The position numbers and the translations under genes are program-made. Below the pieces are notes generated by a model. That model made no database searches and had not been told where the DNA came from. It was given only the letters and a program-made list of their open reading frames with translations. Below are positions 1 to 51,039 of a stretch of 51,039 bases of DNA, piece after piece (position 1 is the stretch's first letter; each line of letters opens with the position of its first letter). Origin of the DNA: an uncultured Spirochaetaceae bacterium (GTDB lineage: Bacteria > Spirochaetota > Spirochaetia > Treponematales > Treponemataceae); contig CACYWZ010000010.1 of NCBI GenBank assembly GCA_902778325.1, positions 1 through 51,039 of the forward strand, in the 5' to 3' direction.

Positions 1-132
1 CTCCCAGAAAAATACAGCACGGAGCATATCCAGCTCTTCTTGCGCCTTGAGATTATGAGCGTCTACAAAGGCACAAAATACAGCGACACCTGCATTTCAA
101 ATATGAGTGCTATGGTGTATTGGCAGGACTAG
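1..132 (+). CDS. C-terminal end of a probable NADase-type glycan-binding domain protein (partial)
   Basis: The first 43 codons are open in frame 1 and end at TAG 130-132; the start lies outside the window. The visible residues contain LRLEIMSVYKGTKYSDTCIS, which resembles the conserved end of the NADase-type glycan-binding (discoidin-like) domain found in many Treponema and Leptospira cell-envelope proteins, where a 'VYxGxKYxDTxIS' pattern is typical. Nothing can be said about the rest of the protein. The assignment rests on motif memory alone, so the family is moderately supported and the coding status well supported. Confidence 0.5.
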   Translation, partial: LPEKYSTEHIQLFLRLEIMSVYKGTKYSDTCISNMSAMVYWQD

Positions 133-196
133 TGTTCTGGGTGGGGAAGTCGAGGGGTGAATAGAGCGAATGAAAATATATGGAGCAATTTCTATG

Positions 197-240
197 TCAA
201 GGAACTTCTCCTTGAGGTTTAGGAAGAAATCCTTGATGAA
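197..240. repeat. Short 21-bp direct repeat (two copies, CAAGGA/TCCTTG family)
   Basis: CCTTGA motifs start at 210 and 231, exactly 21 bp apart, with AAGGA arms before each. The same unit occurs at 11267/11288 and as five copies at 18406-18510. It lies in the 531-bp gene-free stretch 133-663, whose remaining content is dispersed hairpins and the array at 396-595. Confidence 0.6.
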
Positions 241-247
241 AAGAAAT

Positions 248-395
248 GTCATGCTGAAAAAGAGAAGCGCGGATTCCGAAACAAGTTCGGAATGACAACC
301 CGCGCGTCATGCTGAACTTGATTCAGCATCTGCGGTTGCTGAGCGGAGTCGAAGCACTGTTCCCTGAGCGGAGTCGAAGGGAGTCAAAGCGCGTA
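248..395. repeat. Dispersed hairpin elements (ATTCCGAA/TTCGGAAT and ATGCTGAA/TTCAGCAT types)
   Basis: Arms ATTCCGAA (273-280) and TTCGGAAT (286-293) form an 8-bp perfect stem. A second element with ATGCTGAA and TTCAGCAT arms follows at 307-330. After it come two copies of a 'CTGAGCGGAGTCGAAG' motif near 338-380. The same pieces recur in many intergenic spaces of this window. They look like mobile or amplified palindromic elements and not genes; short open frames across them are incidental. Confidence 0.75.
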
Positions 396-595
396 TTCCC
401 CAAACTTGGGCAGAGCTTCCCCGAAGTTGGGCGGCGTTTCCCCAAAGTTGGGCGAGGCTTCCCCAAAGTTGGGCAGAGCTTCCCCAAAGTTGGGCGAGCG
501 TTCCCCAAACTTGGGCGGGCTTTCCCCAAACTTGGGCGAGCGTTCCCCAAACTTGGGCAGACGTTCCCCAAAGTTGGGCGACGTTTCCCCAAAAA
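396..595. repeat. Tandem array, 21-bp period, core CCCAAASTTGGG (about 10 copies)
   Basis: The core palindrome CCCAAACTTGGG or CCCAAAGTTGGG repeats with its AAA/GAA starting at 402, 423, 444, 465, 486, 507, 528, 549, 570 and 591, always exactly 21 bp apart. Linkers vary slightly (GCGAGCGTTC, GCAGAGCTTC). Because 21 is divisible by 3, the array is open in several frames on both strands, giving false heptad-repeat proteins. Closely related arrays are at 16337-16545 and 20131-20310. Confidence 0.95.
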
Positions 596-663
596 TTCTA
601 CTTGCTATTATTTATTAAAAAACACATACTATTTACATAAATATTGTTTCATTGGAGGGTTGT

Positions 664-978
664 ATGAGTAAACTTTCATTGTCTGATGAACTTACGACGG
701 CTCGGCTTTTGGCTGAGGGGATTAAGAATCGTGCGGATTCTGTGGCGAAAGTCGGCTTGACTGCGGACAAAGCGGCAGAAATCGAGGCTCTGGTTTCAAA
801 GTTGACCACTCTCGACAATCAGCAGGAGGAGCTAAAAGCGCAGCTCAAGGAAAAGACTGCGGAGCTTGACGGCGTTCAGCAAACGCTTCGCTCGACTGTT
901 GCCGAAACAAGAAAACTTGTAAAGATAGCCGTGGATAAAGCTGGCTGGGTTGCCTTCGGCATTTCCGACAAGCAATAA
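664..978 (+). CDS. Small coiled-coil protein, function unknown
   Basis: This encodes 104 residues starting at ATG 664, chosen because GGAGGG at 654-659 is well placed; a TTG at 652 in the same frame lies inside that ribosome binding site. The middle (about residues 30-80) is rich in Leu, Glu, Lys and Gln in a heptad-like pattern (KAAEIEALVSKL, QQEELKAQLKEKTAEL), so a coiled coil is likely. There is no signal peptide or membrane segment. It is followed by an acidic membrane protein and a DUF1963 protein on the same strand. I do not recognise a family. Confidence 0.75.
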   Translation: MSKLSLSDELTTARLLAEGIKNRADSVAKVGLTADKAAEIEALVSKLTTLDNQQEELKAQLKEKTAELDGVQQTLRSTVAETRKLVKIAVDKAGWVAFGISDKQ

Positions 979-1082
979 CGGTCGATGACCGCTTTGTAAG
1001 GCATGGGTATAGTTTGCGAAAACAGGCTGTGCCTGTGCCTTTTTTGTAAAATGGACTTTTCTCGACGGAGATAAGAAAAAAA

Positions 1083-2153
1083 ATGGAACGAGAAGATAAA
1101 ATCTTGACAGCGATTTTCGAGCAATCAAGGAAAGAAGGCTCTGACAACAATATTAAAAAAGAAGAAAAAGATGACTTTTGTGATGAGAACTTTTCAGCAA
1201 AGCAGAGTATTTTCAGCGCTGAAGTTCAAGAAAAGGACGATGAGAGTGAGGACGGCTCTTATGAAATCAGCGCTTCTGAAAGCGAGGACGAGGAAAGCGA
1301 GGAAAATGACGACTCACAAAGCGACATTCATTTTGCAGAGCCCAGGCTTTACAACAAAAAGGGAACAGAGGAAAACTCATGCGGTTTTGTCCTGAAGGAA
1401 GGCGTGTTCACGGCGCTTCCGATTGAGCCTGAGGACTATTTTCTCCTCATAAATGACAAAAACGAGAAAGTAGAAGCGTCGGAGTGGCTCTTGTTTTTGC
1501 ATGACAGCAATGACAAGGCGGTTTGCGTTCTGGATTATTACAAGGCAATTCAGGCTCTGAAAAACTTGGCGGTTTATGGCGAAAAATACTTACTCTTTGA
1601 ACAGGACGGCTTTGTTTTTACGAACCGCTTTTCCAAAAAAGATTTTATTGAGCTGACAAATGAAGTTGTCAATCTTGAAAACGAGGAAAGGGACAAAGAG
1701 GACACTGCTTGGAGTCCAAATCCTGCGACAGCCGCAGGCAGAATGGCGTACTGGATTCAAAGCTATCATCTTTTTATCATGATGTGGCTTTTGGTCTTGA
1801 GCATTCACTGTCCTGCGATGTACGATTTTGGAGGCTTTGCAAGCGTCCTGAAATCAGCCGCCCTGAGTGCCGCTTTTCTTGGAGCGAGCTTTCTTTCGGG
1901 CTTTTTGGGCTTGTATTTGCTGAAGCCTGTTCTGAAGATGTTCGATATTGGGATTTTTCGCTTTTGCATTTATTCTGCTCATTTTGTGATGGTGGCGTTC
2001 GTGATTGGCTTTGTGGCAGACTTGATTTTCTTGCAATCCCCGATTGTCTTTCTTGGTCAGAACCTTGCAGCAATCAGTTCCGTTCCGCTTGGGCTTTTGC
2101 TTGCCTCCATCGCTGTTTTCAAAAAGGAATACAATAAATTACAAAGGAGATAA
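1083..2153 (+). CDS. Acidic protein with C-terminal membrane segments, unknown function
   Basis: This encodes 356 residues with ribosome binding site GGAG at about 1067. Residues 25-90 are very rich in Glu, Asp and Ser (for example ESEDEESEENDD) and probably disordered. A globular cytoplasmic part of about 100 residues follows. From about residue 228 there are roughly four hydrophobic stretches, beginning YHLFIMMWLLVLS and ending near GLLLASIAVF, so the C-terminus is an integral membrane domain. The stop is 2 bp before the next start, indicating co-expression with the DUF1963 gene. I see no known catalytic motif. Confidence 0.8.
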   Translation: MEREDKILTAIFEQSRKEGSDNNIKKEEKDDFCDENFSAKQSIFSAEVQEKDDESEDGSYEISASESEDEESEENDDSQSDIHFAEPRLYNKKGTEENSCGFVLKEGVFTALPIEPEDYFLLINDKNEKVEASEWLLFLHDSNDKAVCVLDYYKAIQALKNLAVYGEKYLLFEQDGFVFTNRFSKKDFIELTNEVVNLENEERDKEDTAWSPNPATAAGRMAYWIQSYHLFIMMWLLVLSIHCPAMYDFGGFASVLKSAALSAAFLGASFLSGFLGLYLLKPVLKMFDIGIFRFCIYSAHFVMVAFVIGFVADLIFLQSPIVFLGQNLAAISSVPLGLLLASIAVFKKEYNKLQRR

Positions 2154-2155
2154 TT

Positions 2156-3079
2156 ATGGCTAAAAATGGTCTTTCATTTTTTCAAAACATTGCTTTAAAG
2201 CTTGAGAAAGTCCCGTACAGCAAAAAGACTTCGCTCAAGATTTTGGACGAGGTGAAGAGGCGGACTCTCACGGACGCAGTGAAGCTCTATGCGGAATGCG
2301 GCGAAGACGATGAGCCTTTGGAGTTGACCGACAGCAAACTCGGCGGCTTTCCGTATTGGGTCAAGGGCAAGGAGTATCCGAAGGCGAAGGACGACGGAAC
2401 GCCGCTCGTGCTTTTGGCGCAAATCAACTTTGAGCAGCTTCCTTCCCTCCCCGACTTTCCGACAAAGGGCATTTTGCAGTTTTTCGCAAAGGCTGATTCG
2501 CATTATGGCTGTGAGTTTTTCAAGTTGAACGATGAGCGCTGGAGATGCGTCTTTCACGAGGAAATCGGAGAGCCGATGTCTGTCGAGGAGCTAAAAGCGC
2601 TTGGCGTTAAAAGCGCCGCTGACTTGGACAGCGAAAAAGAGGAATATTTCCCGATTCACACGGAGTTTTTGCTGTCGGGCGAAAAGACTCAAGTGTCCAT
2701 GTCGTCGGCTTGCGAGGGAAGATTCGAGAGCGTCGTTCGCGATGTCGCCAAGGATTTTGGGCTAAAAGAGGCGGACGAGGCGCTTGTTGCTTGCAACATC
2801 TTGGACGAGGACGCGATGGAGTCGTATTGGGACGACTGTGAGCAAGGAAGCAAAATCGGAGGCTATCCGTCTTTCACTCAGGAAGACCCGCGAAAGGCTG
2901 ACGACGGCTACGATGTGCTTTTGCTCCAGATTGACAGCGAATCTGCAAGCTCTGAGGACGCATCTCCTCGTGATGATATTATGTGGGGCGATATGGGAAT
3001 CGCGAACTTTTTTATAAAAAAAGAAGATTTAATCAATCGTGATTTTTCAAAGGTGCTCTACAACTGGGACTGCTACTAA
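2156..3079 (+). CDS. DUF1963 (YwqG-like) protein
   Basis: This encodes 307 residues with AAAGGAG before ATG 2156. It has the landmarks shared by all DUF1963 proteins here: DSKLGGFPYW and a basic 'KGKEYPK' stretch near residue 70, LLAQINFEQLP, LPDFPTKGILQFF, a 'KIGGYPSFTQ' motif, LLLQIDS, and an end matching WGDMGIANFFI with C-terminal WDCY. The family is beta-rich and without a demonstrated enzymatic function; a member (YwqG) sits beside a toxin operon in Bacillus. There is no BRCT head, unlike the paralogues at 13767, 16641 and 18647. Its N-terminus (KVPYSKKTS) matches the C-terminal domain of the mosaic protein at 7290, so the two share a recent ancestor. Confidence 0.88.
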   Translation: MAKNGLSFFQNIALKLEKVPYSKKTSLKILDEVKRRTLTDAVKLYAECGEDDEPLELTDSKLGGFPYWVKGKEYPKAKDDGTPLVLLAQINFEQLPSLPDFPTKGILQFFAKADSHYGCEFFKLNDERWRCVFHEEIGEPMSVEELKALGVKSAADLDSEKEEYFPIHTEFLLSGEKTQVSMSSACEGRFESVVRDVAKDFGLKEADEALVACNILDEDAMESYWDDCEQGSKIGGYPSFTQEDPRKADDGYDVLLLQIDSESASSEDASPRDDIMWGDMGIANFFIKKEDLINRDFSKVLYNWDCY

Positions 3080-3089
3080 AAGAGCGTTT

Positions 3090-3136
3090 ACTGAGCGAAG
3101 TCGAAGCAGAGACCCCGAAACAAGTTCGGGGTGACA
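3090..3136. repeat. Dispersed hairpin element between convergent genes
   Basis: A 'CTGAGCGAAGTCGAAG' piece is followed by arms ACCCCGAA (3112-3119) and TTCGGGGT (3125-3132), a perfect 8-bp stem. Compared with the copy near 273, both arms changed together (ATTCCGAA to ACCCCGAA), so pairing is kept. It lies between converging genes and could act as a transcript end for both. Confidence 0.7.
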
Positions 3137-3144
3137 GAATATCT

Positions 3145-4965
3145 TTAGAACTCAGGAAGATAATCTACAATTTCGGCATCTCCGTCTTCTTCAAAGCGCA
3201 AGGCGTCTGCGTCGAATCTGTATTTTTGAGTAATCGTGAAAGGGTTTTCTTTTTCCCCTGTTTCCAAATTCCGACTCCAATAGCCGTAGTTGAAAACCTC
3301 AAGAAACTCTGGCTCTCCTGTTGTTTCAGACATTTCCAAACGGTAAGAGCTGTTCATCTCAGCACATTCTTCCTGTGAACCGCCGAATCTGCCAAGAGAA
3401 AACGCCGTGCCGTTATCGCGAACTGCGTAAATAGCATAAATCGAGTAGTCATCGTCCCAAGAAAATGGATAATACTCAAAGACGCAAAGATAAGATTCGG
3501 TTCCTTTTAGATAAAATTGCTCAAACTGCGAAAGAGAGAGCCAATCGCGATTGTGACCCAACGAAATTGGCTCGCTTTCAAAATGCATTTCGTTTTCGAC
3601 AAAGCCTGTATCGAGTTTTCGCATTTTCTTGTTTTTGAAATCGTACTCATACAAATCTGCAAAATATTCGCTCTCATTTGTGTAAATATAGTTTATGTAT
3701 TTGTAATTGACAAACAGCTTGATTGTATCCGTTTTTGCACTAATTCCCCAATGCGCTCCCATAGGAAGCTCTCCGTGACACAAAGCAGAGCCGCCAACAA
3801 TGCCGACTTTGTCTTTAAAGCGAACAAGATAGAAATTGTAGCGAGTATAATATTTTTCTGTGCTGTCAGGATTGTATTCATCGTACTCAAAAAGGCTGTT
3901 GTATGGCTGTTCGCCATATCTGTCGCTAAGCAATTCCACAATTTCCACTTCGTCAGCAGGATTAAGAAGAGTCTTTGTGCCGTCGGGCAGGAACATCTCG
4001 CTCTGGCAAACCACAATCGGAGTGTCCCCGCGGGCGAACTCTTTCTGCGTGAGCAAAATCGTTTGTTTGTCTTCTGACATCTCAGTCAAGGCTTCAGCCG
4101 CAAGTTCACGGTCATTTTGTGTTTGAGCGAGATATTCTACACACTGAGAGATGAGGCTTGGAACATCATAACGGCAAAGGGCAAGCATTTCCTTGATTGC
4201 GTCGTTCTGGCAATCGTCAATGTAATCGATGATTGAGCGACCTTCGTTGTCCTTGTGGTTCAAATCGTCAAGATTTTCATTTTTGCTTCTTTCATAAAAA
4301 TACTTTACGGCTTCGATGTTCATAGATTTTACGGCAAGCATAAGGCACGAACGCCCTTCGCTGTCGTAGGCTCTCATATCGCCTTGGTCGAACCAACTCA
4401 AAATCTGCTCGTTTGCGAAAGGTATCAAAAGATGAAGAGGGTTCGTTGTGTTTGGAGTCAAGCCAGCAACATCTTGGAATTTTGGCAAAACCAAAGAGAC
4501 AATGTCGTCGTCCAAATCCGCAGTTTGCAATTTGTCGCCGAAGCGCTCCAAAAGCGGAGGAAGACGCTCAACAGCCTCTTCGTTTGAAAAGTGTTCAAAT
4601 TCGTACTTGAACAAAATCTTTGAATTTTCGTCGCCGTCAAGAGCAAGGTTCACGGTTTTGTCAAAGATTTCAGTGTTCAGCGTTACGAATGACAGCGGAA
4701 TCCAGCCAGTTTTTTCTGCGTTGTCTTCGTCTTTGAACTTGACTTTCAGATGTTCGCCCGACTGCTCGATAATTGTGAGTTTTGTGTAAACAGGCAGTTT
4801 TGAAGCAATTTGCTCCGTTTCCTCTGCGTCTGAAAAAACAGGAGCCGGGAAATTTGGGAACACCACGCAGTCAGCGATTGGCGATATGTTTTGAGTTTTT
4901 TGTTTGCAACTTGCAAGAAAAAACGCCAAAAGAAAAATGGTTGTTACTCTAAAAAAGTTTCTCAT
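3145..4965 (-). CDS. Lipoprotein with SH3-like and ankyrin-repeat segments
   Basis: This encodes 606 residues. The N-terminus MRNFFRVTTIFLLAFFLASC is a lipoprotein signal with Cys20 as the likely lipidated residue, so the protein is probably periplasmic or surface exposed. Residues about 50-100 (LPVYTKLTIIEQSGEHLKV, then TGWIPLSFV) resemble a bacterial SH3 domain. Residues about 195-270 carry ankyrin-like units (DSEGRSCLMLAVKSMNIEAV, DNEGRSIIDYI). The rest is a large beta-rich region that I do not recognise. It is transcribed toward the DUF1963 gene at 2156. The partner bound by the repeats is unknown. Confidence 0.8.
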   Translation of the reverse strand: MRNFFRVTTIFLLAFFLASCKQKTQNISPIADCVVFPNFPAPVFSDAEETEQIASKLPVYTKLTIIEQSGEHLKVKFKDEDNAEKTGWIPLSFVTLNTEIFDKTVNLALDGDENSKILFKYEFEHFSNEEAVERLPPLLERFGDKLQTADLDDDIVSLVLPKFQDVAGLTPNTTNPLHLLIPFANEQILSWFDQGDMRAYDSEGRSCLMLAVKSMNIEAVKYFYERSKNENLDDLNHKDNEGRSIIDYIDDCQNDAIKEMLALCRYDVPSLISQCVEYLAQTQNDRELAAEALTEMSEDKQTILLTQKEFARGDTPIVVCQSEMFLPDGTKTLLNPADEVEIVELLSDRYGEQPYNSLFEYDEYNPDSTEKYYTRYNFYLVRFKDKVGIVGGSALCHGELPMGAHWGISAKTDTIKLFVNYKYINYIYTNESEYFADLYEYDFKNKKMRKLDTGFVENEMHFESEPISLGHNRDWLSLSQFEQFYLKGTESYLCVFEYYPFSWDDDYSIYAIYAVRDNGTAFSLGRFGGSQEECAEMNSSYRLEMSETTGEPEFLEVFNYGYWSRNLETGEKENPFTITQKYRFDADALRFEEDGDAEIVDYLPEF

Positions 4966-5004
4966 ATGCGAAATATAGCATAATCAGAGTTTTTGTAAAG
5001 GCTT

Positions 5005-5535
5005 TTAAGACTTTATTTTCTTTGTATTTGAGATATTTATCGTTTTTGCAATCTTGAAGCCCGAAGATTTCAGGATTTCTTTCAGCGCACGCACCGCGCC
5101 TGTCGATTGACCGCAAATATAATTGAACGGAAACGGCGTTGTGCAACTTGTTACGATGAGCGCCTTTTTGCCTTTGTGGAGAGCAAGCGGGATTCCCGAT
5201 TTTGACTCCGCCATCATCACAGCAACAAGGCGGTCAAACAAGGCTTTCATCTTTCCGTTCACGTTTCCCCAATAAACAGGCGTTCCTGCAAAAATCATAT
5301 CGCAGTTTTTGATTTCCTCTGCGATTTTGTGCGCGTCGTCTTTTTCAAGGACGCACTCTTTTTTGGCTCTGCACGCCATACAGCCCTTGCAAAACTCAAA
5401 GCGCAAATCACAGACATCTTCCCAAATCACTTGGCAATTTTCATATTTTTCGCTCATCTTCTCGACTTCACGACGCAGTGTTTTCGCCACATTTCCGTTC
5501 TTTCGCGGGCTTCCGTTCAAAACAAGGATTTTCAT
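5005..5535 (-). CDS. NADPH-dependent FMN reductase / flavodoxin-fold iron-sulfur flavoprotein-like
   Basis: This encodes 176 residues. The N-terminus MKILVLNGSPRKNGNV is the FMN phosphate-binding loop of the NADPH-dependent FMN reductase family. Four cysteines (C49, C52, C55, C61 in FCKGCMACRAKKEC) match the cluster- or redox-active cysteine pattern of flavodoxin-family oxidoreductases. FAGTPVYWGNVNGKMKALFDR is the usual second flavin-contact segment. The predicted role is a cytoplasmic flavin-linked reductase; the substrate is unknown. The 21-bp array at 5610-5730 lies directly upstream of its start. Confidence 0.88.
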   Translation of the reverse strand: MKILVLNGSPRKNGNVAKTLRREVEKMSEKYENCQVIWEDVCDLRFEFCKGCMACRAKKECVLEKDDAHKIAEEIKNCDMIFAGTPVYWGNVNGKMKALFDRLVAVMMAESKSGIPLALHKGKKALIVTSCTTPFPFNYICGQSTGAVRALKEILKSSGFKIAKTINISNTKKIKS

Positions 5536-5609
5536 GACTCATCTCCCAAAATCAATTTTGCAGAAGTATATTTTGTCTTGTTCCAAAAAGCAAGATTTTT
5601 CTCAGTTTC

Positions 5610-5732
5610 CGAACTTGGAAAAACAATTCCGAACTCGGAGGAACAATTTCCAAACTTGGAAAAACAATTTCCAAACTTGGAGGAACAATTTCCAAACTTG
5701 GAAACTCTTTCTCCGAACTTGGAAAGAGAATT
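5610..5732. repeat. Tandem array, 21-bp period, core TTCCAAACTTGGAA
   Basis: The central motif (GAACTTGG, GAACTCGG or AAACTTGG) starts at 5611, 5631, 5652, 5673, 5694 and 5715; spacings are 20, 21, 21, 21 and 21. The core TTCCAAACTTGGAA is a perfect palindrome, differing from the core at 402 (CCCAAACTTGGG) only in its outer bases. It fills the 258-bp gap between two minus-strand genes. The single 20-bp spacing is one missing T. Confidence 0.95.
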
Positions 5733-5738
5733 TCCGTA

Positions 5739-5800
5739 ATGCTGAACAAGTTTTCAGCATCCAGAGCGTACATAGATATGGACTGAACAAGACTCAGCAA
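5739..5800. repeat. Dispersed hairpin element (ATGCTGAA type)
   Basis: Arms ATGCTGAA (5739-5746) and TTCAGCAT (5753-5760) flank a short loop. A degraded copy follows with TACATAGATATGGACTGAACAA. It lies next to the 21-bp array, as most such elements in the window do. Confidence 0.6.
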
Positions 5801-6954
5801 GGCAATTTCTTACTTTCTCCGATTGGTGTCAAATCAAATGGCTCGTCTTCGCAGATTTTTCTGATGAATTCCACGATGTCTGCTGCAATGTAGCAGGCTT
5901 CTTCAATTGGTGAACCGTCATTGCATATTATGTAAATTGCATCAGAACCTCTTCCAAGCTTGTTCTGATAATCCTGAAAGATTATGTCCCTGTCCCAATC
6001 TTTTCGTTTTATCATAGAGTTGCTGTTCTCAAAAAACCTGAGATACTCGGACAGTTCCTTGTTATAAAAAATATCAGCACCATAGCTGTTCATTTTATTA
6101 TTTAGCCAAAACCAGCCATAACTATTTCTAAGTTTGAACCAACCAAGATAGAGTAGAATAGCAAGAGACTTTACAGGAAAGTTGTCAAAACATTTTGACT
6201 TGAACGGCTCAAGTCCCATGTAGCCATATATATCAAAATTTTTTCTTTCAACTTTACAATTAAAGATGGCGTTTCTTATGTTTGCAAACCTAACTTTTGC
6301 CTCTTCTATGTATCCATCAATTTTCTTTTCTGCCTCAAGGATTTCCTGATATACCTTTTCATCTGCCCTTGCCCGCTCTTCTATCATTTTTACAACGGCC
6401 TCGCCGTCCTCCAATGTCGGTTTGTAAGGTGCAAACGGCTTTGTAGTTACCAGTTCGTTGTTGTTGGCAAAGTTTTCCAAAAACTCAATGAAATTCTTTC
6501 CAACAAGCTTTATGTCCTCCTTTTTTGCCCCAGACCGGTATGATTTCCATACAGTTTCGTTTCCAAGCCCGAACTTGTTATTTACGTCTATGAAATAGCA
6601 GCAGTCACAATAATCAGCTCCAAATACGAAGAGGTCTTCAAAGGTGTCGGACACGTTCGCCTCAACATCGCCCAAAATGTTCCAGTCAAGCATCACCCTT
6701 TTGTCAAAGGCATAGAATTTGTCGCAGTTGTCCATTGTAGACATTCCAATTCCTGCTCCTGCCTCCAAAAAAGCCTTGTAGTCTTCGGGCAAGGTTACTC
6801 CAAACCGCTTTTCCAGTTCTGGAATTGAGTCCAGAATCTCCGCCATGTAGTAGCTTCCGTTCTGCTGCTCAAATTCTTTTTTGGCTTTGCGTGTCATTTC
6901 GTCCCTTTGATAGTATCTCTCAAAGATTTCCTTGATTTTTTCTGTGTTTGTCAT
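5794..6954 (-). CDS. SUKH (SMI1/KNR4) domain protein
   Basis: This encodes 386 residues with GGAG about 9 bases before ATG 6954. Residues about 45-165 have the SUKH pattern: ELEKRFGVTLPEDYKAFLEAGAGI, then FEDLFVFGADYCDCCYFID and FGLGNETVWKSYRSG, closing with the helix FIEFLENFA. The C-terminal 200 residues are not recognised and include an aromatic-rich part (YLGWFKLRNSYGWFWLNNK). SUKH proteins are best known as immunity proteins against polymorphic nuclease toxins, but many are orphans. No toxin gene is visible nearby. A decayed second SUKH-like gene lies just upstream on the same strand. Confidence 0.8.
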   Translation of the reverse strand: MTNTEKIKEIFERYYQRDEMTRKAKKEFEQQNGSYYMAEILDSIPELEKRFGVTLPEDYKAFLEAGAGIGMSTMDNCDKFYAFDKRVMLDWNILGDVEANVSDTFEDLFVFGADYCDCCYFIDVNNKFGLGNETVWKSYRSGAKKEDIKLVGKNFIEFLENFANNNELVTTKPFAPYKPTLEDGEAVVKMIEERARADEKVYQEILEAEKKIDGYIEEAKVRFANIRNAIFNCKVERKNFDIYGYMGLEPFKSKCFDNFPVKSLAILLYLGWFKLRNSYGWFWLNNKMNSYGADIFYNKELSEYLRFFENSNSMIKRKDWDRDIIFQDYQNKLGRGSDAIYIICNDGSPIEEACYIAADIVEFIRKICEDEPFDLTPIGESKKLPC

Positions 6955-6993
6955 TTGTTAAAACTCCTTTTATTTCAGTATTAGTCAGATACT

Positions 6994-7218
6994 TCAATAA
7001 AGCATTTTCAATAATTCAGTAACGCTGGAACAAAGATTTGTTTCTTTATCATTTTCAACATTATAAACAATTACTTTTCCATCTTTTTAAACAAAGTATG
7101 TTATTATTTTCTGTTGTAGCAAAAGGAATCATTATTCTTTCTTTTATGTCATCTATAAAATAATCATAGATATTTGATGCTTCCCCTTTCCGTCTGGCAC
7201 AGAAAAAATTTTTGTCAT
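6994..7218 (-). pseudogene. Frameshifted remnant, probably the C-terminal part of a SUKH-like protein
   Basis: Reading the minus strand from ATG 7218 gives MTKNFFCARRKGEASNIYDY and continues FIDDIKERIMIPFATTENNN, ILCLKR, then leaves frame near 7080. A shift of one base restores GKVIVYNVENDKETNLCSSV and TELLKMLY before TGA at 6994. The two halves join into one sensible protein end. Position beside the intact SUKH gene and general pattern suggest a decayed SUKH-type neighbour, but the family is inferred. This explains most of the 335-bp gap 6955-7289. Confidence 0.6.
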
Positions 7219-7289
7219 TGTGAAATTATGGCAAAAAAATAAAAACTCCTATATATTTTCTGAAAATGGACTAAAGGAGAAACAGAAAA

Positions 7290-10200
7290 ATGTCTAACAA
7301 ATGTTATCTTTATTCACTGAACGCGCTTCCCGGCGAAAGCGGAATGAAAGCAATAGGGCTTTCGGAGTGTGAATATGAAATCCCGTTGATTTACAAAATC
7401 CTCGTGAGCAGAAATCCCAAAACAACGAAATCGATTATCTTTGAAAGCGAAGAGAATATCGCGATTACGGCGGATTACGAGGGCGGTGTTCGTGCTCTTG
7501 AAGCGTTTGCGCAAAAGCTTGGCGACGAAGATTGCGAAGAGGAAAGCAGCAAGATTTTTAAAATCATCGACTTTTTGAAAGATGAGCAAAACGCACAAAA
7601 ATACATTCACATTGAGTGCGGTGAAATCTTCGAGATGGCTGATGATTTTGAGGAATACGCTGACGAGATGGATTTTCTCAAGGCGATGAACGAGAGATTT
7701 CTCGAAGAGATTTCGCATATCGATTCGCTAATCGACCACGCTGTTGCTGCGATTAAGCTGGGAGACACGGGCGGCTTGGAAACGCTTGGCGAGATTCCGT
7801 GGACGAACGAGCTTTTCTGTATGCCCGCCCCGCAAGAGCCTCCTGCGAACAGAGTTCACTACGGAACAGAGGAAGGTCAGATTTATCTTTATTCGCTGAG
7901 CGCGCTCCCAAGCGAAGAGAACGTGAATGTCATCACGCTTTCGAGCTTTTATTCGGCTGTTCCGCTCATTTTCAAAATCCTCGTGAGCCAAAATCCAAGA
8001 TTAACGGAAACGATTATCAATGAGCGATTTGAAAAAGAGGGCAAGATTGCAATCACGGCGGATTACGAAAAAGGTCTGGAAGAGCTGAAACGCTTTTTTG
8101 ACAAAGCCTCTTTGCGATTAAAAGAGTACTCAAAAAACTACGAAGGCGAACTTGTGGTGTTCATGACAAAAGTGAACAAGCTGCTTTCGTTCTTGGAAGA
8201 CAGCCACAACAAGCAGAAATACATTCATCTTGAGTGCGCTGACAGCCTTTACAAAGGTCACGGCGAGGAGAGCCTTGAAGAAAGGACGAGAGCATTCTTG
8301 AGCGACTTTGAGTATCTGCCGTTTTTTATTGACCAAGAGATAAAGAGGCTTCAGAACGAACCTTACATCAATATGGACGCTCTTGATTTATCTTACCACT
8401 GGAGCAATGAGCGGCACGAAAATCTTCTGAAAGACACTTATCGCTATACGGACTGCAACGACGAGGAATACGAGGAAGATGATGATGAGGATTTTTACAG
8501 CGACGAGGACTTTGAGGAAACCGACACGTGCATAACGGGCACAATCGAAGACGCTTATGCGCACTTTACGACAGTCAGAATCGAGCCTCCGTCGGGAAGT
8601 GTGGAAATGCTCAAAACGCCGATAAATGTGGAGCAAAGCAACTGCGCGATGGATTTTGAGTATCAGAAACTAAGTCGTCTTTCGCTCGCTGGAGAGGACA
8701 ATGTGCTTGATTCGGTGAACTTTTACAATGCGATTATTTATTGCAATGCGCTCAGTATCACGTGCAATCTTGAACCGTGCTATTCTGTTGACGGTGAAAC
8801 AAATCCAAAGAAATGGCAGCTTTTTTCTCAAAATCCTGCTCAAAAAAATCCCGAAATCGTTTTTGACAAAGGCGCTAACGGCTGGCGGCTTCCCACAAAA
8901 GAGGAATGGCTTTTCTGCGCAGGCAAGCTCCCGAAAAGTCAGGACTGGCTCGATGATTTGATTGTTTACAGGAAAAACGCTAAATACCTTTACCTTCAAG
9001 TTGCGGATAAAAATGAAAACAAGTTCGGGCTTTATGATATGTACGGGCTTGTTTGGGAATGGGTCTGGAGCAATGAGGACGAAAACGGAAAGCGGCTTTT
9101 GCTCGGCGGTTCGTGGAGAAGCATCAAAGAGGAGCTTTCGAGCGAAAAGTGGGCTGAGCCGATGCTTGGCGATTACGACTTTGGCTTCCGCATTTGCCGA
9201 AACGCTGGCACGGAGCTTCCTGAAGATGTATACGCAAACGTAAAAGACTGGGACAATTTCACCGAAACGGGAAAGCGACTGAGCAAAGAAGAGCTGTATT
9301 GGGAAAACAATGACAAACTTTTCGGCACGCCGAGCAACGAGGAGAACAAAGCGTATCTCAATCTCCTTCCAAAAAGCATTATCAAAGAGCCGCACATTAT
9401 GGAAGTCGGAAAGCGAAAAGCGCCTTGCGGTGTGTTTTACATCGTTGAGGACGAGCCTTTCGCTGTCGAGATGCTTCCAAAAGAGGTGAGAAACCTTGCG
9501 TTCTGCCGAATCCTCTTCTTTGACAAAAACAAAAACATTATCGATGATGTCGAGTTTGACAGAGCAAGATTCTCGCTTACGTGGCTTTGTAACTTCAACC
9601 GCACAGTCCGCTTCTTTGAGGTCATCGATAAGAACACATATATCATTTTCAAGAAAGGTCTTTCGCTTGAAGAAATCCACAGCCTGCTCACATCGGCTTA
9701 CAATTACCGAAAAATCGATGACGCGGGCTTTGACGCAATGAGCAAAAAAACAATCAGCGATATTGCGCGGGAGAAAATCAAAAGCATCTTCCACAAAGAC
9801 AACGACGATACAGAGCAAAAGCCAATCACACAATCGAGAGTGCTCGATGTTCCAAAAAAAGAGTTTTCCCAAAGCGAAGAAGACGAAGCAAGCAAAATCG
9901 ACGCAAATGACATTATCCAGAAGATGGAGCTTACCGAACTCGGAAAGGAAAAAGCAAGGTGCGGTGTGTTTCACATCGAAGAGGACAAGCCTTTTGCTGT
10001 CGAAATGTGTCCAAAAGAGGCTCGAAAGCTTGCCTTCTGCCGAATCGTGTTCTTGGACAAAGACAAAAACATAATCGGCGATGTCGATTTCAACCGAGCG
10101 CGCTTCTCGCTGATGAAATGGGAAAAAGGAAGAGTCCGCTATAATGAGAACATCAAGATTGGCACTTGCATAATCTTTAAGAAAGGGCTTTCGCTTGAAG

Positions 10201-11228
10201 AAATGAAGTTCATCATCGCAACCGCAGACCCATTCCGCAATATCGACGACGCGGGCTACGACGAGCTTTCACAAAAGACGATAAAAGACCTCGTTACAGA
10301 AAAAGTCAAAAGCGTCCTTCAAAACATTCAGCAACTCAAAACAGAGAAAGTCCCATACAGCAAAAAGACATCGAAGATGGTTCTTGACGAAGTGAAGAAG
10401 CGAAGCAAAACGAGTGTGCTTAATCTTACGGCTGAAAAATGCGAAAGTGCAGAACAGGAGTCTATTGTGTTCACGACGTTCAGCAAGTTCGGCGGGTATC
10501 CGTACTGGAAAAAAGGCAAGGAGTTCCCGACTGACGAAAACGGCAGAAAGATGATTCTGCTTGCGCAGCTCAACTTTGAGCGAATGAGTCTTGATAATTT
10601 TCCAGATTTGCCAAAAACGGGCATTTTGCAGTTTTTCATCTCCCCTTATGATGATGAGTCTGGCTTTGATTACGAAGACCCGCTTTCGCAGAAAAACTGG
10701 CGTGTCGTGTATCACGAAGAAGACTCAGGAACTTTTATGGACGCGAAGATGCTGCGGGAAATGGGCGTGAAGACCGCGGAGGATTTCCGCGACACAGACG
10801 GCGTGTATCTGCCGTTCTACGACACTTTCTCGCTGAAAAGCCATCAGGAAGAGGACATGGATTATATCAATCCGTGCTGCGAGGAGCGTTTCGAGCGCCT
10901 TGTGCGTGAGGTCATCAAGGATTTGGGACTCAAAGAGCCTGATGAGAGCACGCCTTTGGACGAAATCTTTGATAAAAAGGTCTATGAAGAGTATTGGAAC
11001 GAATTCGGTGGCGGCGGACACAAAGTCGGAGGATACCCGATGTTCTGCCAAGGCGACGCCCGCGACAGAAGCGAAGAGCTGAACGACCACGACGTTCTTC
11101 TGCTCCAGATTGACTCGGACGAGGGCATTTTCTGGGGAGACGCAGGAGTTGCGAACTTCTTTATCAAGCGCGAGGACTTGAGGAACTTGGATTTTTCAAA
11201 AGTGTTCTTCACGTGGGACTGCTGCTGA
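7290..11228 (+). CDS. 1312-residue mosaic protein: duplicated N-terminal domain, FGE-like fold, duplicated middle domain, C-terminal DUF1963
   Basis: AAAGGAG precedes ATG 7290. Domains in order: (1) residues about 1-150 and 197-375 are two copies of one unknown domain (YLYSLNALPGES versus YLYSLSALPSEE; PLIYKILVSRNP versus PLIFKILVSQNP; IAITADYE in both). (2) An acidic linker near 390-410. (3) Residues about 445-640 are formylglycine-generating-enzyme/C-type-lectin-like (GWRLPTKEEWLFCAG, GLYDMYGLVWEWVW, LLGGSWR, FGFRICRNAG); the catalytic Cys expected before GGSW is absent. (4) Residues about 700-840 and 880-1012 are two copies of another unknown domain (CGVFYIVEDEPFAVEM versus CGVFHIEEDKPFAVEM). 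(5) From about 1017 a complete DUF1963 domain begins KVPYSKKTS and ends at WDCC. There is no signal peptide, so it is probably cytoplasmic. Confidence 0.85.
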   Translation: MSNKCYLYSLNALPGESGMKAIGLSECEYEIPLIYKILVSRNPKTTKSIIFESEENIAITADYEGGVRALEAFAQKLGDEDCEEESSKIFKIIDFLKDEQNAQKYIHIECGEIFEMADDFEEYADEMDFLKAMNERFLEEISHIDSLIDHAVAAIKLGDTGGLETLGEIPWTNELFCMPAPQEPPANRVHYGTEEGQIYLYSLSALPSEENVNVITLSSFYSAVPLIFKILVSQNPRLTETIINERFEKEGKIAITADYEKGLEELKRFFDKASLRLKEYSKNYEGELVVFMTKVNKLLSFLEDSHNKQKYIHLECADSLYKGHGEESLEERTRAFLSDFEYLPFFIDQEIKRLQNEPYINMDALDLSYHWSNERHENLLKDTYRYTDCNDEEYEEDDDEDFYSDEDFEETDTCITGTIEDAYAHFTTVRIEPPSGSVEMLKTPINVEQSNCAMDFEYQKLSRLSLAGEDNVLDSVNFYNAIIYCNALSITCNLEPCYSVDGETNPKKWQLFSQNPAQKNPEIVFDKGANGWRLPTKEEWLFCAGKLPKSQDWLDDLIVYRKNAKYLYLQVADKNENKFGLYDMYGLVWEWVWSNEDENGKRLLLGGSWRSIKEELSSEKWAEPMLGDYDFGFRICRNAGTELPEDVYANVKDWDNFTETGKRLSKEELYWENNDKLFGTPSNEENKAYLNLLPKSIIKEPHIMEVGKRKAPCGVFYIVEDEPFAVEMLPKEVRNLAFCRILFFDKNKNIIDDVEFDRARFSLTWLCNFNRTVRFFEVIDKNTYIIFKKGLSLEEIHSLLTSAYNYRKIDDAGFDAMSKKTISDIAREKIKSIFHKDNDDTEQKPITQSRVLDVPKKEFSQSEEDEASKIDANDIIQKMELTELGKEKARCGVFHIEEDKPFAVEMCPKEARKLAFCRIVFLDKDKNIIGDVDFNRARFSLMKWEKGRVRYNENIKIGTCIIFKKGLSLEEMKFIIATADPFRNIDDAGYDELSQKTIKDLVTEKVKSVLQNIQQLKTEKVPYSKKTSKMVLDEVKKRSKTSVLNLTAEKCESAEQESIVFTTFSKFGGYPYWKKGKEFPTDENGRKMILLAQLNFERMSLDNFPDLPKTGILQFFISPYDDESGFDYEDPLSQKNWRVVYHEEDSGTFMDAKMLREMGVKTAEDFRDTDGVYLPFYDTFSLKSHQEEDMDYINPCCEERFERLVREVIKDLGLKEPDESTPLDEIFDKKVYEEYWNEFGGGGHKVGGYPMFCQGDARDRSEELNDHDVLLLQIDSDEGIFWGDAGVANFFIKREDLRNLDFSKVFFTWDCC

Positions 11229-11245
11229 AAGCGCGTTCCCGCAAC

Positions 11246-11315
11246 CGACGATGTCAAGGAACTCTTCCTTGATGTTAAGGAATCATTCCTTGAGATTCCG
11301 AAACGAGTTCGGAAT
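11246..11315. repeat. Two-copy 21-bp repeat followed by a dispersed hairpin
   Basis: TCAAGGAACTCTTCCTTGATG is followed 21 bp later by a second TTCCTTGA copy (CCTT at 11267 and 11288). Then arms ATTCCGAA (11295-11302) and TTCGGAAT (11308-11315) form a perfect stem. This is the same pairing of array seed plus hairpin seen at 197-293. Confidence 0.7.
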
Positions 11316-11356
11316 GACACAAGAAAGAATATAAATCTATCAGGAGAAAGAGATTT

Positions 11357-13708
11357 ATGGAAAGCGTATGTTTTACGGGCGAGTATTATGAGATGACTCG
11401 TGCGGAGCTGACCGAGAAAGCGTCGAAGAAGTTCGAGGTCAGGAAGAGCGTGACGAAGGATTTGGATATCCTCGTGTGCGACGACCAGAACTCAGGAAGC
11501 TCGAAGCTTGAGAAAGCCAAGAAGAACGGGACTCGCGTCATCACTTACAATGAGTTCATTGATATGGTTGACGACATCAAAGATGATGGAGTTTTCTATA
11601 TCAGAAACGGAGTTCTAAAAAAGTGCATGGACAATAAGATAGAAAATGTCGTCATTCCTTCTGGCGTGACGGAAATCGATTCTTCTGCGTTCTATGACTG
11701 CTTTGATCTGAAATCCATTGAGATTCCCGAAGGAGTAAAGGAAATCGGCTGGGTGTTTAATAACTGTAGCGAACTTGAATCTGTGATAATCCACGAAGGC
11801 ACACAGATAATCAAATATAACGCATTTGAAAAAAATCCTTTGCTAAAGTTTGTGCAGCTTCCTTCGAGCCTGATTGAAATTCAGTCCGAAGCGTTTTTAA
11901 GATGTCCCTCTCTTTCGAAAATTGTGTTTGAGGGAACGATTGAGCAATGGAAGAATGTGAAAGGGCTGGAAAATCTCTTGCAATATGTTCCCGCAAAGAG
12001 CGTGAAGTGTTCTAACGGCGAATGGAAAAAGCCCGCCGTGTTGGTGAAAGACAGCGTTGCGTATTCGTTTGTCGAAAAGAGCGCGACGAGCGTTGTGATA
12101 GAGGACGGCGTGACGGAAATCGCTGAAGGAGTGTTCGCTGATTGCACAGCGCTTACTTCTATTGAAATCCCTGCGACTGTCACAAAAATCGGAAAATATG
12201 CCTTTGATGGCTGTGTTAATGTGCAAAAAATCGTGTCAAAATCCCCGCTGTTCCCGTTCAGCGAGAAAACAGGCAAACTTTACGACGCGACAGGAAAATC
12301 AAAAAAAGCGATTCTTTCGCTGATGGCGGGAAAGGAAGAGGCGAAGAAAGAGAAAATCGCACAGGTTCAGAACGTTTCTGCGAGCGCGGTTCTCGAGTCG
12401 ATTATGAGCGAGCACAAGACGAACGCCCAAGTTGTCCGTGACGACAAGAACGCCTATCTTCAAATCCAGACCACCGACGGTGGCATTGAACTTTTGCTTG
12501 CAGACTCAAAGGTGTCCAAGTGGATGCCGAATCTTCCCGCCTTACTCGACCTTGCCGCAACAGGCGCGGATTCGATTGCGCTCAAAAAGTTCGCAGACGA
12601 AAACGCTCTTGAGGATTCTGCAAAAAAGTATGTGACGCTTTCAAAAGATGGCAGCGCAAAATGGAAGAAAAAGACGAAGCCTGTCTATCTTTTCATTCCT
12701 GAGGGCGTGACGCAAATCGAAAGAAACGCGTTTTACCGCTGTGAGTCGCTTGAACGTGTGGTGCTTGGCGATGGCATGGAGGAAATCGATAGGTATGCTT
12801 TCGAATACTGCGAGTCGCTAAAGTCGGTGGTGATTCCTCCGAGCCTGAAGAAAATTGACGGCTTTGCGTTCGCTGGCTGCCATTCGCTTGAAGGTTTGAC
12901 GATTCCGAACGGCATGGAAATAATCGAATCTTCTGCGTTTGCAAGTTGCCGTTCGCTTGAAAGCCTGACAATTCCGAGCAGCGTTCAAAATATCGAATAT
13001 GGTGCATTCTCTGGCTGTACTGGGTTAAAGACGCTCGTAATAGAAAAAGGCGTGGGAAAAATCGAGAGTGTTGCTTTCCACGACTGCACGTCCCTTTCAG
13101 AAATCAAATACACGGGAACTGTCGCTGAGTGGGAGAAAATCGAAAAGGGCAGAAGATGGAACTGCGAAGCGCCTGCCCAATTCGTGAAATGCTCAGACGG
13201 GGAAGTGTCCATTGTGCCAAAGATTGAGGAAATAAAAACAGACACATACACTCTTAAAATATACGACAACGGCATAGAAAAATGCACCTGCACTGGCGAT
13301 ACAGAGAAGCTTGTGATTGGCGAGGGCATAACGGTTATCGAGCACAGTGCGTTCTGGAAGTGTACGGGAATCAAGTCTGTCGAGTTTCCTTCAAGCCTGA
13401 CGAAAATTGAACTCGATGCGTTCAGTAATTGTACAGCCCTAGAGTCGATTGTGATTCCTGACGGCATGAAGATTATCGACCCATCGGCGTTTGATGGTTG
13501 CACAGCCCTCAAGTCTGTCGTGCTTCCTGCAAGCCTGACCCGAATCGGTGACAAAGTGTTCAGATACTGCTCGTCGCTTAATGAAATCATATACAAGGGA
13601 ACGATGGAGCAATGGAAAGCCGTGAACAACGAGTTTTACGGAAACGAAGATATGATAGCAAAAGTGGTTCACTGCGCGGACGGCGACGCTGAGATAGAGG
13701 TGTATTAA
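11357..13708 (+). CDS. BRCT head fused to BspA-like (LRR_5) repeats
   Basis: This encodes 783 residues; ATG 11357 follows AGGAG. Residues 1-75 are a BRCT domain of the NAD-dependent DNA ligase type (VCFTGEYYEMTRAELTEKAS, then KSVTKDLDILVC and GSSKLEKAKKNGTRVITY). The remainder is BspA-like leucine-rich repeats of about 23 residues (VTEIDSSAFYDCFDLKSIEI is one), in three blocks interrupted by a non-repeat segment near residues 325-445. Each block ends in the family's 'GTxxQWKxV...VKCSNGE' motif. BspA-like proteins are usually surface adhesins, but here there is no signal peptide, so a cytoplasmic scaffold is more likely. The head is a diverged copy of those at 13767, 16641 and 18647. Confidence 0.9.
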   Translation: MESVCFTGEYYEMTRAELTEKASKKFEVRKSVTKDLDILVCDDQNSGSSKLEKAKKNGTRVITYNEFIDMVDDIKDDGVFYIRNGVLKKCMDNKIENVVIPSGVTEIDSSAFYDCFDLKSIEIPEGVKEIGWVFNNCSELESVIIHEGTQIIKYNAFEKNPLLKFVQLPSSLIEIQSEAFLRCPSLSKIVFEGTIEQWKNVKGLENLLQYVPAKSVKCSNGEWKKPAVLVKDSVAYSFVEKSATSVVIEDGVTEIAEGVFADCTALTSIEIPATVTKIGKYAFDGCVNVQKIVSKSPLFPFSEKTGKLYDATGKSKKAILSLMAGKEEAKKEKIAQVQNVSASAVLESIMSEHKTNAQVVRDDKNAYLQIQTTDGGIELLLADSKVSKWMPNLPALLDLAATGADSIALKKFADENALEDSAKKYVTLSKDGSAKWKKKTKPVYLFIPEGVTQIERNAFYRCESLERVVLGDGMEEIDRYAFEYCESLKSVVIPPSLKKIDGFAFAGCHSLEGLTIPNGMEIIESSAFASCRSLESLTIPSSVQNIEYGAFSGCTGLKTLVIEKGVGKIESVAFHDCTSLSEIKYTGTVAEWEKIEKGRRWNCEAPAQFVKCSDGEVSIVPKIEEIKTDTYTLKIYDNGIEKCTCTGDTEKLVIGEGITVIEHSAFWKCTGIKSVEFPSSLTKIELDAFSNCTALESIVIPDGMKIIDPSAFDGCTALKSVVLPASLTRIGDKVFRYCSSLNEIIYKGTMEQWKAVNNEFYGNEDMIAKVVHCADGDAEIEVY

Positions 13709-13717
13709 GGAAAATCG

Positions 13718-13740
13718 GCTGCTGAGCGTAGCCGAAGCAC
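13718..13740. repeat. Dispersed element fragment (GCTGAGCGTAGCCGAAGC)
   Basis: The piece GCTGAGCGTAGCCGAAGCAC sits in the 58-bp gap before the next BRCT gene. The same motif occurs near 338, 3090, 17780 and 46420. Confidence 0.5.
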
Positions 13741-13766
13741 AAATATATAACAGGAGAAACAGATTT

Positions 13767-14879
13767 ATGGAAAGCGTATGTTTCACGGGCGCGTGCCCAG
13801 ACATGACAAGAGCGGAACTGACCGAGATGGCAGAGGAAAAGTTCGAGGTGAAGACGAGCGTGACGAAGGATTTGGATATCCTTGTGTGTGCTGACCCAAA
13901 CGCAGGAAGCTCGAAGCTTGAGAAAGCCAAGAAGAACGGGACTCGCATCATCAGCTACGAGGATTTTCTTGAGATGCTCGACAGCGATGATGATGACGAC
14001 GACGATGAGGAGGGCTTGTATTCGCACGCAGAGGCGAAGAAGATTCTGAAGCATTTGCGAAAGGCTTACGCAGAGGAGTGCGTCCGCATAAACACAAGCG
14101 TGAAAAATGAGCCTCTTTTGATGACGGCGAGCAAGTTCGGAGGCTTGCCGTATTGGGAGAAAGGCGTGGAGTTCCCGAAGACCTCGGAGGAAGTCGACAG
14201 CGAGCAAGAACCGCTCTTTCTTTTGGCGCAAATCAATTTCGCAGAAGTGCCTCATCTTCCAGATTATCCAGAAAAAGGGCTTTTGCAGATTTTCATATAC
14301 GGTGATGATTTGTACGGAAGCGATTGCTATGACAAACAGGGTGACAACTCATCTCAGAAACTTTGGCGTATTGTGTGGCACGAGGATTTTTCAGAAGAGC
14401 GTGCAATGACGGAAAGCGAACTTCACGAAATGGGCGTAAGAAGCGTGGCTGAGGCTAACGGGGACGACGACAATTATTTCCCGCTGGACAAAGAATATGC
14501 GATTTCGTTTGAAAAGGCACTTTCGTTTGTGACTCCGTGTCTTGACGACTTCGATGAGAAAATCCGACAAGCTGCGAAAGATTTGGCGCTTCCTGTTTAC
14601 GAAGACGAGGATTCATGTGATATGTTCAGTGAGAACGATTTCAATAACTTCTGCGATGATAACGCACCGTTCCACCAAATCGGAGGACTGCCGTTTTACA
14701 CGCAAAGCGATATCAGGCGTGAGGGCGACATTCTGCTCTTCCAGATGGACAGCGAGTACACCGATAATGGCTGGGAAATCCTTTGGGGAGACAGCGGAGT
14801 CGCGAACTTCTTTATCAAGCGAGAGGATTTGAAGAAGAAAGACTTCTCGCATGTGATTTACAACTGGGACTGCTACTGA
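13767..14879 (+). CDS. BRCT-DUF1963 fusion protein (copy 1)
   Basis: This encodes 370 residues; ATG 13767 follows AGGAG. Residues 1-72 are the BRCT head (VCFTGACPDMTRAELTEMAE, SVTKDLDILVC, GSSKLEKAKKNGTRIISY). A short Asp-rich linker (DSDDDDDDEEG) leads to DUF1963 from about residue 88 (TASKFGGLPYWEKGVEFPK, LLAQINFAEVPHLPDYPEKG, HQIGGLPFYTQ, WGDSGVANFFIKREDLKK, ending WDCY). Combined BRCT and DUF1963 domains suggest a cytoplasmic protein that recognises a ligand or partner through BRCT; no catalytic site is visible. The first 215 nucleotides are almost identical to those of copies 2 and 3 while the tails differ. Confidence 0.9.
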   Translation: MESVCFTGACPDMTRAELTEMAEEKFEVKTSVTKDLDILVCADPNAGSSKLEKAKKNGTRIISYEDFLEMLDSDDDDDDDEEGLYSHAEAKKILKHLRKAYAEECVRINTSVKNEPLLMTASKFGGLPYWEKGVEFPKTSEEVDSEQEPLFLLAQINFAEVPHLPDYPEKGLLQIFIYGDDLYGSDCYDKQGDNSSQKLWRIVWHEDFSEERAMTESELHEMGVRSVAEANGDDDNYFPLDKEYAISFEKALSFVTPCLDDFDEKIRQAAKDLALPVYEDEDSCDMFSENDFNNFCDDNAPFHQIGGLPFYTQSDIRREGDILLFQMDSEYTDNGWEILWGDSGVANFFIKREDLKKKDFSHVIYNWDCY

Positions 14880-14894
14880 TTGAAAGCAAAAGCC

Positions 14895-14963
14895 GTCATG
14901 CTGAACTCGTTTCAGCATCTGCGGTCATCATACATAGATTATGAAACGGGTTCGCAAATGACA
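14895..14963. repeat. Dispersed hairpin element (GTCATGCTGAA...TTCGCAAATGACA)
   Basis: It runs from GTCATGCTGAACTCGTTTCA through CATACATAGATTATGAAACG to AAATGACA. The first hairpin has arms ATGCTGAA and TTCAGCAT. Near-identical copies at 16549 and 18517 precede BRCT genes; this one precedes the headless LRR gene. Confidence 0.75.
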
Positions 14964-14987
14964 AGTTATTAAGATGGAAAAAGATTT

Positions 14988-16325
14988 ATGGCAAAGATAA
15001 TAAACGGGATTATTTATTCCAACGATATGAAAACGGTTATTGGAGCAGATTCTGATATAACAATCGCAGTCATTGAAGACGGTGCAAAAGAGATTACCGG
15101 ATACGCCTTTGAGGGCTGTGAACAACTAGAAGAGCTGGATCTTCCAAACTCAATCTCTGAAATTGCACAAGGTGCATTCTCCGATTGCCCAAATTTGCTG
15201 AAAGTAAAACTCTCTCCGCATGTTTGGGCAAAACAGGAATGGTTTGAAGACTTGCCTGAGTCGTTTGAAATCATTTGCGACCCAGACAGCCACACATTCA
15301 GCCGAATGCAGTTTGAGCCGTTTTTCCGTGCGCACATTGCATTCCTTGCACTCGAGGACTTAAAGAAAAACAAAATCCATAAAATGCAATCAACTAGCGT
15401 GGCTTCACTGCTTTCTGTGTTCTGCGATAGGTATGATGATTACGAGTTTCAAATACTCGGCGTCGTCGAAGAATATGCCTATGTGATAATCAGACTTGGC
15501 AAAAACTGTATGTATCTGGCTTTTCGTGTGGATACGGCGGCTTGGCATGAGATGATTGCAAGAATACTGTTGATTCTCGATGACAAACTGCTCGACGAAA
15601 ACGAAAAATATTCGTTCATATATGACACAATCGAAAAAAGCGACAGAAATCTTCTTTTTGTAAATATGAAGTACGAATATTCAAAAGAAATGGTCTGGAA
15701 GGGAGACAAATACGGCAGGTTCTGCATATTCTCTCCGTCCACGCTTTTCAAAGGCGATTATTCAGCGGTTTTTGACCTTGAAATTGCAGGCTGCCAAAGA
15801 ATCGACTCATTTGCATTCCAAAAACATGAGCATTTTCAGTCCGTTGCGATTTACGAAGGCACAAAGGTCATAGAGTCCGCCGCGTTCGAAAATTGCACAG
15901 GTATTAAGACTTTGGAATTGCCTGAAAGCCTTGAGCTCATCGAATCATGCGCTTTCAGAGGTTGCCGTTCAATAAAATCTCTCGTTATTCCAAGCGGCAT
16001 GCGGAAAATCGAAGCCCAAGCATTTGCCAACTGTGAAGCGCTCGAATCTCTTTCGTTCAAAAATGGCGTGGAAGATATCCGACACAAAGCGTTTGAGAAC
16101 TGCCCAAACTTGCAGAAAATCACGCTTCCTCGCAGCCTGAAATATCTTGATACCGAATTGTTTTCTGATTGCGCCTCGCTCAACGAAATCGAATACAATG
16201 GCACTCTTGCAGACTGGGAAAACATCAAGAAAGTTGAAGGCTGGGACTGCGACAGAGATACTTTCTGGAACGAAGGCTGTCCTGCAAAAGTCGTGCACTG
16301 CGCGGACGGCGACGCTGAGATATAA
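14988..16325 (+). CDS. BspA-like (LRR_5) repeat protein without BRCT head
   Basis: This encodes 445 residues. It opens MAKIINGIIYSNDMKTVIGA and enters LRR_5 repeats directly (IAVIEDGAKEITGYAFEGCE). A non-repeat middle of about 140 residues (roughly 105-245) is followed by further repeats (KVIESAAFENCTGIKTLELP and others) and the terminal 'GTLADWENIKK...VVHCADGDAEI' motif, which also ends the 11357 protein. No signal peptide is visible. The upstream ATTTATGG context is shared with the BRCT genes, but the Shine-Dalgarno is weak (GATGGAAAAAG). It may be a paralogue that lost, or never gained, the BRCT cassette. Confidence 0.85.
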   Translation: MAKIINGIIYSNDMKTVIGADSDITIAVIEDGAKEITGYAFEGCEQLEELDLPNSISEIAQGAFSDCPNLLKVKLSPHVWAKQEWFEDLPESFEIICDPDSHTFSRMQFEPFFRAHIAFLALEDLKKNKIHKMQSTSVASLLSVFCDRYDDYEFQILGVVEEYAYVIIRLGKNCMYLAFRVDTAAWHEMIARILLILDDKLLDENEKYSFIYDTIEKSDRNLLFVNMKYEYSKEMVWKGDKYGRFCIFSPSTLFKGDYSAVFDLEIAGCQRIDSFAFQKHEHFQSVAIYEGTKVIESAAFENCTGIKTLELPESLELIESCAFRGCRSIKSLVIPSGMRKIEAQAFANCEALESLSFKNGVEDIRHKAFENCPNLQKITLPRSLKYLDTELFSDCASLNEIEYNGTLADWENIKKVEGWDCDRDTFWNEGCPAKVVHCADGDAEI

Positions 16326-16336
16326 GAGAAAGACTT

Positions 16337-16548
16337 GCCCAACTTCGGGGAACGTCCGCCCAACTTTGGGAGCGTTTGCCCGACTTTGGGGAAGCCTCGC
16401 CCAACTTTGGGGAGCGTCTGCCCAACTTTGGGGAAAGCTTGCCCGACTTTGGGGGAAGTCTGCCCAACTTTGGGGAAGCCTCGCCCAACTTTGGGGAGCG
16501 TCTGCCCGACTTTGGGGAACGTCTGCCCGACTTTGGGGAAGGAAAGCC
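16337..16548. repeat. Tandem array, 21-bp period, GCCCAACTTTGGGG type (10 copies)
   Basis: GCCC starts at 16337, 16358, 16378, 16399, 16420, 16441, 16462, 16483, 16504 and 16525: eight spacings of 21 and one of 20, where one G is missing. It begins only 11 bp after the LRR gene's stop and ends at a dispersed hairpin. It belongs to the same family as 396-595 and 20131-20310. Confidence 0.95.
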
Positions 16549-16616
16549 GTCATGCTGAACTCGTTTCAGCATCTGCGGTTATCATACATAGATTCCGAAT
16601 CAAGTTCGGAATGACA
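16549..16616. repeat. Dispersed hairpin element, two stems
   Basis: The first stem has arms ATGCTGAA and TTCAGCAT. After TACATAG comes a second stem with arms ATTCCGAA and TTCGGAAT, then GACA. The adjoining ATATATAACAGGAGAAACAG leader is shared with the BRCT gene at 13767. Confidence 0.75.
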
Positions 16617-16640
16617 AATATATAACAGGAGAAACAGATT

Positions 16641-17771
16641 ATGGAAAGCGTATGTTTTACGGGCGCGTGCCCTGACATGACAAGAGAGGAACTGACCGAA
16701 ATGGCAGAGGAAAAGTTTGAGGTGAAGACGAGCGTGACGAAGGATTTGGATATCCTCGTGTGCGCTGACCCGAACGCAGGAAGCTCAAAGCTTGAGAAAG
16801 CCAAGAAGAACGGAACGCTCATTATCAGCTACGAGGAGTTTCAAGAGATTCTCGACGAGGATGAATATGAGGGCTTTTATTCAATCTTACAGACGAGGAA
16901 GATTCTGAAGTATATCCGAGAGAAATACGCAATGGAGTGCGTCCGCATAAAGCCAAAGAAGGCAGAGTCGCCGCTTTTGATGACGGCGAGCAAGTTCGGA
17001 GGGCTTCCGTACTGGACGGCTGTCGAGGAATACCCGAAGGACAAGGACGGAAACATGCTCACGCTCCTCGCGCAAATAAACTTTGCTGACGTTCCTCATC
17101 TTCCTGATTATCCAGAAAAGGGACTTTTGCAGATTTTCATTCTTGCAGACCTCTCGCTAGGGCGCGACATGGACGATGACGGGACAACACAGAATTACTG
17201 GAGAGTCGTGTGGAGAGAGGACGTGGACGACTCTCTTGCCCTCAGTGCGGACGCGCTTCACGAGATGGGCGTTCAGAGCGCAGAGGAAATCATGCAGAAA
17301 GAACATGAAAGGCGGGACAGCCAAATGAAGAGCGGAAAGAAACTCACCCTCGAACACGATTTCCCGCTCGAAAAAGAGTATGCGCTGACGTTTGAAAAGG
17401 GCATTTCCCACCCGAACCAGATGCTTTCGGAGTACAACGATATGGCAACGAGCGCCGCAAAAGAGTTGGGATATCCCGTCTACGAAGACCCGCAAGGCTC
17501 GTTCTCCGAAGATTTGGACATGAACGATTATTTTTGCGAGGACTCAAAAGACGGCACTCTTCACCAGATTGGAGGTTATCCGTTCTTCACGCAGCGCGAC
17601 GGCAGAAGCGAAGACGAGGATGAAGTCCTGCTGCTCCAGATTGACAGCGAATACAATACGGACATCAACATCAGCTTTGGCGACGACGGAATCGCGAACT
17701 TTTTCATCACCCCAGAAGCCCTCAAGAAGCGCGATTTTTCAAAAGTCCGCTACTACAGCGACTGCTACTAA
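16641..17771 (+). CDS. BRCT-DUF1963 fusion protein (copy 2)
   Basis: This encodes 376 residues; ATG 16641 follows AGGAG. The BRCT head (VCFTGACPDMTREELTEMAE, KTSVTKDLDILVC, GSSKLEKAKKNGTLIISY) spans residues 1-70. DUF1963 starts near residue 100 (TASKFGGLPYWTAVEEYPK, LLAQINFADVPHLPDYPEKG, HQIGGYPFFTQRDGR, DEVLLLQIDSE, GDDGIANFFITPEALKKRDF), ending SDCY. The tail is closer to copy 3 (18647) than to copy 1, sharing 'NYWRVVWREDVD' and 'LSADALHEMGVQSA'. It is probably cytoplasmic, with no enzymatic motif seen. Confidence 0.9.
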   Translation: MESVCFTGACPDMTREELTEMAEEKFEVKTSVTKDLDILVCADPNAGSSKLEKAKKNGTLIISYEEFQEILDEDEYEGFYSILQTRKILKYIREKYAMECVRIKPKKAESPLLMTASKFGGLPYWTAVEEYPKDKDGNMLTLLAQINFADVPHLPDYPEKGLLQIFILADLSLGRDMDDDGTTQNYWRVVWREDVDDSLALSADALHEMGVQSAEEIMQKEHERRDSQMKSGKKLTLEHDFPLEKEYALTFEKGISHPNQMLSEYNDMATSAAKELGYPVYEDPQGSFSEDLDMNDYFCEDSKDGTLHQIGGYPFFTQRDGRSEDEDEVLLLQIDSEYNTDINISFGDDGIANFFITPEALKKRDFSKVRYYSDCY

Positions 17772-17777
17772 TCATGG

Positions 17778-17800
17778 TTGCTGAGCGGAGTCGAAGCACC
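17778..17800. repeat. Dispersed element fragment (GTTGCTGAGCGGAGTCGAAGC)
   Basis: The same motif as at 333-355 follows the stop of the previous gene. It creates an in-frame ATG (17774) that could be mistaken for the start of the next gene. Confidence 0.55.
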
Positions 17801-17875
17801 GTCATGATGAAAGCGCAAAAAGATGCTAGAATCACGATTGATTTTTACAGAAATCTATTATTCAAGGAGAACGAA

Positions 17876-18340
17876 ATGAACAGACTTTATGAAGAGCTTT
17901 GCTTGAACTTGCGGGGCATCACGGAGGGCGAGCGGCACGCCGTTCCGAATATGGCGAATGCGGCTGCGATTTTGTGGGCTGGGCTAAAGAATATCAACTG
18001 GGCAGGTTTTTACACAATGCAAAAAGAGGGATATCTTTTGCTCTCGCCGTTTCAGGGCAAGGTCGCCTGCATTCGCATTCCCGTGGGCAAGGGCGTCTGC
18101 GGGACGGCGGTGGCTGAGAACAAGACGCTCGTTGTCGCCGATGTGCACGAGTTCAAAGGTCATATCGCCTGCGACAGCGCCTCTGCGTCAGAGATTGTCG
18201 TTCCTCTGCACGACAAGAGCGGCGCAGTTGTGGGCGTCTTGGACATCGACAGTCCCGAAAAAGCGCGCTTTTCTGCCGAGGACAAAGAAGGGCTTGAGGC
18301 GTTCGCCCAGATTTTGGAAAGCGCGTGCGACTGGGAATAG
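17876..18340 (+). CDS. msrC: Free methionine-(R)-sulfoxide reductase (GAF domain, MsrC/YebR type)
   Basis: This encodes 154 residues. ATG 17876 is preferred over the in-frame ATG 17774 because AAGGAGAACGAA lies just before it and the upstream codons read through a dispersed repeat. The protein is a single GAF domain that reduces free L-methionine-R-sulfoxide using thioredoxin. Three cysteines at the expected places are present: ACIRIP, GVCGT and HIACDS. Other family landmarks are NWAGFY near residue 42, LSPFQGK, and VVGVLDIDS. It is an isolated housekeeping-type gene inside the BRCT/DUF1963 row, with no sign of functional linkage. Confidence 0.92.
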   Translation: MNRLYEELCLNLRGITEGERHAVPNMANAAAILWAGLKNINWAGFYTMQKEGYLLLSPFQGKVACIRIPVGKGVCGTAVAENKTLVVADVHEFKGHIACDSASASEIVVPLHDKSGAVVGVLDIDSPEKARFSAEDKEGLEAFAQILESACDWE

Positions 18341-18390
18341 AGTTCGGCAACGAAATGTCCGTCATTCCAACCCCCGCTTTTAGAGTCTGA

Positions 18391-18510
18391 CTCAAAGGAA
18401 CTCTTCCTTGATGTCGAGGAACTTCTCCTTGAGGTCGAGGAAACTCTCCTTGAGGTCGAGGAACTTCTCCTTGAGGTCAAGGGAACTCTCCTTGAGGTCG
18501 AGGGGAAAGA
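18391..18510. repeat. Tandem array, 21-bp period, core AAGGA...TCCTT (5 copies)
   Basis: CCTTGA starts at 18406, 18427, 18448, 18469 and 18490, exactly 21 bp apart each time. Each unit has AAGGA or GAGGA on the left and TCCTTGAGGTC on the right, so an imperfect dyad. Two-copy versions of this unit are at 197-240 and 11246-11293. It lies in the 306-bp gap before BRCT copy 3. Confidence 0.95.
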
Positions 18511-18516
18511 AAAGCC

Positions 18517-18586
18517 GTCATGCTGAACTCGTTTCAGCATCTGCGGTTATCATACATAGATTCTGAAAACTTGTTCGCCAATGACA
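18517..18586. repeat. Dispersed hairpin element, two stems
   Basis: The first stem has arms ATGCTGAA and TTCAGCAT. A second, weaker one (TTCTGAAAACTTGTTCGCCA) ends in ATGACA. It is nearly the same as the elements at 14895 and 16549. Confidence 0.7.
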
Positions 18587-18646
18587 AGAGAAGCCACAGT
18601 CCAATATACTATAAAGCAAATTATATAAATCAGGAGGAAGAGATTT

Positions 18647-19711
18647 ATGGAAAGCGTATGTTTCACGGGCGCGTGCCCAGACATGACAAGAGCGGAACTG
18701 ACCGAAATGGCAGAGGAAAAGTTCGAGGTGAAGACGAGCGTCACGAAGGATTTGGATATTCTTGTGTGCGCAGATCCAAGCGCAGGAAGCTCAAAGCTTG
18801 AGAAAGCCAAGAAGAACGGGACTCGCATCATCAGCTACGAGGATTTTCTTGAGATGCTCGAAAGCGATGATGATGAGGACGAGGACGGCGAGGACGGCAT
18901 GTACAGTGAGGAGCAGGCAATGGAAATCATATGGAGAATAAACGACACGATGGAAAAAGAGGCGATTCGCATAAAGACGCACGAAGCTGAATCGCCTCTT
19001 TCGATGACGGCGAGCAAGTTCGGAGGGCTTCCGTATTGGACGGCTGGCGAGGAGTACCCGAAAGACGATGACGGAAATGAGCTAACGCTCCTCGCGCAAA
19101 TCAACTTTTCGGACGTTCCGCACTTGCCTGATTATCCTGAAAAAGGGCTTTTGCAGTTTTTCATTCTTGCAGACTCATCAGTATGGCTTGATATGGAAGG
19201 AACGACGCAGAATTACTGGCGTGTCGTGTGGCGTGAGGACGTGGACGAATCGCTTGCCCTCAGTGCGGACGCGCTTCACGAGATGGGCGTTCAGAGTGCG
19301 GCGGAAGTCGTTGATGATGGGCGAGATTTCCCGTTCAGCGAGGAGTTTTCGCTGTCGTTTGAAAAGAGCCTCTCACACCCGAACTATATGCTTTGGGATT
19401 ACGATGAGATGGTGAAGAGGGCTGCAAAAGAGCTGGGATACCCCGTTCACGAAGACGCAAGCGAGGCTTTTCCCGAAGATTTTCGCGACGACCATATGTT
19501 CGATATGTTTGATGCCGAGCAACACCAGATTGGAGGCTATCCAAACTTCTCGGTATACGATATCAGAAACGAGGACGAAGTTCTTCTGCTCCAGATTGTC
19601 AGCGACGAGGATATTGCTTGGGGCGACAGCGGAATCGCAAACTTTTTCATAAAGCCAGAAGATTTAAAGAAGCGCGATTTTTCAAATATCCTCTGTACTT
19701 GTAGCTACTAA
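18647..19711 (+). CDS. BRCT-DUF1963 fusion protein (copy 3)
   Basis: This encodes 354 residues; AGGAGGAAGAG precedes ATG 18647. The BRCT head covers residues 1-72 (same landmarks as copy 1, with DPSAGSSKLEKAKK). An acidic linker (ESDDDEDEDGEDG) leads to DUF1963 from about residue 105 (TASKFGGLPYWTAGEEYPK, LLAQINFSDVPHLPDYPEKG, HQIGGYPNFSVYDIR, DEVLLLQIVSDE, WGDSGIANFFIKPEDLKKR). The C-terminus is CTCSY and not the usual WDCY. The head is nearly identical in DNA to copies 1 and 2. Function unknown; cytoplasmic. Confidence 0.9.
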   Translation: MESVCFTGACPDMTRAELTEMAEEKFEVKTSVTKDLDILVCADPSAGSSKLEKAKKNGTRIISYEDFLEMLESDDDEDEDGEDGMYSEEQAMEIIWRINDTMEKEAIRIKTHEAESPLSMTASKFGGLPYWTAGEEYPKDDDGNELTLLAQINFSDVPHLPDYPEKGLLQFFILADSSVWLDMEGTTQNYWRVVWREDVDESLALSADALHEMGVQSAAEVVDDGRDFPFSEEFSLSFEKSLSHPNYMLWDYDEMVKRAAKELGYPVHEDASEAFPEDFRDDHMFDMFDAEQHQIGGYPNFSVYDIRNEDEVLLLQIVSDEDIAWGDSGIANFFIKPEDLKKRDFSNILCTCSY

Positions 19712-19736
19712 TCACCAAAGAATTTTTGCAAAGAGA

Positions 19737-20060
19737 ATGTCTATGGACTCAAAAAAGATTTCGGATTTGATTTTCTCAGAAATAGGCTCAGAAATAGGCT
19801 TTTATCTTTCGCTGATTCTCGGGCTTTTTTCAGGGCTTAGGGCTGCATTGCTGCTTGATGACGCGGGTGTTTTCGCTTATTTTTTCGGCACTTCAATGAA
19901 AAAACTGGCGGCGTTCTGCGTCACGATTTTTCTTGTGATGCTAGTCTATGCGCTTTTCTGGCTGTTTTCGAGGGAGCTTTCGCGAAAGGCAAAAATCATC
20001 ATAGGCGTGATTTTGTGGATTTTGGCTCTGCTTTCGTTTTTGACGATGCCGCAGCTTTAG
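19737..20060 (+). CDS. Small membrane protein, unknown function
   Basis: This encodes 107 residues from ATG 19737 (an alternative start is ATG 19743). Three hydrophobic stretches are visible: GFYLSLILGLFSGLRAALLL, LAAFCVTIFLVMLVYALFWL and IIIGVILWILALLSFL, so it is an inner-membrane protein with about three spans. It follows the BRCT-DUF1963 gene by 25 bp and is followed by a clear terminator, so it may be the last gene of that transcript. I recognise no family. Confidence 0.7.
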   Translation: MSMDSKKISDLIFSEIGSEIGFYLSLILGLFSGLRAALLLDDAGVFAYFFGTSMKKLAAFCVTIFLVMLVYALFWLFSRELSRKAKIIIGVILWILALLSFLTMPQL

Positions 20061-20063
20061 ACA

Positions 20064-20103
20064 AAAAAGGCTCAGGAGAAATCCTAAGCCTTTTGTTTTT
20101 CTT
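20064..20103 (+). terminator. Rho-independent terminator
   Basis: AAAAGGCTCAGGA pairs with TCCTAAGCCTTTT around a GAAA loop with one mismatch, followed by a T-rich run (GTTTTTCTTTG). It begins right after the stop of the small membrane protein. Confidence 0.85.
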
Positions 20104-20105
20104 TG

Positions 20106-20130
20106 TCATACTGAACTCGTTTCAGCATCT
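20106..20130. repeat. Dispersed hairpin element (half)
   Basis: GTCATACTGAACTCGTTTCAGCATCTGC is the left half of the two-stem element and is joined directly to a 21-bp array. Confidence 0.65.
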
Positions 20131-20312
20131 GCCCAAGTTCGGGGAAAGCCCGCCCAACTTTGGGGAAAGTTCGCCCAACTTTGGGGAAGCCTCGCCCAAC
20201 TTTGGGGAAGCCTCGCCCAAGTTCGGGGAAAGTTCGCCCAACTTTGGGGAAGTCCCGCCCAACTTTGGGAAAGCCCCGCCCAAGTTCGGGGAAAACTCGC
20301 CCAACTTTCTAG
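20131..20312. repeat. Tandem array, 21-bp period, GCCCAACTTTGGGG type (9 copies)
   Basis: GCCC starts at 20131, 20152, 20173, 20194, 20215, 20236, 20257, 20278 and 20299, with no irregular spacing. The last unit runs into the stop codon of dapL. The array lies between convergent genes, after the terminator. Confidence 0.95.
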
Positions 20313-21532
20313 AGCGTCAGATTCGCAAGGCGACGGCATGCTTCTTCAACGTCGGCTCGGTGTCCGAAGGCGCTGAAGCGGATAAAGCTCTCGCCCGCAG
20401 GTCCAAAGCCTGAGCCCGGAGTCGTAACGATACGGCACTGGTCGAGGATTTGGTCGAACACGTCCCAGCTTTTTCTGTTCGGGAAGCGAACCCACAAATA
20501 CGGCGCGTTGCCATCGGAATACACCTCAACGCCCGCGCTCTTGAACTTCTCGGTTGTCAGAGCAGATTTTATGATTCTGGCGTTCTCAAGATAATAATCC
20601 ACGAGGCTCTTCATCTCGGCAAGTCCTTCGTCGTCCAATGCGGCAAGACCGCCGGCCTGAGCGATGTTCGAAGCACCGTTGAAGAGCGTCGTCATAACAC
20701 GGTTCCAGTCTGCGCGAACGGAAGAGCCGTCCGCATATTTCAGTTCGTTCGGAACGACAGACCAGCCCAAGCGGACGCCCGTGAAGCCCGCTGGCTTTGA
20801 GAACGAATTGACTTCGATTGCGCAAGTTTTAGCGCCTTCGATTTCAAAAATGCTCTTTGGGAGTTTCTCATCGCGGATAAAGCAGAAATATGCTGCATCA
20901 AAGATGATTATGCAGCCGTTCGCGTTTGCAAAATCAACGAGAGTCTTCAGCTGCTCGCGTGTTGCAACAGCGCCCGTCGGGTTGTTCGGCGAGCAAAAAT
21001 AAATAAGGCTGTCTTTTTGGATTTTTGTCAAATCAGGAAAGAAGTTGTTTTCGGGCGTGCAATTCATATAAGTGATGCCCTCGTAGCCGCTGCCAGTATT
21101 TGCGCCAGCAGCGCCCGCAACAACAGAGCCGTCAACGTAGACAGGATATGCAGGGTCTTGCACTGCCACGTTCACATCGCGTCCGAAAAGTGTTTGGATT
21201 CTGGCGATATCGCATTTTGCGCCATCAGAGATGAAAACTTCCTCTGGAGCAATCTTGCCGCCATAAAAAACACGGGCAATTTTCTCGCGCAAAGCGGTGT
21301 TGCCCTGCTCATCGCCATAGCCTGAATAGCCCTCTGGCGTTCCAAGCGCTGACGCATACTTTGCGAGAGCGCTTGTGATGTGCGGCGTCAAAGGCTCGGT
21401 TGTGTTTCCAACACCAAGGCTGATGATTTTCGCATCTGGGTGGGAGGCGGCGTATTCACGGCGTCTCTTCGCAATCTCAGGGAAAAGGTATCCCGCTGTG
21501 AGGTTTGAAAAACCAGTGTTTCGTCTTATCAT
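20309..21532 (-). CDS. dapL: LL-diaminopimelate aminotransferase
   Basis: This encodes 407 residues, the normal length for DapL. It converts tetrahydrodipicolinate directly to LL-diaminopimelate with glutamate as amino donor, feeding lysine and cell-wall synthesis. Landmarks: SLGVGNTTEPL near residue 40, EGYSGYGDEQG, VFISDGAKCD, DPAYPVYVDGSV, FCSPNNPTGAV, FDAAY, and the PLP-lysine motif NSFSKPAGFTGVRLGW (Lys near 246), then PGSGFGPAGESFIRFSAFG. It is a class I/II PLP-fold cytoplasmic enzyme. Its 3' end touches the 21-bp array at 20131-20312. Confidence 0.95.
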   Translation of the reverse strand: MIRRNTGFSNLTAGYLFPEIAKRRREYAASHPDAKIISLGVGNTTEPLTPHITSALAKYASALGTPEGYSGYGDEQGNTALREKIARVFYGGKIAPEEVFISDGAKCDIARIQTLFGRDVNVAVQDPAYPVYVDGSVVAGAAGANTGSGYEGITYMNCTPENNFFPDLTKIQKDSLIYFCSPNNPTGAVATREQLKTLVDFANANGCIIIFDAAYFCFIRDEKLPKSIFEIEGAKTCAIEVNSFSKPAGFTGVRLGWSVVPNELKYADGSSVRADWNRVMTTLFNGASNIAQAGGLAALDDEGLAEMKSLVDYYLENARIIKSALTTEKFKSAGVEVYSDGNAPYLWVRFPNRKSWDVFDQILDQCRIVTTPGSGFGPAGESFIRFSAFGHRADVEEACRRLANLTL

Positions 21533-21601
21533 AGTGGCTTTATTCTAGCCGAAAACGCACGGGATACGCAATTGTTTTTAGAAATCTTTTTGTAAGAAAC
21601 A

Positions 21602-23374
21602 CTATTCGGTCTTGAAGATTCCGATTGTGTCAACAAGGCTTCTCGCATTGTCAGAAAGGCTTTGCGACATCGCAGCAAGCTCTTCTGCAGCGCTGGCGTT
21701 TTGCTGAACAACGCTGTCGAGCTGTATGATAGCCTGACTTACCTGCGACGCTCCTGAATCCTGCTCGCGACAAGCAATAGCAATATCTTCAACAAGCTCA
21801 GAAGTCTGCTTTATTCCAGGAACAACAACATCGATTTTCTTTCCAGCGTCCTCTGTTGCAGCAAGTGTCTTTTCTGAAAGGTCAACGATTTCAGCAGCAG
21901 CGGCTTGGCTTCGCTCGGCAAGTTTTCGGATTTCGCTTGCAACAACAGCAAATCCTTTGCCCGCGTCTCCTGCACGAGCCGCTTCGATTGCGGCATTAAG
22001 AGCAAGAAGATTCGTCTGACCTGCAATTTCACCGATGACGCTGATTTTCTCAACGATTGTCTGAACAGCCTCAACAGCCTCCCCTACCGCTTTTCCGCCA
22101 GACTCGCCTTCCGAAGCCGTAGACTCAGCGATGCCTCCAGTGCGACGCGCATTCTCAGCGTTCTGCTTAATGTTGCTCGCCATCTCTTCCATCGTGGCGC
22201 TCATCTCTTCCGTTGACGCAGCCTGCTCGCTCGCACCTGCCGAAATAGACTGGCTTGCAGAACTGATTTGCTCGCTTCCAAGACGAACATCTTCGGCGGT
22301 TTCTTTCACACGGCGCATTGTGTCTTGCAAAAGCGAGATAAACGAGTTGACGCCCTCAGAAAGATGAGCAAACTCATCATTGCCCTGAACAGGAAGACGA
22401 TACGTCAAATCAGCATCTCCAGAAGAAAGATTGTCAACAGCGCTCTCAATCTTCAAAAGAGGCTTCAACATCTTTGCAGAAATGAGAAGAACAGAAACGG
22501 CTATAATCGCCACAGTGCTAAAAATGATAACAACGAGCATTGAGCGCAAAATAGACGAAGAAAGACTACTAAGAATAGCAAGCGGCTTTCCAATGAAAAG
22601 CGTTGTCACAACTTTTCCAGACCTATCGAGCAAAGGAAAATAATACGACATCGTCTTTACACCGTTAATCGTTGTGACAAGAGAGCGCGATTCACCTCTT
22701 TGCACAGCGTCAATGAGAGAAGTATCGTTAAGTTCAGTCCCCTTCATTTGAGCAATGCTTGTCACCGCTCTTTTTGAGCCAGAAAAAATCGTGATATCGG
22801 AATTAGTGATATTTGCAAGGTGAGAAACAAACGAATCAGTAGAAAGATTTTCTTTTCCAAAAACCGTGCCTGCAACATTTCCAGCCGTATCGAATATAGG
22901 CGAAATTGCTACAGCGTAAACATTGCCGTTTTCAAAAATCAAATCAGAATAAATCTCGCCCTCAAGAGCCTTCTTAACAAATCTGTCATTATTCAAAACG
23001 CCGAACTCAGTCGAAGAGATTTGAGTGCCAGTATGGTCTGTGAACACCAAAGAATCAAGCCCCGCCTCTTCGATAAAGCGATGGCAGAATGAATCCATAA
23101 GAGTAACACCCGCCATTTTGTTCACAAGAGCGTCATCAGTCAATCTTGCAATGTTTGAAATCTCGCTTTCAACCCAATCGCGCTCAACGCCAAACTCATC
23201 GTGATACGAGACAGACTGATTTTTTACCTCCCTAAAAAAATAATCCGCCAGTTCATTGTCTGTTTTTCGATTTACGACAATCGTAATAACCGCAGCATAC
23301 AAAATTATCGCAAGAGCAAGCATTGCAATAATAAATCTTACAACAGATTTCCTTTTTTCTTTCTGCTTTCCCAT
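21602..23374 (-). CDS. Methyl-accepting chemotaxis protein with periplasmic Cache-type sensor
   Basis: This encodes 590 residues; GAAGAGGATA precedes ATG 23374. A first membrane segment (about residues 12-33) and a second (about 278-300) enclose a periplasmic domain of roughly 240 residues. Its [13 protein letters not shown] and [20 protein letters not shown] segments fit a Cache-type ligand-binding fold. HAMP follows (about 300-352), then the cytoplasmic signalling domain with the conserved hairpin tip [18 protein letters not shown] and [16 protein letters not shown]. It feeds CheA/CheW signalling to the periplasmic flagella; the ligand is unknown. Confidence 0.95.
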
Positions 23375-23415
23375 AAAAATATCCTCTTCTGTTTAGATTT
23401 CGACTGTATATCTTT

Positions 23416-23421
23416 ATTATA
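23416..23421 (-). promoter_or_regulatory. Possible -10 element of the chemotaxis gene
   Basis: On the minus strand TATAAT lies about 40 bases upstream of the start. The -35 region 17 bp upstream (CTGATT) is poor, so this is tentative. Confidence 0.3.
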
Positions 23422-23471
23422 CACCAGTTTTTTAATAAATCAGTAAAAATAATCACAGTAAACAAGGGCAA

Positions 23472-23516
23472 AAAACAAAAAGAGCGACCTTCAAAACGAA
23501 AGCCGCTCTTTTTGTT
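23472..23516 (-). terminator. Terminator after pgk (usable on both strands)
   Basis: AAAAAGAGCG and CGCTCTTTTT form a strong stem with T runs on both strands. It lies downstream of pgk on the minus strand. A smaller hairpin (GGACT-TGAG-TCC) precedes it near 23551-23562. Confidence 0.75.
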
Positions 23517-23586
23517 TATATCGTCTCTACAAATAACGCCTGTGCGTCACAAAACGGACTTGAGTCCGCAAAACAGCCTTTGGCTG

Positions 23587-24861
23587 CTATTTTGTTGCAA
23601 GAATTGCAATACCTGGGAGAGTCTTGCCCTCGAGGAACTCAAGAGAAGCACCACCACCAGTTGAAACGTGGCTCATCTTGTCAGCGAGGTTGAACTTGTT
23701 GACAGCAGCAACACTATCGCCGCCGCCGACAACAGTCATAGCTCCGCGTCCTGTAGCATCAGCAACGAGCTGGGCAACAGTAGCTGTTCCCTTTGCGAAT
23801 GCGTCGAACTCGAATACGCCGACAGGTCCGTTCCAAACAACGCTCTTTGCAGTTGAGAGAACCTCAGTGTAAGCAGCGATTGTCTTTGGACCAACGTCCA
23901 TAGCCATGAGATTGTCTGGAATATCAACACCGTCAACAGCGACTGGAGTTGCGTTTGCGTCGAACTTGTCTGCTGCAACGTGGTCAACAGGAAGAACGAT
24001 TTTCACGCCCTTAGCCTCAGCGTCAGCAAGAAGCTTCTTTGCTGTGTCGATGAAGTCGTCCTCAACCAAAGAAATACCGACTTTGTGTCCCTGAGCCTTG
24101 AGGAATGTGTATGCCATACCGCCGCCGATAACGAGAGCAGAAGCGTTCTTGAGCAAAGACTCCAAAACAGCGATTTTTGAAGAAACCTTTGCACCGCCGA
24201 TAATAGCAACCTGTGGCTTTGGTGGGTTCTCAACCATCGGCTGAATGTATTTGACTTCCTTCTCCATCAAGAAGCCGCCAACGCTTGGTACTGGCATGAA
24301 CTTCGCGATAGAAGCTGTTGAAGCCTGGTCGCGGTGTGCTGTTCCGAAAGCGTCGTTTACGAAAATATCGCCATAAGTTGCGAGCTCTTTTGCCATAACA
24401 TCGCGCTCTGCACTGTCCTTGCTTGTCTCTTCCTTGTGGAAGCGGACATTCTCAAGCATAGCAACTGCGCCCTCTGGAAGAGCGTCGATAGCAGCTTTCT
24501 GTCCGAGTGCATCTGGCAAGAAAGTAACAGGTGAGCCGAGTTTTTTCTCGAAATACTCAACAACTGGCTTCATTCTGTTCTTGCCGTTGATAAATTTCTC
24601 TGCGTCAGCGTCAGTCCAAGTCTTTCCAGCCTTCTCAGCCTTCTCCTGCGCCTTCTTCACGTCTTTTTTCGGGTCGCCCAAGTGACTCATCAAAACGAGA
24701 CTTCTTGGCTTCTGCTCAAGAATGTACTTAATAGTTGGGAGAGCCGCCATAATGCGGGTATCGTCCTGAACAACGCCGTCTTTCATCGGAACGTTGAAAT
24801 CCACGCGCATAATAATGCGCTTGCCTTTAAGCTCGACATCTTTTACTGTCTTAATCATCAA
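23587..24861 (-). CDS. pgk: Phosphoglycerate kinase
   Basis: This encodes 424 residues (or 423 from the second Met); GGAGGG precedes. It transfers phosphate from 1,3-bisphosphoglycerate to ADP in glycolysis. Landmarks: the family signature [11 protein letters not shown] near residue 15, [57 protein letters not shown] and the nucleotide loop [11 protein letters not shown]. The C-terminus [21 protein letters not shown] is standard. Length is typical. It has its own promoter-like elements and terminator, so probably monocistronic. Confidence 0.98.
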
Positions 24862-24887
24862 AAACCCTCCAAAAGGATATATTTCTA

Positions 24888-24916
24888 ACTATACCCAAAA
24901 AAAAGCGCAAAGTAAA
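24888..24916 (-). promoter_or_regulatory. Probable sigma-70 promoter of pgk
   Basis: On the minus strand TTTACT (24911-24916) and TATAGT (24888-24893) are separated by 17 bp and lie about 30 bases upstream of the start codon. Confidence 0.45.
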
Positions 24917-24938
24917 GTGAAACAGGCGCGAAAGAATA

Positions 24939-25463
24939 TCAATTAGATTCTAAAAAGGCTTTTACTTCAGCAGGAATCTTCATATTTCGGATACAAATAT
25001 CGTTGTCAGAAAGTTCAACACGCACAGAATCTGTTTCAAAATCCATACTCACAAGAACAATATCAACATAAACATCTGTACTTTTCTTTATTTTGTTGAT
25101 TTTTACGATTCTCTCTATGTAATCGTTTATATCATCCTGGTTATCCCCGGACATCCCGAAAGGAGTCGTGCCGAAAGGCGCAGAAAAATACGTATTGTAA
25201 TAAACTGGATAATTGTAGTACGGGATTATTTCTGACGTGTATTTCTCGCCTTTTGCAGTAACAATGATTTTCATATAAACGTGCACAGGCTCTTCAAAAT
25301 TAAATGCACGGATATTATCTTTGGGAAGATTTTTGTTCTGCACCAATCCGTTGCTTCCGTTGACATATAGCGGAGCGTGGAGTTTGTAAACAAACGACGG
25401 GTCTGCAAAAGCCGTGAACGCAAAAGCAAAAATCACAAAAAACAATAAAGCTGTCTTTCTCAT
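24939..25463 (-). CDS. Small secreted protein, unknown function
   Basis: This encodes 174 residues. MRKTALLFFVIFAFAFTAFA is a signal peptide with likely cleavage after AFA (about residue 20), so the mature protein is periplasmic or exported. The mature part has alternating beta-type segments (EPVHVYMKIIVTAKGEKYTS, VDIVLVSMDFETDSVRVEL) and a short Pro/Tyr-rich stretch. GGAGG lies a few bases before the start. No family is recognised. Confidence 0.75.
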   Translation of the reverse strand: MRKTALLFFVIFAFAFTAFADPSFVYKLHAPLYVNGSNGLVQNKNLPKDNIRAFNFEEPVHVYMKIIVTAKGEKYTSEIIPYYNYPVYYNTYFSAPFGTTPFGMSGDNQDDINDYIERIVKINKIKKSTDVYVDIVLVSMDFETDSVRVELSDNDICIRNMKIPAEVKAFLESN

Positions 25464-25660
25464 AATTCCTCCAAGCAGTTGAATTCAGGTCAGTATCAAA
25501 ACTTTCCTTGACATAAATAATAATATAATCAGCAATAATTGAGTTTTCAATCAAAAACTCTGTTCCAGAAGTCCTGCTGTCCACGCTCAGGGAGTTTTCG
25601 TCTGCTCCCGAATGTTTTTTTTCGAGATTTTGCTTCTAAAGTCTGAGATTTTCGACTCTG

Positions 25661-25913
25661 TGATGATAGTTTGGCTCTAAAAATCACAATCCCAGCACAT
25701 TTTGATGATAGTTTAGGCTCTAAAATCACATTCTCAGAGCATTATGATGATAGTTTTGCTCATAAGCACAGAGATTTTCATCATTATGATGATACTTTAG
25801 CACTAAAAATTACATTCTCAGCACCAAAACTATCACACTTTTGTTCATATCGTTGATACTTTTGGTCAAAATGATGATATTTTTGGTCGAAATGGTGATA
25901 CTTTTATACTTGG
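25661..25913. repeat. Tandem array mixing 42-bp and 21-bp units (TGATGATA type)
   Basis: TGATGATA or a variant starts at 25661, 25703, 25745, 25787, 25851, 25872 and 25893. Spacings are 42, 42, 42, 64, 21 and 21. An inverted copy (CCAAAACTATCACAC) lies at 25824-25838, inside the irregular interval. The longer units add a CTCTAAAATCACATTCTCAG segment. The array sits in the 692-bp gap 25464-26155 between two minus-strand genes; 25464-25660 shows nothing else I can name. Confidence 0.85.
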
Positions 25914-25940
25914 GAATGGAAAATATGATTGTGAATGTCT

Positions 25941-26138
25941 GTCATTCTGAGCGGAAAACGGCGTTTAGCCGTTTGGAGTCGAAGAATCTGCTCCTTATTC
26001 TCCAAAATCTGCTCTTGGTTTTCGGGAATAGATTCTTCGACTTCGTTCGTTTCACTCTCTTCGCTCAGAATGACACATTGAGTCTCTGTCATTCTGAGCG
26101 GAAAATGGCGGATAGCCTTCTCGTCGCGCAGAATGACA
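25941..26138. repeat. Dispersed inverted elements (GTCATTCTGAGCG...CAGAATGACA)
   Basis: GTCATTCTGAGCGGAAAACG near 25941 is inverted as CTTCGCTCAGAATGACA near 26055-26073. A second direct copy with its own inverted end (CGCAGAATGACA) follows at 26089-26138. Together with GATTCTTCGACT motifs this makes nested palindromes about 130 bp and 50 bp long. Confidence 0.7.
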
Positions 26139-26155
26139 ATGTTATTTTGAATGTT

Positions 26156-27223
26156 TTATCTTAATTTCTGGAAATATTTTTCTGCTTCAGTGCCGCTCAC
26201 AGCTTTGTCGCCTTCAAAATGCTCGCCGTCGGTCAAATCCATGAGCTCATTTTCGATTGAGCCAAGCACGGCATCGAAATCTGGGCTGTCGGTGCTGACG
26301 TCAGGCACTGGGCTTTGCTCGCCGGCGCTTCTGTAAAGCTCGGAATAGATTGTGGCTTTCTTTCCAGAGCCTTTTGTGCGGCAAAAGATGTTCCAGATGT
26401 AGCGCGCAAGGATTATTCTCGTGGCGATTTCGTCTTGAGAAAGGGCTTTTTCTTCTTTGGCGCTCACGGGCGACAAGAGTCCTGCGCTCACGATTGTGCG
26501 GAAAAGCTCTCTCTCGCTCAAAGCCTTGTCGGCGGTGAACGAAGAGGTGAGATTTTGGCTCAAACTTGAGAGCAAAACGAGTTCGCTCACGGAAAGTTTT
26601 TCTTTCAGCAAGAGCTTCATTTTCGCTTCGTCCGTGTTTTCGTCGATAGCGCGGAGGCTCCACGCTTTGTCGCGCACATTTTTGTATGCGTCGGCGTAGA
26701 ACGAAGGCAAAGTCAAGAACGCGGCGTCAAATTTGGCGGCGGCATCAAGGTAAAGTCCCGCGACGAAAGAGAGAATTGCGTCTTCAAGGGCAACGATGTG
26801 CTCATCGTCCTCGCTTGCGGCGACGAACGGCTCGCATTTGACCTTGAGCCGACAGCCGAGGACGTAATTCTGGACGTCGCCTTTGTACGCCTGCATTGAT
26901 TTTTTGAAAGATTCAAGCGCTTTTGAAGTCTGCCCGATGATTAGAAGCGCTCTTCCTTTTATCGCATACAATCGCGCTTCGCTCGCCTTCTGCAAGCCTG
27001 GAACGCCGAGGAGTTTTTCGGCAGCCGAGGCGATGTCTTTTGCGCCTGTCGCCTCTTCCTGAAGCAAATATTTTGCGTCCTCATACGCCAGAAGCTCTTC
27101 CAGCGCAAGAATGTCGCTGCTCTGCGCTGTTTGCTCGACTGAAACAATGCCCTCGTTGAGCGATGAGCAAAAAAAAAAGCAAATAGAAGCCAAAAGCAGC
27201 ACTATTTTTCCCACATTTTTCAT
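26156..27223 (-). CDS. Exported lipoprotein-like protein with TPR-like helices
   Basis: This encodes 355 residues; the start ATG 27223 is chosen because GGAGGG lies just before it and a signal sequence follows. MKNVGKIVLLLASICFFFCS is a signal peptide; a cysteine near residue 19 suggests a lipoprotein, though the lipobox is not canonical. Helical repeats such as AIKGRALLIIGQTSKALESFKKSM (about residues 85-108) resemble tetratricopeptide repeats. The gene starts 20 bp after the preceding gene's stop, so the two are co-transcribed and probably act together at the envelope. Function unknown. Confidence 0.75.
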   Translation of the reverse strand: MKNVGKIVLLLASICFFFCSSLNEGIVSVEQTAQSSDILALEELLAYEDAKYLLQEEATGAKDIASAAEKLLGVPGLQKASEARLYAIKGRALLIIGQTSKALESFKKSMQAYKGDVQNYVLGCRLKVKCEPFVAASEDDEHIVALEDAILSFVAGLYLDAAAKFDAAFLTLPSFYADAYKNVRDKAWSLRAIDENTDEAKMKLLLKEKLSVSELVLLSSLSQNLTSSFTADKALSERELFRTIVSAGLLSPVSAKEEKALSQDEIATRIILARYIWNIFCRTKGSGKKATIYSELYRSAGEQSPVPDVSTDSPDFDAVLGSIENELMDLTDGEHFEGDKAVSGTEAEKYFQKLR

Positions 27224-27243
27224 TTTTGACCCTCCGAAACGTT

Positions 27244-29874
27244 TTAGCGCGCGTTCCATGCGTAGATTTTTTTGTCCAGCGACAAAACGATGCACTCTTT
27301 TTTCTTGTCGCCGTTCACGTCAGCAAAGACGGGCTTTCCAAATCCTGGAAGCGGGAACTTGCTGATGAGTTCAAGGTTTGAATCAAAGCCGTAGATTATG
27401 TTTCCGTCGACGCTCACGAAGACTTTGTCGTCAACGGTGAAAACGCCGCCTTCCTCTGCGCTTCGTTTTGGGATTTGAATGTCCAAAACACTGCCGTCCG
27501 CGCTTATTCTGTAGAGGCGCGCGGAGCTTGAAAGCGCGTAGATGTATTGGGAGTCGGCTGCGACATTTGCGCGGAAGTTGCCTTCGAGTCGAATCGGGAA
27601 GCCTTCTGCGATTTCGCCGTCGCGCCACAGATAAAGAGCGCCGCTTTGCGTGATGAAAGCGCTCTTTAGTGAAGAGCCTTTCTCCTCGATGAGCGACGGA
27701 GAGCCGAACGCAATGCCCGGAACTGAGAGCGGATTTTCTTCGTTCACGACTTTTTTGTCTTTGACGAACAAGATTTGTCCGCGGAAACTCTTGTCGTAAA
27801 CGCAAACGCTGTCGCCCGAGACGCTTGGCTTGGACTTAATCGAGCCGTTCAGATTGAGGGCGACGCTGTACGAGGTCGTCTCATCGTCGACAAAGCAAAG
27901 GGAGGCGCTTTCGGTCGGGATTACGACGCTGTTTTTGAATGCGGCAACGCCTGCGCTCACGCTCTCGCTCGTCAAAAACGGAAAGCCTGGCACGATGTCG
28001 AGCTTTTTGTCAAAAAGATAGACTGCGCCGCTTTTTGTAACTGCCCAAAGAACGCCGTTGCCCTTCAAAACCTTGTCGCTTGCGGCAATATACGCTTCTT
28101 CGCTGAGTTCCTTCTCGCGAATTTCAAGGCTGTGCAAGTCGAGCGCCTTGATAAACTTTCCGCCCTCGCTCCAGAAAACCGTGCTTGCCTTGTCGCCCGG
28201 CTCTTTTTCAAGAGCGCTCGTGAAGCGCGAAGCAAGGTCAATCGGGAAGCCAGACACTTTTGCGCTGTCGCTTTGTGCCTTTGCGGAAGACTGAATGCGC
28301 AAGATGATTTTTCCGTCTTTGATTGCGATATCGCAGCGCCCTGTTCCGTAAAGAGAAAGCACTTTTGAGAGCACGGACGAAGAGCGAAGGAAGAACGGAA
28401 CGCTCTTTTCAAGATTGTAGAACAGGCTGAGCCCAAATTCGTTCGGAATGTCTTTTGAGACCTCGCAAAAGCCTTTCGCGGAAGAAAGGCGCTCTTTTGC
28501 TTTTGACGAAGAGTAAATAGACGAAAGCGTCTCAGGAGATTCGGAGAAATAAACGAAGCCGTCCAAAACCATGTAATACGGGGAAGGCATCTTAACGCCA
28601 AAAAGCGAGAGAACGCCGTTCAGGAATGACGGGAGCTGAAGCTGCTCAAGGCGTGCGCCGCCAAGAATGAACGGAGAGCCGTCTTTTACAAGAATCGAGG
28701 CGACAATGCGCGAAAACACATCGCGGCGCTTGTTCTCGTCACTAATCTGAACGGCAAAGACGGGGTCGTTTTGTCCTTCAACGCCCAAAACTGCGAACTC
28801 TTTTCCTGTCCAAGAAAAAAGAAGGTCGTTCAGCGTCATCGAAAACGCAAGGCGGCAAGCGCCATCGGCTTTGCTCCAAAGAGATGCCGTCTGCTTTTCG
28901 TCGCCCGCGAACGGCAAGAACGCATCTTTTAGCTCCTCAAGACTTCCAAGATTGACAAGCGTGTAATACTGCACGCTCTCGCCAAGAGTTCCCAAAAGCA
29001 CAGGCATCTCGCTCTTCCTTGAAAGCAATTTTTGCAAGTCGTTCGCTGATTCACTCGGAGAAGGGATTTCGGCCTGAAGACGTATCTTGTCGTCGGTGAT
29101 TGCAAAAGAAACGCTGCTCATCGCCTTGTCGCCGAGAACGGAATTGCAAATCGCCTCAAGCTCAGGGCTTCCGGCTGTGAGCGATGAGGTCAAGGCGCGC
29201 ACATCGCTTGTGATACGGACGCTCTGAGAATCTTTTTTCGTCATTAGCTCGACTTCATCAGGAGAATATTCTGCGTTTGCCTTCAGCGAGGAGTCAAAAA
29301 CGGCTTTGCTGTCACTCAGGACAAGCAGATTGTGATACGGTTTTATATAGAAAGAACTATTTTTGTCCCTAAAGACAAGATAAGAGCCGCTCTCCCCTTT
29401 TTCGCTTGAAAGTCCCTCGACTTTCGCAAAAGCGGGAGCAAGAAAAGCCAAGCGCGAGAGTGCGGAAAGAGCGCCCATATCGACGGCGGCAACAAAATGG
29501 CTCTCAGCGCCGAGAGTATAGAGCGCGGCATCGATTCTGCGCGACAAAACGTATTGCACCGCCTTGTTGTTGCGGAACTCTGACTCGCGCAAAGTCAAAA
29601 ACGGCTCGCGGAACTGCTTGAAATCGTCCATCGCCAAAATCTCATCGCTTGCGCGAAGGTCAATGAGCGGAGAAAGAGCGCTCCAAGCCGAGCGAGTATG
29701 CACGAACGCCGCATAATCGCGAGGAATAACGCTAAGGGAGTTTTTTCTGTCAGCGCACGAGAAAATAATCCACAAAGCAACAACAGCGACAAGAGCAAAA
29801 ATTATCGCCAAAAATGATTTCAAAATGCCTAGCACTGCATTCTGATGTTTGATTTCTGTATCCAAGTTTTCCAT
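27244..29874 (-). CDS. Membrane-anchored protein with DUF3352-like region and C-terminal propeller-like domain
   Basis: This encodes 876 residues from ATG 29874, chosen because the membrane segment (FLAIIFALVAVVALWIIFSC, about residues 20-39) then has a normal cytoplasmic lead of about 19 residues; no strong Shine-Dalgarno is visible. The middle (VIPRDYAAFVHTRSAWSALS onward to about residue 500) resembles DUF3352-type substrate-binding-like proteins. The last 300 residues look like a PQQ/FG-GAP-type beta-propeller (GAVYLFDKKLDIVPGFPFLT, IYGFDSNLELISKFPLPGFG, FADVNGDKKKECIVLSLDKK). It is probably periplasmic and tethered to the inner membrane, paired with the following lipoprotein-like gene. 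Function unknown. Confidence 0.78.
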   Translation of the reverse strand: MENLDTEIKHQNAVLGILKSFLAIIFALVAVVALWIIFSCADRKNSLSVIPRDYAAFVHTRSAWSALSPLIDLRASDEILAMDDFKQFREPFLTLRESEFRNNKAVQYVLSRRIDAALYTLGAESHFVAAVDMGALSALSRLAFLAPAFAKVEGLSSEKGESGSYLVFRDKNSSFYIKPYHNLLVLSDSKAVFDSSLKANAEYSPDEVELMTKKDSQSVRITSDVRALTSSLTAGSPELEAICNSVLGDKAMSSVSFAITDDKIRLQAEIPSPSESANDLQKLLSRKSEMPVLLGTLGESVQYYTLVNLGSLEELKDAFLPFAGDEKQTASLWSKADGACRLAFSMTLNDLLFSWTGKEFAVLGVEGQNDPVFAVQISDENKRRDVFSRIVASILVKDGSPFILGGARLEQLQLPSFLNGVLSLFGVKMPSPYYMVLDGFVYFSESPETLSSIYSSSKAKERLSSAKGFCEVSKDIPNEFGLSLFYNLEKSVPFFLRSSSVLSKVLSLYGTGRCDIAIKDGKIILRIQSSAKAQSDSAKVSGFPIDLASRFTSALEKEPGDKASTVFWSEGGKFIKALDLHSLEIREKELSEEAYIAASDKVLKGNGVLWAVTKSGAVYLFDKKLDIVPGFPFLTSESVSAGVAAFKNSVVIPTESASLCFVDDETTSYSVALNLNGSIKSKPSVSGDSVCVYDKSFRGQILFVKDKKVVNEENPLSVPGIAFGSPSLIEEKGSSLKSAFITQSGALYLWRDGEIAEGFPIRLEGNFRANVAADSQYIYALSSSARLYRISADGSVLDIQIPKRSAEEGGVFTVDDKVFVSVDGNIIYGFDSNLELISKFPLPGFGKPVFADVNGDKKKECIVLSLDKKIYAWNAR

Positions 29875-29954
29875 AAAAATATTTTTAACGTTAACACGTC
29901 TTTTGTCAACGGTAGACTTTTCCTTACTTAACGAAAAAAATCTTTTTTCTTTTG

Positions 29955-30168
29955 TTAAGCGCACTTAATGAAAAAAATTTTTTTTTCTCGTTAAGTGCAC
30001 TTAATGAGCTCACTTTTTTTCTGGCGAGTCATTAAGTGGACTTAACGGCTTCCTTTTTTTTCTGGGACGCAATTAAGTGGACTTAACGGCCTCCTTTTTT
30101 TTCTGGCGGGCAATTAAGTGCGCTTAATGCCTTCCTTTTTTTTCTGGGACGCAATTAAGTCGAGTTAA
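29955..30168. repeat. Tandem array, 41-bp period, palindrome TTAAGTGSACTTAA (about 6 copies)
   Basis: TTAAG palindromes start at 29955, 29991, 30032, 30073, 30114 and 30155; the last four spacings are exactly 41 bp. Variants are TTAAGTGCACTTAA, TTAAGTGGACTTAA and TTAAGTGCGCTTAA. Each is followed by GCTTCC, a T tract of 7-9 and TCTGGGACGC or TCTGGCGGGC. Half-sites continue upstream to about 29890. It fills the 433-bp divergent space between the membrane protein gene and the flgN operon. Confidence 0.95.
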
Positions 30169-30245
30169 CGACCTGCTTTGATTTTTCTTTTCGTCAAGCG
30201 CGGAAGGAAGTCGAAAGAATGGGGAAAATTGGGCAAAAGCGCTTC

Positions 30246-30273
30246 TAAAGATGTTAAAAAGAATTCCCGATAT
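30246..30273 (+). promoter_or_regulatory. Sigma-28 (FliA) type promoter for the flgN-flgK operon
   Basis: TAAAG at 30246 and CCCGATAT at 30266-30273 match the sigma-28 pattern TAAA-N15/16-GCCGATAA with a 16-bp gap. It lies 35 bases before the flgN start and just after the 41-bp array. Late flagellar genes such as flgK are normally sigma-28 controlled in treponemes. Confidence 0.65.
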
Positions 30274-30307
30274 AAGAAAAAGAATTGTTTGTTTGGGGTG
30301 CTTTTTT

Positions 30308-30925
30308 ATGGCGGGAAAACTCAAGAAGAAACCAGTTATGCTGAAAGTTTTGAAGGCTGAGAACAACGTGCTTGATTCGATTATTGTGCGTCAGGGCGTC
30401 ATTCATGATACGGTCGTCGCAAAGGATTGGGTGCAGCTGGAAGACGCAATGATAAAGATGGAGCGGCTTTCTGCCCGCTTTATGGAACTTGAGGAGCAGC
30501 GAATGAACATCGAGCAGGAAACGGCTCTTTCTATGCGCGAAATTGAGGCAAAAGAGAGCGAGGACGCTGAGAATGCCGAGAGCGAAATCCCCGAAGAAAC
30601 TGCTGAGGCTATTGAGGAGCAGGAAAGCGAGAGCGAGGAAGTTGAAGAGAGAGAGGAAGCCGAGCCGCTTGTTCTCACTTTTGAGGAGAGAGCATTTTTG
30701 TACGGCGACAGGCGTGTGAGCGACACGCTTTCAAAGGTTCGCACGAAACTTGCACGAAGCAAGATTGAAAACAACGCTCTTAACGCCTATGTTTCTGCTG
30801 CAAATGGATTTTTGCAGGGCGTTTTTGACAAGATTGTCCCTCAGCGCAAAAATACTGTTTACAATCGTTATGGAAAAATGGCAAAGCCGTCTATGCAGAG
30901 TCTTGTTATAGACAGGGTTTTCTAA
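30308..30925 (+). CDS. flgN: FlgN-family flagellar export chaperone-like protein
   Basis: This encodes 205 residues from ATG 30308 (GGGGTG upstream; an earlier ATG at 30251 overlaps the promoter). A predicted helical N-terminal part (MIKMERLSARFMELEEQRMN) is typical of FlgN, which holds FlgK and FlgL before export. An unusual Glu-rich insert (about residues 90-135, ESEIPEETAEAIEEQESESE) separates it from the C-terminal part (GDRRVSDTLSKVRTKLARSK, YVSAANGFLQGVFD). Identity rests on helical pattern and position 13 bp upstream of flgK. Confidence 0.7.
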   Translation: MAGKLKKKPVMLKVLKAENNVLDSIIVRQGVIHDTVVAKDWVQLEDAMIKMERLSARFMELEEQRMNIEQETALSMREIEAKESEDAENAESEIPEETAEAIEEQESESEEVEEREEAEPLVLTFEERAFLYGDRRVSDTLSKVRTKLARSKIENNALNAYVSAANGFLQGVFDKIVPQRKNTVYNRYGKMAKPSMQSLVIDRVF

Positions 30926-30938
30926 AAGGAGTTGCAGA

Positions 30939-32807
30939 ATGTCTACATTCGGTGGAATAGAAATCGGAAAACGAAGCCTTATGGCTCACAACCAGCTGAT
31001 TAACACAGCGGGTCACAATATTTCCAATGCGGATACTGAGGGCTATTCACGTCAGCGTGTAACGCTCGGTACTTTTGAGCCGCTTTATCGCCCGGACCTC
31101 ACTCGCGAGGAGACGCCAGGTCAAATTGGTCAGGGTGTCAATATCGAAAGCATTTCCCGAGTGCGCGACGAGCAGCTCGACCAGAGAATTACGGCTCAAG
31201 CGAGCGACGAAACGTACTGGCAGACTCGCGACAAATACTACATGATGATTGAGCAGATTTACAACGAGCCTGAAGAGGTGTCAATCCGCACTTCAATGGA
31301 CAAGTTCTGGGACGCTTGGCAAGAGCTTTCGATGTACCCGGACGAGCGCGCCTCAAGGCAGGCGATTGTCATCAGAGGTGAGTCGCTCACAAACTCAATT
31401 CAGCAGCGCGAGAAGAGTCTTGAGGGCATCGGAAATCTTTTGAACAGCGATATTGAAGCGACTGTGAAGCAGGTCAATGATTATGCAAAGCAAATCGCAG
31501 CGCTCAACGATCAGATTGTTGAGTCAAAGGGATTGGGCGACAATCCGAACGACCTTATGGACAGAAGAGACAAGTTGGTCGACGATTTGTCAAAGCTCAT
31601 AAATATCACGACAAGCAACCGCGACAGCGATGAGTTCATGGTTCACACTGACGGTCGCATTCTTGTTCAGGGGCACATTGCGCGCGGCTTCAACGTTGAG
31701 CCAGTGATTGACAACGACGGATATTCAAAGGTTGTCTGGAACGACACTGGAGTTGACGCTCATTTTGAAAAGGGCTCTCTCGGCGCTTTGATTGAGCTTC
31801 GTGATTCTGACATTCGCTCTGAGCGGCAGTCGCTCGACACAATGACGATGAACTTTGCTGATTTGGTCAACGATGTGCATCGCAACGCTGTCGGAGCAAA
31901 CAACGTTAAGGGATTGGACTTCTTTACGCAGCAGCCTTTCGTTACGAACGTCAACGGCAATTACGACAGAAGCGGCGACGGTGTTGAGGACACTTCTTAT
32001 GTGTTCCGCTTCACAGGCACGAACGAACTTGCAAAGACAGCGCAAATCGGAATCGACGGCGTTATGCAGCTTTCAGGAAGAAGCGGCAACGTTTCTGTTC
32101 CGTATTATTCAACTGATACTGTTGAGGCTGTTATCAACCGCATTAACGATTCTGACGCCGAAGTAAAGGCGTATCTCGACAGGAACAATCATCTTGCGCT
32201 CAAGGCGACGACGGCAGCAAACATTGAAGACCCTGATTTTGTAATTCGCCATGTCGAAGACTCAGGCTTCTTCCTTACGGGCTACGCAGGTATTCTTTCC
32301 GCTTCTGGCGAGGAAGGCGCTTACGACTTTGCGCAGGCGGACGCTGTGAACGCGCTCAACGGCGCTCAGTTCGCGGTTGCTCCTGTGAAAAACCCGTCAA
32401 GTTATATCGCGATTAATAGCGCTATCACTGCTGACGTGAACTCAGTTGCGGCGGCGCTCCCGAACGCAATCGGCTTTGCTGAATCTGGCGACAACCGTGC
32501 GGCTGTTGAGATTGCGGCAATCCGAAACTCTGCGGTTATGATTGGAAAAGACCGCACGTTCGACGATTATTTTGCAAACAGCGTAACAAACGTTGGTCTT
32601 CGCGGTGAGCAAGCGGCAAACAATGTTGCAAGCCAGAACGCTATTATGAGCGACTTGAGAAGCCTTCGCGATTCAATCAGCGGTGTTAACATCGACGAGG
32701 AACTTGCGGACATCATCAAGTTCCAGCACGGCTACAATGCAGCGGCAAAGATTGTTACTGTTATGGACAGCCTTATCGACACGGTTATCAACCGCCTTGG
32801 CGTATAA
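30939..32807 (+). CDS. flgK: Flagellar hook-associated protein 1
   Basis: This encodes 622 residues; AAAAGGAGTTGCAG precedes ATG 30939. FlgK is the first hook-filament junction protein, here for the periplasmic flagellum. The N-terminus MSTFGGIEIGKRSLMAHNQL with HNISNADTEGYSRQRV is the rod/hook family signature. The C-terminus (LADIIKFQHGYNAAAKIVTV, then LIDTVINRLGV) is the matching assembly helix. Length is in the usual range for spirochaete FlgK. A 129-bp hairpin-rich gap separates it from flgL. Confidence 0.97.
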   Translation: MSTFGGIEIGKRSLMAHNQLINTAGHNISNADTEGYSRQRVTLGTFEPLYRPDLTREETPGQIGQGVNIESISRVRDEQLDQRITAQASDETYWQTRDKYYMMIEQIYNEPEEVSIRTSMDKFWDAWQELSMYPDERASRQAIVIRGESLTNSIQQREKSLEGIGNLLNSDIEATVKQVNDYAKQIAALNDQIVESKGLGDNPNDLMDRRDKLVDDLSKLINITTSNRDSDEFMVHTDGRILVQGHIARGFNVEPVIDNDGYSKVVWNDTGVDAHFEKGSLGALIELRDSDIRSERQSLDTMTMNFADLVNDVHRNAVGANNVKGLDFFTQQPFVTNVNGNYDRSGDGVEDTSYVFRFTGTNELAKTAQIGIDGVMQLSGRSGNVSVPYYSTDTVEAVINRINDSDAEVKAYLDRNNHLALKATTAANIEDPDFVIRHVEDSGFFLTGYAGILSASGEEGAYDFAQADAVNALNGAQFAVAPVKNPSSYIAINSAITADVNSVAAALPNAIGFAESGDNRAAVEIAAIRNSAVMIGKDRTFDDYFANSVTNVGLRGEQAANNVASQNAIMSDLRSLRDSISGVNIDEELADIIKFQHGYNAAAKIVTVMDSLIDTVINRLGV

Positions 32808-32860
32808 AAGTGCGCTAGCATAGTAGCGCGGTGCGCGCTAACGTAATGACGCGATTTGAT

Positions 32861-32930
32861 TTTGCAAGGGATTTTCCTCTTGCAAATAGTTGAAAAAGAA
32901 ATTTTGAAAAGAGCCTTAGGCTCTGGAGGA
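32861..32930 (+). promoter_or_regulatory. Two hairpins before flgL, one abutting its ribosome binding site
   Basis: TTTGCAAG (32861-32868) pairs with CTTGCAAA (32879-32886). AGAGCC (32910-32915) pairs with GGCTCT (32919-32924) around TTA, ending one base before the GGAGG of flgL. The second could limit or expose the Shine-Dalgarno. The remainder of the flgK-flgL gap shows a GC-rich inverted piece (GTAGCGCGGTGCGCGCTAAC). Confidence 0.5.
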
Positions 32931-32936
32931 ACAAAA

Positions 32937-34181
32937 ATGTATAGAATATCATCGCAGATGACTAATGCAGACACACAGTATAACCTTCGTTTGCAGGAGA
33001 TGCGTCAGAATAAGATTGACAAGCAAGTTGCAAGCCAGAGCCGCATTCAGGAGCTTCGCGACGACCCGCTTGCAGCAGGTCATCTTGTGCGCTATCAGTC
33101 ATACAAGGGCAGAGTCGAGAGATTCGAGAAGAACGCGCTTGCAATAAGCGACCAGCTTTCTGTGCGCGAAGGCTATATGAAGCAGAATCTCGATGTTTTG
33201 CAGCGTGTGCGAGAGCTTGCTGTTCAGGGTGCAAACGGTATTTATTCCAAAGACGACCTCAAGAATATGTCTGTCGAGGTTGACGAACTTTTGAAGGAAA
33301 TGATTCAGAACGCCAATGCTGTTGGTCCTGACGGCAATTCGCTTTTTGCTGGAACTCGCACTCACGGTACTGCATTCGAAGTCGATATGGGCAATGTTCC
33401 AGGAAGCGGAGAGCCTCTTATCGTGAATGTTCGCTACAGTGGCGATATGGGAAACACGCAGGTTGAGGTTGACGAGAACGCTTATATCACGCTCAACAAC
33501 TCTGGAAACCGCACATTCTGGGCAGAGCCACAGCGCCTTTATGCAGAGCGCGACGCAAGCAGTTGGCAGGCGGCGGAGGATTGTGCAATCGCTGTTGATG
33601 GTCAGGAGATTAAAATCACAGCAGGCGACAATGTGTACTCGCTTGTTTCAAAGATTAACAACAGCGGAACTGCGGTCAAGGCAAGCATCGACCCGATTAC
33701 GCACGGTTTGAACCTTCAGACAACAGACAGCAGACAGCTTTGGCTTGAGGACGTTTCAGGCAACACTTTGAACGACCTTGGTCTTATCAAAGACCCGACT
33801 CAGCGACCTCCATACAACTTGGCATCAAGTGCAAAGGTTTCAGGAGGCTCTTTGTTCGACAGCGTTATCGCTCTTCGCGACGCTATGCTCTCAGGCGACA
33901 CTGAGGCGGTCGGAACTCGCGTTCTTGCATCTATCGACAGTGGTTTGAGCAACTTGGTTACACACATTGCAAAGAGCGGCTCTGAATACGAAAGATTGCA
34001 GAGTGAGGCAACACGCAATTCAGCAACAGCGCTCAACACAACGCAGATGATTTCTACTGAGGGCGACTTGGATTTCACTAAAGCTGCAACTGATATGAAG
34101 ATGCTTGATTATGTGCAGCAAGCGACATTAAGCCGAGCAGGAAAGATGTATTCTTCAACGCTTTTGAACTATATGCGCTAA
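32937..34181 (+). CDS. flgL: Flagellar hook-associated protein 3
   Basis: This encodes 414 residues from ATG 32937, preceded by CTGGAGGAACAAAA; an upstream in-frame ATG at 32856 is inside the hairpin region and not favoured. FlgL is the second junction protein between hook and filament. MYRISSQMTNADTQYNLRLQ and VREGYMKQNLDVLQRVRELA (residues about 70-90) are the flagellin-like N-terminal helices; MLDYVQQATLSRAGKMYSST is the C-terminal helix. The central domain is larger than in enteric FlgL. Confidence 0.96.
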   Translation: MYRISSQMTNADTQYNLRLQEMRQNKIDKQVASQSRIQELRDDPLAAGHLVRYQSYKGRVERFEKNALAISDQLSVREGYMKQNLDVLQRVRELAVQGANGIYSKDDLKNMSVEVDELLKEMIQNANAVGPDGNSLFAGTRTHGTAFEVDMGNVPGSGEPLIVNVRYSGDMGNTQVEVDENAYITLNNSGNRTFWAEPQRLYAERDASSWQAAEDCAIAVDGQEIKITAGDNVYSLVSKINNSGTAVKASIDPITHGLNLQTTDSRQLWLEDVSGNTLNDLGLIKDPTQRPPYNLASSAKVSGGSLFDSVIALRDAMLSGDTEAVGTRVLASIDSGLSNLVTHIAKSGSEYERLQSEATRNSATALNTTQMISTEGDLDFTKAATDMKMLDYVQQATLSRAGKMYSSTLLNYMR

Positions 34182-34206
34182 TTTTATAAAACAAACAGGA
34201 TTCTAA

Positions 34207-34647
34207 ATGTTAGTAAAGACAAAATCGTCGGGCAATATCGAAGTTGATAATGCCCACATAATCACAATTCCAGAAGGTCTTTTCGGTTTCGAGGAGTATA
34301 CAAAATATGCTCTTATCGAATGCGAATATAAGCCTTTTATGTGGCTTCAATCGGTGCAATCATCTGAATTGGCTTTTTTGGTTGTTGACCCGTTCATCAT
34401 CTGCAAAGATTACGAAATCGATGTTGACGACAAGGAATTGTCGAAAATCGGAATAGTTTCTCCATCTGAGGTGTGTGTTCTTGTCTTGATTACGATTCCG
34501 CAAGATGGTTCTCCTGTCACTGCGAACCTTTTAGGACCTCTCGTGATTAACAGAACAAACAACAAGGCAATGCAGACTATTTTGACAAATGACCGCTGGA
34601 CGACAAAATACAGCATTATTGATTCTATCAAGGAAAGGAGCGAATAA
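34207..34647 (+). CDS. fliW: Flagellar assembly factor FliW
   Basis: This encodes 146 residues. FliW binds flagellin or CsrA and so couples flagellin level to flagellin translation. Landmarks: [20 protein letters not shown] (about residues 17-36), [20 protein letters not shown] and [16 protein letters not shown]. Its stop TAA overlaps the csrA ATG by one base (TAATG), a strong sign of translational coupling with its partner. Confidence 0.97.
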
Positions 34648-34871
34648 TGCTGATTTTATCCAGAAAGGTTGATGAAAAAATCAAAATTGGGCAGGATATA
34701 ACGCTAACTATTATTGAGGTTCATGGCGACCAAGTTAAAGTTGGTGTTGAAGCTCCTAAGAATATCCGAGTGTTTAGACAGGAAGTATTTCAGGCGATTC
34801 AGTCCGAAAACAAAGTCGCCGCAAATGCTGTTCCTGATTCACTCGAAAAGCTTTCCGAGTTGTTTAATTAA
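34647..34871 (+). CDS. csrA: Carbon storage regulator CsrA
   Basis: This encodes 74 residues, starting [20 protein letters not shown] with [18 protein letters not shown]: the full CsrA signature. It is an RNA-binding dimer that blocks ribosome access at GGA motifs. Coupled to fliW, its probable main targets are the two flagellin mRNAs encoded on the other strand in this window, which have GGA-containing ribosome binding sites. Only 6 bp separate its stop from that of the converging tsaB. Confidence 0.97.
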
Positions 34872-34877
34872 GACTTT

Positions 34878-35549
34878 TTATTTTGCGAGTTTTTCTTCAG
34901 CCTCGCTCTTTCGTATGTAGAACGGACCGTCATAATCTTGAAGTGGCGGTTCGTTTTTATTTATCATTTCTTCTGCTATTTCAAAAAGAGCGTCTGTTGT
35001 CACATTACGATTTTTATCACATATAAAACTTGTTGCAGGCAAAAGTTCACTCATAATTGAACAGAATAATTCTGCATCAGGCCCTGTCACAAAAAAAGAA
35101 TCCTCAACATTAAGATGTCGACGAATATCTTCTGGTTCTTCGTCAAAGGGTTCACAGATTCTGTTTCCATGCGAATAAATTGCACCATAGAATCTATCTT
35201 TTTTTGCATCAATAACAGAAATTACAGGATTTATTGAATCTGAGCAAAAATGCGCATATGCATCAAGTGTTTGAATGCCATAAACAGGAACGTTATGAGC
35301 AAGATTTATCGCTTTCAAAGCCGACATTCCAAGTCTCAAACCAGTGAATGAGCCAGGTCCTGTTGTAAGAGCCATATAGTTCAATTCATCAGCTTTTAAC
35401 TCAGCCTGAGCCATTACATAATCAATAGCAGGCAAAAGTTTTTCTGCCTGCTTCATTCCTATATCAAGTCTGAGTGTTACAGTATTTATATCATTTTTAG
35501 CTGCAATATAAATGCAAGTAGCAGCAGTATCTATTACAAGGGCTTTCAT
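34878..35549 (-). CDS. tsaB: tRNA threonylcarbamoyladenosine biosynthesis protein TsaB
   Basis: This encodes 223 residues. TsaB is the TsaD partner in t6A37 tRNA modification. MKALVIDTAATCIYIAAKND and TTGPGSFTGLRLGMSALKAI (about residues 62-81) are the ASKHA-fold signatures; YGIQTLDAYAHF follows. Its start overlaps the tsaE stop by four bases (ATGA), so the two are translationally coupled. It is the last gene of the minus-strand flagellar run. Confidence 0.95.
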   Translation of the reverse strand: MKALVIDTAATCIYIAAKNDINTVTLRLDIGMKQAEKLLPAIDYVMAQAELKADELNYMALTTGPGSFTGLRLGMSALKAINLAHNVPVYGIQTLDAYAHFCSDSINPVISVIDAKKDRFYGAIYSHGNRICEPFDEEPEDIRRHLNVEDSFFVTGPDAELFCSIMSELLPATSFICDKNRNVTTDALFEIAEEMINKNEPPLQDYDGPFYIRKSEAEEKLAK

Positions 35550-35983
35550 CTTATCTCCCCATACTCCCAGTTTTCCAATGTTATTTCACGTCCACCGTCT
35601 GACAAAGGCTCTAAGCGAAGTGTTATGGTTTTTCTAGGTAATTCGCTTCTAACTTTTTCGCTCCACTCAATAATCGAAACACCATCACCATAAAGCATAT
35701 CATCAGCACCAAGACCTTGAAAATCCTCAGCACTGTCTAAGCGATATGCATCAATATGAAAAAGAGGGAGTCTGCCAGAATATTCAGAAACAAGGCAGAA
35801 TGTAGGACTAGTTATTGTATCATCAACCCCAAGTGCTTTTGCAATACCTTTTGTGATTGTGGTTTTGCCAGCACCAAGAGTGCCTTCCATTGCAATTATA
35901 TCTCCTGCAACCAATTGCGCTCCAATTTTTTCACCTAACGCAATTGTTTCCTCTACAGAAGCAGTTTTAAAACGGAGAGTCAT
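35546..35983 (-). CDS. tsaE: tRNA threonylcarbamoyladenosine biosynthesis ATPase TsaE
   Basis: This encodes 145 residues. The Walker A motif GTLGAGKTTITKGIAKALGV (about residues 35-54), then SPTFCLVSEYSG and FHIDAYRLDSAEDF, are diagnostic of TsaE. It works with TsaB and TsaD in t6A synthesis. It overlaps both neighbours by four bases (ATGA), forming a tight operon. Confidence 0.96.
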   Translation of the reverse strand: MTLRFKTASVEETIALGEKIGAQLVAGDIIAMEGTLGAGKTTITKGIAKALGVDDTITSPTFCLVSEYSGRLPLFHIDAYRLDSAEDFQGLGADDMLYGDGVSIIEWSEKVRSELPRKTITLRLEPLSDGGREITLENWEYGEIR

Positions 35984-36246
35984 AGTGGTAATGCACCTTC
36001 CTCGTCCATTTTCTTTACATATTCACGAAGTGATTTCACTATTGGCAAAATAGGATAATTGAAATCACCCTTTATTTCGCCAAACTCAATTTTCTTGTCG
36101 CCAAGGGGACCTGTTTCAATAATAAAATTAACAGGAATATCTATGTTTCTAGCAAGGATTTCCATATTAGCAATCGCTGTAAACTTTCGGCGATAATAAA
36201 CGCACCCTTCTTCGCGCTCAATCTCTTTTAACTCGTTTACTTTCAT
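35980..36246 (-). CDS. Small conserved-looking protein in flagellar/tsa operon, unknown function
   Basis: This encodes 88 residues (MKVNELKEIEREEGCVYYRR at the start). No signal peptide or membrane span is visible, and beta-type segments alternate with a C-terminal helix (SLREYVKKMDEEG). It overlaps tsaE by four bases and lies 39 bp after the PilZ gene. I do not recognise a family; tight coupling supports it as real. Confidence 0.8.
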   Translation of the reverse strand: MKVNELKEIEREEGCVYYRRKFTAIANMEILARNIDIPVNFIIETGPLGDKKIEFGEIKGDFNYPILPIVKSLREYVKKMDEEGALPL

Positions 36247-36285
36247 AAGTTAAGGCTGCTCCAAAAAAGTTCTTACCCTGCAATG

Positions 36286-37371
36286 TTAGATAAATTTATT
36301 TACCATTGCAAGTACTATATTCTTCGTTTCTGGTTCAATTTTTACAAACTGTATGTGTAGCAAAAATTTTCCAGGCGAATCGGATTTATCAGTTCCTGTA
36401 ATTATTCCAACTGCAATATTATCAGATTTCTTTGGCAAATGGAACTCAAGATAAATGTATTGCCCCTCGCGAATTGGAAGACTTGCAAGAAGGCTACAAC
36501 CACCACTTGAAACATTTTTTAGCACCCCCTTATACTTCTGCTGAAGAGGAGTATAAGAAACATCATTCTTTCTGCTTGAATCAGAACTAACACGAACAGC
36601 CGCAAAAGTGCAACCAGAATTAATTTCAACACGGTCATTTTGACGCTGCAAAAGTTGCTTAACATCATTTGTATGGGAAATAAGCATTTCCACTGTTCCC
36701 GAACTATTTTGTTGATAACGCACTACTCGTGTTGTAAGGGCATATGAAATTCCATTTGCAGTTGTTAATGAAAACACAACTCGCGAAAGAGAATCTGGCT
36801 TATTCTGTCCTTTTGCTAAATTATCTGGTATCGAAAGAATAAGACCTTCTGTTCTATTATCAGCAATTACAGCATTGCAACGTACACCAGCTTTATCCGC
36901 AAATTGCAAAGTCTGTCCAGCTTCAATATTTTTCGTCGAAGTAATAATAACATCTCGGCGATAAAAATTCTCCATCTTCTCCTTAAGCGTAAAAAGCACA
37001 GAAATCAAACGCTGAGATGCATTGGCAGCAATGAAATCTTGATAGCGCTGTCTAAAAATATCTCCAAATTTGTCAGAATCCTGAACCAAATAAATTATAT
37101 TTACATTTGTATATTTGTGCCCAATTTCCCAAAGCAAATCCCTTTCATCACTTGTCAGATTTAAATCCTTTGTGGCCTGTTTCAAATCTCTTGCAGTTAT
37201 AGGCTTTTTTTTCTGAGCCTCAATCCACTCTGGCGTATTGAACTTTTTTGTTAAAGTTCGATAGACAATATAGAAAAGAACAAGAAGAGAAATTATTACA
37301 GCACCAATGATAATAACATTGACAAAATAGCCGCTAGCACGAGCTTGAAGCGGAGATATATTTGATTTCAT
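36286..37371 (-). CDS. Membrane-anchored PilZ-domain (c-di-GMP-binding) protein
   Basis: This encodes 361 residues. One N-terminal membrane segment (VNVIIIGAVIISLLVLFYIV, about residues 18-37) anchors a cytoplasmic part. Residues about 140-230 resemble the YcgR/PilZ N-terminal domain, and the PilZ domain runs from about 240. The c-di-GMP motif appears as RQNDRVEIN (RxxxR-like, shortened) and NVSSGGCSLLA ((D/N)xSxxG). In spirochaetes such proteins affect motility through the flagellar motor. Location between fliD and tsaE supports a motility role; c-di-GMP binding is an inference because the first arginine motif is imperfect. Confidence 0.75.
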   Translation of the reverse strand: MKSNISPLQARASGYFVNVIIIGAVIISLLVLFYIVYRTLTKKFNTPEWIEAQKKKPITARDLKQATKDLNLTSDERDLLWEIGHKYTNVNIIYLVQDSDKFGDIFRQRYQDFIAANASQRLISVLFTLKEKMENFYRRDVIITSTKNIEAGQTLQFADKAGVRCNAVIADNRTEGLILSIPDNLAKGQNKPDSLSRVVFSLTTANGISYALTTRVVRYQQNSSGTVEMLISHTNDVKQLLQRQNDRVEINSGCTFAAVRVSSDSSRKNDVSYTPLQQKYKGVLKNVSSGGCSLLASLPIREGQYIYLEFHLPKKSDNIAVGIITGTDKSDSPGKFLLHIQFVKIEPETKNIVLAMVNKFI

Positions 37372-37374
37372 AAG

Positions 37375-37953
37375 CTACATCCTAATTGCATTAGCAATCG
37401 CTCTAATACGAGGTGTCAGCTCATACTCAGCTAAATCACCCGTTAACACAGTATCCTTTGACTCCAACGCACTTTCAAAATCTTTGAGAATGGGGGAAAA
37501 TTCTGCAAAAAATTCAGAGAACTGCTTTCCATCTAAAATCATTTTATCATACTTTTCAGGAGAAAGAGATGCGACTCTACAAAAGTTTTCTATTTCATCT
37601 GCAACTCGCTTTATCAATACTCCAGCCTCTGCATCTTTTCCTGATTGCATAAGTACTGGAATATTTTCAAGTTCATCTGCCAATTTTGAAAAATCATCAG
37701 CAGAAAGTTTTAATTCTCGCTCAATATCAGAAACATTCATTACCGAAAGTTCTAGTTTAGAACATTCTGACAACGATTTTTTTGCAATTCGCTCAAAATC
37801 ATTTGCAGAAATATTTTCATCATCTAGCGTGATCGCAACTGTGGTTGCACCGTTTGCTGCAAATTCTTTTTCAAAAGCTACAAGCACATCTCCAACAGTT
37901 TTTTCGTTTTCAAGACTTACGTCAATTTTCTCACTATTTACAAAAAAATCCAT
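37375..37953 (-). CDS. Unknown protein encoded between fliD and the PilZ gene
   Basis: This encodes 192 residues. MDFFVNSEKIDVSLENEKTV resembles a ubiquitin-like beta-grasp start, and most of the rest is helical and acidic (IERELKLSADDFSKLADELE, FFAEFSPILKDFESALES). No signal or membrane segment is visible. It is 41 bp after fliD and 3 bp before the PilZ gene, so it belongs to the flagellar transcript. A chaperone-like role for FliD would fit the position, but nothing in the sequence proves it. Confidence 0.8.
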   Translation of the reverse strand: MDFFVNSEKIDVSLENEKTVGDVLVAFEKEFAANGATTVAITLDDENISANDFERIAKKSLSECSKLELSVMNVSDIERELKLSADDFSKLADELENIPVLMQSGKDAEAGVLIKRVADEIENFCRVASLSPEKYDKMILDGKQFSEFFAEFSPILKDFESALESKDTVLTGDLAEYELTPRIRAIANAIRM

Positions 37954-37994
37954 TTTTACACCTCTTCCAGTATACCAAAAATAAACATAAAAGT

Positions 37995-40094
37995 CTAATT
38001 ATTATTTCGATTAAAAGTATTGTCGATAGAATTGGACTGCGACTGAAGACTATTTAGAGAACTCTCCATCTGCGCATATTTTCGCTTCAGTTCAGACTCT
38101 TTAGATTGAAGTTGAGTTTCAAGAGTTGCAATTTTCTTCTTTGAATTCTGGATTTTAGTATCAAGAGATGCTGTTCTACTAGAAATAATTCCTCCTGATT
38201 GAACCCACGCAGTTAATTGCTTATCTATCAAAAGCCCAATCCCACTGTCAATAATTAAATCACCATCACTATCATATCCAAAAAGGTTCTTTATCTCATC
38301 AAGATGGTTCTCAAGACTACTGTCAAGTTTTTTCTCGTCAACTTCCAAATATCCACGCACTTGACTAGCATTGTAACTTCCGGAAGAACCAGAAGCGTTC
38401 GTTGAAATACCAATTTGAGACAACATTGTAATTTCAGCATCATCTGCGTAGCGATAATTACCAGAAATAGCACGCTGAAGCGAAGTTTTTCCACTTGATA
38501 ATGAATAATCCGATTGAAATAAGCCAAGTTTTTTCTTTTCAGACTCCTTTTCCTCATCACTCAAATATTCAAGTTCTGCAATTACTTCTGGTTTATTTTG
38601 AGACAAAATATTTAACTCTGCAAGTGTCTGATTATACTTTCCAATAAATGTTATCAAAGCATTCTTCGCAGACTCTGTGTCAGGCTTAATATTTATAGTT
38701 GCAGTTTTTTCAGTTTTTTCGTTTATATGAAGAGTGACATGAGGTATTACATCATCAACAGAATTATTCGCACGAGTAATAGTTATCCCCTCATATTTAA
38801 AAATAGCATCAGAAGCAACTGTAATTGGATGAACTGGCTCAAAACCAAACTCATCTTCTGTTGATGGAGAAGCTTTCATAGGAGAAACAGAAACACTTCG
38901 ACCTGTATTTCTATTTTTAATAATTATAGCAACTGTATCAGGATAATCACTAAGAGGAAAACTAACTTGAGTTTCTCCAGTTTCAGAATCGACAGGAAAT
39001 TGCGATATATCAAAAAAAGTTTCAGTACCATCAGCATTTTTTAGATATACAAAAGAATCATCTATTATGGGGTCAACTTGCACAAATTCCTTTTCAGGTT
39101 CAAGTTCCAAAAACGTATTTGCAGGATTATTAAAAATAGTAACCCCATTAAATGAAATAGAACCAGGAGGAGGTAACTCTGGCTCTGAAAATGCAGAGTC
39201 TGAATTATCAGAAACCTCACTTATAATTTGTTGATTTTCAGTTATATCATGCTCTAATTGATTTGTAGACACTGAAAAAGAAATTATCGAATCTTTATCA
39301 GCTAATATTTCATCAGGAATTTGTATCTCAAATGCAGAGCGAGGAGAAAGATTCATATTTCCATCTTTTTCTTCTACTCCATCTAAAGAAAGTTCAGGGA
39401 CACCTTCAGTAGCTTCAGATTCTAAATTCGGAAGTGTCATAGAACTTTTATCATTCGCAAATGTAACAACATTTTTTTCTGATTTCTGGAGCATTCCAGT
39501 CTCAATCGCATAAGACAATGCACTGTCTTTAAAAACAAGACGATTTTCTTTTCCAGTCAAAAGGGATTCTAACAATAACGCTTGTTTACTAGAACTTACA
39601 TTTACAAGGGATGCTTTTAAATTTTTTCCACCGCGCTTATTTAAACTTGTAACAAAATCAGAAAGTTTTCCTCCCTTCCATGGCATAGAAATTGTTTTTT
39701 CACCAATTTGGTAAGTATAAATTCCAGAAGGCACAGTACTTTTCTTATCTGATTCATCAGAAATAAATCTATCCGCAGCAGCTGGTGCTATAACATCAAT
39801 TTTAAAAGAACCAAATGATGCATCTCGACCAGGTTCAGCAGTTATCGCAGATTCATCAGTTGAATCTGCTAATTTGTTGTTAAATGGATTTTCAAAAGAA
39901 TATAAAGATTTTGCACTAGAGCGAAGATCAGACATTCGCTGATTGATATCTCGCCAAGCAGTCTGCTGAGTCTCATACGATTCAAGAGTTTCCTGCTCGC
40001 GATTGAGAGGAATTCGTTCTATTTTCATGAGACCTTCTACAGTTTCATTAGACCTGTATTTATTACTGACCCCTGGTATACTTATATCAGCCAT
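37995..40094 (-). CDS. fliD: Flagellar filament cap protein FliD
   Basis: This encodes 699 residues, long but normal for treponemes; TAGGAG precedes ATG 40094. The N-terminus (ADISIPGVSNKYRSNETVEG, then RIPLNREQETLESYETQQTA and FENPFNNKLADS) is the HAP2 N-terminal domain. The C-terminus (DSGIGLLIDKQLTAWVQSGG, then LDTKIQNSKKKIATLETQLQ and MESSLNSLQSQSN) is the paired coiled coil. FliD caps the growing filament. The central region is expanded and beta-rich. Confidence 0.95.
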   Translation of the reverse strand: MADISIPGVSNKYRSNETVEGLMKIERIPLNREQETLESYETQQTAWRDINQRMSDLRSSAKSLYSFENPFNNKLADSTDESAITAEPGRDASFGSFKIDVIAPAAADRFISDESDKKSTVPSGIYTYQIGEKTISMPWKGGKLSDFVTSLNKRGGKNLKASLVNVSSSKQALLLESLLTGKENRLVFKDSALSYAIETGMLQKSEKNVVTFANDKSSMTLPNLESEATEGVPELSLDGVEEKDGNMNLSPRSAFEIQIPDEILADKDSIISFSVSTNQLEHDITENQQIISEVSDNSDSAFSEPELPPPGSISFNGVTIFNNPANTFLELEPEKEFVQVDPIIDDSFVYLKNADGTETFFDISQFPVDSETGETQVSFPLSDYPDTVAIIIKNRNTGRSVSVSPMKASPSTEDEFGFEPVHPITVASDAIFKYEGITITRANNSVDDVIPHVTLHINEKTEKTATINIKPDTESAKNALITFIGKYNQTLAELNILSQNKPEVIAELEYLSDEEKESEKKKLGLFQSDYSLSSGKTSLQRAISGNYRYADDAEITMLSQIGISTNASGSSGSYNASQVRGYLEVDEKKLDSSLENHLDEIKNLFGYDSDGDLIIDSGIGLLIDKQLTAWVQSGGIISSRTASLDTKIQNSKKKIATLETQLQSKESELKRKYAQMESSLNSLQSQSNSIDNTFNRNNN

Positions 40095-40146
40095 CTATAT
40101 GCACACTCCTACCAGATTGAGTGCATTTATTACGTAAAAAAGAAAT

Positions 40147-40542
40147 TCAAACAGTCTTATGAAAAATTAGACCTGCCGTTCTTTCCATACGCTCTTTTAA
40201 AATCAGCGACTCTCTGGAAGGTATCTCCTTTATTACTTTATCGGTAGATGGGTCAACAATCTCAACAATTAAGCCTAAATCCTTAACAACTGTAAACTGA
40301 GTTTTTCGTCCAACAACATCTGCTGAAATTTTTTGCACAGCACGAGACTGAGCTTCAACCTTTGCATTATTTTTTTCAAGGTCATGAGCTACTTCTATCG
40401 AATCATTCATCAAATATTCTACTTTTCGAGCAGAAACTACTTTCGGTAATGATTTTTTAGCAATAGCAGCTCCAATTTCACTATTGGATGATACGGAGTT
40501 TACGGACTTTTCTGCAACACCAGAACAACCACTTATTGTCAT
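40147..40542 (-). CDS. flaG: FlaG family flagellar protein
   Basis: This encodes 131 residues; AGGAG precedes ATG 40542. The C-terminal FlaG domain is clear: VVKDLGLIVEIVDPSTDKVI then KEIPSRESLILKERMERTAG. It lies between the flagellin genes and fliD, the usual place; FlaG influences filament length. The N-terminal 60 residues are low-complexity and Ser-rich. Confidence 0.9.
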   Translation of the reverse strand: MTISGCSGVAEKSVNSVSSNSEIGAAIAKKSLPKVVSARKVEYLMNDSIEVAHDLEKNNAKVEAQSRAVQKISADVVGRKTQFTVVKDLGLIVEIVDPSTDKVIKEIPSRESLILKERMERTAGLIFHKTV

Positions 40543-40604
40543 TTGACTATCTCCTAAAAAAAAATAAACAGAAAGGGGGCGCGACCATTCTGCTTATTAT
40601 AACC

Positions 40605-40643
40605 ACTGTTGAAAAGATATCATCCAGAAATCTTTTCAACAGT
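40605..40643 (-). terminator. Strong hairpin after flaB1 (possible terminator or mRNA stabiliser)
   Basis: ACTGTTGAAAAGAT (40605-40618) pairs perfectly with ATCTTTTCAACAGT (40630-40643), a 14-bp stem with an 11-nt loop. No T tract follows on the flagellin strand, so simple rho-independent termination is not obvious; protection of the flagellin mRNA 3' end is an alternative. Confidence 0.5.
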
Positions 40644-40657
40644 TAACAACTTAGATA

Positions 40658-41524
40658 CTAACGCAACAAAGCCAAAACGTTCTGTGACTGAGAATTAGCC
40701 TGTGCGAGCATAGCAGTACCAGACTGTGTGAGAATCTGATTCTTTGTAAAATCAACCATCTCTGAAGCCATATCAGTATCGCGAATACGAGATTCTGCAG
40801 ACTGAGTATTCTCAGCAGCGACAGCAACACCCTTTGCAGCCATCTCAAAACGATTCTGATAAGCACCAAGGTCAGCACGCTGCTTATTGATTGTCTTCAA
40901 GGCTTCGTCCAACTTTCCAATAGCAGCATTAGCATTTTCTACACTAGAAAGCTGCAATCCAGAACTTCCATTCTCTTCAGCACCACTTCCATCTCTTAAT
41001 CCAAGAGCTGTTGCAGTCATTGTGCCAACGAAAATCTGAACATTCTGATCCATATTTGCGCCAACTTGCAATTGCATAATCTTTCCCGCCTGAGAATCTT
41101 TTGCAAATCCACCAGTCAGCATATTCATTCCATTAAACTGAGCCTGTGATGCAACACGGTCAACCTCTGCTACAAGCTGAGAAACCTCAACCTGAATCTG
41201 CATACGATCTTCATCTGTATAAATACCGTTAGCAGCCTGAACAGCAAGCTCACGTACACGCTGAACAATATCAGTTGTTTCCTGAAGATATCCTTCAGTT
41301 GTCTGAATGAAAGAAACACCATTCTGAATATTTCTATTAGCCTGGTTCAAACCGCGAATCTGACTTCTCATCTTCTCAGACACTGCCAATCCAGAAGCAT
41401 CATCGCCTGCACGGTTAATCTTCATTCCTGAGCTAAGTTTCTCAGTATTGTTCATCAAAGCTGCGTTTGACAAACCAAGTGTGCGGTCTGCAAACATTGA
41501 ACTCATGTTGTGATTGATAATCAT
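40658..41524 (-). CDS. flaB: Flagellin FlaB (core filament), copy 1
   Basis: This encodes 288 residues, typical for spirochaete Fla[21 protein letters not shown], then [20 protein letters not shown] and [20 protein letters not shown], are the D0/D1 N-terminal helices; [20 protein letters not shown] and the end [17 protein letters not shown] are the C-terminal helices. No signal peptide, as expected for export by the flagellar apparatus. It is about 75 percent similar to copy 2 by eye. The leader contains ACATGGAGG over the ribosome binding site. Confidence 0.97.
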
Positions 41525-41533
41525 AATAATTGC

Positions 41534-41610
41534 CCTCCATGTTCTCTACATAAACCATCTTGATTTACGCCTGTCTGTGAGATTTCTGATTCGGTTTTGC
41601 GCCTCCGAAT
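41534..41610 (-). promoter_or_regulatory. flaB1 leader with CsrA-type GGA site and upstream hairpin
   Basis: On the minus strand ACATGGAGG (41534-41542) matches the CsrA consensus ACANGGANG and includes the ribosome binding site. About 50 bases upstream, ATTCGG and CCGAAT (41589-41610) form a 6-bp stem with a GGAGG at its base and loop edge, a second possible CsrA contact. This matches the two-site design known for FliW/CsrA-controlled flagellin leaders. Confidence 0.5.
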
Positions 41611-41801
41611 ACCGCAAAAATCTAACAGCAGAAACTGTTTGTTATTGTGTGAGAATAACAAACCATCTTTACTGGCACAAACAAAAGAACATAACTTGTA
41701 CAAACAACTTCAAAATTGCTGTACAACCCATATTATATAACAGAGATATAAAATTGAAAAGAGAAAAAGAGGGAAATTTTTAAAAAAAACGCTAAAGTTA
41801 T

Positions 41802-41846
41802 AAAAAAAAAACAGTCAGTAGCCGAAAAAAAATTCCGACTACTGAC
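41802..41846 (-). terminator. Rho-independent terminator after flaB2
   Basis: On the minus strand GTCAGTAGTCGG pairs with a CGGCTACTGAC arm around a T-rich loop and is followed by nine or ten T. It separates the two flagellin genes into different transcripts. Confidence 0.8.
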
Positions 41847-41861
41847 AAAACCATCAGTCCA

Positions 41862-42722
41862 CTATCTGATCAAAGAAAGAACGTTCTGTGACTGAGAATT
41901 AGCCTGCGCGAGCATAGCTGTACCAGCCTGAGACAAAATCTGATTCTTTGTGTAATCAACCATCTGGCTAGCCATATCTGTGTCGCGGATGCGTGACTCA
42001 GAAGCCTGCATATTCTCTGCAGAAACATCCAATCCCTTAACAGCATGCTCAAGGCGATTCTGGTATCCACCAAGGTCAGCGCGCTGCTTGTTAATCTTCT
42101 TCAAAGCCTCATCAAGAGTACCGATAGCGCGGTTTGCATCCTCTGGTGTTGTGAGCTGAAGAATCTGCTCTGTACCAGCCTCGCGAACTCCGAGAGCCTG
42201 AGCTGTCATTGTTCCGATGTAAACCTGAATGCGCTGATCCATGTTTGCACCAACGTGCAACCACATAGAAGCTGTAACTGAATTCTCGCCAGTTGACTGA
42301 GCGAAACGTCCAGTAAGCATGTTCATACCATTGAACTGAGCCTGTGAAGCGATGCGGTCTACTTCTGCAACAAGCTGAGAAACCTCAACCTGAATCTGCA
42401 TACGATCCTCGTCTGTGTAGATACCGTTTGATGACTGAACTGCGAGCTCACGAATACGCTGAACAATATCAGTAGTCTCCTGCAGATAACCTTCTGTTGT
42501 CTGAATGAAGCTGATACCATTCTGAGCATTCTCAGATGCCTGGTTCAAGCCACGAATCTGGCTTCTCATTTTCTCAGATACTGCCAATCCAGAAGCGTCG
42601 TCGCCTGCGCGGTTAATCTTCTCGCCTGATGAAAGTTTTTCCATGTCCTTGCTCAATGAGCCATTTGTAACGCCCAAAGTGCGATTTGAGAACATAGCTG
42701 ACATGTTGTGGTTGATGACCAT
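41862..42722 (-). CDS. flaB: Flagellin FlaB (core filament), copy 2
   Basis: This encodes 286 residues. [20 protein letters not shown], then [20 protein letters not shown] and [20 protein letters not shown], and the end [17 protein letters not shown] show the conserved D0/D1 core. The central part differs from copy 1 ([20 protein letters not shown]). Spirochaete filaments often contain several FlaB isoforms. A terminator lies directly downstream, and the leader carries GGA motifs, so it is separately regulated. Confidence 0.97.
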
Positions 42723-42729
42723 AATTTTT

Positions 42730-42773
42730 CCTCCATGGAATTTTTTATACAGGTCGAATCCTTTCTCCCTGTT
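42730..42773 (-). promoter_or_regulatory. flaB2 leader with clustered GGA motifs (possible CsrA sites)
   Basis: On the minus strand AACAGGGAGAAAGGATT (42757-42773) and CCATGGAGGA over the ribosome binding site give four GGA or GGGA motifs within 45 bases before the start. The rest of the 195-bp gap 42723-42917 shows no clear promoter. Confidence 0.4.
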
Positions 42774-42917
42774 GTAAAAGACTACTGCATATTACAAGGC
42801 TACACCGCAATCTTTTGCATATGAGCAACACGAACATTCTCTTCAACGAAGGCTCTATTCGTTGCTACCCATTGTATATTGTCGTCGATAGGTGTCGTAA
42901 TCTTGAATCATATTTTT

Positions 42918-44246
42918 TTATTTTCCAGAAATTACAACACCTCCAAAAGAAACATACGGCAAAACATCTTCTCCATTGCAGACAACATCTTTTGAAATAT
43001 CTTTTATATTCATCAAAATATCAGAAAGATTCCCGTTTATCATAACCTCGTTCACAGGATATTTGATTTTGCCGTCTTCAATATAAAAACTGTTTTTCGC
43101 CACTCCTGAAAAATCACCGTTTGTGCCAGGCGCTCCACCAGAGAACGAGCCAACAAGAAGTCCACGATTTATTCCCTTGATAATATCTGGAAGAGGCTTA
43201 ACACCACCTTCTATGACAACAGCACAATCAGTGTTTTTTGTGCGCTCAAATCCCGTTTTGTTTGCATTGAACAAATCAAGACGGAATGATTTCAAGACGC
43301 CATTTTCGATTAAGTTGTAGCTTTCAGAAATAAAGCCGTCCTCTGTATATTTTTGAGGGCACACGATACGAGGATCGTCAACACTAAGTCGCACAGTAAG
43401 TCGCTCATCAGCAACTTTTTTATTAAGTTTATCGAGCCAAATGCTTGTTTTGTCGCGAATAACTGAACCGCTGACAAAATTTGACATAATATCGCCGAGA
43501 AACTGCGAAAGACATTTTGGTGTAAGCAAAATCGTGCCATCAGGGATTTTTCCGTCAAAAGCACGAAGTTCAAGTTGCTTTTCCGTTTCGCAAAGTTCTT
43601 TTTCGATGTCCGAAAGCTCGATAAAAGGAGTGCTCAAATCTTCAGTGATAACACCAGTTCCGTTCATTGAAGTCGTTTTCTCTCCATCGAGCGCAGAAAA
43701 AGAAACCTCCACACAGTACCAGCCACGTTTTGTCAAAAACTCTGTACCGTTCGTGTTGCGATAAAATTTGTCACCCTTTACATGCTTGAAAACAGTATCA
43801 GAAATCAAAATTTTCGGGTGACGCTTTTTTATATCTTCCAAAAGTTCTTTTGCGCGAGCAAAAAAAGCACTAATATCGCCAGTATAAGCCTCATTAGAAA
43901 ACTCCCTGCTTTCCTGTTTTGGCGCAATATCATAAGCGTCATCGGCGACACCAGATTCTGCGCTCTTGATACAATCTGCAGCAGCCTTCTCAAGCGCCTC
44001 ATCGTCAAGTTTGTTGATTGCAGCAGAGCCTTTTTTGTTATCCTTGAACACAGTCATTCCAGCCGCATCGTCAAAAAGCGTGCGGAAAAGGCTAAATTCA
44101 CCATTCACAACATTAAACTCATGAACCTCAGAGCGCGAAACAACAATATGAGCCTTATCAGCGCCGTTCTTTTTCAATTCACGTTCTATCTTCAATGCAA
44201 TTTCTTTCAAGTCTTCCATAATAAACCACCGCTTATTTTCCGCCAA
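42918..44246 (-). CDS. pmbA: TldE/PmbA-type metalloprotease partner
   Basis: This encodes 442 residues. The PmbA/TldE subunit pairs with TldD to form a peptidase acting on unfolded peptides and, in some bacteria, on RiPP precursors. Landmarks: EFNVVNGEFSLFRTLFDDAA, KRHPKILISDTVFKHVKGDK, LTPKCLSQFLGDIMSNFVSG and GGAPGTNGDFSGVAKNSFYI near residue 380. The start overlaps the tldD stop by 14 bp. The alternative start at the internal Met (MEDLKEIALK, 44219) avoids the overlap and cannot be excluded. Confidence 0.92.
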   Translation of the reverse strand: MAENKRWFIMEDLKEIALKIERELKKNGADKAHIVVSRSEVHEFNVVNGEFSLFRTLFDDAAGMTVFKDNKKGSAAINKLDDEALEKAAADCIKSAESGVADDAYDIAPKQESREFSNEAYTGDISAFFARAKELLEDIKKRHPKILISDTVFKHVKGDKFYRNTNGTEFLTKRGWYCVEVSFSALDGEKTTSMNGTGVITEDLSTPFIELSDIEKELCETEKQLELRAFDGKIPDGTILLTPKCLSQFLGDIMSNFVSGSVIRDKTSIWLDKLNKKVADERLTVRLSVDDPRIVCPQKYTEDGFISESYNLIENGVLKSFRLDLFNANKTGFERTKNTDCAVVIEGGVKPLPDIIKGINRGLLVGSFSGGAPGTNGDFSGVAKNSFYIEDGKIKYPVNEVMINGNLSDILMNIKDISKDVVCNGEDVLPYVSFGGVVISGK

Positions 44247-45618
44247 TTGTAATTTTGCATCTTAACTCAGGGCCTCCCATTCCGACAGGAATCCACTGCT
44301 TCTTTCCGCAAAATCCGCTGCTTGACCAGTTGATATTATCGCTGACCATATCAACAGTTTTCAGCATATCGAACGCAATGCCTGTAACAGTCGTATCCAT
44401 GAGCGCTCGACCGAGTTTGCCCTTCTTTATCTCGTAGCCCATGCAAACACCGAACATAAACTCGCCAGTCAAATCCGCCTCTCCGTTGTTAGTGTCAATA
44501 AGATAATAGCCATCATCAACAGAAGCGATAATGTCGTCGTGCTTGTCTTTTCCAGGAAGAACCGCAGTATTTCGCATGCGGATAATCGGCTCATCCGAAA
44601 AAGCCCAAGCGCGAGCGTTTCCGACAGGCTTCACTCCAAACTCGGCAGCACTTTCCCTGTCATTCATATAGCCAACAAGAACGCCGTCCTTAATCAGCAC
44701 TGCGTCTTCCGCCAAAACGCCCTCGTCATCGACAAAAACAGGAAGAGGAGCGCTTTTTCCGAACGCTGTATGCGCAAAATCCGTCAGATTCACAAGAGGT
44801 GACGCCACGACTTTGTTCAAGTTTGGACCTGCTACACTGCCCATCTTCACCAAGTCCGCTTCAACAGTGTGCCCCACAGCCTCGTGCGCAATCATTCCCG
44901 CAAGGTCGCCTCCCAAGACGACAGTTTTCACGCCAGCCTCAGCATAAACGCCTTCACGCTTGTCCATAAGTTTTTTGTAGAGTTCGTCTATTTCCTTGTA
45001 GCAATCATCAATATTTTTGTGCGTGTCAAAAAAGTTTCCGAAACCGCCAATAGCTGTGAAAAGGTCAATCGGAGTGCCGTCTTTGTGTTCGGTCTCAAGA
45101 GTGACATAAATATAGCTTCTTGGGGAAGTGTGGTGCCCGCAATAGCCGTCTGACGTGTAGATAATCTTGTCCATCGAATCGGCAGAGAGCGAAACATAGC
45201 GGCTCTTGATGTTCGGACAGTTTTTGACGATATAAGAGTCCAAGGACTGCAAAAAGTCGATGTAATCCTTTTGGGCTGTAGGCTCAATGACCTTGTTCAC
45301 CTTGAAACAGCCAGATTCTGACGGCGGAATTATCACAGATTTTTTCGGAGCATGGCTTCCCAAAAAAAGAGCGTTCTCAGTCGCAGCCTTCAGAACCTTG
45401 TCAGCGGCAAGCGAAGAATACTCCGCTGTTGACGAAAAGCCGAACACACCATTTTTGTACACCCTTGCGCCAACACCAGAAGCGCAAGTATTCGTATTTG
45501 CCGTGATAATGCCGTTTGCAAGAGAAATCTTTGTCTGACGGTTTTCCTGAGCGCGAAGCTCAGTTCTGCAACCATCTGCAAACAGAGCCTTTTTGCTTTC
45601 AAATAAATCTTCTATCAT
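44233..45618 (-). CDS. tldD: TldD zinc metalloprotease
   Basis: This encodes 461 residues. The zinc motif HEAVGHTVEAD (AGMIAHEAVGH, about residue 245) with downstream EFMFGVCMGYEIKKGKLGRA, and the end MGGPELRCKITIGGK, are the TldD signature. It forms the catalytic half of the TldD/TldE complex with the following gene. No precursor-peptide gene for modified peptides is seen nearby, so general peptide turnover is the safer role. Confidence 0.95.
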   Translation of the reverse strand: MIEDLFESKKALFADGCRTELRAQENRQTKISLANGIITANTNTCASGVGARVYKNGVFGFSSTAEYSSLAADKVLKAATENALFLGSHAPKKSVIIPPSESGCFKVNKVIEPTAQKDYIDFLQSLDSYIVKNCPNIKSRYVSLSADSMDKIIYTSDGYCGHHTSPRSYIYVTLETEHKDGTPIDLFTAIGGFGNFFDTHKNIDDCYKEIDELYKKLMDKREGVYAEAGVKTVVLGGDLAGMIAHEAVGHTVEADLVKMGSVAGPNLNKVVASPLVNLTDFAHTAFGKSAPLPVFVDDEGVLAEDAVLIKDGVLVGYMNDRESAAEFGVKPVGNARAWAFSDEPIIRMRNTAVLPGKDKHDDIIASVDDGYYLIDTNNGEADLTGEFMFGVCMGYEIKKGKLGRALMDTTVTGIAFDMLKTVDMVSDNINWSSSGFCGKKQWIPVGMGGPELRCKITIGGK

Positions 45619-45693
45619 TATTTTCTCTCCATGAAGTAAAAGAAAGTTATCATAAATGTCATTCGTCGTTTTAAAGCGGGCAATTACTTTTTG

Positions 45694-46356
45694 TCATTGA
45701 TTCAAAACGTCTTTCACCAAAGCGAAAAGAGCGCGTCCAGCCTTTCCTCTGTGCGAAATCTCATCTTTTTGAGCGTCCGAAAGCTCGGCGACAGTCTTTT
45801 TGTATCGCGCAATTATCACAAGCGGGTCATATCCAAAGCCGCCCTCGCCGGAAGCGTCCTCGATTTTCTCGATAAGAGAGCCCTCCATCGTTTCTTGCAC
45901 TGCAAAAAAGCGGTCATTTCCCGCATAGCACACAAGAGCGCAAGAGTAATGACAGGAGCGCTTTCCGTTCAAATACGGCGCTTTTGGCAAGTTCCCATTT
46001 TCCAGCGCTTCATTAAGCTGCTCAATCAAAAAGCGGTTCTGCTCAGCCTGCGCTGTTTTTTTGCCGTCCGCTCTTCCTCTTGGAGCGTCTTTTCCGCCAT
46101 ATCGCGACGAAAAAATGCCAGGCGCGCCGCCCAATGCGTCAACGCAGATTCCTGAATCGTCAGCAATAACAGGAGCGTGAACGATATCGTACAGAGCTTT
46201 TGCTTTTATGAGGCTGTTTTCAACAAAAGAAGAGCCTGTTTCATCAGGATTGAAGTCAATGTTCTCATCTTTCGGGATTACGATTTGAAATCCCTGAAAG
46301 ATTCTTTCCATCTCACGTTTTTTGTGTTCGTTTCCAGTTGCAAGATATATCTTCAT
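45694..46356 (-). CDS. rdgB: Non-canonical purine NTP pyrophosphatase (RdgB/HAM1)
   Basis: This encodes 220 residues from ATG 46356; an upstream in-frame ATG adds 22 unrelated residues. It removes ITP, XTP and dITP from the nucleotide pool. MKIYLATGNEHKKREMERIF is the N-terminal nucleotide-binding motif, ADDSGICVDALGGAPGIFSS with RYGG is the catalytic motif, and GEGGFGYDPLVIIARYKKTV and EISHRGKAGRAL complete the family pattern. A cytoplasmic homodimer is expected. Confidence 0.96.
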   Translation of the reverse strand: MKIYLATGNEHKKREMERIFQGFQIVIPKDENIDFNPDETGSSFVENSLIKAKALYDIVHAPVIADDSGICVDALGGAPGIFSSRYGGKDAPRGRADGKKTAQAEQNRFLIEQLNEALENGNLPKAPYLNGKRSCHYSCALVCYAGNDRFFAVQETMEGSLIEKIEDASGEGGFGYDPLVIIARYKKTVAELSDAQKDEISHRGKAGRALFALVKDVLNQ

Positions 46357-46418
46357 ACGGAATATGTTAATAAGTTTATCAATGAGTGGCAATAGCAGTT
46401 TTTTTCCGAAAAGCACGG

Positions 46419-46500
46419 TCATTGAGCGTAGTCGAAATGAGCGAACTTGTTTCTGAGCTTCAGCTCCCTTCGACTCCGCTCAGGGTACGGCTCAGCAACC
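46419..46500. repeat. Dispersed inverted element (TTGAGCGTAGTCGAAATGAG / CTTCGACTCCGCTCAGGG)
   Basis: The GAGCGTAGTCGAA piece near 46426 is inverted as TTCGACTCCGCTCAGG near 46469-46484, making a roughly 60-bp palindrome. Same pieces as at 338-380 and 25941-26138. Confidence 0.6.
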
Positions 46501-46550
46501 GTACACGCACTTTTTTCATTGAAATCGAATATATCTCCTTTGATTTCACA

Positions 46551-46755
46551 CAGCAAACAAATGTCTAAAATGTACATTGAACGCTGGCACTCAGCGGAGC
46601 AATGTCTTAAATGTACATTGAAGCCTGAGGCTCAGCAGACGAAATTTAGTTTGTTAGAAGCTTCCCTGAGGGTCAGCGAACGAAATTTAGTTTGTTCGAG
46701 ACTCGGAATTCTCCCAGCAAACGAGATTTTGTTCAAAAATGTCATTGGAGAACTC
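46551..46755. repeat. Tandem array, 41-bp period (5 diverged copies)
   Basis: CAGC followed by RRAC or GAGC starts at 46551, 46592, 46633, 46674 and 46715, exactly 41 bp apart. The inner sequence changes in pairs: copies 1-2 carry AAATGTACATTG (palindrome AATGTACATT), copies 3-4 carry GAAATTTAGTTTGTT, copy 5 GAGATTTTGTT. Without the fixed period it would pass as unique sequence. It lies in the 589-bp gap 46357-46945. Confidence 0.85.
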
Positions 46756-46779
46756 GTTTCGGAAGTTGCAAAAGCCTAA

Positions 46780-46903
46780 AATGCGGATGCTGAAAACTTG
46801 TTCAGCATGACGCTCACCTGTCATTGGAGAACTTGTTTCGGAATCTGTGCTTCGGCTACGTTCAGCAACCAGCGGATGCTGAATCAAGTTCAGCATGACA
46901 CGC
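46780..46903. repeat. Dispersed hairpin elements (ATGCTGAA types)
   Basis: GGATGCTGAAAACTTGTTCAGCATGAC near 46786 and GGATGCTGAATCAAGTTCAGCATGAC near 46873 are two hairpins with the same arms and different loops. Between them lie TTGGAGAACTTGTTTCGGAA and a CTTCGGCTACGTTCAGCAAC piece. Confidence 0.7.
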
Positions 46904-46945
46904 ACATTTTGACTCGAGTGCGCGCAATAGAAGTTTTTCTTTATC

Positions 46946-47848
46946 TCATTCAAAATAATGCTCAATTGTGTAATCTTTTGCCGCATTGTAAAAATCATAT
47001 TCGATTTTCTTTCCGCCCACGCCCAGAACAATTCCGATTTCGTTGTACGAGGGAGATATTTTTAACATATTTTGGTCTCCAAGTATTTTTATTCTGTCAA
47101 GCCAACGTTTTGTGTTTTTCTCAAATCCTCTTTCCAAATATTCAAAATCGCAACAATCAAAGAAGCCGTTTTTTACATTTTGCATTTCATATTCATATTT
47201 TCTGCGAAAATAAAAAGCATTATCTCTTGTGTAAACTTTTCTCTCACGCGCTGAGATTTTTCGGTCCAGCATTTTTTTCAGCGCATCAATTTCCGAAAGC
47301 AATTTTTTTATTTTTATTCCGCAAAACTTCGCGACGCAAGAAATTTGAAAATCGGTAATGTAATAGCACGCTTTGAGCGCCAAAATGTGCATTATTAGTT
47401 TCATCTTTTTCGTTTCTTCTCTGTCTTTTTTGCGCACGTCCGCAAAAGGATTCTTTCTATAAACACATTCTCTTTCGGCAATTTCTTCTTCCACAGAACA
47501 TTCACAGTCACCATAAATCTCTTTCTCCGCAGCAAGAGCGTAATATGTGTAAGATTCATTGATACTTTTTATTGCAATCTTCCGTTTCCAAGTTCGTATT
47601 TCTTTCAAAAGCCCATAGCGCAAAAAGACAGTAAAAGCGCCTGCACTCTTATTAAAGCGGGAAATAATTCCAAAAATGCGATTGTAATTATAGAGCAAAA
47701 AATCCATCTTGTTGTCGTAATCCAGAGGAATATATGATGGGTGAGAGACTATAAAAAATTGAGCTATATTCCAAAAAGTAGCGTTCTTGGTGCTTTTGCC
47801 ACTAACAAAATCGTCATAAACACGTTCAAGGTCAATTTCGTTTTTCAT
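46946..47848 (-). CDS. Unknown protein, possibly a divergent sigma-70-like factor
   Basis: This encodes 300 residues, mostly helical and basic. Residues about 45-90 (MDFLLYNYNRIFGIISRFNK, then AFTVFLRYGLLKEIRTWKRK) resemble sigma-70 region 2, where a core-binding helix is followed by a conserved 'FxxYLxxxLxxxxxxxRRK' helix. Near the end, ISPSYNEIGIVLGVGGKKIE resembles a region-4 helix-turn-helix. The middle is Lys/Cys-rich. There is no signal peptide. This is pattern inference only; other helical DNA- or RNA-binding folds would fit. The 41-bp array lies directly downstream. Confidence 0.5.
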   Translation of the reverse strand: MKNEIDLERVYDDFVSGKSTKNATFWNIAQFFIVSHPSYIPLDYDNKMDFLLYNYNRIFGIISRFNKSAGAFTVFLRYGLLKEIRTWKRKIAIKSINESYTYYALAAEKEIYGDCECSVEEEIAERECVYRKNPFADVRKKDREETKKMKLIMHILALKACYYITDFQISCVAKFCGIKIKKLLSEIDALKKMLDRKISARERKVYTRDNAFYFRRKYEYEMQNVKNGFFDCCDFEYLERGFEKNTKRWLDRIKILGDQNMLKISPSYNEIGIVLGVGGKKIEYDFYNAAKDYTIEHYFE

Positions 47849-47960
47849 AGTAACTTAATTTTGAGTCTTGAACAAAAATAAAACAAAATCGCAACAGTTC
47901 CAGAAAAAAATACTGCTGCGATTCTATTTATGATATCTAGATTTGTGAAATACGATATTA

Positions 47961-48944
47961 TTAAAGAACTTTTGCAAATTCTTTCAGGATTTGAGGAATA
48001 AGCGTATCAATTTTTCCTTCAACACTTAATCCTGAAGCGTTTTTATGTCCGCCGCCTCCGAACTTTGCGGCAATAGCGCTGACGTCAACAGCATTTTTTG
48101 AGCGGAAGCCAGCTGTGCAAGTGTTTTCTGTTTCCTGTCTTACAAAAAGAACAGCCTCAACACCTTCCACAGCAAGCAGTAGCGAATAAAGAGCATCAGA
48201 ATCGCGTCCTTCAGCACCAAACTTTTTTGTGTCTTCCATTGTTTCGTAAGTTACGCAAAGTTTGTTGTTGAAATATCTTTCTGTTCTCGAAAGCATCACA
48301 GCAAGCAATTTTCTTGTCAAAAACGGCTTTCCGCCAGACATTTCATCATAGATTTTTCGAGGATTAGCACCATCTTCCACAAGTCGAGCGGCGCTTTTGA
48401 ACACTTCCGCAGAATCTTCTGAGAGGAAACGGAAATGACCTGTGTCTGTTGAAAGCCCGAAGAACAATTGCTTTGCAACGTTTTTATCGGCTTTTCCAAC
48501 AAGGCGCTCGTAAAGCTGCTGGACAATCAAGCATGCAGCAGGCGCACTCGGGTCAATGATATAAGACGCCCAAGAAGCATCGGCGGTTTTGTGATGGTCA
48601 ACGATAAACGTGTCAAAGCCCTTCAAATCGCCATCAATATCGCCCAATCGTGACAATTCTGAGCAATCCACAATGATAAGCCCTGTTCTGTTCCGCTCGT
48701 CCTGCGTCATAAAATCAAGTGCATTCGTGAAATTTGTGGCATATTTTTTGATTTCAGGACGCTTGAAAGGACCTGCTGAAATCAGTTGATACTGCTTTCC
48801 AAAATGTGAAATAAGCGCCGCCATTCCAATACAACAGGAAACACAGTCACCGTCAGGTTCTTTATGCCCTGCAATAATAAAAAACTCGTGAGAATCGACA
48901 AACGCCTTAAAGTTTTCGCACTGTTCGTCATCAAGGATTTGCAT
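47961..48944 (-). CDS. nrnA: DHH-family phosphoesterase (NrnA-like nanoRNase/pAp phosphatase)
   Basis: This encodes 327 residues. Landmarks: GHKEPDGDCVSCCIGMAALI (residues about 21-40, metal ligands), LIIVDCSELSRLGDID, the DHH-motif VDHHKTADASWASYI, and DHHA1 end FGGGGHKNASGLSVEG. NrnA-type enzymes degrade nanoRNA and dephosphorylate pAp; some relatives cleave cyclic dinucleotides, and the sequence alone does not decide between these. Cytoplasmic and Mn-dependent by family. Confidence 0.9.
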   Translation of the reverse strand: MQILDDEQCENFKAFVDSHEFFIIAGHKEPDGDCVSCCIGMAALISHFGKQYQLISAGPFKRPEIKKYATNFTNALDFMTQDERNRTGLIIVDCSELSRLGDIDGDLKGFDTFIVDHHKTADASWASYIIDPSAPAACLIVQQLYERLVGKADKNVAKQLFFGLSTDTGHFRFLSEDSAEVFKSAARLVEDGANPRKIYDEMSGGKPFLTRKLLAVMLSRTERYFNNKLCVTYETMEDTKKFGAEGRDSDALYSLLLAVEGVEAVLFVRQETENTCTAGFRSKNAVDVSAIAAKFGGGGHKNASGLSVEGKIDTLIPQILKEFAKVL

Positions 48945-49030
48945 TTAATTATTCCTTCAGATTATAAAAAAATGTAATTGCGCAACAGTCTAAAGGAAAA
49001 AGCAAATCGTGTAAAGGAAGCGTATAAACT

Positions 49031-49069
49031 AAAAAACGCCCATGCTCATCTCAAGCACAGGCGCTTTTC
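49031..49069 (-). terminator. Rho-independent terminator
   Basis: On the minus strand GCGCCTGTGCTTGAGATGAG forms a hairpin with GCATGGGCGT, followed by TTTTTTAG. It serves the small secreted protein gene immediately upstream. Confidence 0.7.
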
Positions 49070-49087
49070 ATTCATTAACTAAGAAAA

Positions 49088-49501
49088 CTACTCTTCAAGT
49101 TCCACAGACTCAACACCTTCTGCAGAAATCTTTGAGCCGCGTCTCAAAATACCCCAAACACTGTCCATTTTGCTTTCAGGCAAGTTCAAAACAACTTTGT
49201 AGAAAGCACCGTCTTTCTTGATAACAGTGATGTACGGAGTCAACTGACGTGGAAGAAAACGAACCTGAAGCTGACATGGACGATCTTTGAGCCATTTTTT
49301 TGGAACAACAGTCTGTCCAATCGCAACTCCAGCCTTTGCATACTTTACAACATACGCATCGCTTGTTTCCAAAATTCTGTAAATAACAGCACTCTTGTAA
49401 GAGTATGCAGACTCATTATTACCATGCTTCCAACTGGCTGTAGCAAAAGTAGGCAATACCATGCAGAGTGTAACCAACGCTGCCAATACGAACTTCTTCA
49501 T
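49088..49501 (-). CDS. Small exported protein, unknown function
   Basis: This encodes 137 residues. MKKFVLAALVTLCMVLPTFA is a signal peptide with likely cleavage at TFA-TA near residue 20. The mature part is compact and rich in beta-type segments (AVIYRILETSDAYVVKYAKA, LQVRFLPRQLTPYITVIKK) and ends acidic (VESVELEE). AGGAA lies before the start. It lies 30 bp after argF on the same strand, followed by a terminator. No family recognised. Confidence 0.8.
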   Translation of the reverse strand: MKKFVLAALVTLCMVLPTFATASWKHGNNESAYSYKSAVIYRILETSDAYVVKYAKAGVAIGQTVVPKKWLKDRPCQLQVRFLPRQLTPYITVIKKDGAFYKVVLNLPESKMDSVWGILRRGSKISAEGVESVELEE

Positions 49502-49530
49502 GTTTTCCTTCCTTGTGGTCTTATAATGCC

Positions 49531-50487
49531 CTAAATAAGTGCGAGCATTATGGCCTTTATGGTATGCTTTCTGTTTTCAGCCTGCTCCCAGACCTTGCTC
49601 TGAGATGACTCGAAAACTTCTTCAGTAACTTCTTGACCTTTCACGGCAGGCAGACAATGCAAAAAGATAGATTCAGCATTTCCTGTCGAAGCCATCAAGT
49701 CCGAATTCACCTGAAAAGGGGAAAGCAGACGGGTGCGTTCATCCTTGAGCGCTTCTTCTCCCATTGAAACCCATACATCAGTATACAAGCAATTTGAACG
49801 TTTTACAACAGAAATTTCATCAGAAATCGAAATCTTAGCACCAGATTTTTCTGCAAACGGTTTTGAAATCTCAAGAATCTGCTTATCAGGGAACAATTCT
49901 TTCGGGCTATAGATTGCAAAATCAATGCCGAGTTTGGCGCAAATAAGCATAAGAGAGCGTGCGACATTGTTTCGACCATCGCCGCAGAAAGCCATCTTCA
50001 AACCTTTCAGATACCCAAAATGCTCCTTGAGCGTCATGACATCCGCAAGAGCCTGCGTTGGATGGAACTCGTCAGTAAGCCCATTTATCACAGGAATGCC
50101 TGAATATTGAGCAAGTTCCTCAACATGCTGCTGCTTGAAGCCACGGAACTCAATCGCGCTGAACATTCTGCCCAAAACACGAGCCGTATCGCGAACGCTC
50201 TCTTTTCCTCCAAGCTGAATATCGTCCGTCGACATAAAAACAGGGTGTCCGCCCTCCTCGCCAAACGCCGTCTCAAAAGAAGAGCGGGTTCGTGTCGAGC
50301 GCTTTTCAAAAATAAGCGCAATAGTTTTTCCCAAGAAGCGCTGATGGATTTCGCCCGCATGAGACTGCTTTTTCACCAAAATCGCATAATCCAAAATCTG
50401 CTCAATTTCCGAAGGCGTCCAATCAATCCAATTCAAAAGAGACCTGCCCTTGAACGGCGTTTCAAATTTTTCTATCTCGACAGCCAT
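49531..50487 (-). CDS. argF: Ornithine carbamoyltransferase
   Basis: This encodes 318 residues. It makes citrulline from ornithine and carbamoyl phosphate, or runs in reverse in the arginine deiminase pathway. Landmarks: carbamoyl-phosphate loop EKRSTRTRSSFETAFGEEGG (about residues 60-79), HPTQALADVMTLKEHFG, FCGDGRNNVARSL, YTDVWVSMGEE (ornithine loop with SMG) and HCLPA near residue 275. Length is typical. Whether it is biosynthetic or catabolic cannot be told because no other arg or arc gene is here. Confidence 0.96.
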   Translation of the reverse strand: MAVEIEKFETPFKGRSLLNWIDWTPSEIEQILDYAILVKKQSHAGEIHQRFLGKTIALIFEKRSTRTRSSFETAFGEEGGHPVFMSTDDIQLGGKESVRDTARVLGRMFSAIEFRGFKQQHVEELAQYSGIPVINGLTDEFHPTQALADVMTLKEHFGYLKGLKMAFCGDGRNNVARSLMLICAKLGIDFAIYSPKELFPDKQILEISKPFAEKSGAKISISDEISVVKRSNCLYTDVWVSMGEEALKDERTRLLSPFQVNSDLMASTGNAESIFLHCLPAVKGQEVTEEVFESSQSKVWEQAENRKHTIKAIMLALI

Positions 50488-50525
50488 AAATTTTTTCTCC
50501 TAAAATTCTCAATTTGACAAGTGAT

Positions 50526-50554
50526 ATTGTATATTTTTGCAAGAATTATGTAAA
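50526..50554 (-). promoter_or_regulatory. Probable sigma-70 promoter of argF
   Basis: On the minus strand TTTACA (50549-50554) and TACAAT (50526-50531) are separated by 17 bp, about 40 bases before the start codon; AGGAG lies closer to the gene. Confidence 0.5.
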
Positions 50555-50650
50555 GATGTGCAAGAATATGCAATTTTATCTTACCGTACCACTTTTTTCG
50601 GCAACATCAGTGCAAAAAGTATTAAGAACAGAAAAAATTTTATGCACGGC

Positions 50651-50679
50651 TTGACAAAAATTCAGAGTTTCTATAGAAT
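50651..50679 (+). promoter_or_regulatory. Sigma-70 promoter of the tRNA gene
   Basis: TTGACA (50651-50656) and TAGAAT (50674-50679) are 17 bp apart and lie 23 bases before the tRNA. Confidence 0.7.
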
Positions 50680-50701
50680 GCCAAACATCAAACGAAAACT
50701 T

Positions 50702-50774
50702 GGTGCTATAGTCCAGTTGGTAGAACAACGGACTCATATTCCGTATGTCATAGGTTCGAGTCCTATTAGCACCA
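50702..50774 (+). tRNA. tRNA with anticodon CAT (elongator Met, or Ile2)
   Basis: 73 nucleotides fold as a full cloverleaf. Acceptor arms are GGTGCTA and TAGCACC with discriminator A. The anticodon stem ACGGA/TCCGT carries loop CTCATAT, so the anticodon is CAT. The T arm is CATAG-GTTCGAG-TCCTATT-like, with GTTCGAG. CCA is not encoded. The G1-C72 pair argues against an initiator. Elongator Met is most likely; a lysidine-modified Ile2 cannot be excluded by eye. Confidence 0.9.
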
Positions 50775-50782
50775 ACTTTTAT

Positions 50783-50812
50783 AAGACTTCCTTTTTGGAA
50801 GTCTTTTTTTTG
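50783..50812 (+). terminator. Terminator after the tRNA
   Basis: AAGACTTCC (50783-50791) and GGAAGTCTT (50797-50805) form a perfect 9-bp stem with loop TTTTT, followed by more T. Confidence 0.9.
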
Positions 50813-50890
50813 CGCCGATGATTTTTTTTTATTTCGCGACATGGCAAGCAAAAAATTCTTGTTTTTTGCTTCCTTTTTTAAAATCCGACC

Positions 50891-51039
50891 AATAAATTCA
50901 AATTTATTGTCTCCTTTTTCTATGGATAGTAATTAAATTTAAATTTATTGCTTCCTTTTGACTTGGGGAGATAAAAAATTCAAATTTATTGGCTTCTTTT
51001 TCTATGGGTAGTAATTAAATTTGAATTTATTGCTTCCCT
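50891..51039. repeat. Tandem array, 41-bp period, palindrome AAATTYRAATTT (4 copies, runs off the window)
   Basis: AAATTC or AAATTT starts at 50894, 50935, 50976 and 51017, exactly 41 bp apart. Palindrome variants are AAATTCAAATTT, AAATTTAAATTT and AAATTTGAATTT. Between them lies GCTTCCTTTTTCTATGGGTA or TTTTGACTTGGGG. The spacer (TTCC, T tract, TCT, GGG) is nearly the same as in the array at 29955-30168, whose palindrome is different. Confidence 0.95.

What the first reader, a model, noticed from the sequence alone, without database searches (positions are those of the whole stretch)
396..51039. Intergenic tandem arrays of unrelated sequence share periods of 21, 42 or 41 bp, two or four helical turns
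At least eight arrays were measured by position: 396-595 (21), 5610-5732 (21), 16337-16548 (21), 18391-18510 (21), 20131-20312 (21), 25661-25913 (42 and 21), 29955-30168 (41), 46551-46755 (41) and 50891-51039 (41). Two-copy seeds lie at 210/231 and 11267/11288. Unit sequences differ between arrays but are homogenised within each, and most cores are dyads (CCCAAASTTGGG, TTCCAAACTTGGAA, AAGGA-TCCTT, TTAAGTGSACTTAA, AAATTYRAATTT). A coding constraint cannot explain this, since the arrays lie outside genes and 41 is not a multiple of 3. Dyads on one face of the helix, repeated every second or fourth turn, suggest co-operative protein binding, chromosome organisation, or an amplification mechanism with a built-in length ruler. 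I know of no described system with this constant period and changing core.
Basis: partly seen in the sequence, partly recalled or inferred. Interest (0 to 1): 0.88.

Follow-up and report, generated by a model that had tools for sequence, protein, structure and literature searches.

The report
Gene-linked palindrome arrays with fixed spacing
A gut Treponema carries many short, evenly spaced palindrome arrays that belong with two families of small uncharacterised proteins, each protein gene usually carrying its own array directly in front of it, which points to an undescribed kind of mobile genetic module.

Summary
The arrays are real and genome-wide. In 781 kb of this Treponema genome, 91 of 108 tandem arrays have periods of 21, 39-43 or 82-84 bp. 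In 80 loci of other Treponema (880 kb) there is none at 21, 40-43 or 82-84, and one at 39.

Genes for DUF6261 proteins (~235 aa) have a 40-43 bp array upstream in 55 of 62 non-redundant cases. Genes for an unnamed 104-aa protein (one at window 664-978) have an array upstream in 15 of 18, of 19-21 bp in 13. So the larger protein goes with the longer period. One DUF6261 subgroup has 42 bp in 17 of 17, against 4 of 38 others.

In the sample 85 of 91 arrays are solo; 39 of these match a gene-linked array (reversed control 0). Between sister species dyads change less than spacers, without indels. The gene-plus-array unit moves horizontally, occurs on phage contigs and, in the DUF6261 form, in Prevotella.

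Best reading: a DNA-binding protein with its own operator-like array, spreading as a module. Binding is inferred, not shown.

The parts
396..593 (+). 21-bp array (9.4 copies; core CCCAAASTTGGG), directly upstream of the 104-aa gene at 664
664..978 (+). class I gene: 104-aa alpha-helical protein, partner of 21-bp arrays; 70 bp after the array end
   Evidence: homologs in 10 of 201 genus genomes, array upstream in 15 of 18; AlphaFold2 helices 6-30 and 34-99
5606..5736 (.). 21-bp array (6.3 copies; core TTCCAAACTTGGAA), solo, no partner gene identified
11250..11293 (.). two-copy 21-bp repeat of the AAGGA-TCCTT type
16336..16541 (.). 21-bp solo array of the same family as 396-593
   Evidence: 83% identical over 198 bp to the region upstream of the gene at 664
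18395..18503 (.). 21-bp solo array, AAGGA-TCCTT family (six members in the sample)
20131..20308 (.). 21-bp solo array of the same family as 396-593, between convergent genes
25661..25905 (.). 42-bp array followed by a 21-bp array, solo
29926..30188 (.). 41-bp solo array (core TTAAGTGSACTTAA); matches the array upstream of a DUF6261 gene on contig C75 of the same genome (L298)
46551..46755 (.). degenerate 41-bp mosaic, seen by eye only
   Evidence: not reported by TRF
50862..51037 (.). 41-bp solo array (core AAATTYRAATTT) at the contig end; resembles by eye the array upstream of the DUF6261 gene in L301, but BLAST gave no match

Best explanation
The arrays belong to two-part genetic modules: a gene for a small alpha-helical protein, either DUF6261 (about 235 aa, class II) or an unnamed 104-aa protein (class I), preceded directly by an array of dyads. 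The dyad sequence differs between paralogs, while the period goes with the protein class: about 21 bp for the short protein, 41 or 42 bp for DUF6261. SHOWN: gene-array linkage, class-to-period match, dyads changing less than spacers without indels, solo arrays related to gene-linked ones, horizontal transfer of the unit. INFERRED: the protein, as an oligomer, binds its own dyads co-operatively on one face of the helix; the upstream array is its operator or nucleation site; solo arrays are further binding sites that spread with or through the protein; and the period is constant because the bound protein is the ruler.
For: Array upstream in 55 of 62 DUF6261 genes (periods 40-43 in all 55; 1 of 62 has a repeat downstream) and 15 of 18 class I genes (19-21 bp in 13, 40 and 42 in one each; 0 downstream). 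DUF6261 subgroup B has period 42 in 17 of 17, others in 4 of 38 (Fisher 9e-11, not corrected for descent). 39 of 85 solo arrays match one of 26 gene-linked regions, reversed control 0. G211/G081: dyads 0 of 119 changed, spacers 11 of 138, no indels, P 0.001. Split-half test: arms 12.3% against 22.1% elsewhere, 32 v 10 arrays. No strand-specific wobble. 9 of the 10 genomes with class I also have DUF6261, which 22 of 201 have. DUF6261 with 41-bp dyads also in Prevotella. Class I is mildly basic, median pI 8.7.
Against: No binding was tested. DUF6261 is mostly acidic (median pI 5.4), no DNA-binding domain is recognised, and PDB sequence and fold searches found no convincing relative. Protein and dyad similarity track only weakly (rho 0.22, 0 of 500 permutations) and not at all between 40 and 80% identity (rho -0.01, 272 of 500). 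The period could be inherited with the unit rather than imposed. 7 of 62 and 3 of 18 genes have no array by TRF, 46 of 85 solo arrays have no match, and some distant homologs lack arrays (Riemerella; L379).
Confidence: 0.55

Rival explanations
1. Selfish element of REPIN-RAYT logic: the protein, or a host recombinase it recruits, mobilises arrays; gene-linked arrays are autonomous copies and solo arrays non-autonomous ones, with no benefit to the host.
For: Solo arrays far outnumber gene-linked ones (85 v 6 in the sample); families are scattered over unlinked loci; the unit moves between species and sits on phage contigs; patchy distribution, DUF6261 in 22 of 201 genomes.
Against: No transposase motif recognised in either protein; no Y1 transposase in this genome; neither empty sites nor target duplications were established.
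Confidence: 0.25
2. The arrays bind a host factor (for example a nucleoid protein), and the linked genes are only regulated by them.
For: DUF6261 is mostly acidic and has no DNA-binding domain; some loci have promoter-like sites between array and gene (12 of 65 sense v 3 antisense at score 9 or more).
Against: One host factor would need to accept dozens of unrelated dyads (42 families); period follows the protein class; promoter scores do not exceed shuffles.
Confidence: 0.1
3. Type III toxin-antitoxin-like system: the array is transcribed as a repeat RNA that neutralises the protein.
For: Same order (tandem repeats directly upstream of a small protein gene), as described for ToxIN in passages of PMC8860590.
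Against: No G-U asymmetry in stems; terminator-like hairpin between array and gene in 4 of 70 (0 in shuffles); most sampled arrays are solo, in all orientations; no toxin family hit.
Confidence: 0.04
4. Plain mutational satellites: slippage and palindrome-correcting template switching make and homogenise arrays, and the period persists by inertia.
For: Higher-order periods of 63, 82-84 and 123-126 bp show block duplication.
Against: Near absence from most relatives while present where the two protein families are; upstream position relative to one gene; no indels between species while spacers diverge.
Confidence: 0.06

Closest known systems
REPIN/REP elements with RAYT (Y1 tyrosine) transposases
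   Same: A gene with its own palindromic repeats beside it, several coexisting repeat groups each with its own gene, and many extragenic copies without the gene (PMC3116915, passages)
   Different: No Y1 transposase match in this genome; arrays are tandem with a fixed period; proteins are unrelated helical families
Iteron arrays with plasmid Rep proteins (recalled)
   Same: Recalled: tandem repeats of about two helical turns directly upstream of the gene of their own binding protein
   Different: No Rep domain hit in the proteins scanned; arrays are chromosomal and mostly solo; the second class has four turns
Type III toxin-antitoxin systems (ToxIN)
   Same: Tandem repeats upstream of a small protein gene (PMC8860590, passages)
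   Different: DNA-level dyads without wobble, few terminators, no toxin family match
CGTC-tagged REP elements
   Same: Short palindromes in the same intergenic regions; CGTC repeats are reported for Spirochaetes (PMC3733652, passages)
   Different: Other sequence, not periodic, and only modestly associated with arrays (19 of 72 v 14 of 125 intergenic regions, P 0.009)

Membership tests
DUF6261 (PF19775) | profile match above Pfam's cut-off | tested here: met
   28 loci over the cut-off in this genome, 22 of 201 genus genomes; none seen in the window itself
REPIN-RAYT system | Y1 (HUH) transposase gene beside the repeats | tested here: not met
   PF01797: no match in this genome (94% complete), matches in 5 of 15 genomes searched
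REPIN-RAYT system | dispersed extragenic palindromes related to those beside the gene | tested here: met
   39 of 85 solo arrays, reversed control 0
Type III toxin-antitoxin | repeat array directly upstream of the protein gene | tested here: met
Type III toxin-antitoxin | terminator between repeats and gene | tested here: not met
   4 of 70 loci
Type III toxin-antitoxin | array acts as structured RNA | tested here: not met
   G-T no more frequent than A-C at stem mismatches; transcription itself not testable here
Iteron-Rep | Rep/winged-helix initiator encoded next to the repeats | tested here: not met
   no Rep family in Pfam scans
Iteron-Rep | protein binds the repeats | not testable with these tools
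   needs EMSA or footprinting

The most novel reading that the evidence does not exclude
A new class of mobile module in at least two bacterial phyla and on phages: paralogous small helical proteins, each with a private palindrome, form periodic protein-DNA assemblies on arrays whose repeat length is dictated by protein size (half-size protein 21 bp, DUF6261 41 or 42 bp). Dozens of such specificities coexist in one genome, each with its own set of solo arrays.
Probability: 0.4. Interest if true: 0.92.

Novelty: categorically new. Interest (0 to 1): 0.85.

Why it matters
DUF6261 has no assigned function; the one paper in the searched library that holds the name is, by its listing, on another subject. 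Here it gains a genomic signature that suggests what it does: its own upstream array with a class-specific period. If the proteins bind their arrays, this is a natural collection of protein-dyad pairs with diverging specificity, and a case where a DNA repeat length follows a protein rather than coding or chance. It would also explain why these bacterial satellites keep their period while their sequence changes, and it can be tested in harmless rumen Treponema.

Tried and rejected
Ideas rejected. RNA hairpins (wobble test). RAYT mobilisation. A trait of all Treponema. Elements tied to promoters or terminators of neighbours: ++19, --21, +-20, -+19 of the 79 arrays with genes on both sides. REP elements as carriers: association only modest. 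A third class behind the 22-24 bp arrays: no shared flanking partner gene found among 17 arrays (one orthologous pair from two sister species). Common ancestry of the two protein families: profile comparison negative.

Weak or failed steps. TRF misses degenerate arrays (L300, L292). The promoter scan did not beat shuffles. One search used a mistyped pattern and is not used for counts. Searches used a wrong reading frame (L290 minus strand) and mean nothing; redone with another DUF6261 protein. Viral-contig scans with two DUF6261 alignments found no relative. Class I had no match in the phage collection and group A DUF6261 none in plasmids. Before the counts I dropped four DUF6261 entries (one fused frame in L169, three fragments) and one class I fragment (L328); L169 and L328 do have arrays upstream. 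Ten literature searches of the open-access library listed no paper that describes this system as far as titles and abstract openings show; subscription papers are not covered. The second structure job had not finished and is not used. No DUF6261 structure was predicted: the tool does not admit proteins from these loci and I sent none.
Full report
The window and its genome. The window is one contig (C10) of a 3.35-Mb Treponema assembly in 173 contigs. It carries spirochaete flagellar genes (flgK, a flagellin-like gene, fliW, fliD). The nearest named relatives by FlgK are the MAG RUI287 (85%) and T. saccharophilum DSM 2985 (75%).

Checking the observation. TRF finds eight of nine arrays; the ninth is a mosaic seen only by eye. 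I sampled 781,314 bp of the genome: the window, 20 stretches and 20, some chosen because they adjoin known arrays. Of 108 clusters, 91 have base periods of 21, 39-43 or 82-84 bp; the 17 others include nine of 23 bp and three of 69 bp, the latter probably leucine-rich-repeat coding. Eighty FlgK loci of other Treponema (880,598 bp) have none at 21, 40-43 or 82-84 and one at 39; this control is one orthologous region, not a random sample. A further 305 kb from eight relatives has one 1.9-copy match of 21 bp and none at 40-43. Arrays lie mostly between predicted genes, in all orientations (++19, --21, +-20, -+19). Predicted frames that run through arrays probably do so because 21 and 42 are multiples of three.

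Anatomy. In 21-bp arrays two dyads interleave with centres mostly 10.5 bp apart; in 41/42-bp arrays the main dyad, often 7-bp arms around 3-4 bp, recurs once per unit. The best dyad of the consensus beats shuffles at P 0.05 in 25 of 91 arrays, so the dyad is clear in some arrays and worn or absent in others. Units form 42 families, 22 of them single. In L174 one array changes its main dyad while the other half of the unit continues. Stem mismatches show no strand-specific G-T excess (42 v 59; 42 v 43 on the sense strand of gene-linked arrays), so the palindromes look DNA-level. In a split-half test on the 42 arrays with enough copies and a clear dyad, arms mismatch at 12.3% and the rest at 22.1% (32 v 10 arrays, P 0.0009).

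From array to gene. A DNA search with a TTCCTTAAAATAAGGAA array found matches in 17 of 201 genus genomes, several weak. In the strong ones the dyad re-occurs every 40-41 bp while the 23-24-bp spacer differs. The dyad itself, with up to two mismatches, occurs 68 times here and 45 times in G082 against 1 and 0 for the reversed control, and about as often as the control in most others. Comparing neighbours, one gene lies directly downstream of the array in six loci; it encodes DUF6261. DUF6261 occurs in 22 of 201 Treponema genomes, in three genomes of other genera of the family, all with 41- or 42-bp arrays upstream, and at 28 places here. With non-redundant proteins, 55 of 62 DUF6261 genes have an array within 600 bp upstream, period 40-43 in all 55; one has a repeat downstream. 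Six of the 62 loci were reached through their arrays; without them it is 50 of 56. Close orthologs are included, so cases are not independent. One genome with a strong array match, G209, has no DUF6261 hit.

The 21-bp arrays have another partner. Seventy bases after the window's first array starts a gene for a 104-aa protein (664-978). Homologs occur in 10 of 201 genomes, nine of which also have DUF6261. Of 18 non-redundant genes, 15 have an array upstream: 19-21 bp in 13, 40 and 42 bp in one each; none downstream. AlphaFold2 on the single sequence gives helices 6-30 and 34-99 (pLDDT 83.5, pTM 0.44); Foldseek finds no solved relative. So a protein of less than half the length goes with half the period. 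Sequence profiles do not show the two families to be related. Within DUF6261, the subgroup at least 66% identical to L291 has period 42 in 17 of 17 and the rest in 4 of 38 (Fisher 9e-11, not corrected for descent).

Solo arrays. Of the 91 sampled arrays, 6 lie next to such a gene and 85 are solo. Thirty-nine of the 85 match the upstream region of one of 26 such genes of this genome (six class I, twenty DUF6261); reversed sequences match none; 46 have no match. In the window, 16336 and 20131 belong to the 104-aa gene's array family and 29926 to that of a DUF6261 gene on contig C75; 5606, 18395, 25661 and 50862 have no BLAST match.

Constraint. G211 and G081 are 95.7% identical over 7.1 kb. Their orthologous array has seven dyads with 0 of 119 positions changed against 11 of 138 in spacers, without indels (P 0.001). 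Two other species pairs point the same way without significance alone (1/70 v 7/104, P 0.15; 3/34 v 15/65, P 0.10), again without indels.

Mobility. The class I unit of T. saccharophilum and of contig C72 here share 639 of 652 aligned positions over array, gene and tail, against 68 of 200 just beyond the array, while FlgK is 75% identical. In two DUF6261 pairs between species, DNA similarity starts within about 10 bp of the stop codon and ends within or at the array (L277/L281, L313/L340); other pairs extend further or cover the gene alone. Neighbours of class I genes are not shared except in one sister pair (that script recognised the gene in 11 of 20 loci). In viral contigs two loci carry the class I gene with a 21-bp array upstream, one beside terminase and integrase genes, the other beside head genes. 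A class I homolog on a Riemerella record has no array (one of four records examined). In Prevotella nigrescens a DUF6261 gene follows five dyads 41 bp apart, if its start is the ATG at 2977 rather than the annotated 2839. A human-gut contig labelled phage has DUF6261 after five dyads spaced 41, 42, 41, 42; TRF does not report it and the motif was picked by eye, with weaker extra hits and 3.7 hits on average in shuffles. A second such contig with a distant DUF6261 has no visible array.

Mechanism. The best reading is that the protein binds its own dyads co-operatively and that its size sets the spacing. Against it: DUF6261 is mostly acidic (median pI 5.4), no DNA-binding domain is recognised, and protein and dyad similarity track weakly overall and not at all between 40 and 80% identity. 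A selfish, REPIN-like reading fits the solo arrays but lacks a transposase. A type III toxin-antitoxin reading fails the RNA and terminator tests. Linkage, the class-to-period rule and dyad constraint are the firm part; binding is inference.

Novelty. Ten searches of an open-access library listed no description of this system. I saw passages of three papers, otherwise listings. Statements on iterons are recalled.

Noticed in passing
L002 2258-2366, L008 7069-7143, L017 12659-12724, L173 18598-18663, L174 3656-3766, L178 731-813 and 9537-9602, L179 13646-13775: Intergenic arrays of 22-24 bp in the same genome, some with a TCCTNTAA...AGGA core; no shared partner gene was found. Possibly a third class.
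   Followed up: partly
window 16641-17768 and 18647-19708: Two paralogous BRCT plus DUF1963 genes each have a 21-bp array of a different family in the intergenic region before them.
   Followed up: no
L375 4680-4730 (T. saccharophilum plasmid pTS2), also L315: The class I unit follows a copy of a ribosome-binding site and gene start (ATGGGAGACGCATTGG) that recurs after the unit at the start of the next gene: perhaps a duplication made on insertion, perhaps neighbouring paralogs.
   Followed up: partly
L232 (G184) against L233 (G000:C25): G184 holds an array 100% identical over 227 bp to one of this genome; perhaps a mis-binned contig.
   Followed up: no
L206 (T. saccharophilum) 169-3259: Looks like a CRISPR array, repeat GTCGCACCCTCACGGGTGCGTGAATTGAAAC, period about 64-66.
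   Followed up: no
window 16551-16580, 18516-18545, 20102-20130: CGTC-type REP palindromes (GTCATGCTGAACTCGTTTCAGCATC) directly beside 21-bp arrays; genome-wide the association is modest.
   Followed up: partly
window 51037, L183 1-184, L170 11-265: Some contigs begin or end in or next to an array, so arrays may break the assembly and be under-counted.
   Followed up: no
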